Shown here: positions 1 through 64,000 of the stretch, one piece after another
How the letters are laid out: each line of letters starts with the position of its first letter
Position numbering within the stretch: position 1 is the stretch's first letter
Origin: Paenibacillus andongensis
GTDB lineage: Bacteria; Bacillota; Bacilli; Paenibacillales; NBRC-103111
NCBI RefSeq assembly: GCF_025369935.1
Contig: NZ_CP104467.1
Location: 5,401,001 to 5,465,000, forward strand
DNA: 64,000 nt
Direction: 5' to 3'
The notes under the pieces: model-generated
Databases searched by the model: none
What the model saw: only the letters and a program-made list of their open reading frames with translations
What the model was told of the DNA's origin: nothing
Program-made: the position numbers and the translations under genes

Positions 1-214
1 CACGATTGGAAACAGGATAGTCGTCAATGACGGGATGTTCCAAAATATCAATCAGGTGAAACGTTGCCTTTTCCACCGATTTCTTCGGCAATTCACTGCA
101 AATCACGTGTACGTCATGCCCAAGATCGGTCAGTCTGTTTGCAACCATTGCCGCATACAGTGTGCTGCCCGATTCGTATGAGAGTTTGGCGGATGGAATT
201 AAGCATATTTTCAT
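1..214 (-). CDS. Glycosyltransferase, GT-B fold (5' part of gene only)
   Basis: The gene starts at an ATG at 214-212 and runs off the left edge, so only about 71 N-terminal residues are visible. They begin MKICLIPSAKLSYESGS and continue with a stretch ending LGHDVHVICSELP. This is the usual first beta-strand, glycine/serine loop and 'LxxxGHDVxVIC' strand of GT-B glycosyltransferases (GT4-like). The start overlaps the stop of the aldolase gene (ATGA), so the two are translationally coupled and belong to one operon. The catalytic C-terminal half is outside the window, so donor and acceptor cannot be predicted. In context it probably decorates the product that the ABC-2 exporter of the same operon moves out. 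A sugar epimerase with a similar N-terminus is a less likely alternative. Confidence 0.6.
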   Translation of the reverse strand, partial: MKICLIPSAKLSYESGSTLYAAMVANRLTDLGHDVHVICSELPKKSVEKATFHLIDILEHPVIDDYPVSNR

Positions 215-1086
215 GACTTCACACTCATCGCAATTCTCCCAGCACTTTTAAGCAAGGTTTGGCGCTGGATCACCTTTTGCTTTATCGCCTCGCGTACATG
301 CTTCATGATGTTACGCGGTTTGATTTCATTCGGATTTTCAGCAAGCATCTTTTCCAGTGTGTTGCGGAAGGTGACGCGAAGCTCCGTTTCAACATTGGTT
401 TTGGTGATGCCGTAATTAATCACTTTCTTCAAATCCGCCTCGCGAGCGCCGGACGAGCCATGGAGTACAAGCGGAATGCCCAGTTTGGCGTTGATCTCTT
501 GCAATCTCTCAATATCAAGCTGCATCTCTTTTACTTTCATTCCGTGGATCGTCCCAATGGAGACCGCTAGCACATCTACGTCGGTCGCTTCTTTGAATGT
601 AATAGCAGCTTGCGGGTCTGTCATCATATCGGTGGAGATGGAACTGCAGCTCAACGGGTCTGCCGTAACGCCAACCTGACCGATTTCCGCTTCAACTGTC
701 ACATTGAATGGTCTGGCAAGCTCCACTACTTTTTGCGTCATCCTTGCGTTGTCTGCAAAATCTTTCTCCGAATAATCGATCATCACCGATGTAAAGCCAG
801 TCTTGATCGCGCTTTCGATGATCTCCAGATTATCCGCGTGGTCGAGATGAAGTGCGGTTGGAAGCTTTCGTATTGCCGCTTCGTTCCTCACGATGTCTAC
901 CACGTTTTCAATCCCGAAAAATTCGATGGCAGGCTGTGTAATCTGCAGGATCAAGGGAGACTGCGCTTCCGTCGCTCCTTCAAAAACCCCCATCAACAGA
1001 TCAAAATTGTCAAAGTTGAAAGCCGGAATAGCGTACTGTTTGGCATATGCGTCTTGCAGCAATTCTTTCATTGTGTATAGTGACAT
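211..1086 (-). CDS. Class II (zinc) fructose-bisphosphate aldolase family protein
   Basis: The frame is open further upstream, but the start at 1086 has GGAGGAG six bases before it and gives MSLYTMKELLQDAYAKQYAI. The 291-residue protein matches class II ketose-bisphosphate aldolases. HLDHADNLE carries the zinc-binding His, VEAEIGQVG follows, GTIHGMK carries a second metal-binding His, LVLHGSSG is the usual third His loop, and YGITKTNVET is the phosphate-binding end. The family usually splits or joins triose phosphates and aldehydes (fructose-1,6-, tagatose- or other ketose phosphates). Its place between an HprK-like kinase (22 bp upstream) and a glycosyltransferase (4-base overlap) suggests a dedicated sugar-building or sugar-breaking step rather than glycolysis. 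GHGSSGA-type variation (SS instead of the usual GG/GS) argues against a housekeeping enzyme. Confidence 0.85.
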   Translation of the reverse strand: MSLYTMKELLQDAYAKQYAIPAFNFDNFDLLMGVFEGATEAQSPLILQITQPAIEFFGIENVVDIVRNEAAIRKLPTALHLDHADNLEIIESAIKTGFTSVMIDYSEKDFADNARMTQKVVELARPFNVTVEAEIGQVGVTADPLSCSSISTDMMTDPQAAITFKEATDVDVLAVSIGTIHGMKVKEMQLDIERLQEINAKLGIPLVLHGSSGAREADLKKVINYGITKTNVETELRVTFRNTLEKMLAENPNEIKPRNIMKHVREAIKQKVIQRQTLLKSAGRIAMSVKS

Positions 1087-1108
1087 CGTTTCTCCTCCAT
1101 ACATGAAT

Positions 1109-2152
1109 TTAGTGAATGAGTTGATCTAACAGCTTAATAACCGATTCGCGCGCTTTCGGATTATGGATATTAACATTCAGGTAATAGGCAGGGATGGTAT
1201 TACATAGTTCTTTCAAGCCGGAGTCGAGAACGTGCATTGTTCGGGCCACTTGCTCCATATCGTTGTGAAAGTAATCGACGATATCTTCTTTCAGCTCCCA
1301 GTTACAGATGGCTTCGCTAAAGAGCTTGGCGTTATGGTACAGTACATCGGCGTTGAGCGGAGCTATATTCACCACGTCATCGGTTCGGTACTGAACCCAG
1401 AATATCGCCGAGATCTCCAATCGGTTGTTCGTAACTCTGCCATTCAGCCACTCTCGCGGATCGACGAATCTCTCCGTCCCGTTCTCTCGATAGCGAACCT
1501 TCGTCTTCATGCCCGAAACCATTTTTCCTTGTACGCAAGCGTGGGTATTACTTACCAATTTGGCTTTTTCCTTACACATTTCTTCAATCAGCACCGTCTT
1601 GCCCGAGCCGCCCCTACCCAAGAGCAAGATTGCTCTACCGTTCCATTCAATTGCGCCGGCCTTAAGATGCAGCCAGCCGTGTTGGATGCTTTTGACGGTA
1701 AGTAGATATTTGACCGCGAACGACCATACGATTCGGTTGGGATCAGTCGTAACGAACACCATCGCATCATCAAAAAGCTTGTAATACGCAGGTGCGCCGA
1801 AATGATGGCCGACGTAAAAGCCCTTCAACATAATTTGTTCCCGGTAGGTCGACTGCTCCCAATCTTTCATAAAATCTTTTTGTTCTTTAAAAAGGTAGAT
1901 GCGGAATCGATCTATTTCGCCGGATTGTTGATCGTTAGCGGATACCTCGCATATTAACCCATCTGAATCGGCAACAATACGGTCGCAGGTTAAATCCCTA
2001 TCGATAGTCATTATCTTATCGTCCATCATCTCACGTTCTACTCCCGCATCTAACAGTAAATGCGGCTCCCAATCACACTCCGAAAAACATTCTATTTCAA
2101 GAAAGTCAAACCGGAAACGTTTAACATATGGAAACTCGAGATTAGACAGCAT
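1109..2152 (-). CDS. HprK-like P-loop kinase
   Basis: The 347-residue protein has a Walker A loop GRGGSGKT at residues 179-186, preceded by LHLKAGAIEWNGRAILL. This is the arrangement of HPr kinase-like proteins, in which a hydrophobic strand and 'xHAxA' segment come just before the P-loop. The N-terminal 150 residues have no motif I recognise. True HPr kinases act on PTS proteins. Divergent relatives sit in natural-product clusters, for example the lasso peptide paeninodin cluster, where the kinase phosphorylates the peptide. The gene overlaps the transketolase C-subunit gene by 11 bases and is followed by the aldolase after 22 bases. Its presence with a nucleotidyltransferase and an ABC exporter matches such clusters, but I see no lasso precursor, B1, B2 or C protein here. 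The substrate is unknown; a sugar or a small molecule is as likely as a peptide. Confidence 0.7.
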   Translation of the reverse strand: MLSNLEFPYVKRFRFDFLEIECFSECDWEPHLLLDAGVEREMMDDKIMTIDRDLTCDRIVADSDGLICEVSANDQQSGEIDRFRIYLFKEQKDFMKDWEQSTYREQIMLKGFYVGHHFGAPAYYKLFDDAMVFVTTDPNRIVWSFAVKYLLTVKSIQHGWLHLKAGAIEWNGRAILLLGRGGSGKTVLIEEMCKEKAKLVSNTHACVQGKMVSGMKTKVRYRENGTERFVDPREWLNGRVTNNRLEISAIFWVQYRTDDVVNIAPLNADVLYHNAKLFSEAICNWELKEDIVDYFHNDMEQVARTMHVLDSGLKELCNTIPAYYLNVNIHNPKARESVIKLLDQLIH

Positions 2153-3077
2153 TCAAACACCCTCTCATCACATCTATGATGCTTTGGCTATCAAGACCGA
2201 AGTGTTTGCGCAATTCATCTTCTGTGCCCGTTTGCCCATATTGATTACCAACGGACAAAATCCTGAAAGTCTCCACCGTAAGACGTCCGAACAGTTTTTC
2301 GCTAACCAAGCTGGACAATCCCCCGGCGATAAGATGATCTTCCACTAGCACTACATGCTTAATTCCTTCCAAGTAGGTAAGGAGCAATTCACTATCCATA
2401 GGATGAATGCTTGGAATATGAATCAATGCAGCATCGATACCATTTTCTACCTTCACCTGTTCACAAGCGGATAGGCACTCATGAATATTTTCTCCCGTAG
2501 AGATCACCGCCAGCTTCTCCCCGTCTCTCAACTTGACGGGCTTGCTCAACTCAAACGAATAAGACGATGCAAAAATCGTCGGTAACACTTTTCTCCCCAT
2601 TCTTATGTACACCGGCCCTTGATGCTGAATGGCAAAGCGGGTCATCTCCCTCATTTCAATCGAGTCGGCAGGAGCCAGAACAACAAGGTTGGGAATCGCC
2701 CGTGCCAAAGCAATATCTTCAAAGCATTGATGCGAAGGTCCGTCCTCTCCCCCGGCAAACCCTACGTGCGTGCCGATGATTTTAACATTCTGCATGGTAA
2801 GTCCCACAGAATGGCGAACCTGTTCCCAACATCTCGGTAGAATAAACGAAGCACTTGAGCTAACTACAGGCACTAATCCGCAGTTCGCCATCCCTGCGGC
2901 AAGCCCTATGGCATGCTGTTCGCTGATCCCCGCCTGAAAGCTCCGTTCAGGAAATTCGCTGAAAAACCAATTCAGTCGCGTATGCTTCGCCATATCGCAA
3001 TCGATTGCGACAATTCTCTCATCTTCTTTCGCGAGATTGACCAACTCTCGGCCAAATGCATCTCTTAGGGAATCCAT
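2142..3077 (-). CDS. Transketolase, C-terminal (pyrimidine-binding) subunit
   Basis: This 311-residue protein is the second half of a split thiamine-diphosphate transketolase. SFQAGISEQHAIGLAAGMA holds the conserved Glu that activates the cofactor, GTHVGFAGGEDGPSHQ is the substrate loop, and the C-terminal part has the usual transketolase_C fold ending in a 'VGNQYGQTGTEDEL' segment. The N-terminal subunit is encoded just upstream with a 16-base gap, so the two form one enzyme. GGAGAGG precedes the ATG. Split transketolases are common in secondary metabolism and in carbohydrate clusters, where they move two-carbon ketol units between sugar phosphates. Together with the aldolase next door this suggests carbon-skeleton building of an unusual sugar. 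Reaction class is secure, substrate is not. Confidence 0.88.
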   Translation of the reverse strand: MDSLRDAFGRELVNLAKEDERIVAIDCDMAKHTRLNWFFSEFPERSFQAGISEQHAIGLAAGMANCGLVPVVSSSASFILPRCWEQVRHSVGLTMQNVKIIGTHVGFAGGEDGPSHQCFEDIALARAIPNLVVLAPADSIEMREMTRFAIQHQGPVYIRMGRKVLPTIFASSYSFELSKPVKLRDGEKLAVISTGENIHECLSACEQVKVENGIDAALIHIPSIHPMDSELLLTYLEGIKHVVLVEDHLIAGGLSSLVSEKLFGRLTVETFRILSVGNQYGQTGTEDELRKHFGLDSQSIIDVMRGCLNAV

Positions 3078-3093
3078 GTACGCATCCCTCTCC

Positions 3094-3897
3094 TTAGCTC
3101 AATTCTCGGTACGCTGATTCGATCTCCTCGGCTGTTAGTCCCCTTCCGTGAAAATCGTTATTATGCTCCATAAAGCTGATGCCCTTGCCCTTAATCGTTT
3201 TCGCCAGAATCAGCGTCGGTTTTCCTTCCACCTTAACGCATGCGCTACAGATCTCCCCGAAATCGTGTCCATCAATAATGCGCACATTCCAGCCAAGCCC
3301 TTCCCACGCCCGTTCCATGTCTACGAGATTGGCAGTGCCAAGTGTGCTTCCCTCCAACTGGTAGCCGTTGCAATCGACAAAAGCAAACAGGTTGTCCAGT
3401 TTGTATCTGGGCGCAAATATCGCCGCTTCCCAAATCTGTCCCTCCTGCAGTTCTCCGTCTCCCAATAGAGCGAATGTTCTGAATCCAACCTTTTTGCCAT
3501 GGATCGCCTGCCCTGCAGCAAACGACAACCCTTGCCCCAGAGAACCTCCCGCAAAATTGATTACATCTAGCCAATTCGGATCAGGATGGCCTTGCAACGG
3601 ACTGCCGAATTTCCTCATGGTCAGAAGCCACTCTTTCGGAATATAGCCCGACAAATGGAGTGTTCCGTAATAAACAGCCTCAGCGTGACCTTTGCTCATT
3701 ATAAATCGGTCTCTTAACTCCCAGTGAGGATTGGCGGGATCGTGCTTTATCACATTGGCATAAAGAGACAATAAAATCTCCACACACGAGAGCGATCCAC
3801 CGATATGACCGGAACCACTTCTGGCAATGGAATCAATGATCAAAAAGCGAAGTTCCTTCGCCAATTCTTCCAAATTAGTTTCTTTGGCTTGGATCAT
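3094..3897 (-). CDS. Transketolase, N-terminal (ThDP-binding) subunit
   Basis: The 267-residue protein carries the ThDP motif starting at LLGDGELQEGQIWEAA, with the closing Asn in FVDCNGYQ, and the transketolase active-site segments SGSGHIGGSLSCVE and MSKGHAEAVYYGTL. It lacks the middle and C-terminal domains, which are supplied by the following gene. The start at 3897 has a modest GGGGTG upstream. The gap of 77 bases to the ABC ATPase gene is the widest within the cluster, and base composition changes here from AT-rich (exporter side) to about even (enzyme side). It may therefore be the first gene of a second segment of the cluster, although all genes run in the same direction. Confidence 0.88.
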   Translation of the reverse strand: MIQAKETNLEELAKELRFLIIDSIARSGSGHIGGSLSCVEILLSLYANVIKHDPANPHWELRDRFIMSKGHAEAVYYGTLHLSGYIPKEWLLTMRKFGSPLQGHPDPNWLDVINFAGGSLGQGLSFAAGQAIHGKKVGFRTFALLGDGELQEGQIWEAAIFAPRYKLDNLFAFVDCNGYQLEGSTLGTANLVDMERAWEGLGWNVRIIDGHDFGEICSACVKVEGKPTLILAKTIKGKGISFMEHNNDFHGRGLTAEEIESAYRELS

Positions 3898-3974
3898 GGA
3901 AGCACCCCATAAACTGAGTATTTGAAATAAACAAAAAAAATTGGGATTAGCATACCGGTTTTATCCGCTATTGA

Positions 3975-4949
3975 TTATTTATAAAAGAAACCAACTGCAT
4001 CTTCGATGTCGGGTTCTTTTAACTGTATATCTAGGATCTCATTATCCTTTGATAAGATATTAAGAACTTCAGCTACTTTAATTTCATCTTTATTAAAACT
4101 GATGACCATTCTGTTTTCATAGCTTTCTATAATTTTGAAACGAGGATCGTTTATTAAGACATCATCTCGTGTAAACTCTACAATGACTTGGTGACCTAAA
4201 CTGTACTTATTTTTAAAATGGTTAATTGATCCATCATATACGATTTCACCGCTATGAATAGTAATAATTCGATTGCAAATCTGCTCAATATCATCCATAT
4301 CATGTGTTGTTAATATAACCGTTATTTTTTTCTCTCTATTAATTTCCTTAATGAATGTCCTTATTTTCTGCTTAACAACTACATCAAGGCCTATGGTAGG
4401 CTCGTCCAGATAAAGTATTTCTGGATTATGTAACAAAGCCACTACGAGTTCAGCTCGCATTCTTTGTCCTAAACTCAATTGTCTAACAGGAGTCCTTAAA
4501 AAGGACGTCATTCCCAATAATTCGACATAAAAGTTCACATTATCCTTAAAGTCCTTATCAGGAATTTTGTATATCTTCTTATATAGGTCGAATGTCTCTT
4601 CCATTGGCAAATTCCAATATAACTGTGATCTTTGACCAAACACCACACCTATTTTCTTAGCATTTTCTTTACGATTTTCATAAGGAATTATTCCGTTAAT
4701 CATTATGGAACCTGAAGAAGGAACTAAAATTCCTGAAAGCATTTTGATCGTCGTGGATTTTCCGGCTCCATTAGCTCCAATGTAACCAACTATCTCTCCT
4801 TTTTTTATGTTAAAGGAAATATCATTCACTGCTTTTTTTATAACGTACTTATTTTGGAAAAGCGATTGAATGGATTTGTAAAGACCTTTTTGTCTTTCAT
4901 GAATTTTAAAATCTTTGGATACTTTTTTTACTTCAATAATATTTTCCAT
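3975..4949 (-). CDS. ABC transporter ATP-binding protein (ABC-2 exporter)
   Basis: All ATPase motifs are present in the 324-residue protein: Walker A GANGAGKST, Q-loop in FGQRSQLYW, signature LSLGQRMRAEL, Walker B ILYLDEPTIGLD and the H-loop TTHDMDD. A roughly 80-residue C-terminal extension follows the ATPase domain, as is usual for this exporter class (COG4586-like). The two permeases are encoded directly upstream with gaps of about 20 and 4 bases. The three genes should form one complete exporter, two different permeases with an ATPase dimer. Such systems are found with nucleotidyltransferases and HprK-like kinases in peptide and sugar clusters. The substrate is unknown. The gene is strongly AT-rich compared with the flanking genes. 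Confidence 0.9.
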   Translation of the reverse strand: MENIIEVKKVSKDFKIHERQKGLYKSIQSLFQNKYVIKKAVNDISFNIKKGEIVGYIGANGAGKSTTIKMLSGILVPSSGSIMINGIIPYENRKENAKKIGVVFGQRSQLYWNLPMEETFDLYKKIYKIPDKDFKDNVNFYVELLGMTSFLRTPVRQLSLGQRMRAELVVALLHNPEILYLDEPTIGLDVVVKQKIRTFIKEINREKKITVILTTHDMDDIEQICNRIITIHSGEIVYDGSINHFKNKYSLGHQVIVEFTRDDVLINDPRFKIIESYENRMVISFNKDEIKVAEVLNILSKDNEILDIQLKEPDIEDAVGFFYK

Positions 4950-4969
4950 GTTCTATTACCTACTCCATT

Positions 4970-5773
4970 CTAAGATCCTGTACTCTTGTAATTATTAATT
5001 CCTACTAACCAAAGAGCATAGGCAATCACGGAAAGTACTATACCGACAACCGGAGCCATAAATTGAAATAGTGGGTGAAAGAGCAGGAAATCATTTTTGT
5101 TGAGAAAAAATTGTGCCGGATAAAAATTTATAAAAGCATATGGAAGAACAAACGTCAGTAAAATTTGAATGAATGTTGGATAAATAGAAATAGGATATCT
5201 TATAAAATTCTTCATTTGAAAAAATAATACGTCTTTAAGACTGCTATTTTCTACCACCCAGAATGATGGAATGGCTGTTAATAACAAAGCTGCTCCTTGT
5301 ATTAAAGCCCCGCTCAGAATAACAATTATGAAGAAGAGAATGTGAATAAGAGACATAGAAATATTTAAATTTGATAGTGCTATAACCATTGCGACGATAG
5401 ACAATAGTAGGTGGCTAATATACCCTGAATTAAATTCTCTGCATACCAGATACAGGAAATTATTTAATGGTTTTGTCAGAACCTCGTCAAAAGTACCATC
5501 CTTAATCATCATTGAAAGTCTAGAACTTGGGCTGGCTAAGAAGAAGCTTGCTAAAGCATATGAACAAAGATTAAACGCATATAAAAGTAGAACCTCATAG
5601 GAACCCCAACCATTAATTTCATTAAATTTATTAATAATTATCCATAACAAAAAAAATTCTGCTCCGTAAGATGCTAATTGAGCCATCAATCCAAGTGTAA
5701 AAGCCTTCTTATACTGAAGTATCCCTAATAATTGGATCTTAATAAATTCAAAATATAAGGAAACATACTGCAT
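4970..5773 (-). CDS. ABC-2 type permease (COG3694-like)
   Basis: The 267-residue protein has about six hydrophobic segments, for example LGLMAQLASYGAEFFLLWII near the N-terminus and a long pair near residues 185-255. It belongs to the ABC-2 permease group with an early cytoplasmic loop ending in 'LTKPLNNFLY'. The start at 5773 has GGAGGG seven bases before it. It follows the other permease gene with a 4-base gap and precedes the ATPase gene, so it is one half of a heterodimeric channel. It is AT-rich, like its neighbours. Confidence 0.82.
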   Translation of the reverse strand: MQYVSLYFEFIKIQLLGILQYKKAFTLGLMAQLASYGAEFFLLWIIINKFNEINGWGSYEVLLLYAFNLCSYALASFFLASPSSRLSMMIKDGTFDEVLTKPLNNFLYLVCREFNSGYISHLLLSIVAMVIALSNLNISMSLIHILFFIIVILSGALIQGAALLLTAIPSFWVVENSSLKDVLFFQMKNFIRYPISIYPTFIQILLTFVLPYAFINFYPAQFFLNKNDFLLFHPLFQFMAPVVGIVLSVIAYALWLVGINNYKSTGS

Positions 5774-5777
5774 TTAT

Positions 5778-6566
5778 TTACCCTCCATGTACTATCACCT
5801 TTCTTTGCACTCTTTTCCAAATTAATCTCTCTACACAAAATAAAATTAAAACCCAGAGTAACTGAGCGAACAACAACGATAAGGTATGTAATAGTGTGTA
5901 TTTTCCGAGAAATATTGAAATTGGTTCATAAAAAATTAATCTTAAAGGCAAATAGTTGCAAATCTGAATGAGCCAGTTTGGATAGAACCATATTGGAATT
6001 GTGGATCCTGAAAAAAGTTCAAAAATAGCTCCCACAATAAATGGAATGTACCAAGAAGTTTCTAACCAGAACGCAAACAAACCAATTATAAATTTAATTA
6101 GAAACGCTATAAATACAGCAAATATTAGACTTAAAACAAAAAATATAAAATTGATATTACTAACATTTATTTGCAGACGATAGTAGATTGAAAAGAATAA
6201 GAAAGATGGTAAAAATATAAAAATTAAATGAAATAAATTGTTACCGACATCTTCTGCGAACATATAATTTCTGAAATGAATTGGTTTTGTGAAATCAGAT
6301 AGGATGGTTCCTTTTTCGATTTTTTCACCAGTTTTATTGCCAGCTTCTGATCTTGTAATATTAAAAATAAAAGAAGAAATTAGTACATAAATAATCATTT
6401 CGTTTAAATTAGATTCGCCAGTTACATTGTTTTTATATAGTGCAGTCCACACATTAATCTGAATAAGAATCATGATAAAACCAGCTAAAACAGAAGTGAC
6501 AAAATTAAATTTATAAACATATTTCTCCATAAAAGATAATTTGAAAAATTTCAAGTAAAGGCTCAA
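5778..6566 (-). CDS. ABC-2 type permease (COG4587-like)
   Basis: This 262-residue integral membrane protein has about six hydrophobic helices and the segment 'LSDFTKPIHFRNYMFAEDVG' typical of the second permease of this exporter family. The start is a TTG at 6566-6564 that overlaps the TGA stop of the nucleotidyltransferase gene (TTGA); GAGG lies seven bases before it. An ATG start exists only 12 codons later, inside the first helix region. The overlap implies translational coupling with the nucleotidyltransferase. Confidence 0.82.
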   Translation of the reverse strand: MSLYLKFFKLSFMEKYVYKFNFVTSVLAGFIMILIQINVWTALYKNNVTGESNLNEMIIYVLISSFIFNITRSEAGNKTGEKIEKGTILSDFTKPIHFRNYMFAEDVGNNLFHLIFIFLPSFLFFSIYYRLQINVSNINFIFFVLSLIFAVFIAFLIKFIIGLFAFWLETSWYIPFIVGAIFELFSGSTIPIWFYPNWLIQICNYLPLRLIFYEPISIFLGKYTLLHTLSLLFAQLLWVLILFCVERLIWKRVQRKVIVHGG

Positions 6567-8011
6567 GAGTTTGCCTCATTTCGTAAAATGATCATCGGTA
6601 TATAACAATTCACCTCATTCTCTCTTTCATGCTTTTCAATAAAAATATTCATTCCTAGCTTGTTATTCTCAAGTAAATAGTCACTCAACTCATTGTTAGG
6701 TATTATGAACTCAGCTACCAGTGTTTTGCACTTTTCGTTATAGACAAGACTTCCGTAACTATTTTGAACCCCAAAGCTCTTTTGTCTATCTTCACAACCG
6801 AATAATGTTATTTTTTTATTCATATTTTCAAAATTAAAATTAATGATATCCTTCTCATGAATGTTTTCAACATCGTTTATAATCACTTGAACAAGAAGAT
6901 CGTTCGTCCATTCAACTTTTAAAATCACCTGCTTTTGATTGTTATTCCTTGCTATATAATGTGCATGTGATACTGAGTCTAAATTTCCAAATACATCAAG
7001 ATGTAGTATATTATCACTTTTCAACTGTATAGGAGCTGCTCCTAAAGTTGATAAAACGTTTTCAAATGAAGTATCAAAAACAGTTTTAATTAAATCATTT
7101 GGAATGAACCACTTATTGAATCCCCAAGACAATACCTTTGGAAACCATCTTAGATTTGTCTTGGTGTCCACTATACTTACTTGATAAATCTGTTGTAAAA
7201 GGGTATTAACAAATTCCACGCTGTGGTTAGCATGATATTTTTTAGTGAGTTCCAAGAATTTAGTAGCATTAAAGTTGGGTTCTTGTAGTAACAAGTATAC
7301 CTCTACCAAGTTAATCAACTTGAAATGAGGGACTTCATCACCACTTGTAATATAGTCTCTAAACATTGATGTACACAAAATAATTAACGACATATTTACA
7401 TCAGGAATTAAAACGTTTTCGAATAACTTAATTGAATTTTGAACAAGGTCGCTATAAGAAATTTCTCCAGCGAATAAAATTCCTTTGCCGGTTGTCATTT
7501 TATTTTCTCTAGAAATATTGTTAATATCTGCGGGATATGAAATCACGGGAACAAACTTATGTAGATCAATTAAGATATTGTTTCTTTGAAGCTCTGAAAG
7601 TTCGTGCCCTGTTTCTGTTTTCTTCTCATCAAATCCTTGAGCTAGTAATGCATCTCTAAGTGCAATCGGATCATACGATAGTAGATCAATATCCGACGCA
7701 CCCCTGAGAAGAACCCTTCCATTAGTTATGTGGTGATTGCTAAACCCCTTAACAACTACTACTGGTTGCTCTAAGCTTTGTTGTAGTTCCTTAAGAAAGG
7801 ATATTGATGCATTATAGTGATTCGTAATTTCTTGTATTTGCTTCTCGAGCTGTGGAATCTCTTTATCCATAATTTTTTTAAAATATGGTTGGAGATTGTG
7901 TTTCTTAATACACGACAGTAAATACTCTATGTTTTTACCACCATCTTCTTCTTTTTCATTACTAAGTTTTACTGATTTCATTAGCTTGTGTACTAATAAC
8001 AATTCGTCCAT
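6563..8011 (-). CDS. Nucleotidyltransferase family protein (PF14907-like)
   Basis: The open frame extends to 8053, but the ATG at 8011 has GGGAGGT five bases upstream and gives a 482-residue protein beginning MDELLLVHKLMKSVKL. The segment VVVKGFSNHHI, followed by VLLRGASDIDLL, is the Gly...Asp-x-Asp active-site pattern of the NTP_transf_5 family. In that family the two acidic residues bind metal for nucleotidyl transfer. The rest is an alpha-helical body and a beta-rich C-terminal 130 residues with no motif I recognise. Members occur next to HprK-like kinases and ABC exporters in peptide and polysaccharide clusters, and the partners here are the same. It is the first gene of the operon. Its true substrate is unknown. 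Confidence 0.72.
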   Translation of the reverse strand: MDELLLVHKLMKSVKLSNEKEEDGGKNIEYLLSCIKKHNLQPYFKKIMDKEIPQLEKQIQEITNHYNASISFLKELQQSLEQPVVVVKGFSNHHITNGRVLLRGASDIDLLSYDPIALRDALLAQGFDEKKTETGHELSELQRNNILIDLHKFVPVISYPADINNISRENKMTTGKGILFAGEISYSDLVQNSIKLFENVLIPDVNMSLIILCTSMFRDYITSGDEVPHFKLINLVEVYLLLQEPNFNATKFLELTKKYHANHSVEFVNTLLQQIYQVSIVDTKTNLRWFPKVLSWGFNKWFIPNDLIKTVFDTSFENVLSTLGAAPIQLKSDNILHLDVFGNLDSVSHAHYIARNNNQKQVILKVEWTNDLLVQVIINDVENIHEKDIINFNFENMNKKITLFGCEDRQKSFGVQNSYGSLVYNEKCKTLVAEFIIPNNELSDYLLENNKLGMNIFIEKHERENEVNCYIPMIILRNEANS

Positions 8012-8053
8012 AACTACCTCCCATTTTCTAATCCAGCTGTACTTCGCTAACAC

Positions 8054-9030
8054 TTTATAACATTAATCCAAATTATTATAAATTATTTCCATAATCCCCC
8101 TTGTAAATGAATGGATAATAATCATTCTATATTGTAATTAATGACTAAACTACCTTGAAAATTGGTTATGATATCATGCGATAATTAGCTAAAGTTTAAC
8201 TTAAGTTTTTCTTACTAATCAGGTAGGCTCTTAAAGCTCTGTCCGTCGAATAAGAATGTACTTCTATACTAATTTGGATGAATCCTGTCATTGGTCGAAT
8301 CCTGCACTGCTGTCTGGCTTACATCCGCACCGGGTGTGGCTTGGCCAACATAGGACCAATCTTTCAAAATTGTTTTTCCGAAATTACATCCCAGGTTTGG
8401 CTGCCAAATATCATGATGAAGAAGTGAGAACCGGCATTCTATTATTATTGCTGAGTCTTTTTACTGCGTACATGATATACTTTCGTCAATTCGTTGACAG
8501 AGATCAGATTCAACAGTCCCCCCCCCCTTTCCTATATTTACATGTTCAGCCGTGTCGAGCCATGGATCAGCCAAATGTAGAAAACCGCCCGTCATCCGAA
8601 CCTGTATAGCAAGCTGTCGGGGACGGGTACATTTTTTTTCCGGAAGGGGTACATTTCCTTCACACAACATAAAAACGGCTTCGCCGTTGGCGAAACCGTG
8701 GTTTCTAAGGTCAAAATATCACCGAAGATTATTTCTCCGTTGTATTTCTGAACATGCTCGGGGATGCTCCTTTGTTTAACAGCTGAGCCCCAAGCATGTA
8801 TAGAGGATTTATTATATTCCTGTATACGTGACGGCCTTGTATTCAATTTCCCAATATAGGTAGTTAGAAGTGTCGGAGTGATCAAGACAGTACTTCTTAC
8901 TCATCTGTGGTTCTGTCTGGCTTCATGCCTTTCTAACTCGACTACTTTCTCTTTGTTTTTGGGTAACTCAAAGAAGCCATCTAAATTACTGGTCGCTTGG
9001 AAATAGTAGGTTCACTTGGTTCTTAAATGA
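8054..9030. other. Intergenic region without a recognisable gene
   Basis: The first 200 bases upstream of the nucleotidyltransferase gene are AT-rich and should hold the promoter of the 8011-1 operon. A weak candidate on the minus strand is TTCAAG and TACAAT with a 17-base spacer near 8130-8160. No precursor peptide gene was found; the only minus-strand ATG with a G-rich upstream stretch gives nine codons. The rest contains short overlapping frames that look random, a run of ten C at 8518-8527, two GGGTACATTT-type motifs at about 8628-8660 and a small hairpin (AACGGC...GCCGTT) near 8671-8685. These may be remains of mobile or REP-like DNA. Confidence 0.5.
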
Positions 9031-9165
9031 CTATAGGCTTATCGCATTGTACACTCTCCGAGCCGCTTTGAACCATGGGCTGTAACAGTCGAACTTATAG
9101 GAGATCAGCCTAGCATGCCGTACAACGCGTGCAGCAATTACATCATATTTTGAATGACCGTACGT
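9031..9165 (-). pseudogene. Possible C-terminal remnant of an unidentified protein
   Basis: About 45 codons before a stop at 9031 read like protein on the minus strand, for example DVIAARVVRHARLISYKF followed by YSPWFKAARRVYN. I do not recognise the family. Upstream of about 9165 the same frame runs antisense to the alpha-fucosidase remnant, so the coding signal seems to stop there. It could be a truncated gene end brought in by the same rearrangement, or chance. Confidence 0.2.
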
Positions 9166-9694
9166 ATTCGTCTTCTTTGTACATTTTGGCGTATCGGAGC
9201 ATCTGGCGAAACCGGGGCACGTTATCGAAATTCTGGTCGACATCATTGCCAAGAACGGCAACCTGCTCCTCAACATTCCGCAGAAACCGGACGGTACGAT
9301 CGATGATGAGTGCACGTATATCCTGTAGGAGATGGCCAAATGGATCCGGATATGCGGGGAAGGCGTGTACGGCACCAGGCCGTTCCGCGTATCGGGCGAA
9401 GGCCAGTCGCGCGTGGTCATCGATCATTTCAAGGAGGACAGAGTGGAATGGAATTCCAGCGACTTCCGTTTCACCCAAAAGAGAAATACACTTTACGCAT
9501 TCCAAATGCGGTGGCCGGAAGATCATTGTGCCGTCATCCGTACATTGACACTGGCTGACAAGGTGGAATCCGTCCGGCAGCTTGGCGTTGGCGAAGTACC
9601 GTTCGAACAGCCTTACGGAGGGCTAATCGTTTCGCTGCCGGACCGACAGCCGACGCCGTACGTCAACTGCCTGGCGATTGAACTTAAGCCGTAA
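9155..9694 (+). pseudogene. Alpha-L-fucosidase (GH29) C-terminal remnant
   Basis: One plus-strand frame reads VSEHLAKPGHVIEILVD, then KNGNLLLNIPQKPDGTID, an in-frame TAG at 9328-9330, then EMAKWIRICGEGVYGTRPF and a C-terminal domain ending at 9694. KNGNLLLNIP followed by DGTID and a GEGVYGTRP segment is the standard C-terminal end of the GH29 barrel. The N-terminal 300 or so residues with the catalytic Asp are absent, and an in-frame stop breaks the remainder, so it is not functional. It is one of few plus-strand traces in this half of the window and sits beside the group II intron. A GH95 fucosidase-family gene and fucose-type enzymes further along suggest that this genome once had a wider fucoside capacity. 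Confidence 0.75.
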
Positions 9695-9886
9695 GTAATC
9701 GACAATCGGGTAAAAGGTTTGTGCCAGGATTGCAGCGATTCCCGCTCGCGCAAGAGAAGATAACCCGGACGCTCCCGTAAGGACAGCCAGCTCTCCTCTA
9801 ACATCGGGTAGGAGGCTACCCATTAATTGAGTAGCCGACCTCCCACACCACCGTACTTACCGTTCGGTATACGGCGGTTCCTTAGT

Positions 9887-10477
9887 TCACACATTTACTT
9901 GTCGATAATAATCAGAAAAGTATATAAATCCGAGTCCTTTGATGGTGTTATTTCCGAGGGATATTGAGAGAATAGGACTTTTTGAGGTTCTCCAATAACT
10001 CTTTCTTGTGTTTGCGTGTTCCCATGCCTTTTGTTCTTGGATTCCGAGTGACATCAACATTTCGAACTTCGTCTTTACTCGTTTCCATTGTTTCCAGAAG
10101 ACCATGCGAATCCGCCTTCTCATCCATTCATCCGTGGTTTTGAGCAGTTTCTTGATGTCCGCTATTCTGAAATAGTTAACCCACCCCATGATATAGCGAC
10201 TAAGCTTCTTTGCTCTTTCTGCGTTCCCCATTCCATTGCTTCTCGATGTCAGTTCCTTTATTTTAGCTTTCATCTTGATAATGGATTTCGGATGTATTCG
10301 GATCCTCGCTTCTCCTTTATGTTGATAAAACGAGAATCCAAGAAATTTGACTCTCCTTGCCTCGTCCACTACCGTTTTCTCCCGATTCACTTTGAGGAAT
10401 AGCTTCTTCTCGATGAAGGGCAGGATGTTTTCCAGTGTTCGCTCCGCACTCCTTCTACTTTTGCAGAAGATAAGGAG
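9887..10477 (-). pseudogene. ltrA: C-terminal part of group II intron reverse transcriptase/maturase (split)
   Basis: The frame begins inside the inner intron end and reads LLIFCKSRRSAERTLENIL, then KVKFLGFSFYQ-type sequence (the conserved 'FLGF' of RT domain 7) and a maturase domain with RYIMGWVNYFRIADIKK and WMRRRIRMVFWKQWK. These correspond to the last 190 residues of the protein whose first 269 residues are encoded at 12331-13140. The RYADD active-site box that should come just before LLIFC is in neither half. It cannot be expressed as a complete protein without splicing of the inner intron. Confidence 0.85.
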
Positions 10478-12336
10478 GTAAGTAGCCCGAGGGAATCGCA
10501 CCCTCAGGCCCTCTCAGAACCGGACGTGAACCTCTCGGCTCATCCGGCTCCCATTATCCAGTCGTAGGCAGTATTCCCATCTGCCAGTGAGCAAACAGTT
10601 TAGGTAGATTCTTTGCCAGTCGTCCCATCCAATTTGTCGCCCGTGTCTTGTGCCTCTCCAGTTTCTTGTATTTCCTTCTTGCCCAATGGATGAGTGCCTC
10701 GTTCATATGGCGTAAAACGGGATATAATTGCGACTTGCAGAAGTGTCCATAGTAGTTGATCCACCCTCTAATCGAGGCATTGAACATCCGCGACAGGTCA
10801 TCAATGGCCACGTCCGGCTTCAAATGCATCCGCCATCCTCTAATCGTTTGCCTCATTGCTTTGCACGCCTTGTTGCTCACTGCTGGCGTGAAGTTGATGA
10901 AATGTTTTCCAAACCGATTCTTCGATCGTCTTGGCCGAAAGGTGTACCCCAGAAAGTCGAACTTAATTTCGGAATACTCCCCTTTGCGGTCATCATCTTT
11001 GCAATACACAATTCGCGTTTTATCCGGGTGCAGTTCGAGTTTACATTGCGTGAACCGTCCTTTGAGTTGCTCAAGCAGCCGTTCAGCTTCCTCTTTCGTA
11101 CGACAGTGGATCACTGCATCATCCGCATATCTTGCCCACGGATTATTGGGATGCTCGATTCCCATCCATTTATCGAATGTATAGTGCATGAACAGATTCG
11201 CAAGTACTGGACTGATGACCCCACCTTGCGGCGTGCCGGAGGTTCGTTCTACGATGTCTCCATTCTTCATTTGGAACGGAGCTCTTAGCCATCTTTCGAT
11301 GTAGAGAATGATCCACGCACAGTCCGTATGTTTCTTTACTGCCTTCATAAGCAACCCATGATCGATGTTGTCGAATAGACCTTTAATGTCAAATTCCAAC
11401 ACCCAGTCATATCTCCAACATCTGGTTCTTGTTACTCGAACCGCATCAATCGCGGATTTTCCCGGTCTGTACCCATAAGAGTCGGAGTGAAATATAGGTT
11501 CCACCATCGGCTCAAAGATCAGCTTAACTGTCATTTGCGCGATACGATCTGAGACGGTTGGAATCCCCAATATCCTTACCCCGCCGTTCTTCTTCGGTAT
11601 CTCTACCGCTTTAACTGGTGGGGGAAAGTAACTTCCCGAGGACATTCTGTTCCAGATTTTAAAGAGGTTGGCTTTCAGGTTTTCCTCAAACTTTTGAATC
11701 GACTCTTCGTCGACTCCGGCTGCTCCCTTCTTCGCTTTGACTCGCTCATAAGCTTCCCAAACGGTGTGCTTTGAAATTTCATACGACTTTGTTTTGTCCA
11801 TTTGTTCCTCCCACTTTCGCGGTTGACGTATTTTCAAAACTGGATAACACAACCCCTTGGCTCCGCCACCTTTTCAGTGGGTTCATCGCTACTACGGGCT
11901 ATTCCGCCCCTATACTCCGCATTTGTACTTTCATCCTTGCGGGATTTCCGCTTGGATTTTTCCATTCGCATCGGAGTCGTAGGTTCCCACGTTCCGAACA
12001 AAAGCCTGTGTTACGTTCACGCCGCCTTCATGCCGGTCACCATCTGGACAGTAAACAGGTTTCCTCCAGACTCATCCCAGGCCAACGACTCCCTCCTGGT
12101 TTTGATGACGTCCCTACGCTTTCGACACTTTATCAGCCATTGACTTGTGTTCGTCTCCGTAACACTCACCTGACAGAGTCTTGCTCTGCCTTTTCCTTAA
12201 CGCTCACCACCGACGGCTTTTGACCACAGCAGCTTAAGGTGGTTTGAAGCCTCCGCCTGCACAGCGGCTCCGAAGGGCCCGCCTTCATCTTTTGTTCAGC
12301 ATTGCTTTGGCTTTCTTACGCGCCATGCATTCACAC
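10478..12336 (-). mobile_element. Second group II intron nested in the RT gene of the first
   Basis: A domain V-like hairpin lies at 10515-10550 on the minus strand (GAGCCGGATG ... GTCCGGTTC), followed by a G/C-rich domain VI-like hairpin and an end ...CTACTTAC near 10478. At the other end GTGTG at 12336 fits the GUGYG 5' consensus, directly after the codons for GHKF of the host reverse transcriptase. About 500 bases of structured leader (12336-11802) precede its own intact reverse transcriptase. The RT differs clearly in sequence from the host RT, so the two introns belong to different subclasses. Boundaries may be off by a few bases. Confidence 0.75.
10554..11801 (-). CDS. ltrA: Group II intron reverse transcriptase/maturase (inner intron, intact)
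   Basis: The frame opens at 11852, but the ATG at 11801 has GGGAGG five bases upstream and gives a 415-residue protein beginning MDKTKSYEISKHTVWEAY. RT domains are in order: GAAGVDEES and LGIPTVSDRIAQM (RT0-2), YGYRPGKSAIDAV (RT2a/3), LEFDIKGLFDNIDH (RT3), GTPQGGVISPVLANLF (RT4), WARYADDAVIHC with the catalytic YADD (RT5), KFDFLGYTF (RT7), and the maturase domain ending GWINYYGHF and WARRKYKKL. No HNH endonuclease domain follows, so mobility would depend on reverse splicing with other priming. All catalytic residues are present, so this copy may still be active. Confidence 0.92.
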   Translation of the reverse strand: MDKTKSYEISKHTVWEAYERVKAKKGAAGVDEESIQKFEENLKANLFKIWNRMSSGSYFPPPVKAVEIPKKNGGVRILGIPTVSDRIAQMTVKLIFEPMVEPIFHSDSYGYRPGKSAIDAVRVTRTRCWRYDWVLEFDIKGLFDNIDHGLLMKAVKKHTDCAWIILYIERWLRAPFQMKNGDIVERTSGTPQGGVISPVLANLFMHYTFDKWMGIEHPNNPWARYADDAVIHCRTKEEAERLLEQLKGRFTQCKLELHPDKTRIVYCKDDDRKGEYSEIKFDFLGYTFRPRRSKNRFGKHFINFTPAVSNKACKAMRQTIRGWRMHLKPDVAIDDLSRMFNASIRGWINYYGHFCKSQLYPVLRHMNEALIHWARRKYKKLERHKTRATNWMGRLAKNLPKLFAHWQMGILPTTG

Positions 12337-13140
12337 AAACTTGTGTCCGCGGCTTTCCAGTTCCTTATCCAGCTCGTTCAGCATAATGTTGCTGAGAATT
12401 GGACTCAAGTTTCCGCCCTGCGGTACACCGACCTCTGTTTCCTCGAAGCGGTGTTTCACGACCACGCCAGCTTTCAGGTACTTATGTATGAGTGAAATGA
12501 CTCGACCATCTTTGATGGTTCTTGATAATACCTCGACGAGCTTACTTTGATTTACCGTGTCAAAATATTTCTCCAAGTCCATGTCCACAACATATTTGTA
12601 CCCTTGCTCAATGTTGTTTTGGCTTTTTCCAATGGCGTCGTGCTGACTTCGTTTGGGTCGGAATCCGAAGCTGTTCTCTGAGAATTGCTTCTCGTAGATG
12701 GGCGTAAGCACCTGGGCAATTGCCTGCTGAATCACTCGGTCCACCACGGTCGGGATTCCTAGATTTCTTTTCTTACCGTTCTCTTTCGGTATTTCTACCC
12801 TTCGAACGGCATTCGGACGATAGTTTCCGTCCAGAATGGACTGCCTGATGTTCTCTCCGTTCTCTTTGAGATATTGCAGAAGTTCATCTACTTTCATCCC
12901 GTCGATACCATGAGAGCCTTTATTCGCTTTGACCTTTTTAAACGCTTGGTTCATGTTGTCTCTGCTCACGATTTCCTCAAGTAGTCCCTTCTTCGACTCG
13001 GTTGCGTTGGTGTTGCCTGTTTCAGTTATCCTCTCAGGATTGTGCACTCCCGCATATCCTTCATGTTCCGCATTATCTTTCTGCATGGAGCCTTCTCCTC
13101 GAAGTTGGCTGCCCTTTATTCCTGTATTGGTAACTTTCAT
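12331..13140 (-). pseudogene. ltrA: N-terminal part of group II intron reverse transcriptase (split by inner intron)
   Basis: AGGAGGTG lies nine bases before the ATG at 13140. The 269 codons cover RT0 to RT4: ANKGSHGIDGMKVDELL, RRVEIPKENGKKRNLGIPT, NSFGFRPKRSQHDAI, VVDMDLEKYFDTVN and VGVPQGGNLSPILSNI. The frame stops two bases into the inner intron, after ELESRGHKFV. If the inner intron starts at 12336 and ends at 10478 the halves join in frame as HKF-LLIFC, without the V-RYADD residues normally found between them. The joined protein would therefore lack the two catalytic aspartates of RT5. Confidence 0.85.
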
Positions 13141-13546
13141 TGACTAACACCTCCTAAGGTTCAGCCCTTCCCTCATGTCGTCGACTACATCAGGTACTAT
13201 GGCCTCTGCTGACTTCTCATGATAAATCTTATTTCAACCGTGATTCGAAATGATCTTCTCACGTCCATGAGATCTCCCACGGTAAGACGATTCACTTTCC
13301 TTCCATGTACCCACATCATTTACATTGGTATGTCCGTGTAGTTATTGGACTTCGTTTTGTTATGCAAACTCATCCCATACCTTATGCCTGATAATGTTCG
13401 TGTTCCTTGGGTCGGAATTTTGCCTCCAGCTTCCTTCAGATTCCACCTTACGATGGATACCCTTGCTCTCGGCTAGTGGTTGGTAACTACAAACCCCCAC
13501 AGTGGACTTTCACCACCTAGTTAATCGCCATGCGTGGCGCACATAC

Positions 13547-13577
13547 AGGAGTCCCATGAATAGATTCAGGGACTCCT
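13547..13577 (-). terminator. Perfect 9-bp hairpin at the insertion site of the outer intron
   Basis: AGGAGTCCC at 13547-13555 is exactly complementary to GGGACTCCT at 13569-13577, with a 13-base loop. On the minus strand the hairpin ends five bases before the first base of the group II intron (13542). Class C group II introns are known to insert just behind terminator stem-loops. The T-run that a normal terminator would have is replaced by the intron. Confidence 0.7.
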
Positions 13578-13625
13578 CTAGATCCTGGCAGATTTCCAGT
13601 CGTAATCACAAACGCACAGAGAACG

Positions 13626-13791
13626 CTACGATAACTTTGCTTCCGTAATTGCCTTCCCGTCTAAACGATATGTCCCTTGGTCTGCAGCGTCCAATCAACC
13701 AATTATGTTCATCAGCGTCACCAGGAATCCAAAAATCAACGCAACAAGCCCAACCAACGAAGAATCTGTTCGTGTTGCTCTACAATACTCA
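13626..13791 (-). pseudogene. Possible remnant of an unidentified small reading frame
   Basis: Directly behind the esterase stop a minus-strand frame reads TDSSLVGLVALIFGFLVTLM, then NIIG, a TGA, then LDAADQGTYRLDGKAITEAK and a stop at 13626. The two parts are in the same frame, so a single TGA interrupts what reads like protein. One reading is a decayed ABC ATPase, because 'MNIIGxLDxADQGTYxLDG' resembles MacB-like proteins after a damaged P-loop. The other is a small membrane segment. I cannot decide between them. Confidence 0.3.
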
Positions 13792-14862
13792 TTAAAGTGT
13801 CTTCCTCACAACATGGGACCTTACATGATCATCACAATTTCTGAATATCAAACGACTAAAATTGTAGGCACCGTTATTCCAAACATGGAAATCATGAAAA
13901 CCATCCTTAATCAGAATTTGATAAAAATGATTAAGATGATTCCCCGATTGGTGTATAAGCCCATCTATCGATTTTATATAGCTGCCAATTGCTACTCCGT
14001 CTGCATCGCCGCAGGTGGTATATAGCAAATGAAGATTATGGACGCATGATGTGAGACTGACTCCCAGAGTTTCGCCATCACTCGATGTAGGAGCGTTTGA
14101 AAAAGCTCCGACATATGCGAACAAATCTATCATGCCTGGCGCGAGCACAGTTTTATCCAACCCGTTGTTCCAGGGACTCTCTGTGCCCGTGATTCGCGTC
14201 GAATCATATCGGTAACCGCCGAGGATCAGATTCAAGGCTTGCATTCCCCCCATCGAAAGCCCGGCGATCGCTCTGCGCGTGCGGTTATATATGATTCCCT
14301 CATGTGAAGTGACTGTTATATCTGCGTAGGTTTTGTAGTTTGATTCTATAAATGGAATCAGATCGTATCTCAACTCATAATCGAAGTAATAAAATCCCAG
14401 CATATTGGTTCCTTCGGAATTGAAGGAGCTATCCGTCCAGTCGTACGCGCTTCTTCCGTTGGGAAATACGACGATCAGCGGATCGATATCGCCGTTAACA
14501 ATTAGATTATCAAATATATTGCAAATGATAAATCGTCCGTCAACCTTACCGTTACTACTTAACCATTCATATTGATTCCCACCTACGCCATGAAGCAAAT
14601 ACAATACATTATATCTAACAGTAGTGTCGTTTGGGTCATAACCCGCAGGCAAGTAGACGTTGCATTTCTTCAATATGGCATCTCCCGCAACGGTTTCTCT
14701 TCCTGCTTCACTGATGTCGATGTTCCGATCCGTTACAAGCTGTCGAGATAAATGAATATAGTTGCCTACCTTATAGGAAACCTCCTGAATCGTACCTTGA
14801 AGCTCTTCATTAACTGACATAAGATATTTGGAAGGCACTGCCGTCACATTCATGCTTTTCAT
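13792..14862 (-). CDS. Esterase, CE1/feruloyl-esterase-like alpha/beta hydrolase
   Basis: The 356-residue protein has the esterase D fold markers: YNVLYLLHGVGGNQYEW (oxyanion-hole strand), the nucleophile elbow AGLSMGGMQAL, a TCGDADG segment with a likely catalytic Asp, and KDGFHDFHVWNNG with the catalytic His. This is the pattern of XynZ-type feruloyl/acetyl-xylan esterases. No signal peptide is visible, so it probably acts inside the cell on imported, esterified xylo-oligosaccharides. The upstream ribosome site is weak (AAAGATCC); an alternative ATG four codons later exists. It follows the xylanase gene on the same strand after a hairpin. Substrate (ferulate or acetate) cannot be told from sequence. 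Confidence 0.82.
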   Translation of the reverse strand: MKSMNVTAVPSKYLMSVNEELQGTIQEVSYKVGNYIHLSRQLVTDRNIDISEAGRETVAGDAILKKCNVYLPAGYDPNDTTVRYNVLYLLHGVGGNQYEWLSSNGKVDGRFIICNIFDNLIVNGDIDPLIVVFPNGRSAYDWTDSSFNSEGTNMLGFYYFDYELRYDLIPFIESNYKTYADITVTSHEGIIYNRTRRAIAGLSMGGMQALNLILGGYRYDSTRITGTESPWNNGLDKTVLAPGMIDLFAYVGAFSNAPTSSDGETLGVSLTSCVHNLHLLYTTCGDADGVAIGSYIKSIDGLIHQSGNHLNHFYQILIKDGFHDFHVWNNGAYNFSRLIFRNCDDHVRSHVVRKTL

Positions 14863-14920
14863 GGATCTTTATTGTCCCTTCGGATATATATTTTTTCCAC
14901 ATTAAGATTAAGGAATACAA

Positions 14921-14954
14921 AGCTGCCGCACATGAAATCCACGTGCGGACAGCC
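14921..14954 (-). terminator. Hairpin behind the SLH xylanase gene
   Basis: GCTGTCCGCACGTG and CATGTGCGGCAGC on the minus strand pair with one bulge around a 5-base loop, 23 bases after the xylanase stop. The following T-run is weak (TTTGTATT), so termination may be partial and allow some read-through into the esterase gene. Confidence 0.55.
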
Positions 14955-14976
14955 TTCCTTCTATTCCTTGCTGGCG

Positions 14977-17900
14977 TTATTGCACCTGTTGAGCATCCAA
15001 AATCCTAATGATGATAACCACCGCTTCTGCGCGGGTGCTGAATGCCTTCGGCTTCAGCGTACCGTCTTCGTAGCCGTTCAGAACACCCTTGGCTGTCAAA
15101 GCCGCAAGAAGTCCTTGGGCCCAGGCGGAGACGTCGCCGCTGTCCTTATAGTCCAAACCGCTGTTCGCAGATGCCAAATGTGCGGCACGTGCAAGGATTA
15201 CGGCCATTTGTTCCCGGGTGATGTTGTCATCCGGGCCGAAGGTTCCGTCCTCATAGCCGACTACAATCCCCAGTGCGGATGCTATTGCGATTGCATCCTT
15301 CGCCCAGTGACTGCCGGTATCGGAGAACCCAGCTCCGCCTGTTGCCGTCAGGTGGAAAGCTCTGACGATCATGGATACGAACTCTGCTCTTGTAACGGAT
15401 GCTTCAGGCCGGAATAAACCGTCTTGGTAGCCGTCGATCACACCTGCCTTCACAAGGGCTTGGATCCCTGCTTCGGCCCAGTGTCCTTTAATATCGGTCA
15501 AGGCTGGTACCTCGACAGATGCAGACTTTTCTGCCGCCAATACTGCAAACTTGGTGAAGTGCGTCACGCTGCCGGAAACGGTGCCTTTCTCCCGGTCGAC
15601 CTTAATGTCGTCCAGTTTGACCCACTTGCCAGTTTCTTCATTGTACCAGTACAGTGCCAGCTCATGCTCATCATCCAACACGCTAGTGTTGAACGGAAGG
15701 GTGATAGTGACTGGTTTCTGGAACGGTCCTGTTACGTCCTTAGTAATCTCGTACACATCTCCGGCCAGCTTCAATCTCGGGTCGGTATTCAGCTTTGAGG
15801 GATCGCTCAGCTTTTTGACGACCACGATAACGTCCTTGCCAATGGCTCCGGCCGGCAAATCTATGGTCGCCCCATTTTGTTCCACCTTGCCGCCCTTTTG
15901 GCCGTCCACTTTATCGGATCCGTCCGGTGTGGAGCTCGGGGTAGAACCAGTCAGGGGAGGTGTAGGCTTCGGTTCAAACGTCAGAACGCCGAATCTCGAG
16001 GTGTTCTGATAGGATTGGCCTGTCGGGTCGTTCCAAGAAAAGACGCTGTCCCGGCTTCCACTGTCCTGAGCATTGTTGATTTGGAAGTCAAATCCGATCA
16101 TGGTTCCGGCTTTAGGAATGATCGTATCCAGCGCGATAGCCGCTTCTAAGACGTAACCTCCGTCAATTAATTTAGTGGCCGAAGTATAGTTGTCTTGGGT
16201 TGCATGGCCGCCAACGGTCTTTACGTTCTTGAAGTTGATTCGGTATTGACCGTCGTCGATTTGGTAGCTATCCGTTTTTCCGTTGTTCTGGTCAACGAAG
16301 ATTTCAATCGAATCCTGTTCCCATGGGTTCGCGTTGGCATCGCTCAATTTGCTATCTTGCACGATGGCATAAGCATAGAGGTTATGCTCATCCCACATTG
16401 TACGCAATTGAGCTTTGGCAACTGCGTTGTTATGTTGCTCTACCTTGACGTCAGTGGTATAAACCGGTGCGTTCGCCCACGTGCTGTCCAGTTCACCGTC
16501 GATAGTAGGGGTTCCGTAAACAGCTTTTCCCGCCTTGGTAGCATCGATATAAGTCAAGACCCCGTAACCAGCTGTATCGCTGTCTTGGACGTTCCGTGGA
16601 TCACTCCAGGAAACGATGACACCGTTACTGCCATGCTCCGTACCGTCATTAGTTCCCATGTCGGTCACTCTTACGTCAAACTTCACTTGCTTGCCTAAGG
16701 TGCCTGCCAATGGGATCGATGCCTGAAGTACATAACCGTCGGTAGTTTCCGTAATATGAGCATCATTTCGTGCGAATGTATACTTCTGGATTCCATTGTT
16801 ATCTACAAAGAGATCGATTTTATCCGTTGCGGTTTTGGTACTGTCTTTGACCGCTACACGGGCAAATAGGTTATGTTCATCCCACAACGTTTTCACTTGA
16901 GCCTGCAGCGTACCTGACTGTTGGGTCTTGATTGTCGGAACCCTATTCCAAACCAAATCCGAAGCATTTGCAGGTGTGCCTTGAGCCGTAAATGCTGTTT
17001 GTGGAGTTATGGGAAGATGGGTAGTCGGCAGGGTCTCAACTGCCTCAATCATTCCCCAATACGCGTATTTCGCTTGGAACTGTACGTCGAACGGAAGAGG
17101 AGCATCTTTACGGATGATATTATTGAAGTTGTCCAGCCAGGTGTGATTGTCTGCCATCCCCCATAGCGTAACATTGCTGATCCATCCGTCCTTATTATAT
17201 GCCGGAGTGTTCGGGTCGGCATGTTTGCCCTCGTTGTCCAATCGAACCAGCTCTTGGAACAATTGTTTGTAGCGGTACCCTTGTTTGATAAGCATGTTCT
17301 CATCAAAGCTGGTTGTGGAGCTATCCGTATAAACGGAAACGTCAAGCTCTGTGATCTGATTGTCGAATCCGGCTTCTCCGAATTTCCGGATGGAATCGGA
17401 AATTTGTTCGATAGAGGGACCGCCGATGCTGATGTGCGTTTGGTGGCCTACGCCGTCAATCGGAATTCCATCGTCTCTCAGCTTCGTCGCCAAAATATAC
17501 AAGAAATCGCGTTTGACCGGATCCTGCGTACCGTAATCGTTGATATACAGCTTTGAGTTCGGGAACTCTTCCCGAGCAACAGTGAAGGCTGTTCGGATGA
17601 AGTCTAGACCGGTCAGTCTATACCACTCGCTCTTCCGCATGCCGTCCGACTGTCCTGGGTCGATGACTTCGTTGACAACGTCGATGGCATTGATCGGTAC
17701 TTGCATGGCGTTGAAGTGACGCGCCACGGTTTGAATATAAGTCGTAAGACGGTCAAGCACAAGCTGTTTATTCTCCGTTGTTGCTGCAAGCGGCTGGCCC
17801 TGGCTATCCTTAAACATCCATTCCGCAGCCTGCGAATGCCAAGCAAGAGTATGCAACCGGAAATTCATATTGTGGTCCTTGGCATACTGTGCGATCGTGT

Positions 17901-19137
17901 CTGCTTCCGACCAGTTCCATTGCCCTTCTGACGGTTCCAAAGAGCCCGGCTTTGTGGCGTTCTCGGCGACGATGGAATTGTAGTGATAATCCAGAAGGTT
18001 GTGGACATCTTCAGTAAGCTCACCACCAGCTACCGCAGCGCCGATCTTGAAGTTGTCTGCATAAACGTCCTTCAAATGATCAATATCCGTTTGAATCGGC
18101 TTTGGTCCGGCTACTTGGCCTACATTGGACAAATCGAAATCATCCATATAGAAGGATCTTGCTTCGGTTAACTTGTCGGCTACTTCCACGTATGCATTCA
18201 ATACGGTCGGAGTGGTAGCCATGGTAAACGTGCCCGTCAATTGTACCCATTGATCAGGGGTTACCGATACGTTAGACGAAACATTGGTATAACTGCTGTT
18301 GCCGCTTTGTACAGAAATTCGCAATGTAGTAGGGGATTGTCCCGGAGCCATCTTGACCCATGCAGACAAATTGTACTTGTAGCCCGTGGACATCTTCCCA
18401 AGGACGTTCAGCAAGGGTCCATCATATTGTTCTGATACCGTGGTCAGTAAGCTCTTGGAGCCGCCTGTAGTGTGATTGGCATCCATCGATATGCTGATAT
18501 TGCCGGAGCCGTTTCTACGTACCCAATCCCCTTGCCCGTCTTCAAAGGTGGATTGGATGCCAGTTTGGTCAATCGACGTGACGTCCGTTAGCGACACTTC
18601 ATCGATATAGAGGTCCTCCGTAGTGGTGGAAGCTGAATCCGACTCCACCCATATTTTGAACCCCTTCGTATCGCCCGGCAGCTCGTATCCCTTCAGTTCA
18701 AAGGTGGTCCAATCGGTGGAGCTAACCGATTTATTCCCCACCAGCCAAGGATATTTGTTGGTCAGCGAGGCGGCATCGACATTGGAAGCGATATGAAAAC
18801 TATCGGTTCCTGCTCCGAGTTTAAGCTTCAGTGATAAATCGTACGTATGGCCGGGTTTCGCCAACGAAGTCAAATCAAAGAACGGGCTGCTGTTACTTGC
18901 AGCACGGTTCGTCATCGCCAAGGACTTGGATCCTTCGGAATATGTTGCCGACGTTACGGCAATGTTTCCGTCCCCCATCCAAGGCACCTTTACCCAGCCG
19001 CCGGTTTGGCCATCTTCAAAGCTTTGGGACAAAACCACCGATCCGCTGGCTGCTGCCTCCAAAGGCACTAGCAGCTGGGGGGCGATCATCCCAAACAGCA
19101 GCACGATTGCCATCAATAAATTAATTTTCTTTCTCAC
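14977..19137 (-). CDS. xynA: S-layer-anchored multidomain endo-1,4-beta-xylanase (CBM22-CBM22-GH10-CBM9-CBM9-SLH3)
   Basis: I choose the GTG at 19137 because GGAGG lies six bases before it; the ATG two codons upstream would sit directly on the ribosome site. The product has about 1386 residues. A signal peptide (RKKINLLMAIVLLFG ... LEAAASG) is followed by two CBM22-type modules (about 33-185 and 193-345) and a GH10 barrel (about 352-690) with acid/base Glu in AIDVVNEVIDPG and nucleophile Glu in NQITELDVSVY. Then come two CBM9-type modules (about 705-1085), a beta-rich domain (about 1095-1205) and three SLH repeats (1210-1386). The SLH repeats bind pyruvylated cell-wall polymer, so the enzyme is held on the surface. 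It cuts xylan to oligomers for the importers encoded nearby. The promoter has the shared 19-bp element and a perfect cre match lies in the leader. Confidence 0.95.
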   Translation of the reverse strand: MRKKINLLMAIVLLFGMIAPQLLVPLEAAASGSVVLSQSFEDGQTGGWVKVPWMGDGNIAVTSATYSEGSKSLAMTNRAASNSSPFFDLTSLAKPGHTYDLSLKLKLGAGTDSFHIASNVDAASLTNKYPWLVGNKSVSSTDWTTFELKGYELPGDTKGFKIWVESDSASTTTEDLYIDEVSLTDVTSIDQTGIQSTFEDGQGDWVRRNGSGNISISMDANHTTGGSKSLLTTVSEQYDGPLLNVLGKMSTGYKYNLSAWVKMAPGQSPTTLRISVQSGNSSYTNVSSNVSVTPDQWVQLTGTFTMATTPTVLNAYVEVADKLTEARSFYMDDFDLSNVGQVAGPKPIQTDIDHLKDVYADNFKIGAAVAGGELTEDVHNLLDYHYNSIVAENATKPGSLEPSEGQWNWSEADTIAQYAKDHNMNFRLHTLAWHSQAAEWMFKDSQGQPLAATTENKQLVLDRLTTYIQTVARHFNAMQVPINAIDVVNEVIDPGQSDGMRKSEWYRLTGLDFIRTAFTVAREEFPNSKLYINDYGTQDPVKRDFLYILATKLRDDGIPIDGVGHQTHISIGGPSIEQISDSIRKFGEAGFDNQITELDVSVYTDSSTTSFDENMLIKQGYRYKQLFQELVRLDNEGKHADPNTPAYNKDGWISNVTLWGMADNHTWLDNFNNIIRKDAPLPFDVQFQAKYAYWGMIEAVETLPTTHLPITPQTAFTAQGTPANASDLVWNRVPTIKTQQSGTLQAQVKTLWDEHNLFARVAVKDSTKTATDKIDLFVDNNGIQKYTFARNDAHITETTDGYVLQASIPLAGTLGKQVKFDVRVTDMGTNDGTEHGSNGVIVSWSDPRNVQDSDTAGYGVLTYIDATKAGKAVYGTPTIDGELDSTWANAPVYTTDVKVEQHNNAVAKAQLRTMWDEHNLYAYAIVQDSKLSDANANPWEQDSIEIFVDQNNGKTDSYQIDDGQYRINFKNVKTVGGHATQDNYTSATKLIDGGYVLEAAIALDTIIPKAGTMIGFDFQINNAQDSGSRDSVFSWNDPTGQSYQNTSRFGVLTFEPKPTPPLTGSTPSSTPDGSDKVDGQKGGKVEQNGATIDLPAGAIGKDVIVVVKKLSDPSKLNTDPRLKLAGDVYEITKDVTGPFQKPVTITLPFNTSVLDDEHELALYWYNEETGKWVKLDDIKVDREKGTVSGSVTHFTKFAVLAAEKSASVEVPALTDIKGHWAEAGIQALVKAGVIDGYQDGLFRPEASVTRAEFVSMIVRAFHLTATGGAGFSDTGSHWAKDAIAIASALGIVVGYEDGTFGPDDNITREQMAVILARAAHLASANSGLDYKDSGDVSAWAQGLLAALTAKGVLNGYEDGTLKPKAFSTRAEAVVIIIRILDAQQVQ

Positions 19138-19155
19138 AAACATCCTCCTCTTCCT

Positions 19156-19169
19156 TGAAATCGCTTACA
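19156..19169 (-). promoter_or_regulatory. cre site (CcpA) in the xylanase leader
   Basis: On the minus strand TGTAAGCGATTTCA fits the cre consensus TGWAANCGNTNWCA at every position. It lies 19 bases before the start codon and downstream of the predicted -10 box, where CcpA would act as a roadblock or occlude the promoter in the presence of glucose. Confidence 0.7.
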
Positions 19170-19185
19170 ATTTTATTCCAATTTC

Positions 19186-19240
19186 ATTCTACAACTTAGG
19201 TAATAGGCTTCACATACTCAAATTAAAGAATAATCCCCCC
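19186..19240 (-). promoter_or_regulatory. Xylanase promoter with shared activator element
   Basis: The plus strand at 19222-19240 reads ATTAAAGAATAATCCCCCC. On the minus strand a TAGAAT box follows exactly 30 bases later (19191-19186). There is no good -35 hexamer, which suggests an activator-dependent promoter. The same arrangement stands before three other genes of this window. Confidence 0.6.
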
Positions 19241-19260
19241 ACAATTATGGCGTAAATTGC

Positions 19261-20253
19261 TTACCCGATTACACGCCAAAATGCCTTCTTAGGCTGAAAT
19301 TCCCCATCGAACAGTAACGGCCAATTCTTTCGGCCGCGAACTGGGAAGTTGTCCAACCAGGTATAGTTGTCAGCCGCTCCCCAGAAAGTTACCGACGTAA
19401 TGATATCCCGATATTCCTTAAAAAGCCCGAAGATTTCCTCGTACCGCTGCTGCTGCAGCTCCAACATTTGCTCGGTGGGCACCGTCAGATCGGTCCGTCT
19501 GTCGTCAAAGTGGAACATGGAAAGATCCAACTCGGTGATGTGAAGCTCCAGATCGAGAGATGCGTAAAGTTCGATCGCTTGCCGGATTTCATCCAGGGAA
19601 GGACCATGGATGTTCCAATGTCCCTGCATGCCGATTCCGTGGATCGGAACCCCCTTCTCCTTCAAGGAACGGACGAGATTATAAATCTTATCCCGCTTGA
19701 CCGGCTCTGTCTCGTTGTAGTCATTATAGAACAGAAGCGCATTCGGATCGGCTTCATGTGCTGCCTCGAAGGCATGGCGGATATAATCCTCCCCGAGAAT
19801 CTCCAGCCATTTGGTGCTTCGCATCACCAGGTCCGCCTTGTCTTCGATCGCCTCATTGACTACGTCCCACGCATATACCTTGCCCTTATAACGACCGGCT
19901 ACCGTACGGATATGCTCCTGCATTCGCAAGAGAACCAGTTCTTTGCCTGCAGGACCGCCGGAAGGGCCTTCAAACACCCAGTCGGAGGTCTGATTATGCC
20001 AGACCATCGTATGCCCCCGGACGGCAATCCCGTTCTGCAAAGCAAAATCCATTATTTCATCCGCCGCCTCGAACGTATACCGTTCTTCCTCTGGATGGAT
20101 CTCCTCGAACTTCATCTGGTTCTCCGCGGTAATGCTGTTATAATGCCGGGCGATGAAGTCCCCCTCCGATCGGATGGTCTTCGTGCTTACGGCAGCGCCG
20201 ATTCTGAATATTCCGTTAAAAGCCTCGTGCAAGGTCGGTACCTTGTTATTCAT
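19261..20253 (-). CDS. Intracellular endo-1,4-beta-xylanase (GH10)
   Basis: This is a compact GH10 barrel of 330 residues without signal peptide or accessory modules, so it works in the cytoplasm on imported xylo-oligosaccharides. The acid/base Glu is in YAWDVVNEAIEDK and the nucleophile in LHITELDLSMF; VRGHTMVWHNQTSDWVF and SVTFWGAADNYTWLDNF are the other conserved substrate-binding strands. The start has GGAGG 12 bases upstream, a rather long spacing. Its promoter contains the shared 19-bp element. The gene is followed by the promoter of the large xylanase, so the two are separate units under the same predicted control. Confidence 0.93.
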   Translation of the reverse strand: MNNKVPTLHEAFNGIFRIGAAVSTKTIRSEGDFIARHYNSITAENQMKFEEIHPEEERYTFEAADEIMDFALQNGIAVRGHTMVWHNQTSDWVFEGPSGGPAGKELVLLRMQEHIRTVAGRYKGKVYAWDVVNEAIEDKADLVMRSTKWLEILGEDYIRHAFEAAHEADPNALLFYNDYNETEPVKRDKIYNLVRSLKEKGVPIHGIGMQGHWNIHGPSLDEIRQAIELYASLDLELHITELDLSMFHFDDRRTDLTVPTEQMLELQQQRYEEIFGLFKEYRDIITSVTFWGAADNYTWLDNFPVRGRKNWPLLFDGEFQPKKAFWRVIG

Positions 20254-20278
20254 GGATTGGCAAGCCTCCTCATCATAT

Positions 20279-20292
20279 CCTGTTTAAACAGG
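20279..20292. promoter_or_regulatory. 14-bp perfect palindrome in the GH10 leader
   Basis: CCTGTTTAAACAGG is self-complementary. It lies 26 bases before the GH10 start and just downstream of the likely -10 region, so it could be an operator or an mRNA element. No second copy was noticed in the window. Confidence 0.3.
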
Positions 20293-20299
20293 CCTTCTA

Positions 20300-20359
20300 T
20301 GTTATATGATATAGAATCTGAATAAACTTACCATTCACAGATTAAAGGTCTCTCCCCCC
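20300..20359 (-). promoter_or_regulatory. GH10 promoter with shared activator element
   Basis: The plus strand at 20341-20359 reads ATTAAAGGTCTCTCCCCCC. The element is followed on the minus strand by AT-rich sequence with imperfect -10 candidates (TATATC or CATATA) 27-33 bases away. Distance from the element to the start codon is 88 bases, similar to the other copies. Confidence 0.55.
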
Positions 20360-20418
20360 TATTCTTAAAAAGCATTAAAAATTGGATGCGATGTTTCCAG
20401 TCTCACTCAAAGCAAATA

Positions 20419-20450
20419 GACGTGTATCTCTTAGAAAAGAAATACACGTC
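20419..20450 (-). terminator. Hairpin behind the second response regulator gene
   Basis: GACGTGTAT and ATACACGTC form a perfect 9-bp stem with a 14-base loop, 20 bases after the yesN-like stop. The following sequence on the minus strand is only moderately T-rich. Confidence 0.5.
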
Positions 20451-20471
20451 CTTCGTTTGAATTAGATTCTT

Positions 20472-21977
20472 TTAGGCTTTGCTTAATTGTCTATACACGG
20501 CGGGCTTGTCGGACACACGTTTTTCAAACTCTTTGAGGAAATGATGATAATTAGCATATCCGATCTGCTCCGCGATTACGCGAATCGTTTCATCCGATTC
20601 ACACAGCATTCGTTTCGCCTCATGAATGCGCAGGTCATGAATATACTCAATCATACCTACGCCGCACCTCTTCATGAACGCTTGGCCTAAGTAAACCGGG
20701 TTCATAAAGAACCGTTCTCCGATATCTTTAATTGTTAGCGCTTCCCGATAATGCTCTTGGATATAACGCTCAATAACCCGAAGGGGATGGCCAGAGAATT
20801 TGTCTTTATGCTGCTTTAACTGGCTCAAATACTGCTGCACATACACCTGCAGGGATTCCTCCACTTCTTTTAAAGAACGATGCTCCCTTCTCAAAAAATC
20901 GCGAACACGTGGCAGCGCCTCTGAATCAATGCCCATCTCCCGCATAACGGCAGCGCTCTTCAAAACAATGCGAATGACCAGCAAATGAACGACTTCCCGG
21001 GCCGTTTTGTTAGCAGACAGCATCACAAACATTTGCTTAATCAGGTCCTCAACCCGCTTCTCCTGAAGCGCCTCGATCGCACTTAGAATATCATCTACGA
21101 TAGAAACCGCATTGAGATCATAGCTGATTTGCTTGTGATGAATCGTTTCGTAATCGAGCGGACCACCGGATACATGAAAGAAATGATGCACCGAAGTCTC
21201 TAAAGCACCTGCATACGAGTCTGCAATATGACGAAGGGAGTCCACCCGCGGACCTATCGACAAGCAGCATTCGATACCTTGCTCGCGCAGGTCTTCATAT
21301 ACCTGTTGAGCCCATTCCTCGATCCCGGGGAAAGACTCCATGACAAGGCCTTCCTGGCTCCCAAACAAGTCGATTGCATAAGCTTTTCGCGAAAGGAAGT
21401 AACGGGCATCCAGCTCCTGCTCTGAGCCGCTGAGCCATTCGATATGAATATACCTCCAGCCCTGATCTCCTTGTGCCAAGGGATATAGTATCTCCCCAAC
21501 GTTCCCGTCTGTTGCCGAGATTTCCCCCCGAAGCATCTGAGCAAGCAGAGTCGGTACTAGGCGGTCGGAAACGAGGTCATGGCGTACCCTTTGCTGTTCT
21601 CGGTGCTGCAGCTCACCAATAACTAATTGAATGACAGCCTCCCATTCCCTATCCAAAGCCGGCTTAAGCAAATAGTGCTTAACCCCATACCTTAGGGCGG
21701 ACCGAGCATATTCGAAATCATTGTAGCCGCTTAAAATGATGAATACCGGATCGCTGCCAGCCTTTTGCACCCGATCGATCAATTCTAATCCGTCAATTTC
21801 CGGCATCCGAATATCCGTCACCACGAGATCAGGCTTACAGGCTTCAATGCAGGCTAATGCTTCTTCGCCGTTCTCGCACATTTCCACGATTTCAAAGCCA
21901 AGCTCTTCCCATTCGACCATGAGCTTTATTCCTTCCAAGGCGAAAGGCTCGTCGTCCACCAAAATAACCTTATACAT
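20472..21977 (-). CDS. yesN: Response regulator, AraC-type (YesN family), second copy
   Basis: The 501-residue protein has a CheY receiver (1-120) with acidic pair DDEP, phosphoacceptor Asp in LVVTDIRMPEIDG, Thr/Ser in FIILSGYND and Lys in YLLKPA. A middle region of about 250 residues links to an AraC helix-turn-helix domain at 400-498 (IKDIGERFFMNPVYLGQAF ... IRVIAEQIGYANYHHFLKEF). It should be phosphorylated by the sensor kinase encoded just upstream; its start overlaps the kinase stop by 8 bases, and GGAGGAG precedes it. Regulators of this family activate carbohydrate-use genes. The importer and xylanase genes with the shared element are the likely targets. Confidence 0.92.
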   Translation of the reverse strand: MYKVILVDDEPFALEGIKLMVEWEELGFEIVEMCENGEEALACIEACKPDLVVTDIRMPEIDGLELIDRVQKAGSDPVFIILSGYNDFEYARSALRYGVKHYLLKPALDREWEAVIQLVIGELQHREQQRVRHDLVSDRLVPTLLAQMLRGEISATDGNVGEILYPLAQGDQGWRYIHIEWLSGSEQELDARYFLSRKAYAIDLFGSQEGLVMESFPGIEEWAQQVYEDLREQGIECCLSIGPRVDSLRHIADSYAGALETSVHHFFHVSGGPLDYETIHHKQISYDLNAVSIVDDILSAIEALQEKRVEDLIKQMFVMLSANKTAREVVHLLVIRIVLKSAAVMREMGIDSEALPRVRDFLRREHRSLKEVEESLQVYVQQYLSQLKQHKDKFSGHPLRVIERYIQEHYREALTIKDIGERFFMNPVYLGQAFMKRCGVGMIEYIHDLRIHEAKRMLCESDETIRVIAEQIGYANYHHFLKEFEKRVSDKPAVYRQLSKA

Positions 21978-23793
21978 GTCCGTTAGTCTCCTCCTGTTTC
22001 CTAATAAGACTCAGAGGAATTTGTATGGTAACGCTTGTTTTCTCGAAGGGGATACTTTCAATATGGAACAAAGAACGTTCCGCGTAAAACAGATTTAAGC
22101 GGCGGTACACATTGCGAAGTCCGATGTTCTTGCCGTTGTCTTCTCCCTTAAACAGACTCTGAACAATCTCATCCAGTTTCGCACTGTTCATTCCGATTCC
22201 GTTATCTTCGACCTTCATGAGCATGTTCATCTCTGCTCTCTCTACAGAAATCCGAATCTTGCGATTCCCTTTGACCGATTGAAGCCCATGCTTGCAAGAA
22301 TTCTCAACGAGCGATTGAATACTCATCTTCGGGATGCGATAGGATAGAACGGATTCATCGACAGACAATTCATAGTGAAACCGATCCTGGAATCGGAACT
22401 TCTCGATCTGGAGGTACATTTCAGTGAAGCTTAACTCTTCTTCAACCGTCACCAAATCCTCTTTCCAGCTTAGCAGCCTTCTCAAAATCTGAGACAAGTT
22501 TTGAATAATTTCTATCACATGCTCATAGCGATATTTCTTACACACTACGAGAATCGCGTTTAACGTATTGAACAAGAAATGAGGATCTACCTGGCTTTGC
22601 AAATAATTCAACTCTGCCTGCACACGTTCGAGCTCCAAATCCTTTTTTTGAATTTCAAGCTTGTACACGTCGTTAATTAAATTACGAATTTTCTCTGTCA
22701 TCAGATTAAAGCTGCGCAGAAGATTGCCGATCTCATCTTTTCCTTCATACATCGTGATGGGTTCAAACCTCTCGTTTTTCACCAACTGCATATGTTTGGA
22801 GAGCTTTCTGACCCGGAAATTGAAGGAATGCATAATGATGTAAATCAATATTGTCGGAATGATCGTACTAATAAGCGTCAGCCAGATAAAAAAGTGGATA
22901 ACCCCTTTCCTCTCCTCCGCGATTCGACTCCCCTCCGGTACCCCAATTAGCCGCCAGTTAAGCATGTAACTTGCTGTACTGAGAGGACTGATGAAGCTCT
23001 TCCCAGGTAAGCCTGCCAACTGATGATCCTTCGAGACAGGCAGAGTCGGCAGCAAAGGTTCAACACCCTTAAACGCACCTGCCGATTCCAGAACAAGCCG
23101 ATTTTCCTCATCCACGAGCTTGATCAGCAAGTAATTGCGCTCTTTATCAAACAGCTCCAGCAGCTTATCCATCCGAAAATCGATACGCAAATATTTGGGA
23201 AATTTCATGAGGTCAGGGAAATTGTCCAGCTTCCGAATGATGCTGACATATACCAATTTCTCCTCGGGATTCATGGGATTCGTATCCAAATAAGAGGTCA
23301 CTGTCACCTTATCTTTCTTTTCGTTCATCTTTTGATACCATTCACTCTTCAGATCATCAGGCTTAAGCATAAAGTAGCTTCCACCATTGGATAGCGTTGG
23401 GTTCGAGGTGTACACACCAATCCAAGAGATGTAGGGATAAATATTCGGATATTGTCCCAATTTGTCTCGGAGGTAGCTGTCGTATTCTTCGTAATAGGCA
23501 ACATTATCCGAGTACGTATATTCAAGCATCTCATTAAATAAACGATCAGCGGATACGGCGTTGCCGATCGCCACACCTTCGTTCACCATTTGCATGATCT
23601 CGTTTCCAACCCTATCCAGAGAAATCCGCAAGTTGTCCATCTCTCTACGTTCTGTATTTTTGCTATCCTGCAAGTAAAATAAGCTGTTTATACACAAAAT
23701 CGGTAGCAGCACACACATCAAGTATATGATCAGAAACTTGAATTTCAAGGGAATATCATTAACGATACGCAACAGTTTCCATCTCCGGCTCAT
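21970..23793 (-). CDS. yesM: Sensor histidine kinase (YesM family)
   Basis: The 607-residue protein has an N-terminal membrane helix (LKFLIIYLMCVLLPILCI), an extracellular sensor domain of about 250 residues, a second helix (FFIWLTLISTIIPTILIYI), a HAMP-like linker, a coiled-coil part and a His_kinase domain. The phosphoacceptor His is in LQSQVDPHFLFNTLNAI, and the ATP-binding boxes are LVENSCKHGLQ (N box) and VEDNGIGMN (G1). This is the typical YesM arrangement that senses sugars outside the cell, often through a binding protein. It is flanked by two response regulator genes (26-base gap and 8-base overlap), so one kinase may serve two regulators. Confidence 0.93.
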   Translation of the reverse strand: MSRRWKLLRIVNDIPLKFKFLIIYLMCVLLPILCINSLFYLQDSKNTERREMDNLRISLDRVGNEIMQMVNEGVAIGNAVSADRLFNEMLEYTYSDNVAYYEEYDSYLRDKLGQYPNIYPYISWIGVYTSNPTLSNGGSYFMLKPDDLKSEWYQKMNEKKDKVTVTSYLDTNPMNPEEKLVYVSIIRKLDNFPDLMKFPKYLRIDFRMDKLLELFDKERNYLLIKLVDEENRLVLESAGAFKGVEPLLPTLPVSKDHQLAGLPGKSFISPLSTASYMLNWRLIGVPEGSRIAEERKGVIHFFIWLTLISTIIPTILIYIIMHSFNFRVRKLSKHMQLVKNERFEPITMYEGKDEIGNLLRSFNLMTEKIRNLINDVYKLEIQKKDLELERVQAELNYLQSQVDPHFLFNTLNAILVVCKKYRYEHVIEIIQNLSQILRRLLSWKEDLVTVEEELSFTEMYLQIEKFRFQDRFHYELSVDESVLSYRIPKMSIQSLVENSCKHGLQSVKGNRKIRISVERAEMNMLMKVEDNGIGMNSAKLDEIVQSLFKGEDNGKNIGLRNVYRRLNLFYAERSLFHIESIPFEKTSVTIQIPLSLIRKQEETNGHV

Positions 23794-23818
23794 ATTTGCT
23801 CTCCTTGTCAGTCGTAGG

Positions 23819-25336
23819 TTAACCCTTTTTGTAGGCAGAGGGTAACAGGCCGGTAAGTGCCTTGAACTTGTTTACGAATTGTTCGGAATCCGAGTAGCCG
23901 ACACGATCGGCGACATCGGATATTTTCAGTTCTTCACGACGAAGTAATTTTTTGGCCTCGTCAATTCGTACGACATGTAAATATTCATTGAAGGTGAGGC
24001 CAACTTGCTTCTTGAACCTCTGGCCAAAGTAGGCCGGATTCAGCCCAAAATGCTCTGCAACAACCTGCAGCTGCAGCTTTTCCCTATAGTGCGATTTGAC
24101 ATAATCTCCCGCTGCAGATACGACTGCATCTTGCCCTACGCCTTTCTTCTGACCCATCCACTCTGCAGCTTGCAGGAATTCTTGTGATACCTTGCGTTCC
24201 AAGAGGCCAATATCCATTGGAGCGGTAGGAGCAAACCAATTTGGAGCCCACACAGGCTCACCGCCGGATTGGGTAATTGTCTTAAGAATTTCAAGCTTAA
24301 TGTTGCCTAAATAAGCACTCACCCACGATTCAGAGACAGACTGCCTCGAAAGAGCGACGAATAAGTGGTGTACGTGGGCTCGCACTGTTTCTGGACACCC
24401 ACTCCGTACGGCATCAAGGATTGATTCCGTCATTCCAACAAATGCAGGAAGCGTCTCCGCTGACCGCTCTCCTTGATAAATGTAAATCCCTTCCGTTCCA
24501 GAAGGGAACTTGCACATTTCGGCCATAAGTCCCTCACGGAATGCTTCTTTTAACGCATACGGTCCCTTGTGTTTGCCGCTAACCGAAAACGAGAGTGCTC
24601 TGCCCCAGCTATTTCGGATACTGGCAATTAACTCTGTCATCATCGCAGGAGAAAGTTCGCGCTCCTCGGGTCCCGAGACCAGCAAGAATCCATGTCGCTC
24701 TTTGCCTACGCCAAATGGAAGCAGCGTCGCTTGAGTAAACTTGATCTTATCTGCAGTAACCTGCATCAGGTCCGATTGGACATGAGGCTGAATGTCAGGC
24801 TCAAGCAAGATGCAGCGGAAGCTGGAACGTTCATGAAAATCCAACAAGGCCTTCGCCTGCTCAATCCATTTCTGCCTGATTTCTCCCTGCAATAGCCTTG
24901 AAATCGTTTCCATTCGTAAGCAATCCAAGGCAGCGTTTTCATACTGAATGTGAGATTCACGCTCCCTGATCGTATTCGCAACTGCTTCCACTGCAGCTAC
25001 AAGCTCCGTTTCAATCAAAGGCTTCATCAAATAATTGGCCACACCATGCCGCATAGCTCTTTTGGCATATTCGAAATCCGCGTATCCACTCAAAATAATA
25101 AATTTCACTCCAGGGTGTAGGCAGGAAGCTTGTTCAATCAATTCCAATCCATCTATGACAGGCATTCGAACGTCCGTCAGCACCAAATGAGGCAGGGTCG
25201 ACGCCATCATGGCTAAAGCGTCTTCGCCATCCGACGCTTCCCCGCATATTTCAAAGCCTAGCTTATTCCAATCAATCATCGACCGTAGTCCCTCTAGCAT
25301 ATAAGGCTCGTCATCGGCAAACATGACCCTTAACAT
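23819..25336 (-). CDS. yesN: Response regulator, AraC-type (YesN family), first copy
   Basis: The frame starts at a GTG at 25345, but the ATG at 25336 has GAGGTG six bases upstream and is chosen. The receiver domain (1-120) has DDEP, phosphoacceptor Asp in LVLTDVRMPVIDG, FIILSGYAD and NYLMKPL. The C-terminal 100 residues are an AraC domain with LQVVAEHFGLNPAYFGQRF and KISDVADRVGYSDSEQFVNKF. Similarity to the second copy is clear in both end domains, while the middle regions differ strongly. They may therefore answer to different partners or bind different sites. It is the first gene of a three-gene unit and follows the terminator of the importer operon. Confidence 0.9.
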   Translation of the reverse strand: MLRVMFADDEPYMLEGLRSMIDWNKLGFEICGEASDGEDALAMMASTLPHLVLTDVRMPVIDGLELIEQASCLHPGVKFIILSGYADFEYAKRAMRHGVANYLMKPLIETELVAAVEAVANTIRERESHIQYENAALDCLRMETISRLLQGEIRQKWIEQAKALLDFHERSSFRCILLEPDIQPHVQSDLMQVTADKIKFTQATLLPFGVGKERHGFLLVSGPEERELSPAMMTELIASIRNSWGRALSFSVSGKHKGPYALKEAFREGLMAEMCKFPSGTEGIYIYQGERSAETLPAFVGMTESILDAVRSGCPETVRAHVHHLFVALSRQSVSESWVSAYLGNIKLEILKTITQSGGEPVWAPNWFAPTAPMDIGLLERKVSQEFLQAAEWMGQKKGVGQDAVVSAAGDYVKSHYREKLQLQVVAEHFGLNPAYFGQRFKKQVGLTFNEYLHVVRIDEAKKLLRREELKISDVADRVGYSDSEQFVNKFKALTGLLPSAYKKG

Positions 25337-25400
25337 TGGAATCACCTCACTTCGGAGTAGATATGACTATTATAAAGGATAGGTAGAGCTTGAATAAAGC

Positions 25401-25430
25401 AAAAACCGTCCCAGCACCGAGCTGAAACGG
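25401..25430 (-). terminator. Rho-independent terminator of the first importer operon
   Basis: On the minus strand CCGTTTCAGC ... GCTGGGACGG forms a stem that includes a few G-T pairs, followed by TTTTTG. It lies 31 bases behind the stop of the lplC-like gene and before the response regulator gene. Confidence 0.7.
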
Positions 25431-25460
25431 GAAATGATTATTATCATGGTTTATTACTTC

Positions 25461-26372
25461 TTACTCTTTGACGCTTCCAAGGTTCATGCCGACGATAAAA
25501 TACCTTTGCAGGAAAGGATACACGAACAGAATTGGAACCGCCGCCACAATCGTGATCGCCGCACGTATGGAAGAAGGCGTAACCATGGCCTTCGTTTGAT
25601 TTGTGTTTGCCCCTGCCATCAGACCGGGATCGTTGTTGCTGCTCATCGTTGATCCAAGCAGCTTCATCATTTCGTACTGAAGTGTACTCAGCTTCAAATC
25701 AGACGAAGCATACAGGAACGTATCGAACCAGGTATTCCAAGAGCCAACTGCTATAAACAAGGCGATGGTCGCTAGTACAGGCGTACACAGCGGGAAAATG
25801 ATGCGTATAAATATGGTGAAATCACCGGCTCCGTCCATTTTCGCAGACTCAACCAAGCCTGATGGAAGCGTTCGAATATACGTCCGGATGACAATAAGAT
25901 TAAACGCATTCACCATTCCTGGGAGCACATACACCCAGAAGTTATTCAGAAGCCCCAGGCTTTTGATCAGAAAGTAGTTAGGAATAAGTCCTGCATTAAA
26001 ATACATCGTCAACACAAAAATTAAACCGATGATTTTACGAAAAAGATAGTGGGGTTGTGCTAGTGTATACGCTAACATGGTGGTAAGGAATACACCTATC
26101 ACCGTCGCTGTAATCGTACGAGCGACTGAAATCCACGCTGCATGGTAAATCGTACCAGAAAGGAAAATTGCCTTATAATTTTGCAATGACCATGAACGAG
26201 GCCATAGATAGATGCCTCCCCGAGTCGCATCATTGCCCTCATTGAATGAAATCGTTAGAGTATGAAGGAACGGATATAATGTTACTATAGCAAGAAGGAG
26301 CATGAAGATGCCGTTAATCGTATGGAACAGAATCGGCTCCATTCGAATTCTGCGCGCAGTCGTTGTTCCCAT
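25461..26372 (-). CDS. lplC: Sugar ABC transporter permease, LplC/CUT1 type
   Basis: The ATG at 26372 has the better ribosome spacing (GGAG eight bases upstream; the ATG two codons earlier is too close). The 303-residue protein has six membrane helices and the EAA-type loop with ESAKMDGAGDFTIFIRIIFPL that contacts the ATPase. Its C-terminus, YPFLQRYFIVGMNLGSVKE, is typical of the LplC/YtcP subgroup. It forms the importer channel with the preceding permease. No ATPase gene is present in the operon, so a shared MsmX-like ATPase elsewhere in the genome is expected. Confidence 0.93.
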   Translation of the reverse strand: MGTTTARRIRMEPILFHTINGIFMLLLAIVTLYPFLHTLTISFNEGNDATRGGIYLWPRSWSLQNYKAIFLSGTIYHAAWISVARTITATVIGVFLTTMLAYTLAQPHYLFRKIIGLIFVLTMYFNAGLIPNYFLIKSLGLLNNFWVYVLPGMVNAFNLIVIRTYIRTLPSGLVESAKMDGAGDFTIFIRIIFPLCTPVLATIALFIAVGSWNTWFDTFLYASSDLKLSTLQYEMMKLLGSTMSSNNDPGLMAGANTNQTKAMVTPSSIRAAITIVAAVPILFVYPFLQRYFIVGMNLGSVKE

Positions 26373-26385
26373 CGTCATCTCTCCT

Positions 26386-27360
26386 TTATATCAACCGCTC
26401 TTCACCAAGGCGCTTGGCGGTAGAATTTGCAATCAGAATAAGTATTATGCTTACAACTGTTTTGAAAATACCTGCCGCAGTGGCCAGCGAATAGTTGCCT
26501 TGAGCTATCCCGTACTTTAGAACGAAAATATCAATCGTTTGCGACCAGTCGACGACCAATCCATTGCCGAGCAGGTACTGAATTTCAAAGCCTGCATCCA
26601 GAATATGTCCGATGTTCATGATTAATAGAATGATAAATGTCGACTTGATCCCAGGCAGTGTGACGTAAAGGATCTTCTGGTAACGGTTTGCACCGTCGAT
26701 TCCTGCAGACTCATACAGCGACGGATCAATCGAGGTGATAGCTGCAAGGTAAATGATGGTATTCCATCCCACCTCTTTCCAAACATTAGACAAGCCCACA
26801 ATCCCCCAGAAATACTTGCCTTGACTAAGCCACATCACAGGTTCCTTAATGAAGTGCAACTTCACCAACAGCTGATTAACGATACCATCATCAACGGATA
26901 GGGAAGTCGCTACAATACCCGCAGCAATGATCCACGACAGAAAGTGAGGCAGATAAGAAATCGTTTGGATGGACCGTTTCCAGAAACGAGCTTTAATTTC
27001 ATTCAGTAAGAGAGCTAAAATAATGGCTGTTGCAAAGCTAAGAACCAAATTGATCATACTCATGGCAAGCGTGTTGCGAAGCACTGTCAAGAACGTATCA
27101 TCTTGAAATAGAAATTTAAAATGCTTCAGCCCCACCCACTGCTGTTTGGAAAATTTCAAAGCCGGACGATAATTCTGGAACGCCATCAACCAGCCCCAAA
27201 TCGGTACATAATTGAAAATTAGAATATAAATCACGATGGGAAACGACATCAGCATTAACTGCTTCTGGTTTTTGATCGTCTTCCAACTTAAACCGACGCC
27301 GATTTCCGGATCAATTTTTTGCTTTTTCGTTGGTCTTTTGGACAGTATGGTCTCGGCCAT
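26386..27360 (-). CDS. lplB: Sugar ABC transporter permease, LplB/CUT1 type
   Basis: The start at 27360 has GGAGG eight bases upstream; the ATG two codons earlier is too close to it. The 324-residue protein has six helices and the EAA loop YESAGIDGANRYQKILYVTLP. The N-terminal helix region (QLMLMSFPIVIYILIFNYVPIWGW, split over two turns) is the LplB/YteP signature. It is encoded between the binding protein gene (65-base gap) and the LplC-like gene (13 bases). Confidence 0.93.
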   Translation of the reverse strand: MAETILSKRPTKKQKIDPEIGVGLSWKTIKNQKQLMLMSFPIVIYILIFNYVPIWGWLMAFQNYRPALKFSKQQWVGLKHFKFLFQDDTFLTVLRNTLAMSMINLVLSFATAIILALLLNEIKARFWKRSIQTISYLPHFLSWIIAAGIVATSLSVDDGIVNQLLVKLHFIKEPVMWLSQGKYFWGIVGLSNVWKEVGWNTIIYLAAITSIDPSLYESAGIDGANRYQKILYVTLPGIKSTFIILLIMNIGHILDAGFEIQYLLGNGLVVDWSQTIDIFVLKYGIAQGNYSLATAAGIFKTVVSIILILIANSTAKRLGEERLI

Positions 27361-27431
27361 CGACATTCCCTCCTAGGAAGTAAAGCAGAGAAGACCCTGA
27401 GTCTCCCCCACTCTACTACATTTCTATTCTC

Positions 27432-29108
27432 TTATTTGCTGCTCCAATTCTTAATACGCCAGTTAATTTGTTCATTGATACGATCTTCGATGGCTTTGAA
27501 ATTACTTTTGGAAATCTGATCCACATATTCCTTCCATACACCATCAAATTCATCCGGTTTGACCATAATTGCTTTCGGCAAATATTTGACGGCAAGGTCT
27601 TCCATCTTCTGATTGGCCACTTTGGCTGGTGAACCATCCACCAGATCAATACTCCACGCTGGGTAGTATATGTTATTTTCCACAGGTGATTTGAAGAACT
27701 CTGCCCATGTCTTATGGTTGTATGCCTTCAGAACTTCCTGATCCTGCGGCTTCAAGCTGTCGAAGAATTCCTGTGGCTGTGATCCAGCATCAGTTGCATT
27801 TCCGTCACTATACGTCCCTTGCATCTTAGGTAGGCCACCAAAGAACCCATCCGCTTTATTCGCTAGCTTCCATGTATTATCGTCTGCTTTCGCGCGCTGT
27901 TCAGGCGTACGGTAGAACTTACCATCCTTTACCTCATAATCCTCGCCTTGAATACCCCATTGGAGTGTCTTCTGCCAATCTTCGGTCATTAGTGCGTCAA
28001 GGAATTTGATGATTTGAACCGGATCCTTGGCTTTCGTCGAAATTCCGTATCCGCGGTTGATGTTCAAAACTGGACGGTCACGGTAGTGCTCTGTGGCGCC
28101 TGGATATAAGAGCGGGAACCCTACGTATGTGCTGCCGAATTTACCTTGTGATTTCAAAGAATTTTCTCCATCGCCAAAGTTCCAGTGCTGGTCGAACATC
28201 CCAATGACACGACCACTGGCAATTTTAGCTAAGTATTGATCGTAGTTCTGTACCAGTGCTTCCTTATCCATCAAGCCTTGCGCATTGATCTCATTCAGCT
28301 TCTTGTAATAGGTCTTGGCAATATCCTTGTCCGCAAAAATTGACGCTTTCCCGTTATCGACGATAACACCACCGTCATTTGGGTAACCAGCTAAATGCTC
28401 TGGCGGATTAAGCAGCGGGAATTTTCTCCAGTCGAAGCTCAACGTCTCGAACCCGATCATATCTGGATGTTTCGCTTTGTATTTCGCAATGATATCGAAA
28501 TATTCGTCCAACGTTTTAGGAGTTGGATACCCCATTTCCTTCAGGACATCCTTTTGCAGGAAAAAGCCTGGTCCTTCATACGTAGTATCGTTAACTTGAC
28601 CAGTGAACACGCCGTAAGCTGGCAGAACATAAAGGTGACCGCTTGCAGGATCCTTGGCCTGATTCAGCACGGATGCATAGTGCTTCTTCAGATTCGGCGC
28701 GTATTTGTCAATCAGGTCCTCGAGGGGAATAAAAGCACCGGCCGCAATTAGTTTATCATCCCCGGTCATAATATCCGCATAATCGCCGCCGGCAATCATA
28801 ACGCCCATCTTCTGCTGCAGGTCACCGACCAGAAACTCCATTTTTAGGCTAACGCCAGTTTTATCTTTAATCATCTTGTAGATCTTGTTGTCAGGAGTCG
28901 GCTGTTGACCAGGGCCACCAATGAACACTGACAATGTAACCGGTTTAATCGCGTCGTTATTCGTTGCTGCTGGACTGGTTTGACTACCGCTAGGTGAAGA
29001 GGTGCTACTTGCCGTATCCTTCGAGTCGCTGCACCCTGACAGCGTTAATCCTAGCGCCAGAACGGGTACCATTGCAGCTAAAGCAGGTCGTTTTATTTTC
29101 TTAACCAT
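27432..29108 (-). CDS. lplA: Sugar ABC transporter substrate-binding lipoprotein, LplA type
   Basis: I choose the ATG at 29108 because GGGAGG lies nine bases upstream; the frame opens nine codons earlier. The 558-residue protein has a lipoprotein signal peptide with lipobox LTLSGC, then a serine/threonine-rich linker and a large type 1 binding fold of the LplA/YtcQ group. It should capture oligosaccharides, from the context xylo- or arabinoxylo-oligomers released by the surface xylanase. The promoter has the shared activator element, a perfect TATAAT 29 bases behind it and a cre-like site between them. Confidence 0.9.
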   Translation of the reverse strand: MVKKIKRPALAAMVPVLALGLTLSGCSDSKDTASSTSSPSGSQTSPAATNNDAIKPVTLSVFIGGPGQQPTPDNKIYKMIKDKTGVSLKMEFLVGDLQQKMGVMIAGGDYADIMTGDDKLIAAGAFIPLEDLIDKYAPNLKKHYASVLNQAKDPASGHLYVLPAYGVFTGQVNDTTYEGPGFFLQKDVLKEMGYPTPKTLDEYFDIIAKYKAKHPDMIGFETLSFDWRKFPLLNPPEHLAGYPNDGGVIVDNGKASIFADKDIAKTYYKKLNEINAQGLMDKEALVQNYDQYLAKIASGRVIGMFDQHWNFGDGENSLKSQGKFGSTYVGFPLLYPGATEHYRDRPVLNINRGYGISTKAKDPVQIIKFLDALMTEDWQKTLQWGIQGEDYEVKDGKFYRTPEQRAKADDNTWKLANKADGFFGGLPKMQGTYSDGNATDAGSQPQEFFDSLKPQDQEVLKAYNHKTWAEFFKSPVENNIYYPAWSIDLVDGSPAKVANQKMEDLAVKYLPKAIMVKPDEFDGVWKEYVDQISKSNFKAIEDRINEQINWRIKNWSSK

Positions 29109-29182
29109 TTTTTTAATCCTCCCTTTTGTCTCCATGAAGATGCATGATCCTATAGGCCAACCCTTATTTACTTACACTATTT

Positions 29183-29236
29183 ATTATACTCTCCAAGAAT
29201 ACGCTTACAATTCACAAAATATAGGTCTTACCCCTA
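29183..29236 (-). promoter_or_regulatory. lplA promoter with shared activator element and cre-like site
   Basis: The plus strand at 29218-29236 reads AATATAGGTCTTACCCCTA, which agrees with the GH10 element at about 13 of 19 positions. On the minus strand TATAAT lies at 29188-29183, 29 bases further. In the spacer TGTAAGCGTATTCT (29209-29196) matches the cre consensus at 12 of 14 positions. Confidence 0.55.
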
Positions 29237-29604
29237 CGAATTACAGTCATGTAAATCTAATGTTCGACTAAATAAGTCAACCCATCTACTGGCTGTTTAC
29301 TTCAAGCAAGGTTGTCCGTCTGCACCTACAAGGATCGGCCTCCCACCATTTTGAGCCTATTTAAATCATTCGTCAACAAAGGCAATGATTGAGCATTTCC
29401 CTACAGCATCGACGAAGTTATTGACAAGAACAAAATCACCCTACGGGTGAATAAACACTTCTAGCCGACGATTCATCCAACCATCTTTTCTCAAGTTCTC
29501 GTTCCCGCTCTTCGTCATAATAATATATTTGCCCGTAAACTGCATGCCAAATAACCACCAGTTGCATCCTTTGCTTGCAACAAGGTCACCCCAGGGGGTC
29601 GCTG
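29237..29604. other. Intergenic region with one doubtful short frame
   Basis: Between the lplA promoter and the dehydratase gene I see no clear gene. A minus-strand frame of 43 codons (29567-29436) reads plausibly, with YYYDEERERELEKRWLDES in the middle, and could be a small protein or the end of a lost gene. A short CACCC-TAC-GGGTG hairpin overlaps its stop (29437-29449). No promoter could be assigned. Confidence 0.3.
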
Positions 29605-31653
29605 TCAGGACCCTGTCGAAGGTCGATCCGCTTGAACGATGGTCGACGGTTCGCTCATTTGCGAAGTTGACGCGATACTGGCCGTCGTCGCTGCTTTTGT
29701 ACCTGCTTCCAAAACAGCGAGAATACGATCCACATCATAAACACTCCCTGCCCAGGTTCCACCGCTGACAGACTGTAAGGCAGCCCATAAACGAGTATCT
29801 GCAGGTAGATTTTCGTCTGCGGCAAGCTCCGGGTGAGGGTCGCGGGCAGCAAGCACACGGGCTCCTTCTTCAGGGTGCAGCAATTCGCCACCATCGCCTA
29901 GAAAATGGATGCTGCCTTCCAAACGATTTCGGTCAACTACGATGTCGATTGTATCACCATCCCGTAGTTTACCAATCGGACCGCCAGCTAGCGCTTCAGG
30001 TCCAACATGACCAATGCAGGCACCTGTGGATACGCCCGAAAACCGGGCATCGGTAATAAGGGATACGTATTTGCCGAACGGCAAATGCTTTAATGCTGAG
30101 GTTAATTGATAGGTCTCCTCCATCCCGGTACCCAATGGTCCGCGCCCGATCAACACCATAATATCTCCAGCTTGAATGCCGCCTTTCTTGATTGCCGAGA
30201 TTGCCGTTTTCTCCGAGGTAAACACCTTGGCATTGCCCCGATGGCGGTAAACCCCATCCTCTCCAATGGTTGTCGGGTCAATTGCCGTCGATTTAATCAC
30301 CGAGCCTTCCGGAGCCAGATTCCCAGTAGGAAACGTAACTGTCGAGGTCAACCCTCTTTCTTTGGCACGTTCTGGACTCATAATAACGTTGTCCGGATCG
30401 ATGCCGTCCATTTCCATAAGCAGACTTCTCATCCGCCCTCGGCGCTCGCTCGTTTCCCACCAATCCAATACAGTACCCAGCGTTTCACCGCTTACGGTCA
30501 ACGCACTTTCTTTCAGTACCCCCAAGCGTCGGAGATGCAGCATCACTTCCGGTACCCCTCCGGCCAAAAATACGCGCACAGTCGGATGATATTCCGGACC
30601 ATTCGGCAATACGCTGACTAACCTTGGTACGTCTTTATTGATACGAATCCAGTCTCGAACAGTCGGAACGGGCAGCCCTGCCGAATGAGCGAAAGCAGGG
30701 ATATGTAGCAGTAAATTGGTCGATCCGCCGAAGGCCGCATGAACAACCATCGCATTGTGGATGGACGCTTCGGTCAAAATATCCTTCATCCGGATTCCTT
30801 TTTCCTCGAGCGTCATCATTGCCCGGGCCGACTGCCTGGCCATCTCTTCCCACACGGGCTGTCCCGACGGTGCAAGCGCAGCGTGAGGCACCGTCATGCC
30901 CATAGCCTCTGCAATAACCTGCGAAGTAGCTGCCGTTCCAAGAAACTGACAACCTCCGCCCGGTGTGGCACAAGCCCGGCAGCCAAGGTCGGCAGCATCT
31001 TCCAGGCTGATTTCGCCATTAGCATACCTTGCACCTATGGTTTGGATTTTCCCGGCATCTTCGCCCTCCGTAGGAGGTAATGTCACTCCTCCGGGCACAA
31101 TTACGCAAGGGAGTTCGTGCATCCCGGCGAGAGCAATCATCATGGCAGGCAGTCCTTTGTCGCAGGTCGCCACACCGAGCACTCCTTTGCGCGTCGGCAA
31201 GGAGCGGATGAGTCGCCGGAAAACGATCGCTGCATCGTTGCGGTAAGGCAGAGAGTCAAACATGCCTTCCGTTCCCTGGGACCTACCGTCGCAAGGGTCG
31301 CTCACATATCCGGCGAAAGGAACCCCTCCGCTTTCTGTGATCACCTCTGCAGCAGCCTGTGTCAGCAGGCCAACTTCCCAGTGACCGGTATGATAACCGA
31401 GCGCGACAGGACTGCCGTCTTCCTTACGTATGCCCCCTTGCGTGCTTAACAACAGATACTGTTTACCCTTCAGGCGAGACGGTTTCCACCCCATTCCAAC
31501 ATTTTGGGTAAGTCCGAACAACTCTCCGCTGGGAGCATGCAATAACATTTCTTTTGTTAGTGGCAATGAGCCTTTTGGGCCTTGCGCATGCGTACGGATT
31601 GTAAACAAATCGTTATTTTCATTTGCCATAATCGATTTTAATTGCTCTGTCAT
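29605..31653 (-). CDS. Dehydratase of the IlvD/Edd superfamily, YjhG/YagF type (probable D-xylonate dehydratase)
   Basis: The 682-residue protein is longer than IlvD (about 560) and matches the YjhG/YagF branch. Cysteines expected to hold the iron-sulfur cluster are in [23 protein letters not shown] and [18 protein letters not shown]; the C-terminal swivel domain contains [23 protein letters not shown]. These enzymes remove water from D-xylonate to give 2-keto-3-deoxy-D-xylonate. GGAGGG lies six bases before the ATG. The gene lies behind the semialdehyde dehydrogenase and FAH-family genes, which would carry out the next two steps, so a Weimberg-type pathway is likely. A related pentonate (arabinonate) as substrate is possible. 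Confidence 0.85.
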
Positions 31654-31700
31654 TAACCCTCCACCCTTCCGAATTAGGTTTCAATGCAAAAGTGATACGC

Positions 31701-33170
31701 TTAAGCTTTGAGAAATACCGTTTTTATCGAAGTGAAAAATTCAATGGCCGCCTGGCCTTGCTCGCGCGAATGAGAGCTAGACTGCTTCATACCGCCGAAC
31801 GGAGCCTGCAACTCCACTCCGGCTGTCTCGGAATTAATTCTTACTAAACCGGCGTCCATATCTTGAATAAACGAAAGAATGTTGCTTATGCTTTGCGTGT
31901 AAATAGAAGCGCTCAGACCATAATCCGAATCGTTAGCCAGTTGAATGGCTTCTTCCATGGATTCGACCTGAATTAGCGCGAGGACTGGGCCGAATATTTC
32001 TTCCCGGGCAATCGCCATTCCCGGAGTTACTTTATCGAACACGGTGGGCTGAATATAGAAGCCTTCGGCGAGATCCGGGTGATCCGGTGATGCTCCGCCG
32101 AATAACAGCTCAGCTCCTTCCTCTATTCCTTTTTGAATGTAGGACTGCACCGTTCTTAGCTGATTTTCGTTTGCGCAAGGGCCGAGCCATGTACCGGCAT
32201 CTAATCCATGACCAACTGTTAAACCTTTTAATTTGCTCAGGAGCTTTTCTTTGAAAGTTTCATACACATCACGCATCACAATGACACGGCTTGTTGCCGT
32301 ACATTTCTGTCCTGTCGACCGGATTCCGCCACTGATCGTCGCGTCAACCGCCAAATCCAAATCGGCATCTGCAGCGATAATGATCGGATTTTTCCCGCCC
32401 ATCTCAAGCTGATATTTCGCCCCTCTGGCCAGTGCCGCCTGACCGACCCGTTTGCCAACTTGATTGGAGCCGGTAAACGTAATTCCGTTTACATCCGGAT
32501 GCTCTGCAAGACCTTGCCCGATCACAGATCCGCTGCCGGTCACCATATTTAATACACCGGCAGGAAGTCCCGCTTCTGCGATGCATTCTACGACTTTGGC
32601 AGCCGTTACGGCCGTCTCCTGAGCAGGCTTCAGCACAACCGTATTGCCATAGATTAAGGCTGGCGCCATTTTCCATATCGGAATCGCCACTGGAAAATTC
32701 CAAGGTGAAATAACTCCGACAACCCCAAGCGGTACACGGGTCGTAAACATCAGCGCTTCGCTATCCGTGGAGGGAATCACGTCCCCGATTTTCCGCATCC
32801 CTTCCCCAGCATAGTAGCGCAAGATTGCGATCCCTCGTGCAGTTTCGCCCTTTGCTTCCGGCAATGTTTTGCCCATTTCCCGTGTCATCGTCTCGGCAAT
32901 TTCATCGATGCGTCTCTCAAGTGCATTGGCCGCTTTAAACAAATAATCCCCTCTCGCCGATCCCGATAACTTTCTCCAACCTTGCTGCGCCGCTTTGGCG
33001 GAGGCAACGGCTTGGTTCAATTCCTCCAATGACGACAATTGGACATAGCCCACGACTTCAGTTCTTTTAGCTGGGTTTATGCTGGGAACAGTTTGCCCAG
33101 CGCTAGCAGGACACCATTCACCGTTTATATAGTTTAAATAAGTTTGCCCTCCAACAAATACGGATGTCAT
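31701..33170 (-). CDS. Aldehyde dehydrogenase, probable 2-ketoglutarate semialdehyde dehydrogenase
   Basis: The 489-residue NAD(P)-dependent aldehyde dehydrogenase has the general-base Glu in [13 protein letters not shown], the catalytic Cys in [11 protein letters not shown], the cofactor motif [12 protein letters not shown], and a C-terminus with [21 protein letters not shown]. The last motif is typical of the KGSADH/succinate-semialdehyde group. AAGGAGG precedes the ATG. With the FAH-family enzyme 49 bases upstream and the dehydratase behind it, it would oxidise 2-ketoglutarate semialdehyde to 2-ketoglutarate and feed pentose carbon directly into the TCA cycle. Confidence 0.87.
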
Positions 33171-33219
33171 ATATATTCCTCCTTAAATGTATGTTATCTA
33201 CCAATTGGATAATTATAGA

Positions 33220-34101
33220 TTAACTTCCTGCACCTACAACATGATTAACAAGTTTCCCAATACCGCTAATCTCAATTTCGATCCGGTCTCCGTGAGCGAG
33301 TGTAAACTCGTTAGGCGGCACAATACACGTTCCCGTCAGCAGCACGGTCCCGTCAAACAATTCATTATCCCGAATTAAAAATTCGGTCAATTCGTCAAGC
33401 TTTCGTTTTAGCTGATTGGTATTAGCCGTTCCCTCGACAGCTTTTTCCCCATTGCGATATATTCGGCTTGTAATCTGCAAGTTGTAAGGGTCGTCTACCG
33501 TTTCGGCTAAACGGATCGCTGGTCCCAGGGAGCAGGAACGCTTCCATACTTTGGCCTGAGGCAGGTAGAGCGGATTCTCGCCTTCAATATCCCGGCAGCT
33601 CATATCATTGCCAATGGTGTATCCTACGATTTTCCCCATAGCGTTTAGAACAAGGCCTAACTCCGGTTCTGGCACCTGCCACACGGAATCGCTTCGGAGT
33701 TGTACTTCACCGCCTGGACCTACCGTTCGGGCAGCCGTCGATTTGAAAAAAATCTCCGGGCGCACAGCGTCATAAACTTTATCATAAAAGGTCAAGGCAT
33801 CCAGTCTGCCTTCGGTCGCCTCATAATTCCGTGCGTCTCTGCTTCGCTCATAGGTAACCCCAGCAGCCCATACTTCTGGCGCTTCAATTGGAACGAGTAG
33901 CTCCAGCTGATCTACTTGACATGTTAACGCTTCACGGCCTTCGATCATTTTCAAAACCAACTCGAGCGGTGAAATCTCTTTTTCGTCAGCTTCTTGAATC
34001 AAAGCTAAAAAATCGCTTTGCAGCAATACGAAAATTTGCCCTTCGTCATTAACTGCAGCTAGCTGTGAAAGCCCTTCATTTATAAAACGGATAATTTTCA
34101 T
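33220..34101 (-). CDS. Fumarylacetoacetase-family dehydratase, probable 2-keto-3-deoxypentonate dehydratase
   Basis: The 293-residue protein has the FAH fold: metal ligands in VPEPELGLVLN (Glu-x-Glu) and in IGNDMSCRDIEGENPLYLPQAK (Asp), and the C-terminal strand TGTCIVPPNEFTLAHGDRIEI. Length and the N-terminal domain (about 1-80) match archaeal and bacterial 2-keto-3-deoxy-arabinonate/xylonate dehydratases, which form 2-ketoglutarate semialdehyde. It is the first gene of the three-enzyme operon. Its promoter region holds a perfect 19-bp palindrome, and the IclR regulator gene ends 86 bases upstream. Confidence 0.83.
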   Translation of the reverse strand: MKIIRFINEGLSQLAAVNDEGQIFVLLQSDFLALIQEADEKEISPLELVLKMIEGREALTCQVDQLELLVPIEAPEVWAAGVTYERSRDARNYEATEGRLDALTFYDKVYDAVRPEIFFKSTAARTVGPGGEVQLRSDSVWQVPEPELGLVLNAMGKIVGYTIGNDMSCRDIEGENPLYLPQAKVWKRSCSLGPAIRLAETVDDPYNLQITSRIYRNGEKAVEGTANTNQLKRKLDELTEFLIRDNELFDGTVLLTGTCIVPPNEFTLAHGDRIEIEISGIGKLVNHVVGAGS

Positions 34102-34123
34102 AAATTGCTCACTCCTCTAATTT

Positions 34124-34142
34124 TGTTTTATATTATAAAACA
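34124..34142. promoter_or_regulatory. 19-bp perfect palindrome, likely IclR operator
   Basis: TGTTTTATATTATAAAACA is self-complementary around its central T. It lies 23 bases before the start of the FAH-family gene, in the gap behind the IclR gene. IclR proteins bind short AT-rich palindromes of this size, so repression of the pentonate operon is the simple reading. Confidence 0.6.
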
Positions 34143-34187
34143 GCGTTCTCAAATAATAGTGTAAAAATTGCCTGGACTCGACATGCT

Positions 34188-34952
34188 TTACAAAACTTGC
34201 CGAAACCCCAGGGTCTGTGAAATCGTTTCTGCTTCTTTCTTAAGTAAGGCAATATACTGTTTAAACAATAAATCATCTACCGTTGAAATCAATGATGATA
34301 TGCTGATCGCTGCTACAACCGAGCCATTATGCTCGAAAATAGGTGCTGCAGCGCATCGTACGCCCGGTTCGTTCTCCTGATTGTCAATGGAATACCCTTG
34401 CTCCCTTATCTGATTCAGCTCGTTAAGGAATGCCTCTATCTCCGTAATCGTCGCTTCTGTAATCTTGGAGAAATGGTAATTCCGAAGGAGCATATCGATC
34501 TCATCCTTCGTTCTAAAGGCTGTCAGCACCTTTCCTACCGCGCTGCTATGAAGTGATATTCTACGACCGATTCGGGAATAGCGAATCGCAGCTTTTTCCC
34601 CCTCAACTTTATCCAAATACACGCCTTCCTTCCCATCAAGAATAACGAGATGGGTTGTCTGACCTGTCTGCTCCGACAAAGCAGTCAAGTGCTTTCGGGC
34701 AACTGTACGGATGTCCAGGCCTTGCAGCATAAGCTGTCCCTTTTCCAGGAACTTTAACCCTAACTTGTACTTTCCTGTTTCCATATCCTGATTGATATAA
34801 CCGTGTAACTGAAGCGTTTTCAATAAGGAGTGTATTGTACTCTTGTGAAGCTCCATTCTCGCGCTGATTTCTGTAATTTTCAGCTCTGTCGTATGCTCGT
34901 CGAATAAATCCAATATTTTCAATGCTCTGTCCAGCGCTTGAATAATAGGCAT
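34188..34952 (-). CDS. IclR-family transcriptional regulator
   Basis: The 254-residue protein has an N-terminal winged helix (KITEISARMELHKSTIHSLLK, HGYINQDMETGKYKLG) and an IclR effector domain (about 80-250) with HLVILDGKEGVYLDK, RRISLHSSAVGKVL and PGVRCAAAPIFEHNGSVVAAIS. The effector is probably a 2-keto-3-deoxy acid or sugar acid, as for KdgR-type members. It lies upstream of the three pentonate enzymes on the same strand, with its own ribosome site (TAGGAGTG). Confidence 0.92.
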   Translation of the reverse strand: MPIIQALDRALKILDLFDEHTTELKITEISARMELHKSTIHSLLKTLQLHGYINQDMETGKYKLGLKFLEKGQLMLQGLDIRTVARKHLTALSEQTGQTTHLVILDGKEGVYLDKVEGEKAAIRYSRIGRRISLHSSAVGKVLTAFRTKDEIDMLLRNYHFSKITEATITEIEAFLNELNQIREQGYSIDNQENEPGVRCAAAPIFEHNGSVVAAISISSLISTVDDLLFKQYIALLKKEAETISQTLGFRQVL

Positions 34953-35023
34953 GGTATCACTCCTATCTACAAGTTTCCCGTCCCTCAGTTCTAAGGATTT
35001 ATCTCATGTATGCTCACTCATCC

Positions 35024-36574
35024 TCAGGATTTCTTCACATTGTACACGAACCTAGAAAACTGAGCCGTTCCTCCAATCTCCTTGGTAGAATATAGGAACA
35101 ACCCGTAACGCGCCCCTACAAATTGATCCATTTTCCAGACCATATTATGGGTAATACCAAGCTTTTTCCAGTCTTCTCCGTCCATGTAATAAAACTCGCA
35201 CTCGTCTGTATTGTTCACGAAATTGCCATAAGCCTTCAAAGTAACTTTGTCACTGTCCACTGGAATCCTTGCATATTCCACCCCAGTCTCTTTGTCTACT
35301 AGGTTTCCGAAGATCGTTTTATCGTCTGTGGTTCTTGCCAACATGACCAAGTAGTATTGTCCAGCTTCCTTGGTAAGTGCAATGAAGCCATAGGTGCTGA
35401 TCAAGAAGCACAAGCCTGCATAATCGCCATCCTTTAGCTCGCTTCCATCCAAGGTAACGATAGCTTCGCATGCGGGCCCCATTGTACGCTGTGTCAATGT
35501 ATTTACCGAAAATGTTAAATTGGGATTGATTTTTCCAGATTGAATACGATATGTACCCGGCTTATCCGTTACGGACCACAAAATATCTGTCGGGATATGA
35601 TTCCACTGCCAGTAGTCTTTCAGATGAACCTTGCCGTTCTCATCCGGCTTGTAGAAGAAATCATCGCTTCCGACCAACGGTTTGTATTCATATCCAGGTC
35701 TAGTACTCGGAATGTCGATATATGGGGGTGGCTTCCTATCGAATACCGGAACATCATTTTCCCAATGCAAAGGCACCAAGACAGGGATACGGCCAACGGC
35801 ACCATGATCCTGAAACAAGAGGGCATACCATTTACCATCTGGCGTATCAACGATTCCGCCTTGTGCTATACCTGCATTAAAATACTCCATGTCATCATCA
35901 AACACCTCTCCGCCAACAAAGTCCCCCTCCAGGGAATCTGCTACAAAACAGGCTTGTGTTCTGCGACTATGTCTGGACTGTGTAATGTGTATAAAAAATG
36001 CGTAATATTTTCCATTAATCTTATAGATATGGGCACCTTCATAACCAAGATGATAAGGTCCTGTCTCCCTCACAATGATCCGGTTTAATCCACCAGGCTT
36101 GGGTCCGGTCAAATCTTCCTTTAATTCTGTAAGATGAATCTCGGCATTTCCATATATAATATAAACTCTGCCATCATCATCAAACAAAAGTGAGCAATCA
36201 TGATAGAATCCTTCGATATTCGGGTGCCTCATCCATGGTCCTGTGATTTCAAACGCAGAAAACAAATACGTTTGATGAGTATCGTTTGCTACGAAACATA
36301 CATAATATTTACCTTGATGGTAACGCAAAGATGCCGCCCACATTCCCTTTCCATAGATCTGTCGGTCACCCTCCAGCCTCTGATCCGGTGTATCATCCAA
36401 AGCATCATATACATATGTTGCCACTTCCCAATGGATCAGGTCATACGACCTCAATATTACACACCCCGGCATAAAATGCATGGTCGTACTGACCATATAA
36501 TAAGTATCCTCCACCCGGATCACATCGGGGTCCGGATAGTCAGCCCATATAATGGGATTCGGGTACATCTGCAT
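35024..36574 (-). CDS. GH43 glycosidase with C-terminal beta-sandwich (beta-xylosidase type, subfamily 12-like)
   Basis: The 516-residue protein begins with NPIIWADYPDPDVIRVEDTYYMVSTT (broken by turns), where WADYPDPD carries the general-base Asp. The pKa-modulating Asp is in FYHDCSLLFDDDGRVYI and the acid Glu probably in LGYEGAHIYK. The C-terminal 200 residues form the XynB-like beta-sandwich that is common to large GH43 beta-xylosidases. There is no signal peptide, so it acts on imported oligomers. GGAGGGGG precedes the ATG. It follows an AraC remnant and a second GH43 gene. Confidence 0.9.
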   Translation of the reverse strand: MQMYPNPIIWADYPDPDVIRVEDTYYMVSTTMHFMPGCVILRSYDLIHWEVATYVYDALDDTPDQRLEGDRQIYGKGMWAASLRYHQGKYYVCFVANDTHQTYLFSAFEITGPWMRHPNIEGFYHDCSLLFDDDGRVYIIYGNAEIHLTELKEDLTGPKPGGLNRIIVRETGPYHLGYEGAHIYKINGKYYAFFIHITQSRHSRRTQACFVADSLEGDFVGGEVFDDDMEYFNAGIAQGGIVDTPDGKWYALLFQDHGAVGRIPVLVPLHWENDVPVFDRKPPPYIDIPSTRPGYEYKPLVGSDDFFYKPDENGKVHLKDYWQWNHIPTDILWSVTDKPGTYRIQSGKINPNLTFSVNTLTQRTMGPACEAIVTLDGSELKDGDYAGLCFLISTYGFIALTKEAGQYYLVMLARTTDDKTIFGNLVDKETGVEYARIPVDSDKVTLKAYGNFVNNTDECEFYYMDGEDWKKLGITHNMVWKMDQFVGARYGLFLYSTKEIGGTAQFSRFVYNVKKS

Positions 36575-36642
36575 TTCCCCCTCCCTTAATTTAGCTCCTA
36601 CAATAAACAGCCATGTTCAATAGTCGTGACGTCTTTCTCAAC

Positions 36643-36840
36643 TCACTTCTTAGCTCGTAGGGCATCCCGATGCTCCAAGGGTGTCAAACCGGTCATTTTC
36701 TTGAAAAATCGGGTAAACGAGTGAGCCGCCTCGTACCCCACACGAACACCGACCTCCGAAATTTTCAGCTCATCCTGCTTGAGCAGCTCTCTTGCTTTTC
36801 CAATCCTTGCTTTAAAGAACGTTGCCTGGAATGAGCATGA
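36643..36840 (-). pseudogene. AraC-family regulator, C-terminal remnant
   Basis: Roughly the last 60 codons of an AraC domain remain: IGKARELLKQDELKISEVG, then VGYEAAHSFTRFFKKMTGLTP and a stop at 36643. The first helix-turn-helix and everything upstream are missing, and the frame runs into the 3' end of the neighbouring GH43 gene. A deletion probably fused the two. Confidence 0.7.
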
Positions 36841-36851
36841 TCCTATGTTGG

Positions 36852-38267
36852 TTATTCCAATGTGAACGAAGCTAGACTCGCGCCTCCCGTACCCGTATAC
36901 GTGAAATACAAGGCTTGTATGCCATCCGGTATAACGAGATCCGTAGAATATTCCTTCCATATATTTGTAAAGTCAACCGATATCTTCCCGAGAGCAGGAC
37001 CGTCCCATGATGTTTTCACTTCAAAGGCACCACGGCAATATCCACGCACCCTGATTTTGACTTTCTTGATCCCATCACACTGAAAATATTTAAATCCGGC
37101 TGTTGCGGAATCCCTCATATTGGCGATATAACCGATCTCCTCATCTCCATCTTTCCCATCTTGGGTAATCTTCGGAAACCGACAGTCCATCCATTCCCCG
37201 GGAGCTCCTGTATACAACGCCTCAACATTGCAAAACAGATTGCAAGCCAGGTACGAAGGATATTCCCCTCGACCGTCAAGCGGCCCTCCATTCGAACCGC
37301 AGGATGTCATTTCCACCTGCGGAATCGTACCATCCTCGCGGAATTCGATCTGTTCGATACAACCTTGCCGGCTGAAATTCGTTCCGTTGGTATGTCTATG
37401 ATAAAAAATGTACCACTTTTCATTCATCTCAACAATGCTACCATGGTTATTGCCGCCATAATACATGGGTTTATTCGCCGGTTTGTATGAGTCGATATGA
37501 AGATCATTATTGCTGACAATGACTCCCTGATATACGAAATCCTTTGTTGGGCATTTACTGGTCGCGTAGCACAGTTCATGCATGACGATGGATGAATAAA
37601 TAAAATAATACGTATCGCCTTTCTTCCTTATAGAAGGGGCCTCAAAAAACTCATGCCCTTCGAATCCGCTGCCTTTGCTGTAAGGTTCACTTGGCGCGAC
37701 AAATACCGGTTCCTCCAAAATCGTGAGCATATCGGGACCCAGGACCGTAGCCATGGCACCGCTTCTTGACTTGTCCCCAGCTGCACAGAAACCGGTATAC
37801 AGGTACGTTCTTTCTCCTTCTGTCATCACTCCTGGATCAAATTGTGGCTCGTCGCCTTCTCTGTCTCCCAAACGTGTTCCATCGGCATATCGAACATAGC
37901 CATAAAATTCATATTTGCCGGCCGGGGTATCACAAACAGCGACCGAAACGATAGAAACCTTGTCAAGGCCATAGTACAAATAATAACGTCCATCCGGACC
38001 AACCGTGACATCTGGTGCATACAGACACATTCTTTCATCAGGATTAAGCGGATCATCTTTTTTTTTGTAAATCACGCCTTCATACCGCCAGTCTGCCGGG
38101 TCATCCTCAGGTGCCGACCAACAGACATAATCGTTCAAGCAATACGCATGCCCATTAAAACGGTCATGAGAGCCATATACATAAACTCTGCCGTTAAAAA
38201 CATACGGTTCTCCATCGGGAATATATTCCCATGATGGAAGATATGGATTTCGTGCTTGTTTTTTCAT
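36852..38267 (-). CDS. GH43 glycosidase with C-terminal CBM6-like module
   Basis: The 471-residue protein has a five-bladed GH43 core (about 1-315): YIPDGEPYVFNGRVYVYGSHD at the start, CLYAPDVTVGPDGRYYLYYG, FDPGVMTEGERTYLYTG with an acidic residue, and EGHEFFEAPSIRKKGDTYYF with the likely acid Glu. A beta-sandwich like CBM6 follows (about 340-471, IKKVKIRVRGYCRGAFEVK). No signal peptide is seen. AGGAGTGA lies 11 bases before the ATG, inside the remnant of a GH127-like gene whose stop overlaps this start. Arabinofuranosidase or xylosidase activity is likely but not decided by sequence. Confidence 0.85.
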   Translation of the reverse strand: MKKQARNPYLPSWEYIPDGEPYVFNGRVYVYGSHDRFNGHAYCLNDYVCWSAPEDDPADWRYEGVIYKKKDDPLNPDERMCLYAPDVTVGPDGRYYLYYGLDKVSIVSVAVCDTPAGKYEFYGYVRYADGTRLGDREGDEPQFDPGVMTEGERTYLYTGFCAAGDKSRSGAMATVLGPDMLTILEEPVFVAPSEPYSKGSGFEGHEFFEAPSIRKKGDTYYFIYSSIVMHELCYATSKCPTKDFVYQGVIVSNNDLHIDSYKPANKPMYYGGNNHGSIVEMNEKWYIFYHRHTNGTNFSRQGCIEQIEFREDGTIPQVEMTSCGSNGGPLDGRGEYPSYLACNLFCNVEALYTGAPGEWMDCRFPKITQDGKDGDEEIGYIANMRDSATAGFKYFQCDGIKKVKIRVRGYCRGAFEVKTSWDGPALGKISVDFTNIWKEYSTDLVIPDGIQALYFTYTGTGGASLASFTLE

Positions 38268-38433
38268 ATTAATCTGTTCACTCCTGCTAAATTGGATGTT
38301 TCTTTCATATACACTGAATATTCTTCTTCCTCAACTCTGAACAACGGTATGAATATCACATGATTGCCCTGATCGTCATCCACAGCAAATTCCAACCGTT
38401 CCTTTTCACGGTTAACGAGTTTATCAATGAATC
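38264..38433 (-). pseudogene. Beta-L-arabinofuranosidase-like (GH127-type) C-terminal remnant
   Basis: Between the GH95 stop and the GH43 start a third frame reads [19 protein letters not shown], then HVIFIPLFRVEEEEYSVYM and a stop TGA that overlaps the GH43 start codon (ATGA). The 'FIPLFRVxxxxYSVY' end resembles the C-terminus of GH127/GH146-type enzymes. Only about 56 codons are left, and they join the 3' end of the GH95 gene. I infer that a gene formerly between GH95 and GH43 was deleted, leaving its tail and its translational coupling. Family assignment is uncertain. Confidence 0.45.
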
Positions 38434-40758
38434 TCAATTCACGGGCTTGGATTCGGCCTTAGCAAGTACATGAACCGCAGTCCCTGCCTCCGCCTCAAAC
38501 GAATAGGTTGATGCGTCGAGTTGCGTTGGCTCATAAATCTCCCCTTCAATCCATAATTGGATGGGCAGATTGCAACGAATACGATACACCCCTTTATAAT
38601 CTGGCTTCAGATCAGCATGCTGTAATTGACCGTCCTTCCATGCCATATCTACCGTTACCGCACCGCGGGCGCGAAGCCCCGTTACTTCACCATTGGACCA
38701 TGCCTTAGGGAGAGCTGGTAACAAATGAATGGCGTCAGCATGGCTTTGCAACAGCATTTCCGCGATACCCGCAGTCCCGCCAAAATTACCGTCTATCTGA
38801 AACGGCGGATGGTTATCGAGAAGGTTGGGCAATGTGGAGTGCGTCAAAAGGGCAGTTACATTTTCGTATGCTTCTTCCGCATCTCCCAGCCGAGCCCAAA
38901 AATTCACAATCCAGGCGCGACTCCAGCCTGTATGTCCGCCTCCGTTTGCAAGTCGTCTCTCCAGTGTCCGGCGAGCAGCAGCACTTAGGCTTGGTGTCTT
39001 CTCTGGAGTGATCTGTGTTCCCGGGTGCAAAGCGAACAAGTGTGAGATATGACGATGTCCTGGCTCCACTTCCTCATAATCTTCAATCCACTCCTGTATT
39101 TGTCCATGACGCCCAATCTGGGTCTGAGGCAGCTTATCTATTGTAAGTTTAAGCGTTGTCACGAAGTCCATATCCGTCTCTAGCTGTTCACCTGCCGCTA
39201 GACATGCGAGAAACAATTCGCGAGCAATCTGGCTATCCATGGATGGCCCATAGCAGAGCACGCCCGTTTCCCCATTCGGCAATCTATAAGTGTTTTCAGG
39301 TGAGACAGAGGGGCAAGTGACAAGCATTCCACTAGGAAGTTCGACCATATAACCAACAAGAAAAGCAGCCGCTTCTTTCATCATCGGGTAAGCACGTTTC
39401 AGAAATGCCTCATTCCGCTCGAATTGATAATGTTCCCAAAGATGCAGACATAACCATGCAAGACCTAGGGGCCAATATGTCGAGGGTAGATAAAGATCCT
39501 GCGGTGCGGTATCCGCCCAAATATCAGTATTATGATGGGCAGCACTGCCACCGCACCCATACATGACTTGAGCGGTTCGGCGACCGTTTGGAATCATCCG
39601 TTCGATCAATTCAAAGAGAGGCTCATGGCATTCGGATAAATTGCAGATCTCAGCCGGCCAATAGTTCATTTGCGCATTAATGTTAATGGTAAATTTGCTG
39701 TCCCAGGCCGGCAACATATCCTTATTCCAAATCCCTTGCAAATTCGCAGGTAAAGATCCTGGTCTGCTTGAAGCAATAAGCAGATAACGGCCATACTGAA
39801 AATATAAAGCTAGAAGTTCGGGGTCTTCAGCTCCAGCTTTCATCTGTTCCAATCGTTTCGAGGTGTCTTGTTCCTCAGCATTGCATGCAGCATCAAGCCT
39901 TAACGACGTCCTCTCAAACAGTTTACAATAATCCTCAATGTGGGCCGTTAATAAATCGGTATACGTCCGTGAAGCAGCACGCTTGGCATTCGCAAAAGCT
40001 GCGGATTCAGGATCGGACTCTCGAAAATCCGTGGCGGCGGAAATGACCAATGTGACGGCATCGGCATTGGTCACGACCAAGTGCTCCCCTATCGTACGCA
40101 TTTTGCCTCCCTCTGGTTTGCACATCAACACACCGCAATAGTTAACACCTCCACCACTATTGCCGCTCATCACGATCGAATTACCTTCTTCTGTGCGGAT
40201 ATGGTCTACGTATCTGAACCTTTCCCTTCCCATTCTTGCCGTAAAAGAAATTTGGCCCGGCGTATCAGCCGTCAATCGAATCACAATCGCGCCGTCCGGA
40301 TAGCTCGCAAAGATCTTGCGACGATAATGAACCTTACCCGCCTTAAAGGAAATACTGACCACTGCTTCTGATAAATCGAGCTCCCGTTCATAATCGATGA
40401 CTTGGTTATCGTCTAATGTTGGGAAATGAAGAAACAGATCGCCGAGCGGCACATAATGACGCTGGGTTTCAGGGATCGCAGTTAAGGCAAGCGAAGCGAG
40501 GGACTCGGCTTCTTTGAGCTTCCCTTCAAAAATGAGGCGGCGAATTTCCGGAAGATGTTCCAAAGCATCCGGGTTATGCCGATCCCTCGGCCCTCCATAC
40601 CATAGGGAATCTTCATTAAGCTGCAGTCGTTCGGAGCATGGCCCTCCGAAAATCATAGCTCCCAGCCGTCCGTTGCCAATCGGAAATGCTTCGTCCCAAT
40701 GCTTGGCTGGGGAGCGGAAAAATAGTCTTTCTTTGTACTCTAAACGTGCTTCACTCAT
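38434..40758 (-). CDS. GH95 glycosidase (alpha-L-fucosidase / alpha-L-galactosidase family)
   Basis: The frame opens at a GTG at 40776, but the ATG at 40758 has GGAG nine bases upstream and is preferred. The 774-residue protein has the GH95 pattern: an N-terminal beta domain with [20 protein letters not shown], the Asn/Asp-type catalytic elements in [18 protein letters not shown], the acid Glu in [12 protein letters not shown] and [20 protein letters not shown] in the (alpha/alpha)6 barrel. There is no signal peptide. GH95 enzymes remove fucose or L-galactose from xyloglucan and complex xylans. Its last residues are joined to the GH127-like remnant, so the native C-terminus may be slightly altered. 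Confidence 0.9.
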
Positions 40759-40831
40759 GATGATTGACTCCTTCACTTTACAATCGGATTCTATTTCTAA
40801 TCAGCAGAGTCTCCTTTTTTTGTTGTCTAAG

Positions 40832-41626
40832 TTACGGTTTGGCGGCCCTCTCAAGAGACGCGCCTTCCTTCTGCTTGTGAAACTTTCTAGGTGTAAAGCC
40901 CGTAATCTGCTTGAATTGACGGCAGAAGTGCTCCACGTTGTTATACCCGCAGCGTAAAGCGACCTCCGCGATGGATAGAGAGCCGTGCAACAAATATTCC
41001 TTGGCTTGGCGGATGCGGCTTGTAATCACGTCATCCATACAAGAAATCCCGAAAGTCTTCTTGTAAATTGTCTGCAAATACCCAGGACTGATGCGGATAG
41101 AGTCGGCCATTCTTGGAACCGCCCAGTCCTGGCTAGGATTACTGTAAATGGCGGTCCGAAGCGATAACAAGTTGTAGTATTTGGGCGTAATTACTTCTTG
41201 AAAGTAAGATTCCAGCAGCTTGTTAAACAGGGTTCTCAGTAAGCAGTCAATGGATGATTCTTTATAATCTTTTTGAAAAGAGTGTTCACTGACGAGGAGT
41301 TGGAATATTTTGTGGCAGTATTCAGGGTCATTCAATGAAAATGGCACTCCGAATGGAAGCGATGTTTCCGTTACATACGATTCGTTGGATTCGAATCGAA
41401 TCCAGTCGTTCTTATATTGTTCCTCGCAGGCTCGGTAATAAATTTTTTGATGGGGATGGTATAAAACTCCACTGTGTGCTGGGTACTCCTTCAATTCTTC
41501 ATTGACCCAGAACAGGGCAGGTGTATGGGTCACAACGAGCAGCCAACAGTTATGGCCCTCAGGGATATCGAACACAAAATTGCTTGCGTGAGCGGCATCA
41601 TACTCAACATAGAAAATGTTGGTCAT
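40832..41626 (-). CDS. AraC-family transcriptional regulator
   Basis: Two ATG codons lie in tandem; the second (41626) is six bases behind GGAGG. The protein of about 264 residues has an N-terminal cupin-like sugar-binding region and a C-terminal AraC domain (about 155-255) with AVPRMADSIRISPGYLQTIYK and LSIAEVALRCGYNNVEHFCRQF. It lies immediately upstream of the GH95 gene on the same strand and may control the GH95/GH43 group. Confidence 0.88.
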   Translation of the reverse strand: MTNIFYVEYDAAHASNFVFDIPEGHNCWLLVVTHTPALFWVNEELKEYPAHSGVLYHPHQKIYYRACEEQYKNDWIRFESNESYVTETSLPFGVPFSLNDPEYCHKIFQLLVSEHSFQKDYKESSIDCLLRTLFNKLLESYFQEVITPKYYNLLSLRTAIYSNPSQDWAVPRMADSIRISPGYLQTIYKKTFGISCMDDVITSRIRQAKEYLLHGSLSIAEVALRCGYNNVEHFCRQFKQITGFTPRKFHKQKEGASLERAAKP

Positions 41627-41756
41627 CATGATCCTCCAGTATCAAAAAAATGACAATACATCAATTATTTATTAACATATATTACTGTTTGAAGACAGTC
41701 AACGAAGCAAAGGAACGACGGCTCCTCCCTGCAGCCCACGCTCTGGTTGTTCGATG

Positions 41757-43286
41757 TCATCGATCGGATTTTCTCTTGAAATATTGCCTCACGAGGAGCT
41801 GCATCATATCGCTGGGCTGTTCTCTGGAAAACTCGGCTTGATCCACGAATCGCATGCCGTACGGCGCCTTTGGCGTATAGGGCTCCCACCGAGGCAAGTC
41901 CTCTCCCGTAGAATCTTTACCGTTCGGATCTCCACAACGAATGAAGCTCGCCCAGTAATTGCACATTTGGCGGGCAAGATCGTAATGTTTGCCGACGAAC
42001 GGCCTCCAGCATTTGGCGAGGGTCTCGAAGAAGAACCAGAGATCCACCGAGTGGAACGTTCCAGGGTTATCCCAACCTGGGATTCCCGCATCGAAATTGT
42101 AATAGTAAAGCGGGAGATTGGCGCCGGTATCCGCATTGGCCTGTCCGGCAATCCGTATCGCGTATTCGATGCCGCTTACCGAAGCTTTTTTCAAAACCTC
42201 ATCGAAGTTGCCTGACGAAAATCCACAAACTTCAAGAAATTCATTGGCATCGTCGCCGAATAGATCGACGGCCAAATTCTTGATTCCGTCCAGCGAATCG
42301 GCCTCCGGAGCGCTGAAAAACTCGGATGACGTATGGCCGAACATCACCGGTACCTGCAAGCGCTTGTTTTGAAGGAACAATTCGAATGCGTTGCCAACAC
42401 TGAATTTATTGTCGACGACGGTGCCCCAGAACGCCTTGTACTCCAGCATCTTGTCTCGGAGAGAAACCGCATCCAGCTTCCGGGCTTCCGCAAGCGAGGA
42501 AATGCCGAGAAATTCGAAGAATTGAACGCCTTCCTTTTCGGCTTCCGTAATATCGCGTAGAAACCTGGGTGTGCGGACTCCCGGGTAGAGCTCCGTGAGT
42601 ATCCCGCTCTGCACGATCGCTCTCTGAAAGAGGCCGTTGTTCTGCGGTGAAGTAAGCTGGCTCATGACGCTTCCGCCGCCGGCAGATTGTCCGCCGACGG
42701 TGATGTTGTCCGGATCGCCGCCGAAAGCAGCAATATTGCGTTTGACCCATCTTGTAGCAGATTGTTGATCGAGGTGGCCGAAGTTCGCGGGAGCTTCCGG
42801 CGATTCCGCCGTGATTTCAGGGTGGCATAGAAATCCGAACACATTCAGACGATAGTTGATCGTAACCACGACGATGCCTCTTCGGGCGATGCGTTCCCCG
42901 TCGAACTCCATCTCGGCCGTATGACCGACCTGCAGGCCTCCTCCGAAATACCATACGTACACCGGCAGCTTTTCATCGGCACGGTTAGCCGGGGTCCACA
43001 CGTTAAGGTAGAGGCAGTCCTCGTCCATGGCGATGTCCGGTTCCACAGCCCATTCCCGGGTATAAATATTGTTGTCGTCGATTTCTTGTCTGACCTGCAT
43101 CGAGACCGGCGCGAATTCATATGCTTTGAGCACGCCCTCCCAGTCTTTGGCGGGCTGCGGGGCACGCCAGCGGTTCTCTCCTACGGGCGGAGCGGCAAAC
43201 GGGATCCCTTTGAAACTCGTGATCCGGGGGTCGGCTGCCGGTAACCCTTGTACCAATCCATTTTCAACGTTTACGACTCTAAGCAT
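41757..43286 (-). CDS. pnbA: Carboxylesterase type B (para-nitrobenzyl esterase family)
   Basis: The 509-residue protein has the type B markers: FKGIPFAAPPVGENRWR, EDCLYLNVWTP, the nucleophile elbow VGGQSAGGGSVM and a likely catalytic His in GTFHSVDLWFFFETL. An acidic residue of the triad should lie in the HTSSEFFSAPEADS region. No signal peptide is seen. GGAG lies nine bases before the start. Between a GH95/GH43 group and a sugar importer it may remove acyl groups from imported oligosaccharides. Confidence 0.88.
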   Translation of the reverse strand: MLRVVNVENGLVQGLPAADPRITSFKGIPFAAPPVGENRWRAPQPAKDWEGVLKAYEFAPVSMQVRQEIDDNNIYTREWAVEPDIAMDEDCLYLNVWTPANRADEKLPVYVWYFGGGLQVGHTAEMEFDGERIARRGIVVVTINYRLNVFGFLCHPEITAESPEAPANFGHLDQQSATRWVKRNIAAFGGDPDNITVGGQSAGGGSVMSQLTSPQNNGLFQRAIVQSGILTELYPGVRTPRFLRDITEAEKEGVQFFEFLGISSLAEARKLDAVSLRDKMLEYKAFWGTVVDNKFSVGNAFELFLQNKRLQVPVMFGHTSSEFFSAPEADSLDGIKNLAVDLFGDDANEFLEVCGFSSGNFDEVLKKASVSGIEYAIRIAGQANADTGANLPLYYYNFDAGIPGWDNPGTFHSVDLWFFFETLAKCWRPFVGKHYDLARQMCNYWASFIRCGDPNGKDSTGEDLPRWEPYTPKAPYGMRFVDQAEFSREQPSDMMQLLVRQYFKRKSDR

Positions 43287-43388
43287 GCTCGATTTCTCCT
43301 TACATTAAGCGAACTCGTTCCACGAAAGCGTCTTTGCAAGAATCTGCAAAAGATCATCGACGGACGGTATATTAGTCTAGAATCAGAA

Positions 43389-43431
43389 AATGAATGAAGG
43401 ATATATAAGATCATACATATCCCTCATTCAT
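43389..43431 (-). terminator. Long hairpin behind the second importer operon
   Basis: ATGAATGAAGGATAT (43390-43404) pairs with ATATCCCTCATTCAT (43417-43431) with one mismatch around a 12-base loop. On the minus strand TTTTC follows. It lies 16 bases behind the binding protein stop. Confidence 0.65.
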
Positions 43432-43446
43432 AAAAAATTATAATTT

Positions 43447-45246
43447 TTACTTTTTAGCTAATGCATCGGCACGCATTTTAATAATTTTTTGCGCTTTTTC
43501 CGTATCCGAGGCAACTGCATCATTCCAGCCGAGGCCTATCACATCTTTCTTCATCATTTCCCAAAGCTTGTCGAACTCAGCTTGATTCTTTGCGAATACC
43601 ATTTTCCAGGATGTGTTCTTTACATAGTCAGAAATCTGACTGCGTTTGTTTTTAATATCTGATGAATCGCTTCCTAAACTTGTATTGATATTGGGGACGA
43701 TATCGATCATCTTATGTTTCAGGTAGTAATCTGTTGCGTTTTCTGCATTATAGGTGTTCTGCCAATCCGTCGTTAGCGCTGTCTTGTTCGCTTCAATTGT
43801 TGCGGCCCAGTAATTGCTGTTATAGAACTCCCCTGTCTTTGGATCTTTGGCAAAATCGCTTATGATCATCGTGTTCAGTTTGCTTTGTCCGTCCTGATAT
43901 CCGCCGCCTCCATACTCATCTGGAACAGGTGTATTTTTCTGGAATGCGGTTTGACCCACCTCGGTCAGCTTAAATTTACCGTCTGCCGTCTTTTCATAGT
44001 TGAAGCCTTCAAATCCATTCACATAGTAGCGCAGGCCTTCAGGAGAAACAAGCCAATCCATGAATTCCATGATCCGATCGGGATCATTGGCTTTGGAACC
44101 GATAGCAAATACTCTTCCATTGCCGTAATAGGCATCGCTTGCCTGAATGATGTGCGTGTCAGCGATCGGAACAGCAACATTCCCGTCACCCTTTTTACCT
44201 CTTTCAATTGAATTGTAGAACCCTGTTTCCCATGAGTACCACAAAAGGAGTACCTGCTTGTTGGTCAGCTTTTCGGATACTTTGTTCCAATCCTGGGTTG
44301 GCGAGTCAGGGTCAACCAAACCCATCTGATTTGCTTTAAAATAGAATTGCAGAATTTTCTTGTACATACTGTTGTCATCGATGAGCGGAACGATATCGCC
44401 TTTTGCATTCAACTGGATGGTCGTGGTTCCTTCTGGTTGCTCGTAACCGTACCAATTGCTGAGCCAGCGTGCATTTTCCATAGTGCCTCTGCTGTCCCAA
44501 TCCTTCCACAAGGTGATTGGAGCTATCGGTTTACCGTCCGGCGTCTTCGGATATTTCTCATGCATAAGTTTCAGCACATTCAAAAGATCATCCAGATTGT
44601 TCAGCTTGGGAGCCCCAACTCCCTTGTAATAATCCCAAGGCATTATTGGGCTTGAGTAAGGGATTTGTTCCGAGTATGTCGTTGGTGAAGTATCTGCCTC
44701 AAAAGTCGGCAAAGCATAAATCTTGCCACCCGGATTTACTTTTTGGAATGCTGCATTGAAAGGTTTGAAATGATTGTCCACATATTTGGACAGGTTCGGC
44801 GTATTCTTGATCTTATCCGTGAGGTCCATAATCAGACCCGCTGGAATTAATTCTTCCAACTGACTGTTAGGTACGATCACGAGATCGCCCAAATTTCCTG
44901 CTGCCGATCTTGTCTTGTAAAGCTGATCGCCGGCAATCTGCGGAGCAAGAATGTTCAATGTGATATTGAACTTGTCCTTAATAAGCTTTCCATACCACCC
45001 TTTCTGCTCGCCTTGATAATTTGCTGCAGCGTCAAAAACGGTAATGGTCAGCGGTTTACTGTGATCTAGCCCTGTACTTGCCTTGGATGTAGCTCCAGCA
45101 CCGGAGTCTGGTGACTTACTTGGTACCGTTGATGCCGCCTTATTGTTAGATTCGCCTCCACAGCCGGTCAATGCTACCGAAACCATGAAGAGGCAAGCAA
45201 ACGACATCAACATCGATTTTTTTACTGCTTTACTCCGCTTATTCAT
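43447..45246 (-). CDS. Sugar ABC transporter substrate-binding lipoprotein, LplA type (second)
   Basis: The ATG at 45246 has a GGGGGG stretch eight bases before it and starts MNKRSKAVKKSMLMSF. The frame opens eight codons earlier. The product of 599 residues has a lipoprotein signal with lipobox ALTGC, a Ser/Ala-rich linker and a large binding fold (SKPLTITVFDAAANYQG ... YALPTFEADTSPTTYSE). It is the last gene of its operon, behind the two permeases, unlike the first importer where it is first. Ligand is unknown; arabino- or xylo-oligosaccharides are likely from context. Confidence 0.88.
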   Translation of the reverse strand: MNKRSKAVKKSMLMSFACLFMVSVALTGCGGESNNKAASTVPSKSPDSGAGATSKASTGLDHSKPLTITVFDAAANYQGEQKGWYGKLIKDKFNITLNILAPQIAGDQLYKTRSAAGNLGDLVIVPNSQLEELIPAGLIMDLTDKIKNTPNLSKYVDNHFKPFNAAFQKVNPGGKIYALPTFEADTSPTTYSEQIPYSSPIMPWDYYKGVGAPKLNNLDDLLNVLKLMHEKYPKTPDGKPIAPITLWKDWDSRGTMENARWLSNWYGYEQPEGTTTIQLNAKGDIVPLIDDNSMYKKILQFYFKANQMGLVDPDSPTQDWNKVSEKLTNKQVLLLWYSWETGFYNSIERGKKGDGNVAVPIADTHIIQASDAYYGNGRVFAIGSKANDPDRIMEFMDWLVSPEGLRYYVNGFEGFNYEKTADGKFKLTEVGQTAFQKNTPVPDEYGGGGYQDGQSKLNTMIISDFAKDPKTGEFYNSNYWAATIEANKTALTTDWQNTYNAENATDYYLKHKMIDIVPNINTSLGSDSSDIKNKRSQISDYVKNTSWKMVFAKNQAEFDKLWEMMKKDVIGLGWNDAVASDTEKAQKIIKMRADALAKK

Positions 45247-45289
45247 GTTCAACCCCCCGTATTCTTTCAATTTATTATAACGGTGTAAG

Positions 45290-46258
45290 TTATCCCTTCA
45301 CTGCACCGATCATAATCCCCTTCACAAAAAATCTTTGGAAAATCGGATAAATCAACAAAATAGGCGCTACAACAATAATGGTCACCGTCATTCGAATTGA
45401 AGTAGTGGTTTGCTTTGTTGCCAGACTTGTTATGGCTGTCGAACCGGCATTCTCCAGATTTACCATGCTGGATATGGAACTTGCCTGACTAATATAGTTA
45501 TATAGAATAAACTGCAAGCTATATAGTTTGCTCTCCGTAACCAACAACAACGTGTCTTGGAAGGAATTCCACTGATCCACTGCCGCAAATATGGCAACCG
45601 TAGCCAATATGGGCTTACAGATGGGCAACATGATTTTGAAAAAAAGGGTCATGGTCCCGGCCCCGTCGATACTTGCCGCATGTTGCAATTCCTTCGGCGT
45701 TGATTCCACGAAAGTCTTTACAAGAATGATGAAAAACGGAGCTACGATTGTCGGCAGAATATAGGCCAAAAAATTGTTTGTCAGATGCAAAGACCTCATT
45801 GTCAAATACCACGGAATAACCCCGGCATTAAAAAACATTGTTAAAACCGTAAAGCGATACCAAAATTTTCTCTTCCACATATCCTCTTGGGTAAACATGA
45901 ATCCTAAAAAGGCGGAAGCCCCTACCGTCAAAGTGGTTCCGATCACGGTCCTTCCTACAGATACAACGGCTGCATTCCACAACCCCGGTATTTTAAACAC
46001 ATCCACGTAGTTATGGAATTGGATATGCATCGGGTAAAAGATAACATCACCTTTGGCACTGATATCGTTTGCACTTATCGTATTAATAATGATAGAGTAA
46101 AATGGATATACACAAATAAGCGCATAGAGGGAAAACAGGAAATATATTAAAACAGTAATCATTTTGTCTGTTGGGCTGACCTGGACTTTATTTTTTCTAG
46201 TGAGATGACTGCCAGACACTTTATCATTCGGCGCCAGCCCTACTGCTGTATCACTCAT
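45290..46258 (-). CDS. Sugar ABC transporter permease, LplC/CUT1 type (second)
   Basis: The 322-residue protein has six helices, the EAA loop QHAASIDGAGTMTLFFKIMLP and the C-terminus YPIFQRFFVKGIMIGAVKG, which closely parallels the LplC-like protein of the first importer. The start overlaps the stop of the preceding permease gene (ATGA). It pairs with that permease. Confidence 0.92.
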   Translation of the reverse strand: MSDTAVGLAPNDKVSGSHLTRKNKVQVSPTDKMITVLIYFLFSLYALICVYPFYSIIINTISANDISAKGDVIFYPMHIQFHNYVDVFKIPGLWNAAVVSVGRTVIGTTLTVGASAFLGFMFTQEDMWKRKFWYRFTVLTMFFNAGVIPWYLTMRSLHLTNNFLAYILPTIVAPFFIILVKTFVESTPKELQHAASIDGAGTMTLFFKIMLPICKPILATVAIFAAVDQWNSFQDTLLLVTESKLYSLQFILYNYISQASSISSMVNLENAGSTAITSLATKQTTTSIRMTVTIIVVAPILLIYPIFQRFFVKGIMIGAVKG

Positions 46259-47178
46259 ACAATACTCTCTCCTCTTAGTTTTTTTGATAGTCCGTTCACA
46301 GAAAAGAGAAGTACTACACTAATCAAGCTCTTTAGCATACTGATCGCGACGGACACGGAATAGCTGCCGCCCCCCATTGCTAGGTTGTAAACATATAAGT
46401 CTAAAGCTTGTATGGAATCCTTGTTAAATGCATTTTGAAATACGAAATATTGCTCCAAGCCATTATTCAGAAAACTCGCAATTTGCAGCATCAACAAAAC
46501 AAAATAGGTCGGCACCATACTCGGCAATACTACATGCCAGATCACCCGCATTCTTGTCGCGCCGTCTACATAGGCCGCTTCATATAGAGAATCATCTATA
46601 CTCATAATCGCCGCTATATACAATATGGCTGACCAACCCAATGTTTTCCAAGTCGTCCATATCCACATCATAATCCAAACATGGTCGGAGTTTTGAAGAA
46701 GTAATACCGGGGAATCAATAAATCCAAGTTGTTTCAAAAGGCCGTTGACTATACCTTCACTAGAGAACATTGAAAATGCCAGTGAATAGACCAATACCCA
46801 ACTGATGAAGTTCGGCAAGGTTGTTACCGTCTGTATAAACCTCCGGAAACGTACGGATTTGATCTCAGTCAGGAATATGGCAAAAATCATTGGAAGCCAG
46901 GAGAATAGCAGATTCAAGCCACTCATCCCAAACGTGTTCTTGAGTATTTGAAGCGTTTGATCGATCTTTACTTGGTTTTCGACCAAGGTATGAAACCACT
47001 TCAGACCAACAAACGGCGATTGGGACAGCGGAATCGGCGGCGTATAGTCAAAGAATGCATAAACCCAACCATATAGCGGGTAATACGCAAAGACACCAAG
47101 TAAAACCATAAAAGGCATAATAAAGAGGAATTTTATCATTGAGATGCTTTTCTTGCTGTATTTTTCTATTCGTACCAT
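46255..47178 (-). CDS. Sugar ABC transporter permease, LplB/CUT1 type (second)
   Basis: This 307-residue permease has six helices and the EAA loop YEAAYVDGATRMRVIWHVVLP. The N-terminal helix MIKFLFIMPFMVLLGVFAYY and following YGWVYAFFDY are typical LplB features. It is the first gene of the operon. A perfect cre match lies about 140 bases upstream. As in the first importer, no ATPase gene is present. Confidence 0.92.
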   Translation of the reverse strand: MVRIEKYSKKSISMIKFLFIMPFMVLLGVFAYYPLYGWVYAFFDYTPPIPLSQSPFVGLKWFHTLVENQVKIDQTLQILKNTFGMSGLNLLFSWLPMIFAIFLTEIKSVRFRRFIQTVTTLPNFISWVLVYSLAFSMFSSEGIVNGLLKQLGFIDSPVLLLQNSDHVWIMMWIWTTWKTLGWSAILYIAAIMSIDDSLYEAAYVDGATRMRVIWHVVLPSMVPTYFVLLMLQIASFLNNGLEQYFVFQNAFNKDSIQALDLYVYNLAMGGGSYSVSVAISMLKSLISVVLLFSVNGLSKKLRGESIV

Positions 47179-47314
47179 GTCAGGCCCCCTATTTTATATT
47201 CAACGTATTTATTGACAAATAACGATATCCAAAAAAATATGGAGTGCCGAAATGGCAGTTTCACTCTACTCCAGCGCAAAAGGTCATCAATGAATTTGAG
47301 GACACACCTTGTGT

Positions 47315-47328
47315 TGATAGCGTTTTCA
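47315..47328 (-). promoter_or_regulatory. cre site (CcpA) upstream of the second importer
   Basis: On the minus strand TGAAAACGCTATCA fits the cre consensus TGWAANCGNTNWCA at every position. It lies 137 bases before the first permease start, in an otherwise gene-free stretch (47179-47475) that is AT-rich and should hold the promoter. The shared activator element of the xylanase promoters is absent here. Confidence 0.6.
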
Positions 47329-47475
47329 ATCGGTTTCGTTAAAGCTATTATAAAATATCAATTTTTCCAAAACAATGACCTATTCTCATCGATTATTGAT
47401 CTATTCTCATATAGCTCGGTGAATCACGATCATTTGGAGACATGGCTAATTTAAAATCAGCACGGACAAATTTGT

Positions 47476-47584
47476 TTAGACCAAAAAGCCGACCAGCTGC
47501 GATTCCGCCAGGTTGTCGGCTTTCCAATTGCAGGCGGAGAACAGGATGTCCCGCCCGCAGTTTTTAATGGCCAAGGCCAAATTT
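47476..47584 (-). pseudogene. Alpha-galactosidase (GH27-type) fragment
   Basis: A minus-strand frame reads LALAIKNCGRDILFSACNWK, then ADNLAESQLVGFLV and a stop at 47476. 'ALKNCGRDIxFSxCNWG' is a highly conserved strand of GH27 alpha-galactosidases. Only about 36 codons remain; no upstream or downstream part is visible. It lies between the GH43 stop (47593) and the second importer, so a GH27 gene was probably lost by deletion. Confidence 0.65.
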
Positions 47585-47592
47585 TTTTTTCA

Positions 47593-48570
47593 TTAATAAG
47601 GATCGATCGTCCGAATCGTTCCATCTTCGTTATAGTGTAACTCCGTATATTTGACGCAACGCTTGTGGTTAACGCCTTCGGATAAAGAACTGTCGTGGTA
47701 AAATAAGTACCATTTGTCTTCGAACTGGACAATGGAGTGATGAGTTGTCCAGCCGATAACCGGAGTTAAGATCGTGCCCTTGAAGGTATACGGTCCCAAC
47801 GGATTCCGGCTGACGGCGTAAACTAATTTATGGGTGGTGCCCGTGGAGTAGGACAAGTAGTACCAGCCGTTATATTTGTGTACCCACGGTCCTTCAAAAT
47901 AGCGTCTATCCTCGTCTCCTGCGAGAATCGGGCTGCCGTTTTCGTCAACAATCGAAACTTCTAGCGGAGCGGTTTGAAATGACAGCATATCCTCGCTCAG
48001 CAGAGCGACCCGAGGACCTATAGCAGGCGCCTCCGCCGCCGGCCCCACCGCTTCCGGCTCGAAAGTACTGGTCTGCCATTTTTCCAATTGACCGCCCCAA
48101 AGACCGCCGAAATATAGGTAAGCCCGATTGTCGTCATCAACAAGCACCGCTGGGTCGATACTGAAGCTTTCCTCGATATAAGACGGTTGAGGAAGAAAAG
48201 GACCGGCCGGCGACGTGCTGGTCGCCACACCGATTCGAAAAATCCCATCATGATCCCGGGCAGGAAAATACAAGAAATAGGTGCCAGCCTTAAAAGCAGC
48301 ATCAGGAGCCCAGAGTTGTTTGGAAGCCCAGGGAATATCTTTCAGATGAAGGACTTGCCCATGATCGATAACGGGGGACTCGAAGCCATCCATGGATAGA
48401 ACATGATAATCTTCCATTGCATATTGATCCCCATTGTCATTATCGGTGCCGTCATGATCGAGATCGTGTGACGGGTAGATGTAAATTTTCCCCTCAAATA
48501 CGTGCGCTGAAGGATCGGCAGTAAAGATATGGGTGACAAGCGGGTGATGAGGTTTCGGTAAATTGTGCAT
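47593..48570 (-). CDS. GH43 glycosidase (arabinofuranosidase/xylosidase type), single domain
   Basis: The 325-residue protein is a bare GH43 five-bladed propeller without signal peptide. HIFTADPSAHVFEGKIYIYPS carries the general-base Asp, SIDPAVLVDDDNRAYLYFGG the pKa-modulating Asp, and RRYFEGPWVHKYNGWYYLSYS the likely acid Glu. WTTHHSIVQFEDKWYLFYHD is the usual closing strand. AAGGAGGAG precedes the ATG. The promoter has the shared activator element and a nearly perfect cre site, so it should be co-regulated with the two xylanases and the first importer although it stands 19 kb away. Confidence 0.9.
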   Translation of the reverse strand: MHNLPKPHHPLVTHIFTADPSAHVFEGKIYIYPSHDLDHDGTDNDNGDQYAMEDYHVLSMDGFESPVIDHGQVLHLKDIPWASKQLWAPDAAFKAGTYFLYFPARDHDGIFRIGVATSTSPAGPFLPQPSYIEESFSIDPAVLVDDDNRAYLYFGGLWGGQLEKWQTSTFEPEAVGPAAEAPAIGPRVALLSEDMLSFQTAPLEVSIVDENGSPILAGDEDRRYFEGPWVHKYNGWYYLSYSTGTTHKLVYAVSRNPLGPYTFKGTILTPVIGWTTHHSIVQFEDKWYLFYHDSSLSEGVNHKRCVKYTELHYNEDGTIRTIDPY

Positions 48571-48614
48571 ACTTGTGCTCCTCCTTTATGGATTTGATTT
48601 TGTCTTTCTCCTTT

Positions 48615-48669
48615 ATTATGAGACCTTGTATGCGATTACAAAATAAATAGATTAAAGATCTATCCCCCC
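48615..48669 (-). promoter_or_regulatory. GH43 promoter with shared activator element and cre site
   Basis: The plus strand at 48651-48669 reads ATTAAAGATCTATCCCCCC. On the minus strand CATAAT follows exactly 30 bases later (48620-48615). Within the spacer TGTATGCGATTACA (plus strand 48627-48640) matches the cre consensus at 13 of 14 positions and would cover the -35 region. Confidence 0.65.
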
Positions 48670-48680
48670 TTTAATAAAGA

Positions 48681-48741
48681 TGCGGTTGATGAAATCAACC
48701 GCAAAGAGGGCAGACGAATGATTGCATTCGACCTGCCCTTT
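48681..48741 (-). terminator. Two tandem hairpins behind fucU
   Basis: TGCGGTTGA/TCAACCGCA (48681-48703) forms a perfect 9-bp stem with a 5-base loop. GGGCAG...CTGCCC with an inner CGAATG/CATTCG stem (about 48707-48739) forms a second, larger hairpin. Both lie between the fucU stop and the opposite end of the GH43 promoter region. Confidence 0.65.
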
Positions 48742-48756
48742 CCTTATCAAATGCAA

Positions 48757-49188
48757 TTAACCGCTGATAACACCTTTTTTCAAAATTAAATTTGCGTATA
48801 AAGCTCTTTCGCCTGTTGCTATGATCGCGTAGGCTTGCTTCGCACGCTCGTAAAAGGCAAAGCGTTCAACTTCTTCAAACGGTTCGCTGTTTTGCGTATG
48901 GTTCTTCAGAATTGTCCTGTAGGTATTCCAGATTGGCGTCTCTACTGGATCTCCAGGCACGACCTGCATTAGGGCCACAGGCTTTTTCACATAAGGATCC
49001 AACGGGAATAATTGCATCGTTGCTTCCAGCAATTCAGGTATTCCGTGACCATCGCATCTGATCAGTCTTTGAGCATGACTTGCTGCTGGAAAGTTAGCGT
49101 CGGCTAATAAGATTTCATCGCCATGGCCCATCTCCATCAAAATCTTTAACATTTCAGGCGATAGGATGTGAGGTATGCCCTTTAACAT
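48757..49188 (-). CDS. fucU: L-fucose mutarotase family protein (FucU/RbsD)
   Basis: The ATG at 49188 gives the canonical start MLKGIPHILSPEMLK; a TTG two codons earlier has a tighter ribosome spacing. The 143-residue protein has EMGHGDEILLADANFPA with the active-site His and Asp, LIRCDGHGIPELL and the C-terminal YANLILKKG(V). FucU interconverts the anomers of L-fucose (also of related hexoses) and usually serves a fucose dehydrogenase or isomerase. It is the last gene of the operon that begins at 54498. Confidence 0.9.
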   Translation of the reverse strand: MLKGIPHILSPEMLKILMEMGHGDEILLADANFPAASHAQRLIRCDGHGIPELLEATMQLFPLDPYVKKPVALMQVVPGDPVETPIWNTYRTILKNHTQNSEPFEEVERFAFYERAKQAYAIIATGERALYANLILKKGVISG

Positions 49189-49228
49189 TTTCAATACACT
49201 CCTTTAGCTGCCAAAATCTGATTATGTT

Positions 49229-50248
49229 CTAGACTTCTACGATCGCTTTTATTACCTTCGACTCCGGCATCAGCCACGTTCCGAACGAATCAATCATCTC
49301 GTCAAAAGCAGCACGATGCGTGATAAATTGGCTGATATCCAGGACGGATTTCCCAAGAACGTCCATGACGTGATCGAAGTCCGAAACTGTTGCGTTTCGG
49401 CTGCCCATGAGCGTTAGCTCACGTTTATGGAATTCAGGATCCGAAAACGCGATGTCGCCTTTTACCAGACCTACAAAAATGAGCTTCCCGCCATGAGCAA
49501 CCAATTCGAACGATTTGGCCATCGAAGTAGCGTTACCAGTGGCGTCAAACACGGCAACAGGAAAATCGCCGTTTGTCATTTCGGAAAGACGCTGCTTCAC
49601 ATCGGAATCAAGTGCGTTAATGGTCTGATCCGCCTTTGCCCAAGATCTGCAAAAAGCAAGCCTTTCCTCGTTAATATCCATCGCAATGACTCTTGCTCCT
49701 GCGTATTTGGCAAAAGCCATGACACCTAGGCCAATCGGTCCTGAACCGATAACAAGCACCGTATCCGATTCCGAAACTTCCGATCGTCGTACCGCGTGCG
49801 CGCCGATGGCTAAAGGTTCTACAATTGCCGCCTCATCTAATGTCAAACCGTTAGCTTTTAAAATATGCGAAATGGGAACGGAAATTCGCTCCCGCATTCC
49901 GCCATCTTGGTGCACCCCAAGCACTTGCATATCCTTGCAGCAGTTTGTTTTGCCTCTGCGGCAGGCTAAACATTTGCCGCAGTGCATATAGGGAATAATG
50001 GCTACTCTATCTCCGATGACAAGACCTTCATCGTTTTTGCCGATTTGCTCGATTACACCTGACAATTCGTGCCCCAAGATTCGCGGATAATGGAAGAACG
50101 GCTGGTTGCCCTTAAACGCATGATAATCCGTTCCGCATATGCCAATTCGCCGAATGCCTATGATCGCATGACCCTCAGTCAGCTCCGGTTCAGGTAAATC
50201 CACCGACATTCGAAATGATTCAATCTGCTCGCATACGATTCCTTTCAT
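49229..50248 (-). CDS. Zinc-dependent sugar/polyol dehydrogenase (MDR family)
   Basis: The 339-residue medium-chain dehydrogenase has catalytic zinc ligands in GICGTDYHAFKG and YPRILGHELSG, structural zinc cysteines in CGKCLACRRGKTNCC, and the NAD motif VIGSGPIGLGVMAFAKYAG followed by an acidic residue in MDINEERL, which favours NAD. It resembles threonine/sorbitol-type dehydrogenases seen in sugar-acid operons. It could oxidise a deoxy-keto acid or another intermediate; the exact step is not certain. An AAGAGG site precedes the ATG. Confidence 0.85.
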   Translation of the reverse strand: MKGIVCEQIESFRMSVDLPEPELTEGHAIIGIRRIGICGTDYHAFKGNQPFFHYPRILGHELSGVIEQIGKNDEGLVIGDRVAIIPYMHCGKCLACRRGKTNCCKDMQVLGVHQDGGMRERISVPISHILKANGLTLDEAAIVEPLAIGAHAVRRSEVSESDTVLVIGSGPIGLGVMAFAKYAGARVIAMDINEERLAFCRSWAKADQTINALDSDVKQRLSEMTNGDFPVAVFDATGNATSMAKSFELVAHGGKLIFVGLVKGDIAFSDPEFHKRELTLMGSRNATVSDFDHVMDVLGKSVLDISQFITHRAAFDEMIDSFGTWLMPESKVIKAIVEV

Positions 50249-50265
50249 TGCAAACCTCTTTTCTC

Positions 50266-51210
50266 TTATACTAGAATATTTTCGTTATATTGCGGCAGTC
50301 CGCTGACCCAAGTTTTGTTATGAATCGGTTTTAGAATATGTAAAACTTCATTCAACAAATCCAGATCCATGGGCTCATCCGTCCACTTTGCGTTTTTTTG
50401 GATATTTACAGGATTTGCTGTGCTTACAAGCGTCGTTGGAATGCGTTCATTGTTCGTCGAGAATTGAACCGCTAGCTTCGCAATGTCTTCTCCGCGCTCT
50501 GCGACTAACTGTGCAGCCTGAAGGCAAGTTGCTTTTAATTCCGGGCTAGCCGGATGCCATTCAGGAGTTCCACGAGTGCTTAGCAATCCCATCGATAAGG
50601 GGGAAGCATTGACAAGTCCGACACCGAATGTTTCTAAGAGCGGTAGTATTCGCAATAGGGAAGTATCATTCAGAGAGTAATGACAGTAAGAAATAATGGC
50701 ATCGACTTGAACTTTCGGCAATAGTTGTTCAAACAAAGCCAGAGGCAAACCGCAAATGCCTGTGAATCGGATTTTTCCCTGCTGTTTTAACCGCTCCAAT
50801 GCAGGTATCGCTTCTTGCAAAATGATTTCCGGTTGAACGAATTCAATATCATGCAAGAACAATATATCGACATAATCCGTCTTCAGCCTGCGCAGACTTT
50901 CTTCCAAACTGGATTCAATTCTCGAGCTTGAAAAGTCGAATGTATCCACACCATATCTGCCGGCTTTTGTAGATAAATAGAAGTTCTCACGAGACACTTG
51001 ACTGATCGCTTTGCCTAATACCGTTTCAGCTTTCGTGGCTCCATAATAAGGTGAAACATCCATATAATTAATACCAGCATCAATAGCCGCATGTACGGTG
51101 CGAATGGCTTCCGTGTCATCCGTTTGGCGAAATACGGAACCAAGGGAGGAAGCGCCGAAGCTAAGCGTGGAGACTTCCAATCCTGTCTTTCCTAAGGGGC
51201 GATACTTCAT
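50266..51210 (-). CDS. Aldo/keto reductase, probable L-fucose/L-galactose 1-dehydrogenase type
   Basis: The 314-residue protein has the AKR tetrad: Asp and Tyr in YMDVSPYYGATKAE, Lys in FYLSTKAGRYG and His in DYVDILFLHDIEFV. The close family is that of L-galactose/D-threo-aldose (L-fucose) dehydrogenases, which make the 1,5- or 1,4-lactone. The start overlaps the UxaA-family stop (ATGA). With FucU, the lactonase-like amidohydrolase remnant and the UxaA-family dehydratase this would be the first oxidation of a non-phosphorylating fucose pathway. Confidence 0.85.
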   Translation of the reverse strand: MKYRPLGKTGLEVSTLSFGASSLGSVFRQTDDTEAIRTVHAAIDAGINYMDVSPYYGATKAETVLGKAISQVSRENFYLSTKAGRYGVDTFDFSSSRIESSLEESLRRLKTDYVDILFLHDIEFVQPEIILQEAIPALERLKQQGKIRFTGICGLPLALFEQLLPKVQVDAIISYCHYSLNDTSLLRILPLLETFGVGLVNASPLSMGLLSTRGTPEWHPASPELKATCLQAAQLVAERGEDIAKLAVQFSTNNERIPTTLVSTANPVNIQKNAKWTDEPMDLDLLNEVLHILKPIHNKTWVSGLPQYNENILV

Positions 51211-52706
51211 AAAATCACTCCGTCCTTGAAAATAGCAATTTCCTTAAACCCGTTTTTCTCGTTATGCGTAAGCATCTCGCCAGAAGCGATTGCGATCATC
51301 GATTCCCACAATTCATCTATGAGTTCCTCCATGCTTTGGCCTTCCAGGAGTCGGCCGGCATTAAAGTCGATCCAATTCTTTTTGCGCCCAGCGAGCTCCG
51401 AGTTTGTCGAGATTTTAACGGTGGGTACAGGGCCTCCAAACGGCGTTCCTCTCCCCGTCGTGAAAAGTACGATGTGCGCACCTGCAGCTGTAAGAGCTGT
51501 AACAGAAACCAAATCGTTCCCCGGTGCTTCGAGCAAGTTCAACCCTGTCTTGACGACCCTTTCACCATAAGGAATCACATCCGTGACAAGCGAATGGCCT
51601 CCCTTTTGGGTGCAGCCTAATGACTTTTCCTCAAGCGTGCTAATGCCGCCGGATTTATTACCGGGCGATGGATTCTCATAGATGACTTGGTTGTGCCGAA
51701 TGTAATATTGCTTAAAATCGTTGATTAGATCGACGATCCTGCCGAATACATCTTCATCCGACGCCCGCTTCATCAGTATCGTCTCCGCTCCAAACATTTC
51801 GGGCACTTCCGTAAGTATGGCGGTTCCTCCTGCGGCGATGAGCCTGTCTGAAACCCCTCCGACAAGCGGATTCGCCGTGATCCCGGAAAAACCATCAGAC
51901 CCCCCGCATTTCAAGCCAATCTTGATTTTCGCTAACGGGAGCGGCTTTCTGGTGAACGTTCGGGCAAAGTCGATCAGTTCTCCGATCAACGTTATGCCTT
52001 CCTCCAGTTCGTCCTCCGAATCCTGCGACTTTAGAAATTTGACCCGATTCGGATCATAGTCTCCGATTGCTGCTTTGAACAAATCGATCTGGTTGTTCTC
52101 GCACCCCAGCCCGACGACTAGCACGCCAGCGGCATTCGGATGGTTGACAAGGGAGGCTAGCAGCTTTTGCGTGAATTTGAGGTCATCACCTAGTTGCGAG
52201 CATCCGAACGGATGGGCGAAGTGGGCGATGCCGTCTACCTGGTCCCCGAACAATTCGTTACCTTTTTTGGCCAGCAGCTCGCATGTCTTATTAATGCAGC
52301 CAACCGTATTAATAATCCAAATATCATTGCGGATACCGACTTCTCCGTTTGGTCGCTCATACCCCATAAATGTACGATGCGCATCCGCCGGATTTACAGA
52401 TGAATTTAATTCGCGTGTCGGCTCGTAGCTGTAGTTCACGATACCTTCCAAACCGGTTCTCAAATTATGCGTGTGTACCCAAGTACCTGGCTCAATATCG
52501 ACAGATGCTTTGCCGATAGAATAGCCAAATTTGTGCACGTCATGACCTACAGGGACAAAGTCTGTTGCGATTTTGTGACCTCGCGAGACATCCTCCATCA
52601 AAATCAACGGGGATCCGTCCTCCAACGTCAGTTTCTGTCCCTCCGAAAACGAAGCTAGTGCTATAATGACTTGATCGTTTGGTGATAATCGTACCCAAGG
52701 TTTCAT
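51207..52706 (-). CDS. uxaA: UxaA-family dehydratase (altronate or L-fuconate type)
   Basis: The 499-residue protein has the SAF domain at the start (LSPNDQVIIALASF ... GHKIATDFVPVGHDVHKFG) and the UxaA main domain with GYERPNGEVGIRNDIWIINTVGC, HPFGCSQLGDD, GLGCENNQ, LKCGGSDGFSG and TTGRGTPFGGPVPTVKIST. Cysteine/metal motifs are complete and the length is normal for full UxaA. Classical UxaA dehydrates D-altronate; in Campylobacter a UxaA-type protein is part of the L-fucose pathway. Both are possible: the UxaB-like gene upstream argues for altronate, and the FucU and AKR genes downstream argue for fuconate. Overlaps of four bases join it to both neighbours. Confidence 0.88.
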   Translation of the reverse strand: MKPWVRLSPNDQVIIALASFSEGQKLTLEDGSPLILMEDVSRGHKIATDFVPVGHDVHKFGYSIGKASVDIEPGTWVHTHNLRTGLEGIVNYSYEPTRELNSSVNPADAHRTFMGYERPNGEVGIRNDIWIINTVGCINKTCELLAKKGNELFGDQVDGIAHFAHPFGCSQLGDDLKFTQKLLASLVNHPNAAGVLVVGLGCENNQIDLFKAAIGDYDPNRVKFLKSQDSEDELEEGITLIGELIDFARTFTRKPLPLAKIKIGLKCGGSDGFSGITANPLVGGVSDRLIAAGGTAILTEVPEMFGAETILMKRASDEDVFGRIVDLINDFKQYYIRHNQVIYENPSPGNKSGGISTLEEKSLGCTQKGGHSLVTDVIPYGERVVKTGLNLLEAPGNDLVSVTALTAAGAHIVLFTTGRGTPFGGPVPTVKISTNSELAGRKKNWIDFNAGRLLEGQSMEELIDELWESMIAIASGEMLTHNEKNGFKEIAIFKDGVIL

Positions 52707-54199
52707 CCTCTATCCCCTCCTTCTGCTTTTACCCACCAATAACATATCGAATCTGCCAAGCCGATCCAATCTGAAAGGTCTTTGCCCCAAACCGTTGTTA
52801 GAGCCAATAGCTCTTTTATGGTACTTTGCAAATCCTCACCATTTTTTTTAGTTTTCGCCCAGATTTCTGCTATCCGCATCAATGACTCTGCGTCGTCTCG
52901 AACGACATACGTTCCTCCCTGAAAATCTCGACCTTCAAACTGACCGTCCACTTGAGCTATACAATAATATCGCAGCAAGCCGGCCATCCCGACGACGAGT
53001 CCTTCCGGAATCTGAAGTCCAAGATCAGCATAATGGCTAAGTGATGGAAGCAACCTAACTTTAAACTTTGATAAACTGTTCATGCTGATATCCGAAAGCC
53101 TGTGACGGATGAACGGATTATTAAATCTTTCGAACACGGTATCCGCATAAGTATTCATCTCGCCTACTGAGTATGGAAGGGTAGGTATGATTTCAAAACG
53201 AACCATCGCCTTGACTGCCTGCCCTAAAACTTGATGCTCCATAAGCTCCCGAACATGTTCGACACCATGAAGAATGCCTAGTGGCGCCATCCATGTATGA
53301 GCAGCATTGAGGATGCGCACTTTACGTTGCTGATACGGGCGCAAATCGTTTGTCCAGTGCACGTTCAATCCGGCCTTTTGTAGCGGCAGCTGCTCATCCA
53401 ACGTCTCTTCACCTTGGATGGCCCACAGATGATACGGTTCTGCTGTCGTCAGCAACCGATCCGTATACGACCATTCTGAAAACCATGCTTGCGCCTGCTC
53501 TTCCCCCGGGTAACCGGTGACAATCCGATCGACCAGCGTGTTCAAGAAACGGTTGCTCGACGCCAGCCATGCCCGAAAATCGTCCGGGAACCCCCAATCC
53601 AAGCTGTATCGAATGACGATGTCGCGAAGTGTATCTCCATTCCTTTCTAACAGCTCGCAAGGGAGGAAGATTAAGCCTTTATCCTCTGCACCGCCAAACG
53701 CAAGATACCGGCGATAAAGCAAATAAGCCATTTTTCCCGGGAACGAAGCAATGGGGCTCTCAGACAGTTGTTCCTGTTTGTATGCGATTCCTGCTTCCGT
53801 CGTATTGGAAATGACGAATCTTAAGTCATCGCTTTCCGCCAAGGCGATAAACCGATTCCATTCCTCGTAAGGATTGATAATCTGGGAAAATATGGACACC
53901 ATACTTTGGCGTTCTACCGGCAGACCGTCTTCCAACCCCCGGATGACAAGTGTATAGATCCCGTCTTGCGCAGCCAACTCTTCTATTTTAGCTTTGCCGG
54001 TAGATCTGGGCTGGGTAACAGCGACGCTTCCATGAAACAACCCTTGCTCTCTGCTTACATGAAGCATCCAGTCTGCGAACCCTCTCAAGAAATTTCCTTC
54101 TCCAATTTGCAGAACGGTGACCGGACTAGCCGAGACGGCTTCAAACCGGCGTTTCTGTTCCCCCGTCAATAAGTTCGAGTTTAATCGCTCCATCATCAT
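52703..54199 (-). CDS. uxaB: Tagaturonate reductase-like (UxaB, mannitol dehydrogenase family)
   Basis: The frame is open up to 54259, but the ATG at 54199 overlaps the stop of the amidohydrolase remnant (ATGA) and has GGGAG about 11 bases upstream. The product of 498 residues has an N-terminal Rossmann domain with VLQIGEGNFLRGFADWML, the segment VISNTTEAGIAY, LPCELLERNGDTL, and the active-site Lys/Asn region RPYQQRKVRILNAAHTWMAP. The family reduces tagaturonate to altronate with NADH. Its coupling to the UxaA-family gene fits a galacturonate branch, but the remaining operon looks fucose-like, so the substrate is open. Confidence 0.87.
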   Translation of the reverse strand: MMMERLNSNLLTGEQKRRFEAVSASPVTVLQIGEGNFLRGFADWMLHVSREQGLFHGSVAVTQPRSTGKAKIEELAAQDGIYTLVIRGLEDGLPVERQSMVSIFSQIINPYEEWNRFIALAESDDLRFVISNTTEAGIAYKQEQLSESPIASFPGKMAYLLYRRYLAFGGAEDKGLIFLPCELLERNGDTLRDIVIRYSLDWGFPDDFRAWLASSNRFLNTLVDRIVTGYPGEEQAQAWFSEWSYTDRLLTTAEPYHLWAIQGEETLDEQLPLQKAGLNVHWTNDLRPYQQRKVRILNAAHTWMAPLGILHGVEHVRELMEHQVLGQAVKAMVRFEIIPTLPYSVGEMNTYADTVFERFNNPFIRHRLSDISMNSLSKFKVRLLPSLSHYADLGLQIPEGLVVGMAGLLRYYCIAQVDGQFEGRDFQGGTYVVRDDAESLMRIAEIWAKTKKNGEDLQSTIKELLALTTVWGKDLSDWIGLADSICYWWVKAEGGDRG

Positions 54200-54498
54200 A
54201 GCTTGTAAAACTCCCTTGCATTTTCTCCAAATAATTTCGCTCTTTCTTGTCTTCCCCACGACTTCGGTATGGCGCTTTGGAGAGAGTCCGAACGATCGGC
54301 AAGTGTAAACAAATACTCAGTTTCCTGATATGTAGGGGCTGCCTGAACGGTGATGGTGCCGTCTATGCTATGTTTCTTCAAATGAATGTCGAGATCTTCA
54401 GGCAGATAGTCTCGGTACAACACCGGTAGTTCAGGTGTAATCCATCCATAATCTGTGCGAGACATCGACCAATAATGTTGTTGAGCATCAATACGCAT
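54196..54498 (-). pseudogene. Amidohydrolase (lactonase-type) with internal deletion
   Basis: The ATG at 54498 has GAGAGGAC upstream. The product begins MRIDAQQHYWSMSRTDYGW, with the His-x-His-like metal start of amidohydrolase family 2, and continues with PEDLDIHLKKHSIDGTITVQ. After about 72 residues it jumps to RQERAKLFGENAREFYKL, which is the normal C-terminus of a protein of about 280 residues. About 180 residues including the remaining metal ligands are missing without loss of frame. Related intact enzymes hydrolyse L-fucono- or L-rhamnono-lactone. Its start and its coupling to the UxaB-like gene are kept, so the downstream genes may still be translated normally. Confidence 0.75.
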
Positions 54499-54630
54499 GG
54501 GGAAGTCCTCTCCTCTCATCATGATTTTATTTTACGATAATAATAAGAAATTAAAATGTCAGTTCATTGCATATTTATATCCGATTTTGATATATTTTAG
54601 AAACAACACATCTTATTGGAGGTCATCTGC

Positions 54631-55491
54631 GTGCAACCAATTCGCAAGCCATTTTTTCTGGATCCGATCTTTCCGTTCGAAATGGTTTATAAAGGTCTTC
54701 GATATTCGGAAAGTGAACTTCCGGACCATTTGCACGACTTGTACGAAGTGGTATACGTTCACAAAGGGAAAGGAATGTTTTTTATCGATGACGCCCTCTA
54801 CGAAAAAGAACAGGGAGATTTATTCCTCATCCCCGGCAACACTGTTCACCGCGCATTTCCGTCCGCCAACGATCCTATTGTTTCTACGGCCGTATTTTTC
54901 GCACCAACGTTATTACAAGCAGACTCACTTGGTGATGGATACGAAACACTTAGGTGCTTTGAAGTTGCCCGAAAAAAGAAACAGTATAAAATCAAGCTTT
55001 CCAAGCCGGTCCGCCTGGCGATTGAAACGGCCATTAATGCGATGAAACGTGAACATATTGCAAAAGATTTCGGCTACCGTCATGCACTCCGTCTACACTT
55101 GCATCAATTGTTGCTTGTGTTAAGCCGGCATCCATACACGAAAGAAGCGTCATCTCCGCTGAATGGGATCGGCCCTCAGTGGCTCCGAAATGCTTTACGG
55201 GACATTGACTGTGACCCTGTTCGTTGCGGCGGACTTTCAGAATTGTCCGAAAAAGCGTGTGTCAGCGCCAGCCACTTCGCACGTGTCTTTAAGCAACTGA
55301 CAGGAATGAATGTGACCGACTATGTGAATGCTAAACGACTTGTCCGAGCCAAAGATTTGCTGCTATCGACGGAGGATAACATCGAAACTGTAGCGCTAGC
55401 CTGCGGCTTCCAAGGCATGCGTCATTTTTATCAAACTTTTAAAAGTCTGACAGGATTAACGCCAAGAGCTTACCGTCTTCAAATGAAATAG
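54631..55491 (+). CDS. AraC-family regulator with cupin sensor domain
   Basis: I choose the GTG at 54631 because GGAGG (54618-54622) lies eight bases before it; the frame opens at a TTG at 54616. The 286-residue protein has an N-terminal cupin domain (LPDHLHDLYEVVYVHKGKG, GDLFLIPGNTVHRAF) and a C-terminal AraC domain (about 185-285) with LSELSEKACVSASHFARVFK and IETVALACGFQGMRHFYQTF. It is transcribed divergently from the amidohydrolase-uxaB-uxaA-AKR-dehydrogenase-fucU operon with 132 bases between starts, and is the likely regulator of that operon. Confidence 0.92.
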   Translation: MQPIRKPFFLDPIFPFEMVYKGLRYSESELPDHLHDLYEVVYVHKGKGMFFIDDALYEKEQGDLFLIPGNTVHRAFPSANDPIVSTAVFFAPTLLQADSLGDGYETLRCFEVARKKKQYKIKLSKPVRLAIETAINAMKREHIAKDFGYRHALRLHLHQLLLVLSRHPYTKEASSPLNGIGPQWLRNALRDIDCDPVRCGGLSELSEKACVSASHFARVFKQLTGMNVTDYVNAKRLVRAKDLLLSTEDNIETVALACGFQGMRHFYQTFKSLTGLTPRAYRLQMK

Positions 55492-55807
55492 AAAATGTGT
55501 CCCTCAAGGTCAATGACATTGGGGGATTAGCCCTTATTCATAAATTTGTACAAACAAAAAGAAACCAAACCTTGGCAAAATGGAAGTGTAGGGCCACCAT
55601 CAAAACAAAGGAGAGGTTTTTTTGCTGTCCGTGAAAACGTAAGAAAACTATGGAAGAAGTTTATATCTTAAAATAGATTCTAGTCTAGTCATTATTAGTC
55701 ATAAGTCCATGCATCAAAATGGTTGAAGGCATAAAATAGGCATAGCATAATAAAAATGGAAAATTTTATGAATTTAACAAAATGCAGAACGGGGGAAGGT
55801 GTTTTTT
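55492..55807. other. Intergenic region before the collagen-like gene
   Basis: No gene is seen. Behind the AraC stop TCCCTCAA (55500-55507) and TTGGGGGA (55519-55526) form an 8-bp stem that may be a weak terminator. Two CATANNNTA sequences at 55730-55738 and 55741-55749 match the -10 consensus of mother-cell sigma-K promoters, although no AC is found at the expected -35 position. A sporulation promoter would fit the spore-surface type of the following gene. Confidence 0.35.
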
Positions 55808-56413
55808 TTGAGATGTTGCAACTCCAGAAAATATAAACGCAAAACTCTTCTGCCGAAAAAAATCAAATTGAACGCTGTCAAAAAACAAAAAAAACATTGT
55901 TTTCCGAAAAAGAAACGAAAAAAAATCCGGATAGTCCGTAAGAAGTGCCTAAAAAAGGTTGTATGTGTTCGTGTTCCAAAATCAAAAGAATTGCCTGGGC
56001 CTCGTGGAGAACAAGGAAATAGGGGATTGCAAGGCCCCCCTGGACCACAGGGAGAACAAGGAGTTGCGGGATTACAAGGTCCTCCAGGTCCACTCCCCGA
56101 AGTTTCTATCGTTCCTATGGTTAATAGATACTACTATATTGCGGACACTGATATATCTTCATCGGCCCCAGTAATTATTCCGGCTAATCTCTTTATAGAT
56201 GATAACGGAGATTTGTCTACCTCTTTTTTAGGCCTCGGACCTAATAGTTACTATAATCTTTTTATAAATGGGATATTGCAAACAAGTAACATTTCCAATG
56301 TTAGCCCGAACACATTGATCTTGTACCCCGAAGGCAGCACTATATATAACGGCACACCAATTACAATAGAGATTATTCAATTCTTAGCCTTAGTCATTCC
56401 TGGTGTTAATTAA
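55808..56413 (+). CDS. Collagen-like protein with DUF4183-type C-terminal domain
   Basis: I choose the TTG at 55808 because GGGGGAAGG lies eight bases upstream; the frame opens at a GTG at 55799. The protein of about 201 residues has three parts. The first 60 residues are extremely basic with five Cys (for example [16 protein letters not shown]). Then come eleven uninterrupted Gly-X-Y triplets ([18 protein letters not shown] and on), and a C-terminal domain (about 110-200) with [18 protein letters not shown], as in DUF4183 proteins. Collagen-like repeats with such a domain are typical of exosporium or spore-surface filaments. The next gene encodes the same C-terminal domain alone. Confidence 0.8.
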
Positions 56414-56472
56414 AATAACTAGCACATCTTCCAAATAACGGAATAGTTTAATAGGGAAGGAGGTGAAGAAAC

Positions 56473-56757
56473 ATGCCTATCGTGACACCGTATCAAAACA
56501 CCAGAAGATTTACTTCCGACATTGCTAGCGGAACAGGGACTGGCGCGACATTTGCAATTGCTGCAACTACATTTACAAACGATGCCGGCGTAACTGCTAC
56601 AGCATTTCCAAGCGCGTTCAACTATTATAACCTCTATATTAACGGTATTATGCAAACAGCTGACACGTCTTCCGTAACTACAACTGCAATCACAATCCCC
56701 GGAGGAGATGCTCTGGACGGAGGAACTCCAATTATCGTTCAATTCGTCGTATCTTAA
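56473..56757 (+). CDS. DUF4183 domain protein
   Basis: This 94-residue protein consists of one DUF4183-type domain with NYYNLYINGIMQTADTSSV and a C-terminus ending GTPIIVQFVVS, parallel to the last 90 residues of the preceding collagen-like protein. AAGGAGGTG lies nine bases before the ATG. The spacing of 59 bases and the following terminator suggest a two-gene unit. Members are found among spore-surface genes of Bacillaceae and Paenibacillaceae; the function is not known. Confidence 0.85.
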   Translation: MPIVTPYQNTRRFTSDIASGTGTGATFAIAATTFTNDAGVTATAFPSAFNYYNLYINGIMQTADTSSVTTTAITIPGGDALDGGTPIIVQFVVS

Positions 56758-56778
56758 ACCTTGTTTTTGCATCGCAAA

Positions 56779-56817
56779 TGCAATTGCCCTGGCTGATACA
56801 GGGTGATTGCATTTTTT
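56779..56817 (+). terminator. Rho-independent terminator behind the DUF4183 genes
   Basis: TGCAATTGCCCTG (56779-56791) pairs with CAGGGTGATTGCA (56799-56811) apart from one mismatch or wobble position, with a 7-base loop and a run of six T directly behind. Confidence 0.9.
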
Positions 56818-56868
56818 GGACAAGGAGCCACTAAAAAGTGGAAGAAAGTTTCCGATTAAGCAATCTTA

Positions 56869-57025
56869 CTAGTTTATATAATCATCCCAGGGGTCAGTAC
56901 AATTTGCGGCAGTTCCTGAATCAAAAGTGGTAATCTCTCTTACACACACCCGATCAGTTCGAATAATCCAACCAATACAGCCATGAATACGCCCGGCTTA
57001 AAATGCTAACATGTTAAATCATCTC
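56869..57025 (-). pseudogene. Possible small gene with early stop or frameshift
   Basis: On the minus strand TAGGAGATG lies at a good distance before an ATG near 57012, but this frame ends after four codons (MLAF stop). With one T fewer in the TTTT that follows, the frame would continue as FKPGVFMAVLVGLFELIGCV and end in a 23-residue hydrophobic peptide. The unshifted frame is open for 42 codons to 56869 and reads like protein (CIGWIIRTDRVCVREI, then DPWDDYIN) but has no start. An operator-like palindrome lies upstream. It may be a sequencing error, a decayed gene or chance. Confidence 0.25.
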
Positions 57026-57045
57026 CTATTAGTTTTAATTTAATA

Positions 57046-57061
57046 ATCTTTAATTAAAGAT
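57046..57061. promoter_or_regulatory. 16-bp palindrome, probable MarR operator
   Basis: ATCTTTAATTAAAGAT is a perfect palindrome. It shares ATCTTT..ATT with the two sites in front of the marR gene. It lies about 30 bases upstream of the possible small minus-strand gene and behind the pirin-like fragment. Confidence 0.5.
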
Positions 57062-57149
57062 ATATGGCGTGAAGCGAGAGCCACAATTATCTTTTACGAT
57101 AAAGTGGATAAGCCACCGTTGTTGGAACCTTGATGAGGATCAGCCGCAT

Positions 57150-57372
57150 TACCTCTTCATCCGTGTTCGTACATTTCAATTTCATCAACCAACAGGATGG
57201 GAGCATCTGCACCAATTACCGTTTTCACTTTATATCCTGCTTCATGGCTTACTTGTGGAAATTCTTCATGCTCATACTGGCGATAAGTTGGCTTTCTCCA
57301 CATCGCTTCCGTCAATCCAGGCTCAAACCAAATTTGAAAAAGTTCCGCATTGGCACTTAGCTCATACAGCCA
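57150..57372 (-). pseudogene. Pirin/cupin-family protein fragment fused behind marR
   Basis: In a frame one base off the marR frame the minus strand reads WLYELSANAELFQIWFEPG, then TYRQYEHEEFPQ and YKVKTVIGADAPILLVDEIE, and ends at a TGA near 57150. The 'ELFQIWFEP' and 'VKTVIG' segments resemble the C-terminal half of pirin-like or bicupin proteins. The N-terminal half is missing, and the fragment begins right at a run of eight G within the end of marR. MarR regulators of the MhqR type often stand beside such oxidative-stress cupins, so the two may once have been separate neighbours. Confidence 0.5.
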
Positions 57373-57824
57373 TCCTCCCCCCCCAGCACTCCTTTCCCCA
57401 ATTTCTTGAGCAGTTCAATCGCAACTTGCTGTTCTTCTTGTGTGACAGCCTTCATTAAAGAATGGATTTTAGCAGCATGTTCGGGAAAGATCCGATTAAA
57501 TAATTCATTTCCAGCGTCCGTAATTTCAGCATAGATCACCCTACGATCTTCACTTGAAGGCACGCGTCTCAAAAGATCCTTCTTCTCCAATTTGTCGATA
57601 TTGTAAGTGATACTGCCGCTTGTAATTAATATTTTCTCTCCAATTTGCTGCAAAGGAATTTTCCCCTTCGCATATAACACTTCTAGAATCATGAATTCGG
57701 AAGGTGATAAACCATATTGCTTTGCATCTTTTACAGCTTGTTCCGTGATCGCTTTGTAAGCCTTGGAAAGAACAACAAATAACTTAAGGGAAATCTCGTG
57801 AGCATCATCTAGTTGAATGGGCAT
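57357..57824 (-). CDS. MarR-family transcriptional regulator (MhqR-like)
   Basis: The ATG at 57824 has AGAGGTG upstream and starts MPIQLDDAHEISLKLFVVL; the frame opens six codons earlier. The 155-residue protein has the winged helix KGKIPLQQIGEKILITSGSI followed by YNIDKLEKKDLLRR and the wing SEDRRVIYAEITDAG. The C-terminal end passes through a run of eight G and is odd (GVLGGEDGCMS), so the native tail may have been altered by the deletion that joined it to the pirin-like fragment. Two operator-like repeats lie 20-52 bases upstream, which suggests autoregulation. Confidence 0.88.
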   Translation of the reverse strand: MPIQLDDAHEISLKLFVVLSKAYKAITEQAVKDAKQYGLSPSEFMILEVLYAKGKIPLQQIGEKILITSGSITYNIDKLEKKDLLRRVPSSEDRRVIYAEITDAGNELFNRIFPEHAAKIHSLMKAVTQEEQQVAIELLKKLGKGVLGGEDGCMS

Positions 57825-57843
57825 TAAAATCACCTCTTGCATT

Positions 57844-57876
57844 TATCTTTGATTTAAATATCTTTTATTTAAGATA
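57844..57876. promoter_or_regulatory. Two MarR operator-like repeats before marR
   Basis: TATCTTTGATTTAAATA (57844-57860) and TATCTTTTATTTAAGATA (57859-57876) are overlapping inverted-repeat sites. The second has perfect TATCTT/AAGATA arms. They resemble in layout the MhqR operator of Bacillus subtilis (TATCTC...GAGATA). Confidence 0.6.
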
Positions 57877-57965
57877 AATATATTCCTTAAATCAATTCAT
57901 GTCAACATGTATAGGAAAAATAGCAGAATCGTTCATTACCCGGCTACCGCTATCTTACGACCTTA

Positions 57966-58001
57966 CAAAAAAGAGGTCGACCAGAAAGATCTGGTGACCT
58001 C
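57966..58001 (-). terminator. Terminator behind the TetR remnant
   Basis: On the minus strand GAGGTCACCAG and CTGGTCGACCTC form a stem with one bulge and a 6-base loop, followed by TTTTTTG. It lies 15 bases behind the stop of the TetR fragment. Confidence 0.75.
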
Positions 58002-58015
58002 ATAATAGTTCTTTT

Positions 58016-58290
58016 TTAAGTTAAAGCGGATATTAATCCTTCGGCAATCAAGTCAAACCTACTTGTATCCCGAAAACTTCTAGCAAGTAATTGCGCACCT
58101 TGAAGCGAAGCAAGGAATTGTTGGGCTTGCACATTCGCGGCACCTTCAAAGTTTAGTTGCCCTTCACGCCGCCCCTGATCCATCACTCGTTCTAGCCATT
58201 CTAAATTAGCGGTGAAAAGCTGAGCTAGGCCTTCTCGTGTCTTACCTGATAAAGTAGCCATACCCTTCTCAGATCCGTTTGATTGTATTG
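58016..58290 (-). pseudogene. TetR-family regulator, C-terminal remnant
   Basis: About 90 codons of a TetR ligand-binding domain remain (LAQLFTANLEWLERVMDQGR, then QFLASLQGAQLLARSFRD and LIAEGLISALT). The N-terminal helix-turn-helix is missing. The fragment begins directly at a run of eleven C on the minus strand (58300-58290), upstream of which another context starts. The ribosome site and promoter are not visible. Confidence 0.7.
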
Positions 58291-58308
58291 GGGGGGGGGG
58301 CAATATCA

Positions 58309-58342
58309 AGCCCGGGTTCATGTTCATACCCGGGCTTGTTTG
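58309..58342 (-). terminator. Terminator-like hairpin behind the large GH43 gene
   Basis: CAAGCCCGGGT and ACCCGGGCTTG form a perfect 11-bp stem with a 10-base loop, about 47 bases behind the stop. A strong T-run is lacking on both sides; TTT follows on the plus strand. Confidence 0.6.
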
Positions 58343-58388
58343 ATGGTAGGGAATGTTTGATGATCAATTTTACAGATTTCTACAGATT

Positions 58389-61300
58389 CTACTTGTTGTA
58401 TATTCTGTAGATCAGAACAACTGCTTCCGCTCTTGTAGCGTTACCTAGAGGATTTATTTTTGCTCCATCACCGGTAACAATTCCGTTCTTGATTAGGATT
58501 GATACGCTTTGTACTGCATAGGGTGCAACACTTGCATGATCCTCGAATTGGGCAAGATCCGCATCCGAACCTGCTGCCAGTTCCTTCTTGTTGATTTTCA
58601 TTGCACGGTCGATCAGTATCATCAGGTCCTGCCTGGATATCTTCTCATCGGGATTAAACCTGTTGTCTCCGACGCCAGTTGCGATTCCAAGCTTTTTGGC
58701 CACTGCAAGAGCATCTGTATAATAAGCGTCCTGCCGTACACCAGCAAAATTGCTGTCTGTCTTTGCAGAAAGTCCGAGGGCTTTTACCAAGATGAACACG
58801 AAATCTGCTCTCGTAATATTACTGTCCGGCGCAAATCGGTCTGCAGCCACTCCGTTGATTACCCCTTTGGAAGCCATGACCTCGATGGCCCTCTTCGCCC
58901 ATAGGTAGTTGTTAATATCGCTAAAGGAGTCATTCACATACGTTACGGCATACCTGCTGAAATGTGTGGTTATGAAGGTGATTTTGCCGGACTCCGGATC
59001 GTATTTGGCTGTCGGCATTGCAACAGCTTTCCCGTTTCCGTCAATATACCATACCGTAATATGTTCAGGATCTGCCAATTCAGCAGCGGTTGGAGTATAG
59101 GGAATTGTTACGGTAACAGGTGCATTCGGATTGCTCCATGACCTTGTTGTACCATCAACCTTAAGGTTAAGCTCAATGACAGGCCTTTCGCCGATGGCGG
59201 CTTTTGTCTCACTGTCGAGCTTTGAGGTATCCGCTTTTCCTATCGCAATGTCAACCTTATCTGCCCCAACTAATTCGGATGCCTCCAGCATATTGGTAGG
59301 AACCGCTAAATCAGCTGCTTTTGTTTTCAATTTTACTATCTTTGCAGCACCCGTTGATGCCAGAGCCGGAGCCGGCAATCTGATAACGAATGAATTTGCG
59401 CCTTCAGCCTTTGGTATTTCAACCAGCGCAACGTTGGACTCTTGAAGTGCCTTATCCAGGGCAGCTGAATCGACAGTTGCCGTTGCCGTGCCTGTTGCTT
59501 GATCAACAACTGGCGGGGCCACCTCAACTTTGCCAGGAGTTCGTGTTGGTTCTGGTTGTGCTGGCGTTGAAGTAGGTGTTGACGTAGGTGTTGGTGATGG
59601 TTTAGCAGTTATGGTAATATCACATTCTCCTACAACGCCTGAACCATCGTTCGCTATAGCCTTAACTATAACGGTTCCGGCGCCATTCGCTGTTAACAAT
59701 CCGGTTGTATCGATTGTTGCCTGACCGGTTCCATTTACAACACTCCATGTAACCGTCTTGTCCGCTGCATTCTCCGGTGTTACGGAAGCATTCATTTGAA
59801 GCGTCTTGCCTGCTTCTACAGTCGTTCCGCCCGTTACGGTTATACCTGTTACGGGTACGGCTATTACAGGTTGGGTAATACCCTCCAGGGTTGGCGTTAC
59901 AACTTTCATCAACCCATTTGCATTAAACTCCAGCTTATCGATGCTAGTCTCCCGATGGAAGCCGAATCCGCTGGTGTACTGTCCCAATGGCGTTACAAAC
60001 CTATGGTAGGCGATATAATACTCGTCCTTGCCGGGCACCTTGACGATTGACTGGTGTCCTGTACCTAGGATATCTTTGCTTGTGTCCTTCGCCAACAACG
60101 TATACTTGAAATCAATTTGGCCATTCAGGTTGCTTGACGTACCGTAATTGACATGATAGTTTTCACTGCCTGCATCATCGCACGTCCAGGTAAAGTGGTA
60201 TAATCCGTTTCTCTTTATGACTACCATGGATTCCCTAAAATCGGTTGCTCCAGTCAGGCTTCTCATCGTTCCCGGTTTTAAGCTTACCATATCATCATTG
60301 AGCTGGACGATGGCAGGAGATCCGTTACCAAAAGTCATATAGGAAGTTCCATCGTCATCCGTGAAGATGGAGGGGTCGATGGTCTGCCACATGGTTGTAA
60401 TACCAGCATTCTTCACAATCTCAGGAGTTATCAGCGGTGTGCTTTGCGCTATAAATGGACCCGTCGGGCGGTCAGCTGCAGCTACGCCGATTAAGGAAGC
60501 TCCATCTTGACGCTTCGCACAAAAGTAGAAATAATATTTTCCGTTCTTTTCTTCAATGGTTGGCGCCCATGCGCTTCCTATCGACCAAGGGACGTCTTTA
60601 CCTGCTTCCGCATCCAAAATAACTCCTTCATCTTTCCAAACCATCATATTTTCGGACGAGAATACGTGGAATTGTGTTCCGTTCCAGCCTTCAAATCCGT
60701 CGGTTGTCGGGTAGATGTAGAATTTCCCGTTAAAAACGTCAATATCAGGATCTGCAAATTGACCGCCCAAAGCCGGATTGTTGGCAAATACGCCTTGCAC
60801 GGTCCATACCTGCGTACTTTGATCCGGTAAATGGATGGTAACGGAAACAGGATTCGATAGATCCACAGTCTGACCGTTTGTTCCATCCATCGTGCACCCT
60901 TCGGACAGCACGTAGGTTAGCGGCACTTGTTTCAAATCTTTTTTCGTGCTATTGCTGCGGCTGAAATATACCGTAGCCTTATGGTTCGCCGCATCGGCTT
61001 TCGTTGTAACAATACTGTAGCCGTCTGCTGACGCACCCTTGATCAGTGGAATATCCGTGATGTTGAATTCTTGGGCGATTTCTGTTTCCGTAAGCGCGCG
61101 GTTGTATACCTTGATATTATCAAAATAGCCTTTAAAGTACGGGTCATTATAGAATGATTTTCCTAAATAGGCCAGTAAGTCCTCGCCTAAATTGGAAATG
61201 GCAATATTGACATGATTGTTTTTACTGAGCAATCTTCCATCCTTATAAATGGCCATGCTAGTAGGTGTAACGACTAGCTTGATATTCATCCATTTGCCTG

Positions 61301-64000
61301 CTATGGGATCCGTAGCGGCTTTGACCTCCTGCTCGGAGCCCCATGAGCCTGTTGTAATGGCATTCCGCAGTTCCGTATTCCGTGTTCGGAAGAACATATA
61401 CTTGTTGTTATCTTTACCGATCGCAAAGGTAAAGAAGTTTCCATCTACCGTTACCGGCTTGATATCCATGGAAACCGTTACCGAATCCCTTCGATCAAAG
61501 AAGCCATGGGGGAAAGCTGCGTAGGTGCCGTCCGAACCATCCAGATACAGGACTTGCGAGTTCGTATCCGAATCCGTTACGTAGGTTGCATTCCCGTTCA
61601 AGGTGCCTGTGCGGTTGTTGCCTGAGGTATCCTGGATGACGTTTCCTGTTTTTGTTTCATCGAATTTGTATTCCAGCACCGGATTTGTTTGGGATGGTTC
61701 TGCAACTATAATCTTGACTTTTGCTTGCACAGACGACAGCACTTTTCCATCAGCAACAGGTGCTCCAAAGTTCGGTGTACCATCACTGTTCCAATACAAT
61801 TTCTGAACTCTGGTATGCCTGCCTGCATCATATAACGGTTCATAACCATTGCCGATGTACTTCTCTTCCTCACGTGCATGGTAGACAAGAATATCATCCT
61901 TACCATCCTCGGACACTGTAAAGCTATTGTGTCCCGGTCCATATTGCCCGGTTGCAGCATCAGATTTAAATACCGGATCAGGTGACTTCTCCCATGAACT
62001 AGGGTTCAGCAAATCACTTGTATCGGAAGCCGTTAGAAGTCCAAGGCAGTAAAGGGCATCCGTAGCACTTGCGGAATAGGAAATGAATATTTTTCCGTTT
62101 TTCTTTAGGACACTTGGTCCTTCATTCACTTCATATCCATGTTTTTCCCAATCATATAGGGGGGATGATATTTTTACTGCATTCGTATCGATCGTCAATG
62201 GATCCTTCATTCTTGCTATATACAAATTTGAAACAGAATCAATCTGTGCCCATACAAGATATCTCGTACCATTATGTTCAAAGGTTGTTGCGTCTAAAGA
62301 AAACCCATTAAAAGCCATGTCTGACAGATTGGTCTTTTGCATCTGTCCCATATACTGCCAATTTTCTTTTACCAAGGGGTCCAGATTTCCTGGACACATT
62401 AGTACTTGGGGACGAATCTGCCAAATATCGGTATTGGATATTGTGGCCGCATAATAGATATACCAATTTCCATCCATATAATGGATTTCAGGTGCCCAAA
62501 CATGGGGGCTTTGATTCCCGTTAATGGGGGCCTTTGTATAGATTACCTTTTCCTCAGCAGTAGCAAGTCCCTGTATCGTTGTTGCTCTTCTCAGTATGAT
62601 TCGGTCATACTGGTACATGCCTACATTGTTGTGACCTTCTGAGCCGTCCGTATATGAAGCAGTAAAGTAGTAATAACCATCTGTATGCTTATAAATATAT
62701 GGATCTGCTCGGTTCATTATAAGCGGATTCTCGTACTCATTGTCATATAAAGATCCTTGTACGGTCACGGCTCCTGGGTTTGCATACTGATGCGGATCGA
62801 TGGCATCCCATGTTACAGGAACGGTACCTGTCGTGTTATTACTGTATCTCACTTTTACATTTGAAGGCAATTGAGGTGCTTGGCCAACTGTTGTAGTCAT
62901 TGTTACATCATCTGCGCTTATTATTTTTACCGAATCATCCGTAATACCAAATTCACTTTCGATTTCCTGATCCGTAAGCGCGCGGTTGTATACCTTGATA
63001 TTATCAAAATAGCCTTTGAAGTACGGGTCATTATAGAATGATTTTCCCAAATAGGCCAGTAAGTCCCTGCCTAAATCGGACATGGATATGTTTACATTTT
63101 TGTTTTTATTGAGCAATCTTCCATCCTTATAAATGGCCATGCTAGTAGGTGTAACGACAAGCTTAATATTCATCCATTTGCCTGCTATGGAATCCGTAGT
63201 GGCTTTGACCTCCTGCTCGGAGCCCCATGAGCCTGTTGTAATGGCATTCCGCAGTTCAGTATTCCGTGTTCGGAAGAACATATACTTGTTGTTATCTTTA
63301 CCGATCGCAAAGGTAAAGAAGTTTCCATCTACCGTTACCGGCTTGATATCCATGGAAACCGTTACCGTATCCCTTCCATCAAAGAAGCCTTGGGGGAAAG
63401 CTGCGTATGTGCTGTCCGAACCATCCAGATACAGGACTTGTGAGTTCGTATCCGAATCCGTTACGTATGTTGCATTCCCGTTCAAGGTGCCTGTGCGGTT
63501 ATTGCCTGAGGTATCCTGGATTGCGTTGCCTGTTTTTGTTTCATCGAATTTATATTCCAGTACGGGGTTTTGCTGTGGAGCTTCCACAGGTTTCGATGCC
63601 CCCCATTTGGCCATAACAGCATCGTATTCCGCCTTTGTAATCGGCATTACTGTGCCGTGACGCGGTCCTGGCGGCAACCTATACTCGGAAGGGTCAAGCT
63701 TCCTGAATACCCCTGATGCGATGTCAGTGGATACCATAGGAAAGTAACCTCCACCGCCATAGTTGTCCAACAGCAGGCACCATTTATTCTCACCGTTGAA
63801 TTTGAAGATTGCCGGACCTTCCACACCCTGCTGCGCTCCAACGCTATCGGACGAAAGTACGTTGTAGGGCTTGCCCAGCAATTGATCGGACGTATCAATA
63901 AGAATATTGGAATGTGTTTCATCTTTTGAGAATCTGTAATAGGTTCCATTGTACTTTGTTATATCTACGTCTATTACATCAACCGGTCTTTCAATCCATA
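58389..64000 (-). CDS. Very large SLH-anchored multi-GH43 arabinoxylan/arabinan enzyme (5' end outside window)
   Basis: The frame is open to the right edge; a TTG at 63881 is not the start because in-frame coding continues (RFSKDETHSNILIDTS). At least 1869 residues are present. Counted from the edge: end of a first GH43-type domain (1-140), LamG-like module (144-343), a second GH43 domain (about 423-752; NRADPYIYKHTDGYYYFTAS, HVWAPEIHYMDGNWYIYY), a second LamG-like module almost identical to the first (772-970), a third GH43 domain (about 1073-1347; GQFADPDIDVFNGKFYIYP), a Big_2 module (about 1383-1467), a Pro/Thr-rich linker, a beta-rich domain, and three SLH repeats (1690-1869). SLH repeats hold it on the cell wall. 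It probably strips arabinose and xylose side chains. The promoter is not in the window. Confidence 0.92.
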   Translation of the reverse strand, partial: WIERPVDVIDVDITKYNGTYYRFSKDETHSNILIDTSDQLLGKPYNVLSSDSVGAQQGVEGPAIFKFNGENKWCLLLDNYGGGGYFPMVSTDIASGVFRKLDPSEYRLPPGPRHGTVMPITKAEYDAVMAKWGASKPVEAPQQNPVLEYKFDETKTGNAIQDTSGNNRTGTLNGNATYVTDSDTNSQVLYLDGSDSTYAAFPQGFFDGRDTVTVSMDIKPVTVDGNFFTFAIGKDNNKYMFFRTRNTELRNAITTGSWGSEQEVKATTDSIAGKWMNIKLVVTPTSMAIYKDGRLLNKNKNVNISMSDLGRDLLAYLGKSFYNDPYFKGYFDNIKVYNRALTDQEIESEFGITDDSVKIISADDVTMTTTVGQAPQLPSNVKVRYSNNTTGTVPVTWDAIDPHQYANPGAVTVQGSLYDNEYENPLIMNRADPYIYKHTDGYYYFTASYTDGSEGHNNVGMYQYDRIILRRATTIQGLATAEEKVIYTKAPINGNQSPHVWAPEIHYMDGNWYIYYAATISNTDIWQIRPQVLMCPGNLDPLVKENWQYMGQMQKTNLSDMAFNGFSLDATTFEHNGTRYLVWAQIDSVSNLYIARMKDPLTIDTNAVKISSPLYDWEKHGYEVNEGPSVLKKNGKIFISYSASATDALYCLGLLTASDTSDLLNPSSWEKSPDPVFKSDAATGQYGPGHNSFTVSEDGKDDILVYHAREEEKYIGNGYEPLYDAGRHTRVQKLYWNSDGTPNFGAPVADGKVLSSVQAKVKIIVAEPSQTNPVLEYKFDETKTGNVIQDTSGNNRTGTLNGNATYVTDSDTNSQVLYLDGSDGTYAAFPHGFFDRRDSVTVSMDIKPVTVDGNFFTFAIGKDNNKYMFFRTRNTELRNAITTGSWGSEQEVKAATDPIAGKWMNIKLVVTPTSMAIYKDGRLLSKNNHVNIAISNLGEDLLAYLGKSFYNDPYFKGYFDNIKVYNRALTETEIAQEFNITDIPLIKGASADGYSIVTTKADAANHKATVYFSRSNSTKKDLKQVPLTYVLSEGCTMDGTNGQTVDLSNPVSVTIHLPDQSTQVWTVQGVFANNPALGGQFADPDIDVFNGKFYIYPTTDGFEGWNGTQFHVFSSENMMVWKDEGVILDAEAGKDVPWSIGSAWAPTIEEKNGKYYFYFCAKRQDGASLIGVAAADRPTGPFIAQSTPLITPEIVKNAGITTMWQTIDPSIFTDDDGTSYMTFGNGSPAIVQLNDDMVSLKPGTMRSLTGATDFRESMVVIKRNGLYHFTWTCDDAGSENYHVNYGTSSNLNGQIDFKYTLLAKDTSKDILGTGHQSIVKVPGKDEYYIAYHRFVTPLGQYTSGFGFHRETSIDKLEFNANGLMKVVTPTLEGITQPVIAVPVTGITVTGGTTVEAGKTLQMNASVTPENAADKTVTWSVVNGTGQATIDTTGLLTANGAGTVIVKAIANDGSGVVGECDITITAKPSPTPTSTPTSTPAQPEPTRTPGKVEVAPPVVDQATGTATATVDSAALDKALQESNVALVEIPKAEGANSFVIRLPAPALASTGAAKIVKLKTKAADLAVPTNMLEASELVGADKVDIAIGKADTSKLDSETKAAIGERPVIELNLKVDGTTRSWSNPNAPVTVTIPYTPTAAELADPEHITVWYIDGNGKAVAMPTAKYDPESGKITFITTHFSRYAVTYVNDSFSDINNYLWAKRAIEVMASKGVINGVAADRFAPDSNITRADFVFILVKALGLSAKTDSNFAGVRQDAYYTDALAVAKKLGIATGVGDNRFNPDEKISRQDLMILIDRAMKINKKELAAGSDADLAQFEDHASVAPYAVQSVSILIKNGIVTGDGAKINPLGNATRAEAVVLIYRIYNK
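61089..61684 (-). repeat. LamG-module DNA repeat, copy 2
   Basis: About 600 bases that are nearly identical to 62971-63568 apart from scattered single-base differences. Both copies encode the same sequence YKFDETKTGN to YNRALT within one gene. A target for unequal recombination. Confidence 0.85.
62971..63568 (-). repeat. LamG-module DNA repeat, copy 1
   Basis: Direct repeat of 61089-61684 in the same orientation, with the second GH43 domain between the two. Recombination between the copies would remove that domain and one LamG module in frame. Confidence 0.85.

Follow-up and report, generated by a model that had tools for sequence, protein, structure and literature searches.

A 19-bp element reading GGGGGG-N6-CTTTAAT on the coding (minus) strand precedes five xylan-use gene starts of Paenibacillus andongensis and is likely to be the operator at which a xylan-use regulon is switched on by a conserved triad: an AraC-type response regulator, a YesM-type sensor kinase and a second AraC-type regulator, which accompany an importer in relatives. 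This reading builds on what the sequences show: the element occurs at a near-constant spacing, is conserved, is confined to xylan genes and is found together with the triad. Response regulators of the YesN type, with an AraC domain, are very numerous in Paenibacillus, but known operators for them are few; the analysis yields one candidate operator, together with a regulon of five predicted promoters in one genome that is conserved in relatives across the order. The pairing of regulator and site is now directly testable, and a candidate xylan-inducible promoter is on offer. This also raises the question as to why one kinase retains two different response regulators.

The element and its promoters

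Within the window, i.e., the whole stretch of 64,000 nucleotides of P. andongensis DNA analyzed here, the exact plus-strand pattern ATTAAAG-N6-CCCCCC occurs at 19222-19240, 20341-20359 and 48651-48669, as a first-pass annotation had noted; no other copy is present in the 7.64-Mb genome, and the reversed control gives none. With up to two mismatches allowed, the window contains five matches (1.68 expected), a number reached in 2 of 100 shuffles. The five-G form GGGGG-N6-CTTTAAT has one further copy in the genome, ~3 Mb distant, in front of a GH11 xylanase gene. The four window genes behind the element all lie on the minus strand, as do the promoter sites, importer genes and triad genes described below, and the labels SLH GH10, GH10 and GH43 given to three of them are backed by Pfam.

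The first copy (19222..19240, GGGGGG-ATTATT-CTTTAAT; matched by the promoter model R1, described below, at C1:5420179-5420241, E 6.4e-12) stands before the gene of an xynA1-like SLH GH10 xylanase (14977..19143) that also carries CBM_4_9 and CBM9_1 domains; the -10 box TAGAAT (19186..19191) lies 30 bases behind the element. The second copy (20341..20359, GGGGGG-AGAGAC-CTTTAAT; R1 E 1.7e-13) precedes a GH10 gene of the intracellular type, encoding no other domain (19261..20253). The -10 box of this promoter had been considered less clear; it can be placed at TATCAT (20306..20311), 29 bases behind the element, a hexamer found in 12 of the 13 aligned GH10 promoters and replaced by TATGAT in one. 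The third copy (48651..48669, GGGGGG-ATAGAT-CTTTAAT; R1 E 9.3e-10, independent model R2 E 5.0e-15) precedes a GH43 gene (47593..48570), with the -10 box CATAAT (48615..48620) again 30 bases behind. A fourth, weaker form (29218..29236, TAGGGG-TAAGAC-CTATATT) is mismatched at 4 of 13 positions and precedes the importer genes permB, permA and SBP (25461..29135), the first genes behind it, with TATAAT (29183..29188) 29 bases behind as the -10 box of the SBP operon; its R1 E-value of 4.9e-14 is that of a member of the R1 training set. Unconvincing when taken alone, this weak site is real, judging by its conservation in orthologs: it is present in 21 genomes of the genus, P. andongensis among them, and comes nearer to the consensus in G003 (AGGGGGAATATCTTTATT). 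The binding-protein label of SBP draws support from the two adjoining BPD permeases; the protein itself has no Pfam match and its NCBIfam SBP match scores only 19.4 bits against a cut-off of 299. No GH67 was found in the subset of window ORFs that was scanned.

The element extends from about -61 to -43, upstream of a weak -35 that reads at best TTGTAA or TTGTTA in the promoter sequences; the earlier remarks on the missing good -35 box and on the three -10 boxes TAGAAT, CATAAT and TATAAT hold. Its distance to the start codons, previously given as 81-110 bases, is here 78-109 bases and varies with the start chosen. The centers of GGGGG and CTTTAAT are 12 bp apart, and most columns that are invariant fall within these two boxes.

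Behind the element comes a second conserved block, which overlaps a cre-like site and, judged by eye, differs from the element in sequence. The cre consensus of CcpA is WTGNAANCGNWNNCW-like. Sites matching it lie over the -35 region in the SBP promoter (TTGTAAGCGTATTCTT, 29195..29210) and in the GH43 promoter (TTGTAATCGCATACA, 48627..48641), and behind the -10 box in the xynA1 promoter (TTGTAAGCGATTTCAA, 19155..19170), where TTGTAAGCGATT is shared by all 11 aligned promoters. The corresponding block over the GH10 -35 region (GGTAAGTTTATTCAG, 20318..20332) is a poor cre, the central CG being absent, and does not qualify as cre-like. In the SBP promoters of 19 class-B relatives TGNAANCGNATWCA is invariant, and TG.AA.CG.AT.CA is kept in every one. 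CcpA is encoded in the genome (TIGR01481, 482.3 bits; cut-off 442.35). Given the cre-like site at the -35 of the SBP and GH43 promoters, control is probably dual. The element and the following block resemble a direct repeat partially and by eye only, and this is not claimed.

Conservation across the genus and the order

A motif search had been proposed as a check of the element, and enrichment is what it returns: across 30 genomes of the genus, GGGGGN6CTTTAAT gives 40 matches against 13 for the reversed control, and 28 of the 40 precede xylan genes or their remnants, the other 12 being about the background number. A match in G070, behind which the ORFs seen include no xylan gene, is taken as chance; so is a one-mismatch match in P. 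andongensis (L021), ~100 bases before a Cache/PAS sensor gene, which is not a xylan gene, with no -10-like box at 29-31 and no report by R1. Model R1, which combines the element with the -10 box, was searched against the same 30 genomes and gives 67 strong matches (at least 28.8 bits, many of them sites from its own training set) followed by a clean gap, the next match scoring 18.7 bits; that weak match (G021:C2:293935), without a reference-protein match behind it, was kept out of the 67. All 67 lie at xylan genes or their remnants: SBP (21), GH10 (17, one a remnant), xynA1 (13), GH11 (7) and GH43 (6), the remainder being two GH11-derived promoters before secreted GH10 genes and one before an esterase gene where xynA1 was not found. 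Exactly five strong sites are those of P. andongensis.

The secreted GH10 was rejected as an independent member of the regulon because its promoter is that of GH11 with a GH11 relic: in G007 and G017 the old GH11 promoter is in use and the relic lies in between. In G003 and G007, xynA1 is positioned after GH43 and lacks the element.

Model R2, trained on 19 SBP promoters from other clades only, was searched against 198 genomes of the order and gives 71 matches at an E-value of 1e-3 or better, all at xylan genes: 42 at SBP, training sequences included, and 29 at other genes, none of which contributed to the training. Under stricter filters, R2 reports the GH43 promoter (5e-15) as the sole one of the five sites of P. 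andongensis, and no R1 site in G009, G010, G015, G017 and G018.

Conservation is concentrated in the element itself. Among 20 aligned SBP promoters of the genus, P. andongensis included, the 19 bp are 91% identical on average versus 41% in the ~100 bp upstream, and across promoter sets the values are 91-97% and 41-68%. All 57 distinct sites have a -10-like hexamer at 29, 30 or 31, the list of hexamers having been picked after the sites had been seen. Of the 80 SBP loci, 20 score below 10 bits; a clear variant is present in some of these, and others may have no site. Some Paenibacillus clades have the triad but a weak or altered G-run ahead of SBP (L175, L177, L195; e.g., CTCGGAAAGAGCTATAAT). 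A tie between the G-run and the possession of two regulators is thus not claimed, as such triad loci exist within Paenibacillus.

The triad and competing explanations

The triad occupies the space between the GH10 gene and the importer: RR2 (20472..21977) and RR1 (23819..25345) are response regulators with AraC-type DNA-binding domains (Pfam), and both are candidate binders; the YesM-type kinase HK (21970..23793) carries His_kinase and HATPase_c domains, with HAMP below cut-off. Of 80 named loci, 77 have the kinase next to the importer, and both regulators, in the order RR1-HK-RR2, were located in 37 of 37 Paenibacillus and Cohnella loci examined. A single regulator was found in each of the two more distant genomes, G159 and G446, which seem, by eye, to retain an A/T part without the G-run. 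All 21 genus genomes with a kinase of at least 66% identity carry a strong site, versus 1 of the 9 others, although these counts are not independent because the genomes are related; one of the others, G008, has a triad at 47% and no strong R1 site. Together with the enrichment at xylan genes, this co-occurrence supports the operator function that had been proposed at first pass. The DNA-binding domains of RR1 and RR2 are 35% identical in P. andongensis, and each is kept across Paenibacillus and Cohnella. Assignment of the site to either regulator by co-variation of recognition helix and site class was not decisive, both shifting with clade.

Might the conserved block be mainly a CcpA cre with the core promoter, the G-run and CTTTAAT being only UP-like or structural? 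The block over the -35 does fit a cre well in the SBP and GH43 promoters, and CcpA is present. However, it is to the G-run and CTTTAAT that most invariant columns belong, and both are retained in SBP promoters that have no cre-like block at the -35 (e.g., L185 and L200) as well as in the GH10 and xynA1 promoters, where the -35 block is a poor cre (the cre-like site of xynA1 being elsewhere). Conversely, a cre-like site but no element is found at the second importer operon, which is itself conserved. We regard this explanation as quite improbable.

It is also unlikely that the element is bound by a regulator other than the triad, such as an unlinked factor or the orphan AraC protein encoded at 40832-41629, itself an unlikely binder. 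G017, whose strong site is accompanied by only distant triad homologs (kinase 46-47%), counts in favor of such a regulator, but the orphan gene was seen in only 5 of the 80 named loci (with ~10 kb covered on each side), and here it sits behind the second importer operon; the association of site and importer with the triad kinase described above speaks against any regulator of this kind. Least credible is chance or recent duplication, by which the sites would be copies of one promoter carried along with the genes. Some promoters do share ancestry, as with the secreted GH10 genes of G007 and G017; yet the SBP, GH10, xynA1, GH43 and GH11 promoters are unlike outside the element, each retains a -10 spacing and sequence of its own from genome to genome, GH11 in P. 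andongensis, like GH10 in several relatives, is not linked to the importer, and a model built from one gene in other clades detects other genes.

Proposed mechanism and known systems

The triad-run operator thus remains the preferred reading. In the scheme that we infer for inducer, phosphorylation, regulator binding, operon structure and the role of CcpA, a signal at the cell surface, probably a xylo-oligosaccharide or aldouronate, would be sensed by HK, which would phosphorylate one or both of the AraC-type regulators encoded on either side of it. The phosphorylated regulator would bind GGGGG-N6-CTTTAAT through two contacts ~12 bp apart, a distance that fits the two helix-turn-helix units of a single AraC-type domain lying in successive major grooves; as the site lies just upstream of a weak -35, the bound regulator could bring RNA polymerase to the TATAAT-like box, which follows at 29-31 bases. 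Predicted targets are the importer, the surface GH10, the intracellular-type GH10, GH43 and the unlinked GH11. HK, RR1 and RR2 follow the importer in the same orientation, which means that induction may feed forward, and the cre-like sites, over the -35 in the importer and GH43 promoters and behind the -10 in xynA1, suggest that CcpA would shut these three promoters when better sugars are present. A more speculative version, which we think doubtful, has the two unlike regulators, driven by HK, binding side by side as a pair, one on GGGGG-N6-CTTTAAT and the other on the TGAATnGTAAGnGTATTC block over the -35, the latter also serving as a CcpA site. Distinct, separately kept regulator domains and two differing blocks provide what such a pair needs; each promoter would then be an AND gate that requires both regulators in phosphorylated form, and CcpA would compete for the second half.

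Activator sites of the AraC/XylS family, such as araI and the marbox, are ~17-20 bp long, with two contacts one turn apart, and lie upstream of or touch a poor -35. The element resembles them in its length, in its two boxes about one helical turn apart and in its place by a weak -35; the G-run and CTTTAAT are a different sequence, however, and no clear second direct repeat was seen. In Clostridium cellulolyticum, XydS/XydR offers a likeness in that a response regulator of the AraC type binds in front of hemicellulase genes (PMC3572039). That 2013 paper gives sequences shared by two target regions, states that a consensus site for the AraC/XylS family could not be identified, and places the predicted -10 boxes 299 and 415 bp ahead of the start codons. 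The aldouronate utilization cluster of Paenibacillus sp. JDR-2, with xynA1, comprises a similar gene set; the importer cluster is co-regulated with xyn10A1 on xylan, cre sites are predicted, and no endoxylanases other than Xyn10A1 and Xyn11 are reported to be secreted on xylan, but the consulted part of that report describes no activator operator (PMC4765114).

The layout found here, a kinase and an AraC-type regulator beside SBP and two permeases, is XynDC-like. XynC of Geobacillus is of the AraC type and binds DNA. In the XynDC-XynEFG system of Geobacillus stearothermophilus, kinase and response regulator likewise adjoin the importer, whose genes the regulator controls (PMC10269863). Unlike XynDC, the system here has one kinase with a response regulator on either side and a different gene order, and the element is also found before the GH10, GH43, GH11 and surface xylanase genes.

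The element and its promoter setting

The 19-bp element, GGGGGG-N6-CTTTAAT on the coding strand, occurs on the minus strand, which carries the xylan genes behind it, in exact form before the SLH GH10 surface xylanase gene xynA1 (19240-19222), the small GH10 of intracellular type (20359-20341) and a GH43 gene (48669-48651), and in a weaker form, TAGGGG-TAAGAC-CTATATT, before the importer binding protein gene (SBP; 29218-29236). The three exact copies are those claimed by the first-pass annotation, and a pattern search of the 7.64 Mb genome returned no other outside the window (reversed control, 0). The -10 boxes proposed there for three sites were likewise found, namely TAGAAT 30 bases behind the element at xynA1, CATAAT at 30 at GH43 and TATAAT at 29 at SBP; the small GH10 box, which had been called less clear, does exist as TATCAT at 29 bases. 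Pfam bears out the names given to the three glycosidase genes, adding CBMs to the SLH GH10, and identifies two BPD permeases and a YesM-type kinase placed between two response regulators with AraC-type domains.

Identity over the 19 bp, this genome included, averages 91% in SBP promoters (20 sequences), 94% in GH10 (13) and 97% in xynA1 (11), and conservation is as high between element and -10 (90-98%); over the ~100 bp upstream it is 41%, 68% and 59%, respectively. The 91% against 41% at SBP therefore establishes the weaker fourth site as real, as had been claimed; the G003 copy is nearer to consensus than the one found here. A PWM scan of 38 loci or windows gave 57 distinct sites above 17 bits, and in all 57 a -10-like hexamer follows at a distance of 29, 30 or 31 bases, the list of seven hexamers having been picked after the sites were seen. 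Among the best 80 of 306 SBP loci (searched with one genome per species), 55 promoters reach at least 12 bits with the PWM and 60 at least 10 bits; the same cut-offs are passed by 75 and 117 of 6238 background windows, some of which are true sites belonging to other genes. Variants such as CTCGGAAAGAGCTATAAT account for some low-scoring loci; in a few of these best 80, nothing recognisable is seen.

Several other features lie in the window. An esterase weakly similar to feruloyl esterases (13792-14862) lies downstream of the surface xylanase, in the same place in several relatives; group II intron reverse transcriptases are found at 10554-11852 and, shorter, at 12331-13140. Genes for an IlvD/EDD dehydratase, an aldehyde dehydrogenase, an FAH-family protein and an IclR/KdgR-like regulator (29605-34952), between xylan genes, look like a non-phosphorylating sugar-acid pathway.

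Distribution in the genome, genus and order

Across 30 genus genomes, a simple motif gave 40 matches against 13 for its reversed control, and 28 of the 40 stand upstream of xylan genes (small GH10, one of them a remnant in G027, GH43, GH11, surface xylanase, or a secreted GH10 whose promoter is GH11-derived), the enrichment that the first-pass annotation had proposed to look for; the other 12 approximate the number predicted by the control. A longer motif gave 23 matches against 2 for its control in 104 family genomes, all but one within the genus, and the exact motif is therefore the genus form, relatives using variants.

A sequence-only profile built from 40 promoter sites (R1) gave 67 matches of at least 28.8 bits (E 1e-5 or better) in the same 30 genomes, the next scoring 18.7 bits and the remainder being noise; many are training sites, so that the informative points are the score gap and the absence of strong matches elsewhere. 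Each of the 67 lies ahead of a xylan gene or what remains of one: SBP (21), GH10 (17, one a remnant in G027), xynA1 (13), GH11 (7), GH43 (6), a secreted GH10 behind a GH11-derived promoter (2), and the esterase in G021 (1), a genome in which no xynA1 coding part was detected. Exactly five of the 67 belong to this genome. The element-bearing promoter is retained at L120 (G027), with a GH10 remnant only, and at L281 (G021), with no detectable xynA1; at L075 (G007:C51) and L087 (G017:C25) a decayed GH11 signal-peptide relic separates the GH11 promoter from the secreted GH10, an apparent promoter capture.

An independent profile (R2) was built from 19 SBP promoters of other clades, none from this genus; named loci of Paenibacillus and Cohnella supplied 17, and a second genus in the family 2. 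Over 198 genomes of the order it returned 71 matches with E values of 1e-3 or better, spread across 47 genomes (24 of the matches in the genus, 47 outside), all assigned by downstream gene: 42 precede SBP, some of these being training sequences, and 29 other xylan genes, namely GH43 (6), GH11 (1) and small GH10, with 15 cases from a different family and 7 from the genus. A number of these GH10 genes share a contig with the importer but are more than 1 megabase away from it (e.g. G204, G346). In this genome R2 found the GH43 promoter at E 5e-15; with its stricter filters over the 198 genomes, it reported neither the other four sites here nor any R1 site in G009, G010, G015, G017 and G018.

The five-G form of the element has four exact matches genome-wide, the fourth ~3 Mb from the window, upstream of a 211-residue GH11 xylanase (Pfam 245 bits); on the far side of this match is a GH43 gene of reverse orientation, and in this divergent pair (L004, C1:2370572-2373589) the element is on the GH11 side only. 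Among 14 one-mismatch matches inspected by eye, a single one (L021) lies ~100 bases ahead of a gene start, that of a Cache/PAS sensor; a -10-like box is missing at 29-31 bases from this match, and R1 does not report it.

Candidate regulators and CcpA

At 20472-25345 the kinase is flanked by unlike AraC-type response regulators, RR1 and RR2, a triad kept beside the xylo-oligosaccharide-type importer in Paenibacillus and Cohnella, either ahead of it or, as here, downstream in the same direction. RR1 and RR2 form separate orthologous lines in all 37 Paenibacillus and Cohnella loci examined; their DNA-binding domains here are 35% identical, and both receiver domains keep a TDxRMP motif. The kinase adjoins the importer in 77 of the best 80 of 306 loci, the others being L156 (a 6-kb contig), L174 and L188. 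A strong element site occurs in 21 of 21 genus genomes with a kinase of at least 66% identity and in one of the nine remaining (G017); the distant genomes G159 and G446 show one regulator and no clear G-run. An orphan AraC gene (40832), seen in five of the same 80 loci, sits behind a conserved second importer operon (43447-47178), whose promoter has the cre-like TGAAAACGCTATCA and lacks the element.

A block over the -35, TTGTAAGCGTATTCTT in the SBP and TTGTAATCGCATACA in the GH43 promoter, agrees with the CcpA consensus; TG.AA.CG.AT.CA is unchanged across 19 class-B promoters, and CcpA is encoded in this genome. The GH10 promoter keeps the -35 block without its central CG, and xynA1 has a cre-like site behind the -10. 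Some SBP promoters carry the element without a cre-like block at -35, so that element and cre are separable. Judged from sequence, the element is real and conserved, and it is most likely the activator operator of a xylan regulon, which would be read by the neighbouring two-component system, as first proposed, and act together with CcpA. The pairing of a single kinase with two regulators, itself conserved, is what most merits experimental work.

Relation to known xylan systems

No operator of this system was found in the literature searched by title and abstract opening; one may have been published in the Geobacillus or first JDR-2 papers. XynDC-XynEFG homologs are noted in Paenibacillus sp. 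LS1 (PMC10269863). For Paenibacillus sp. JDR-2, PMC4765114 describes coordinate regulation of the importer cluster and xyn10A1, predicted cre, and Xyn10A1 and Xyn11 as the only endoxylanases secreted on xylan, in agreement with the regulon predicted here.
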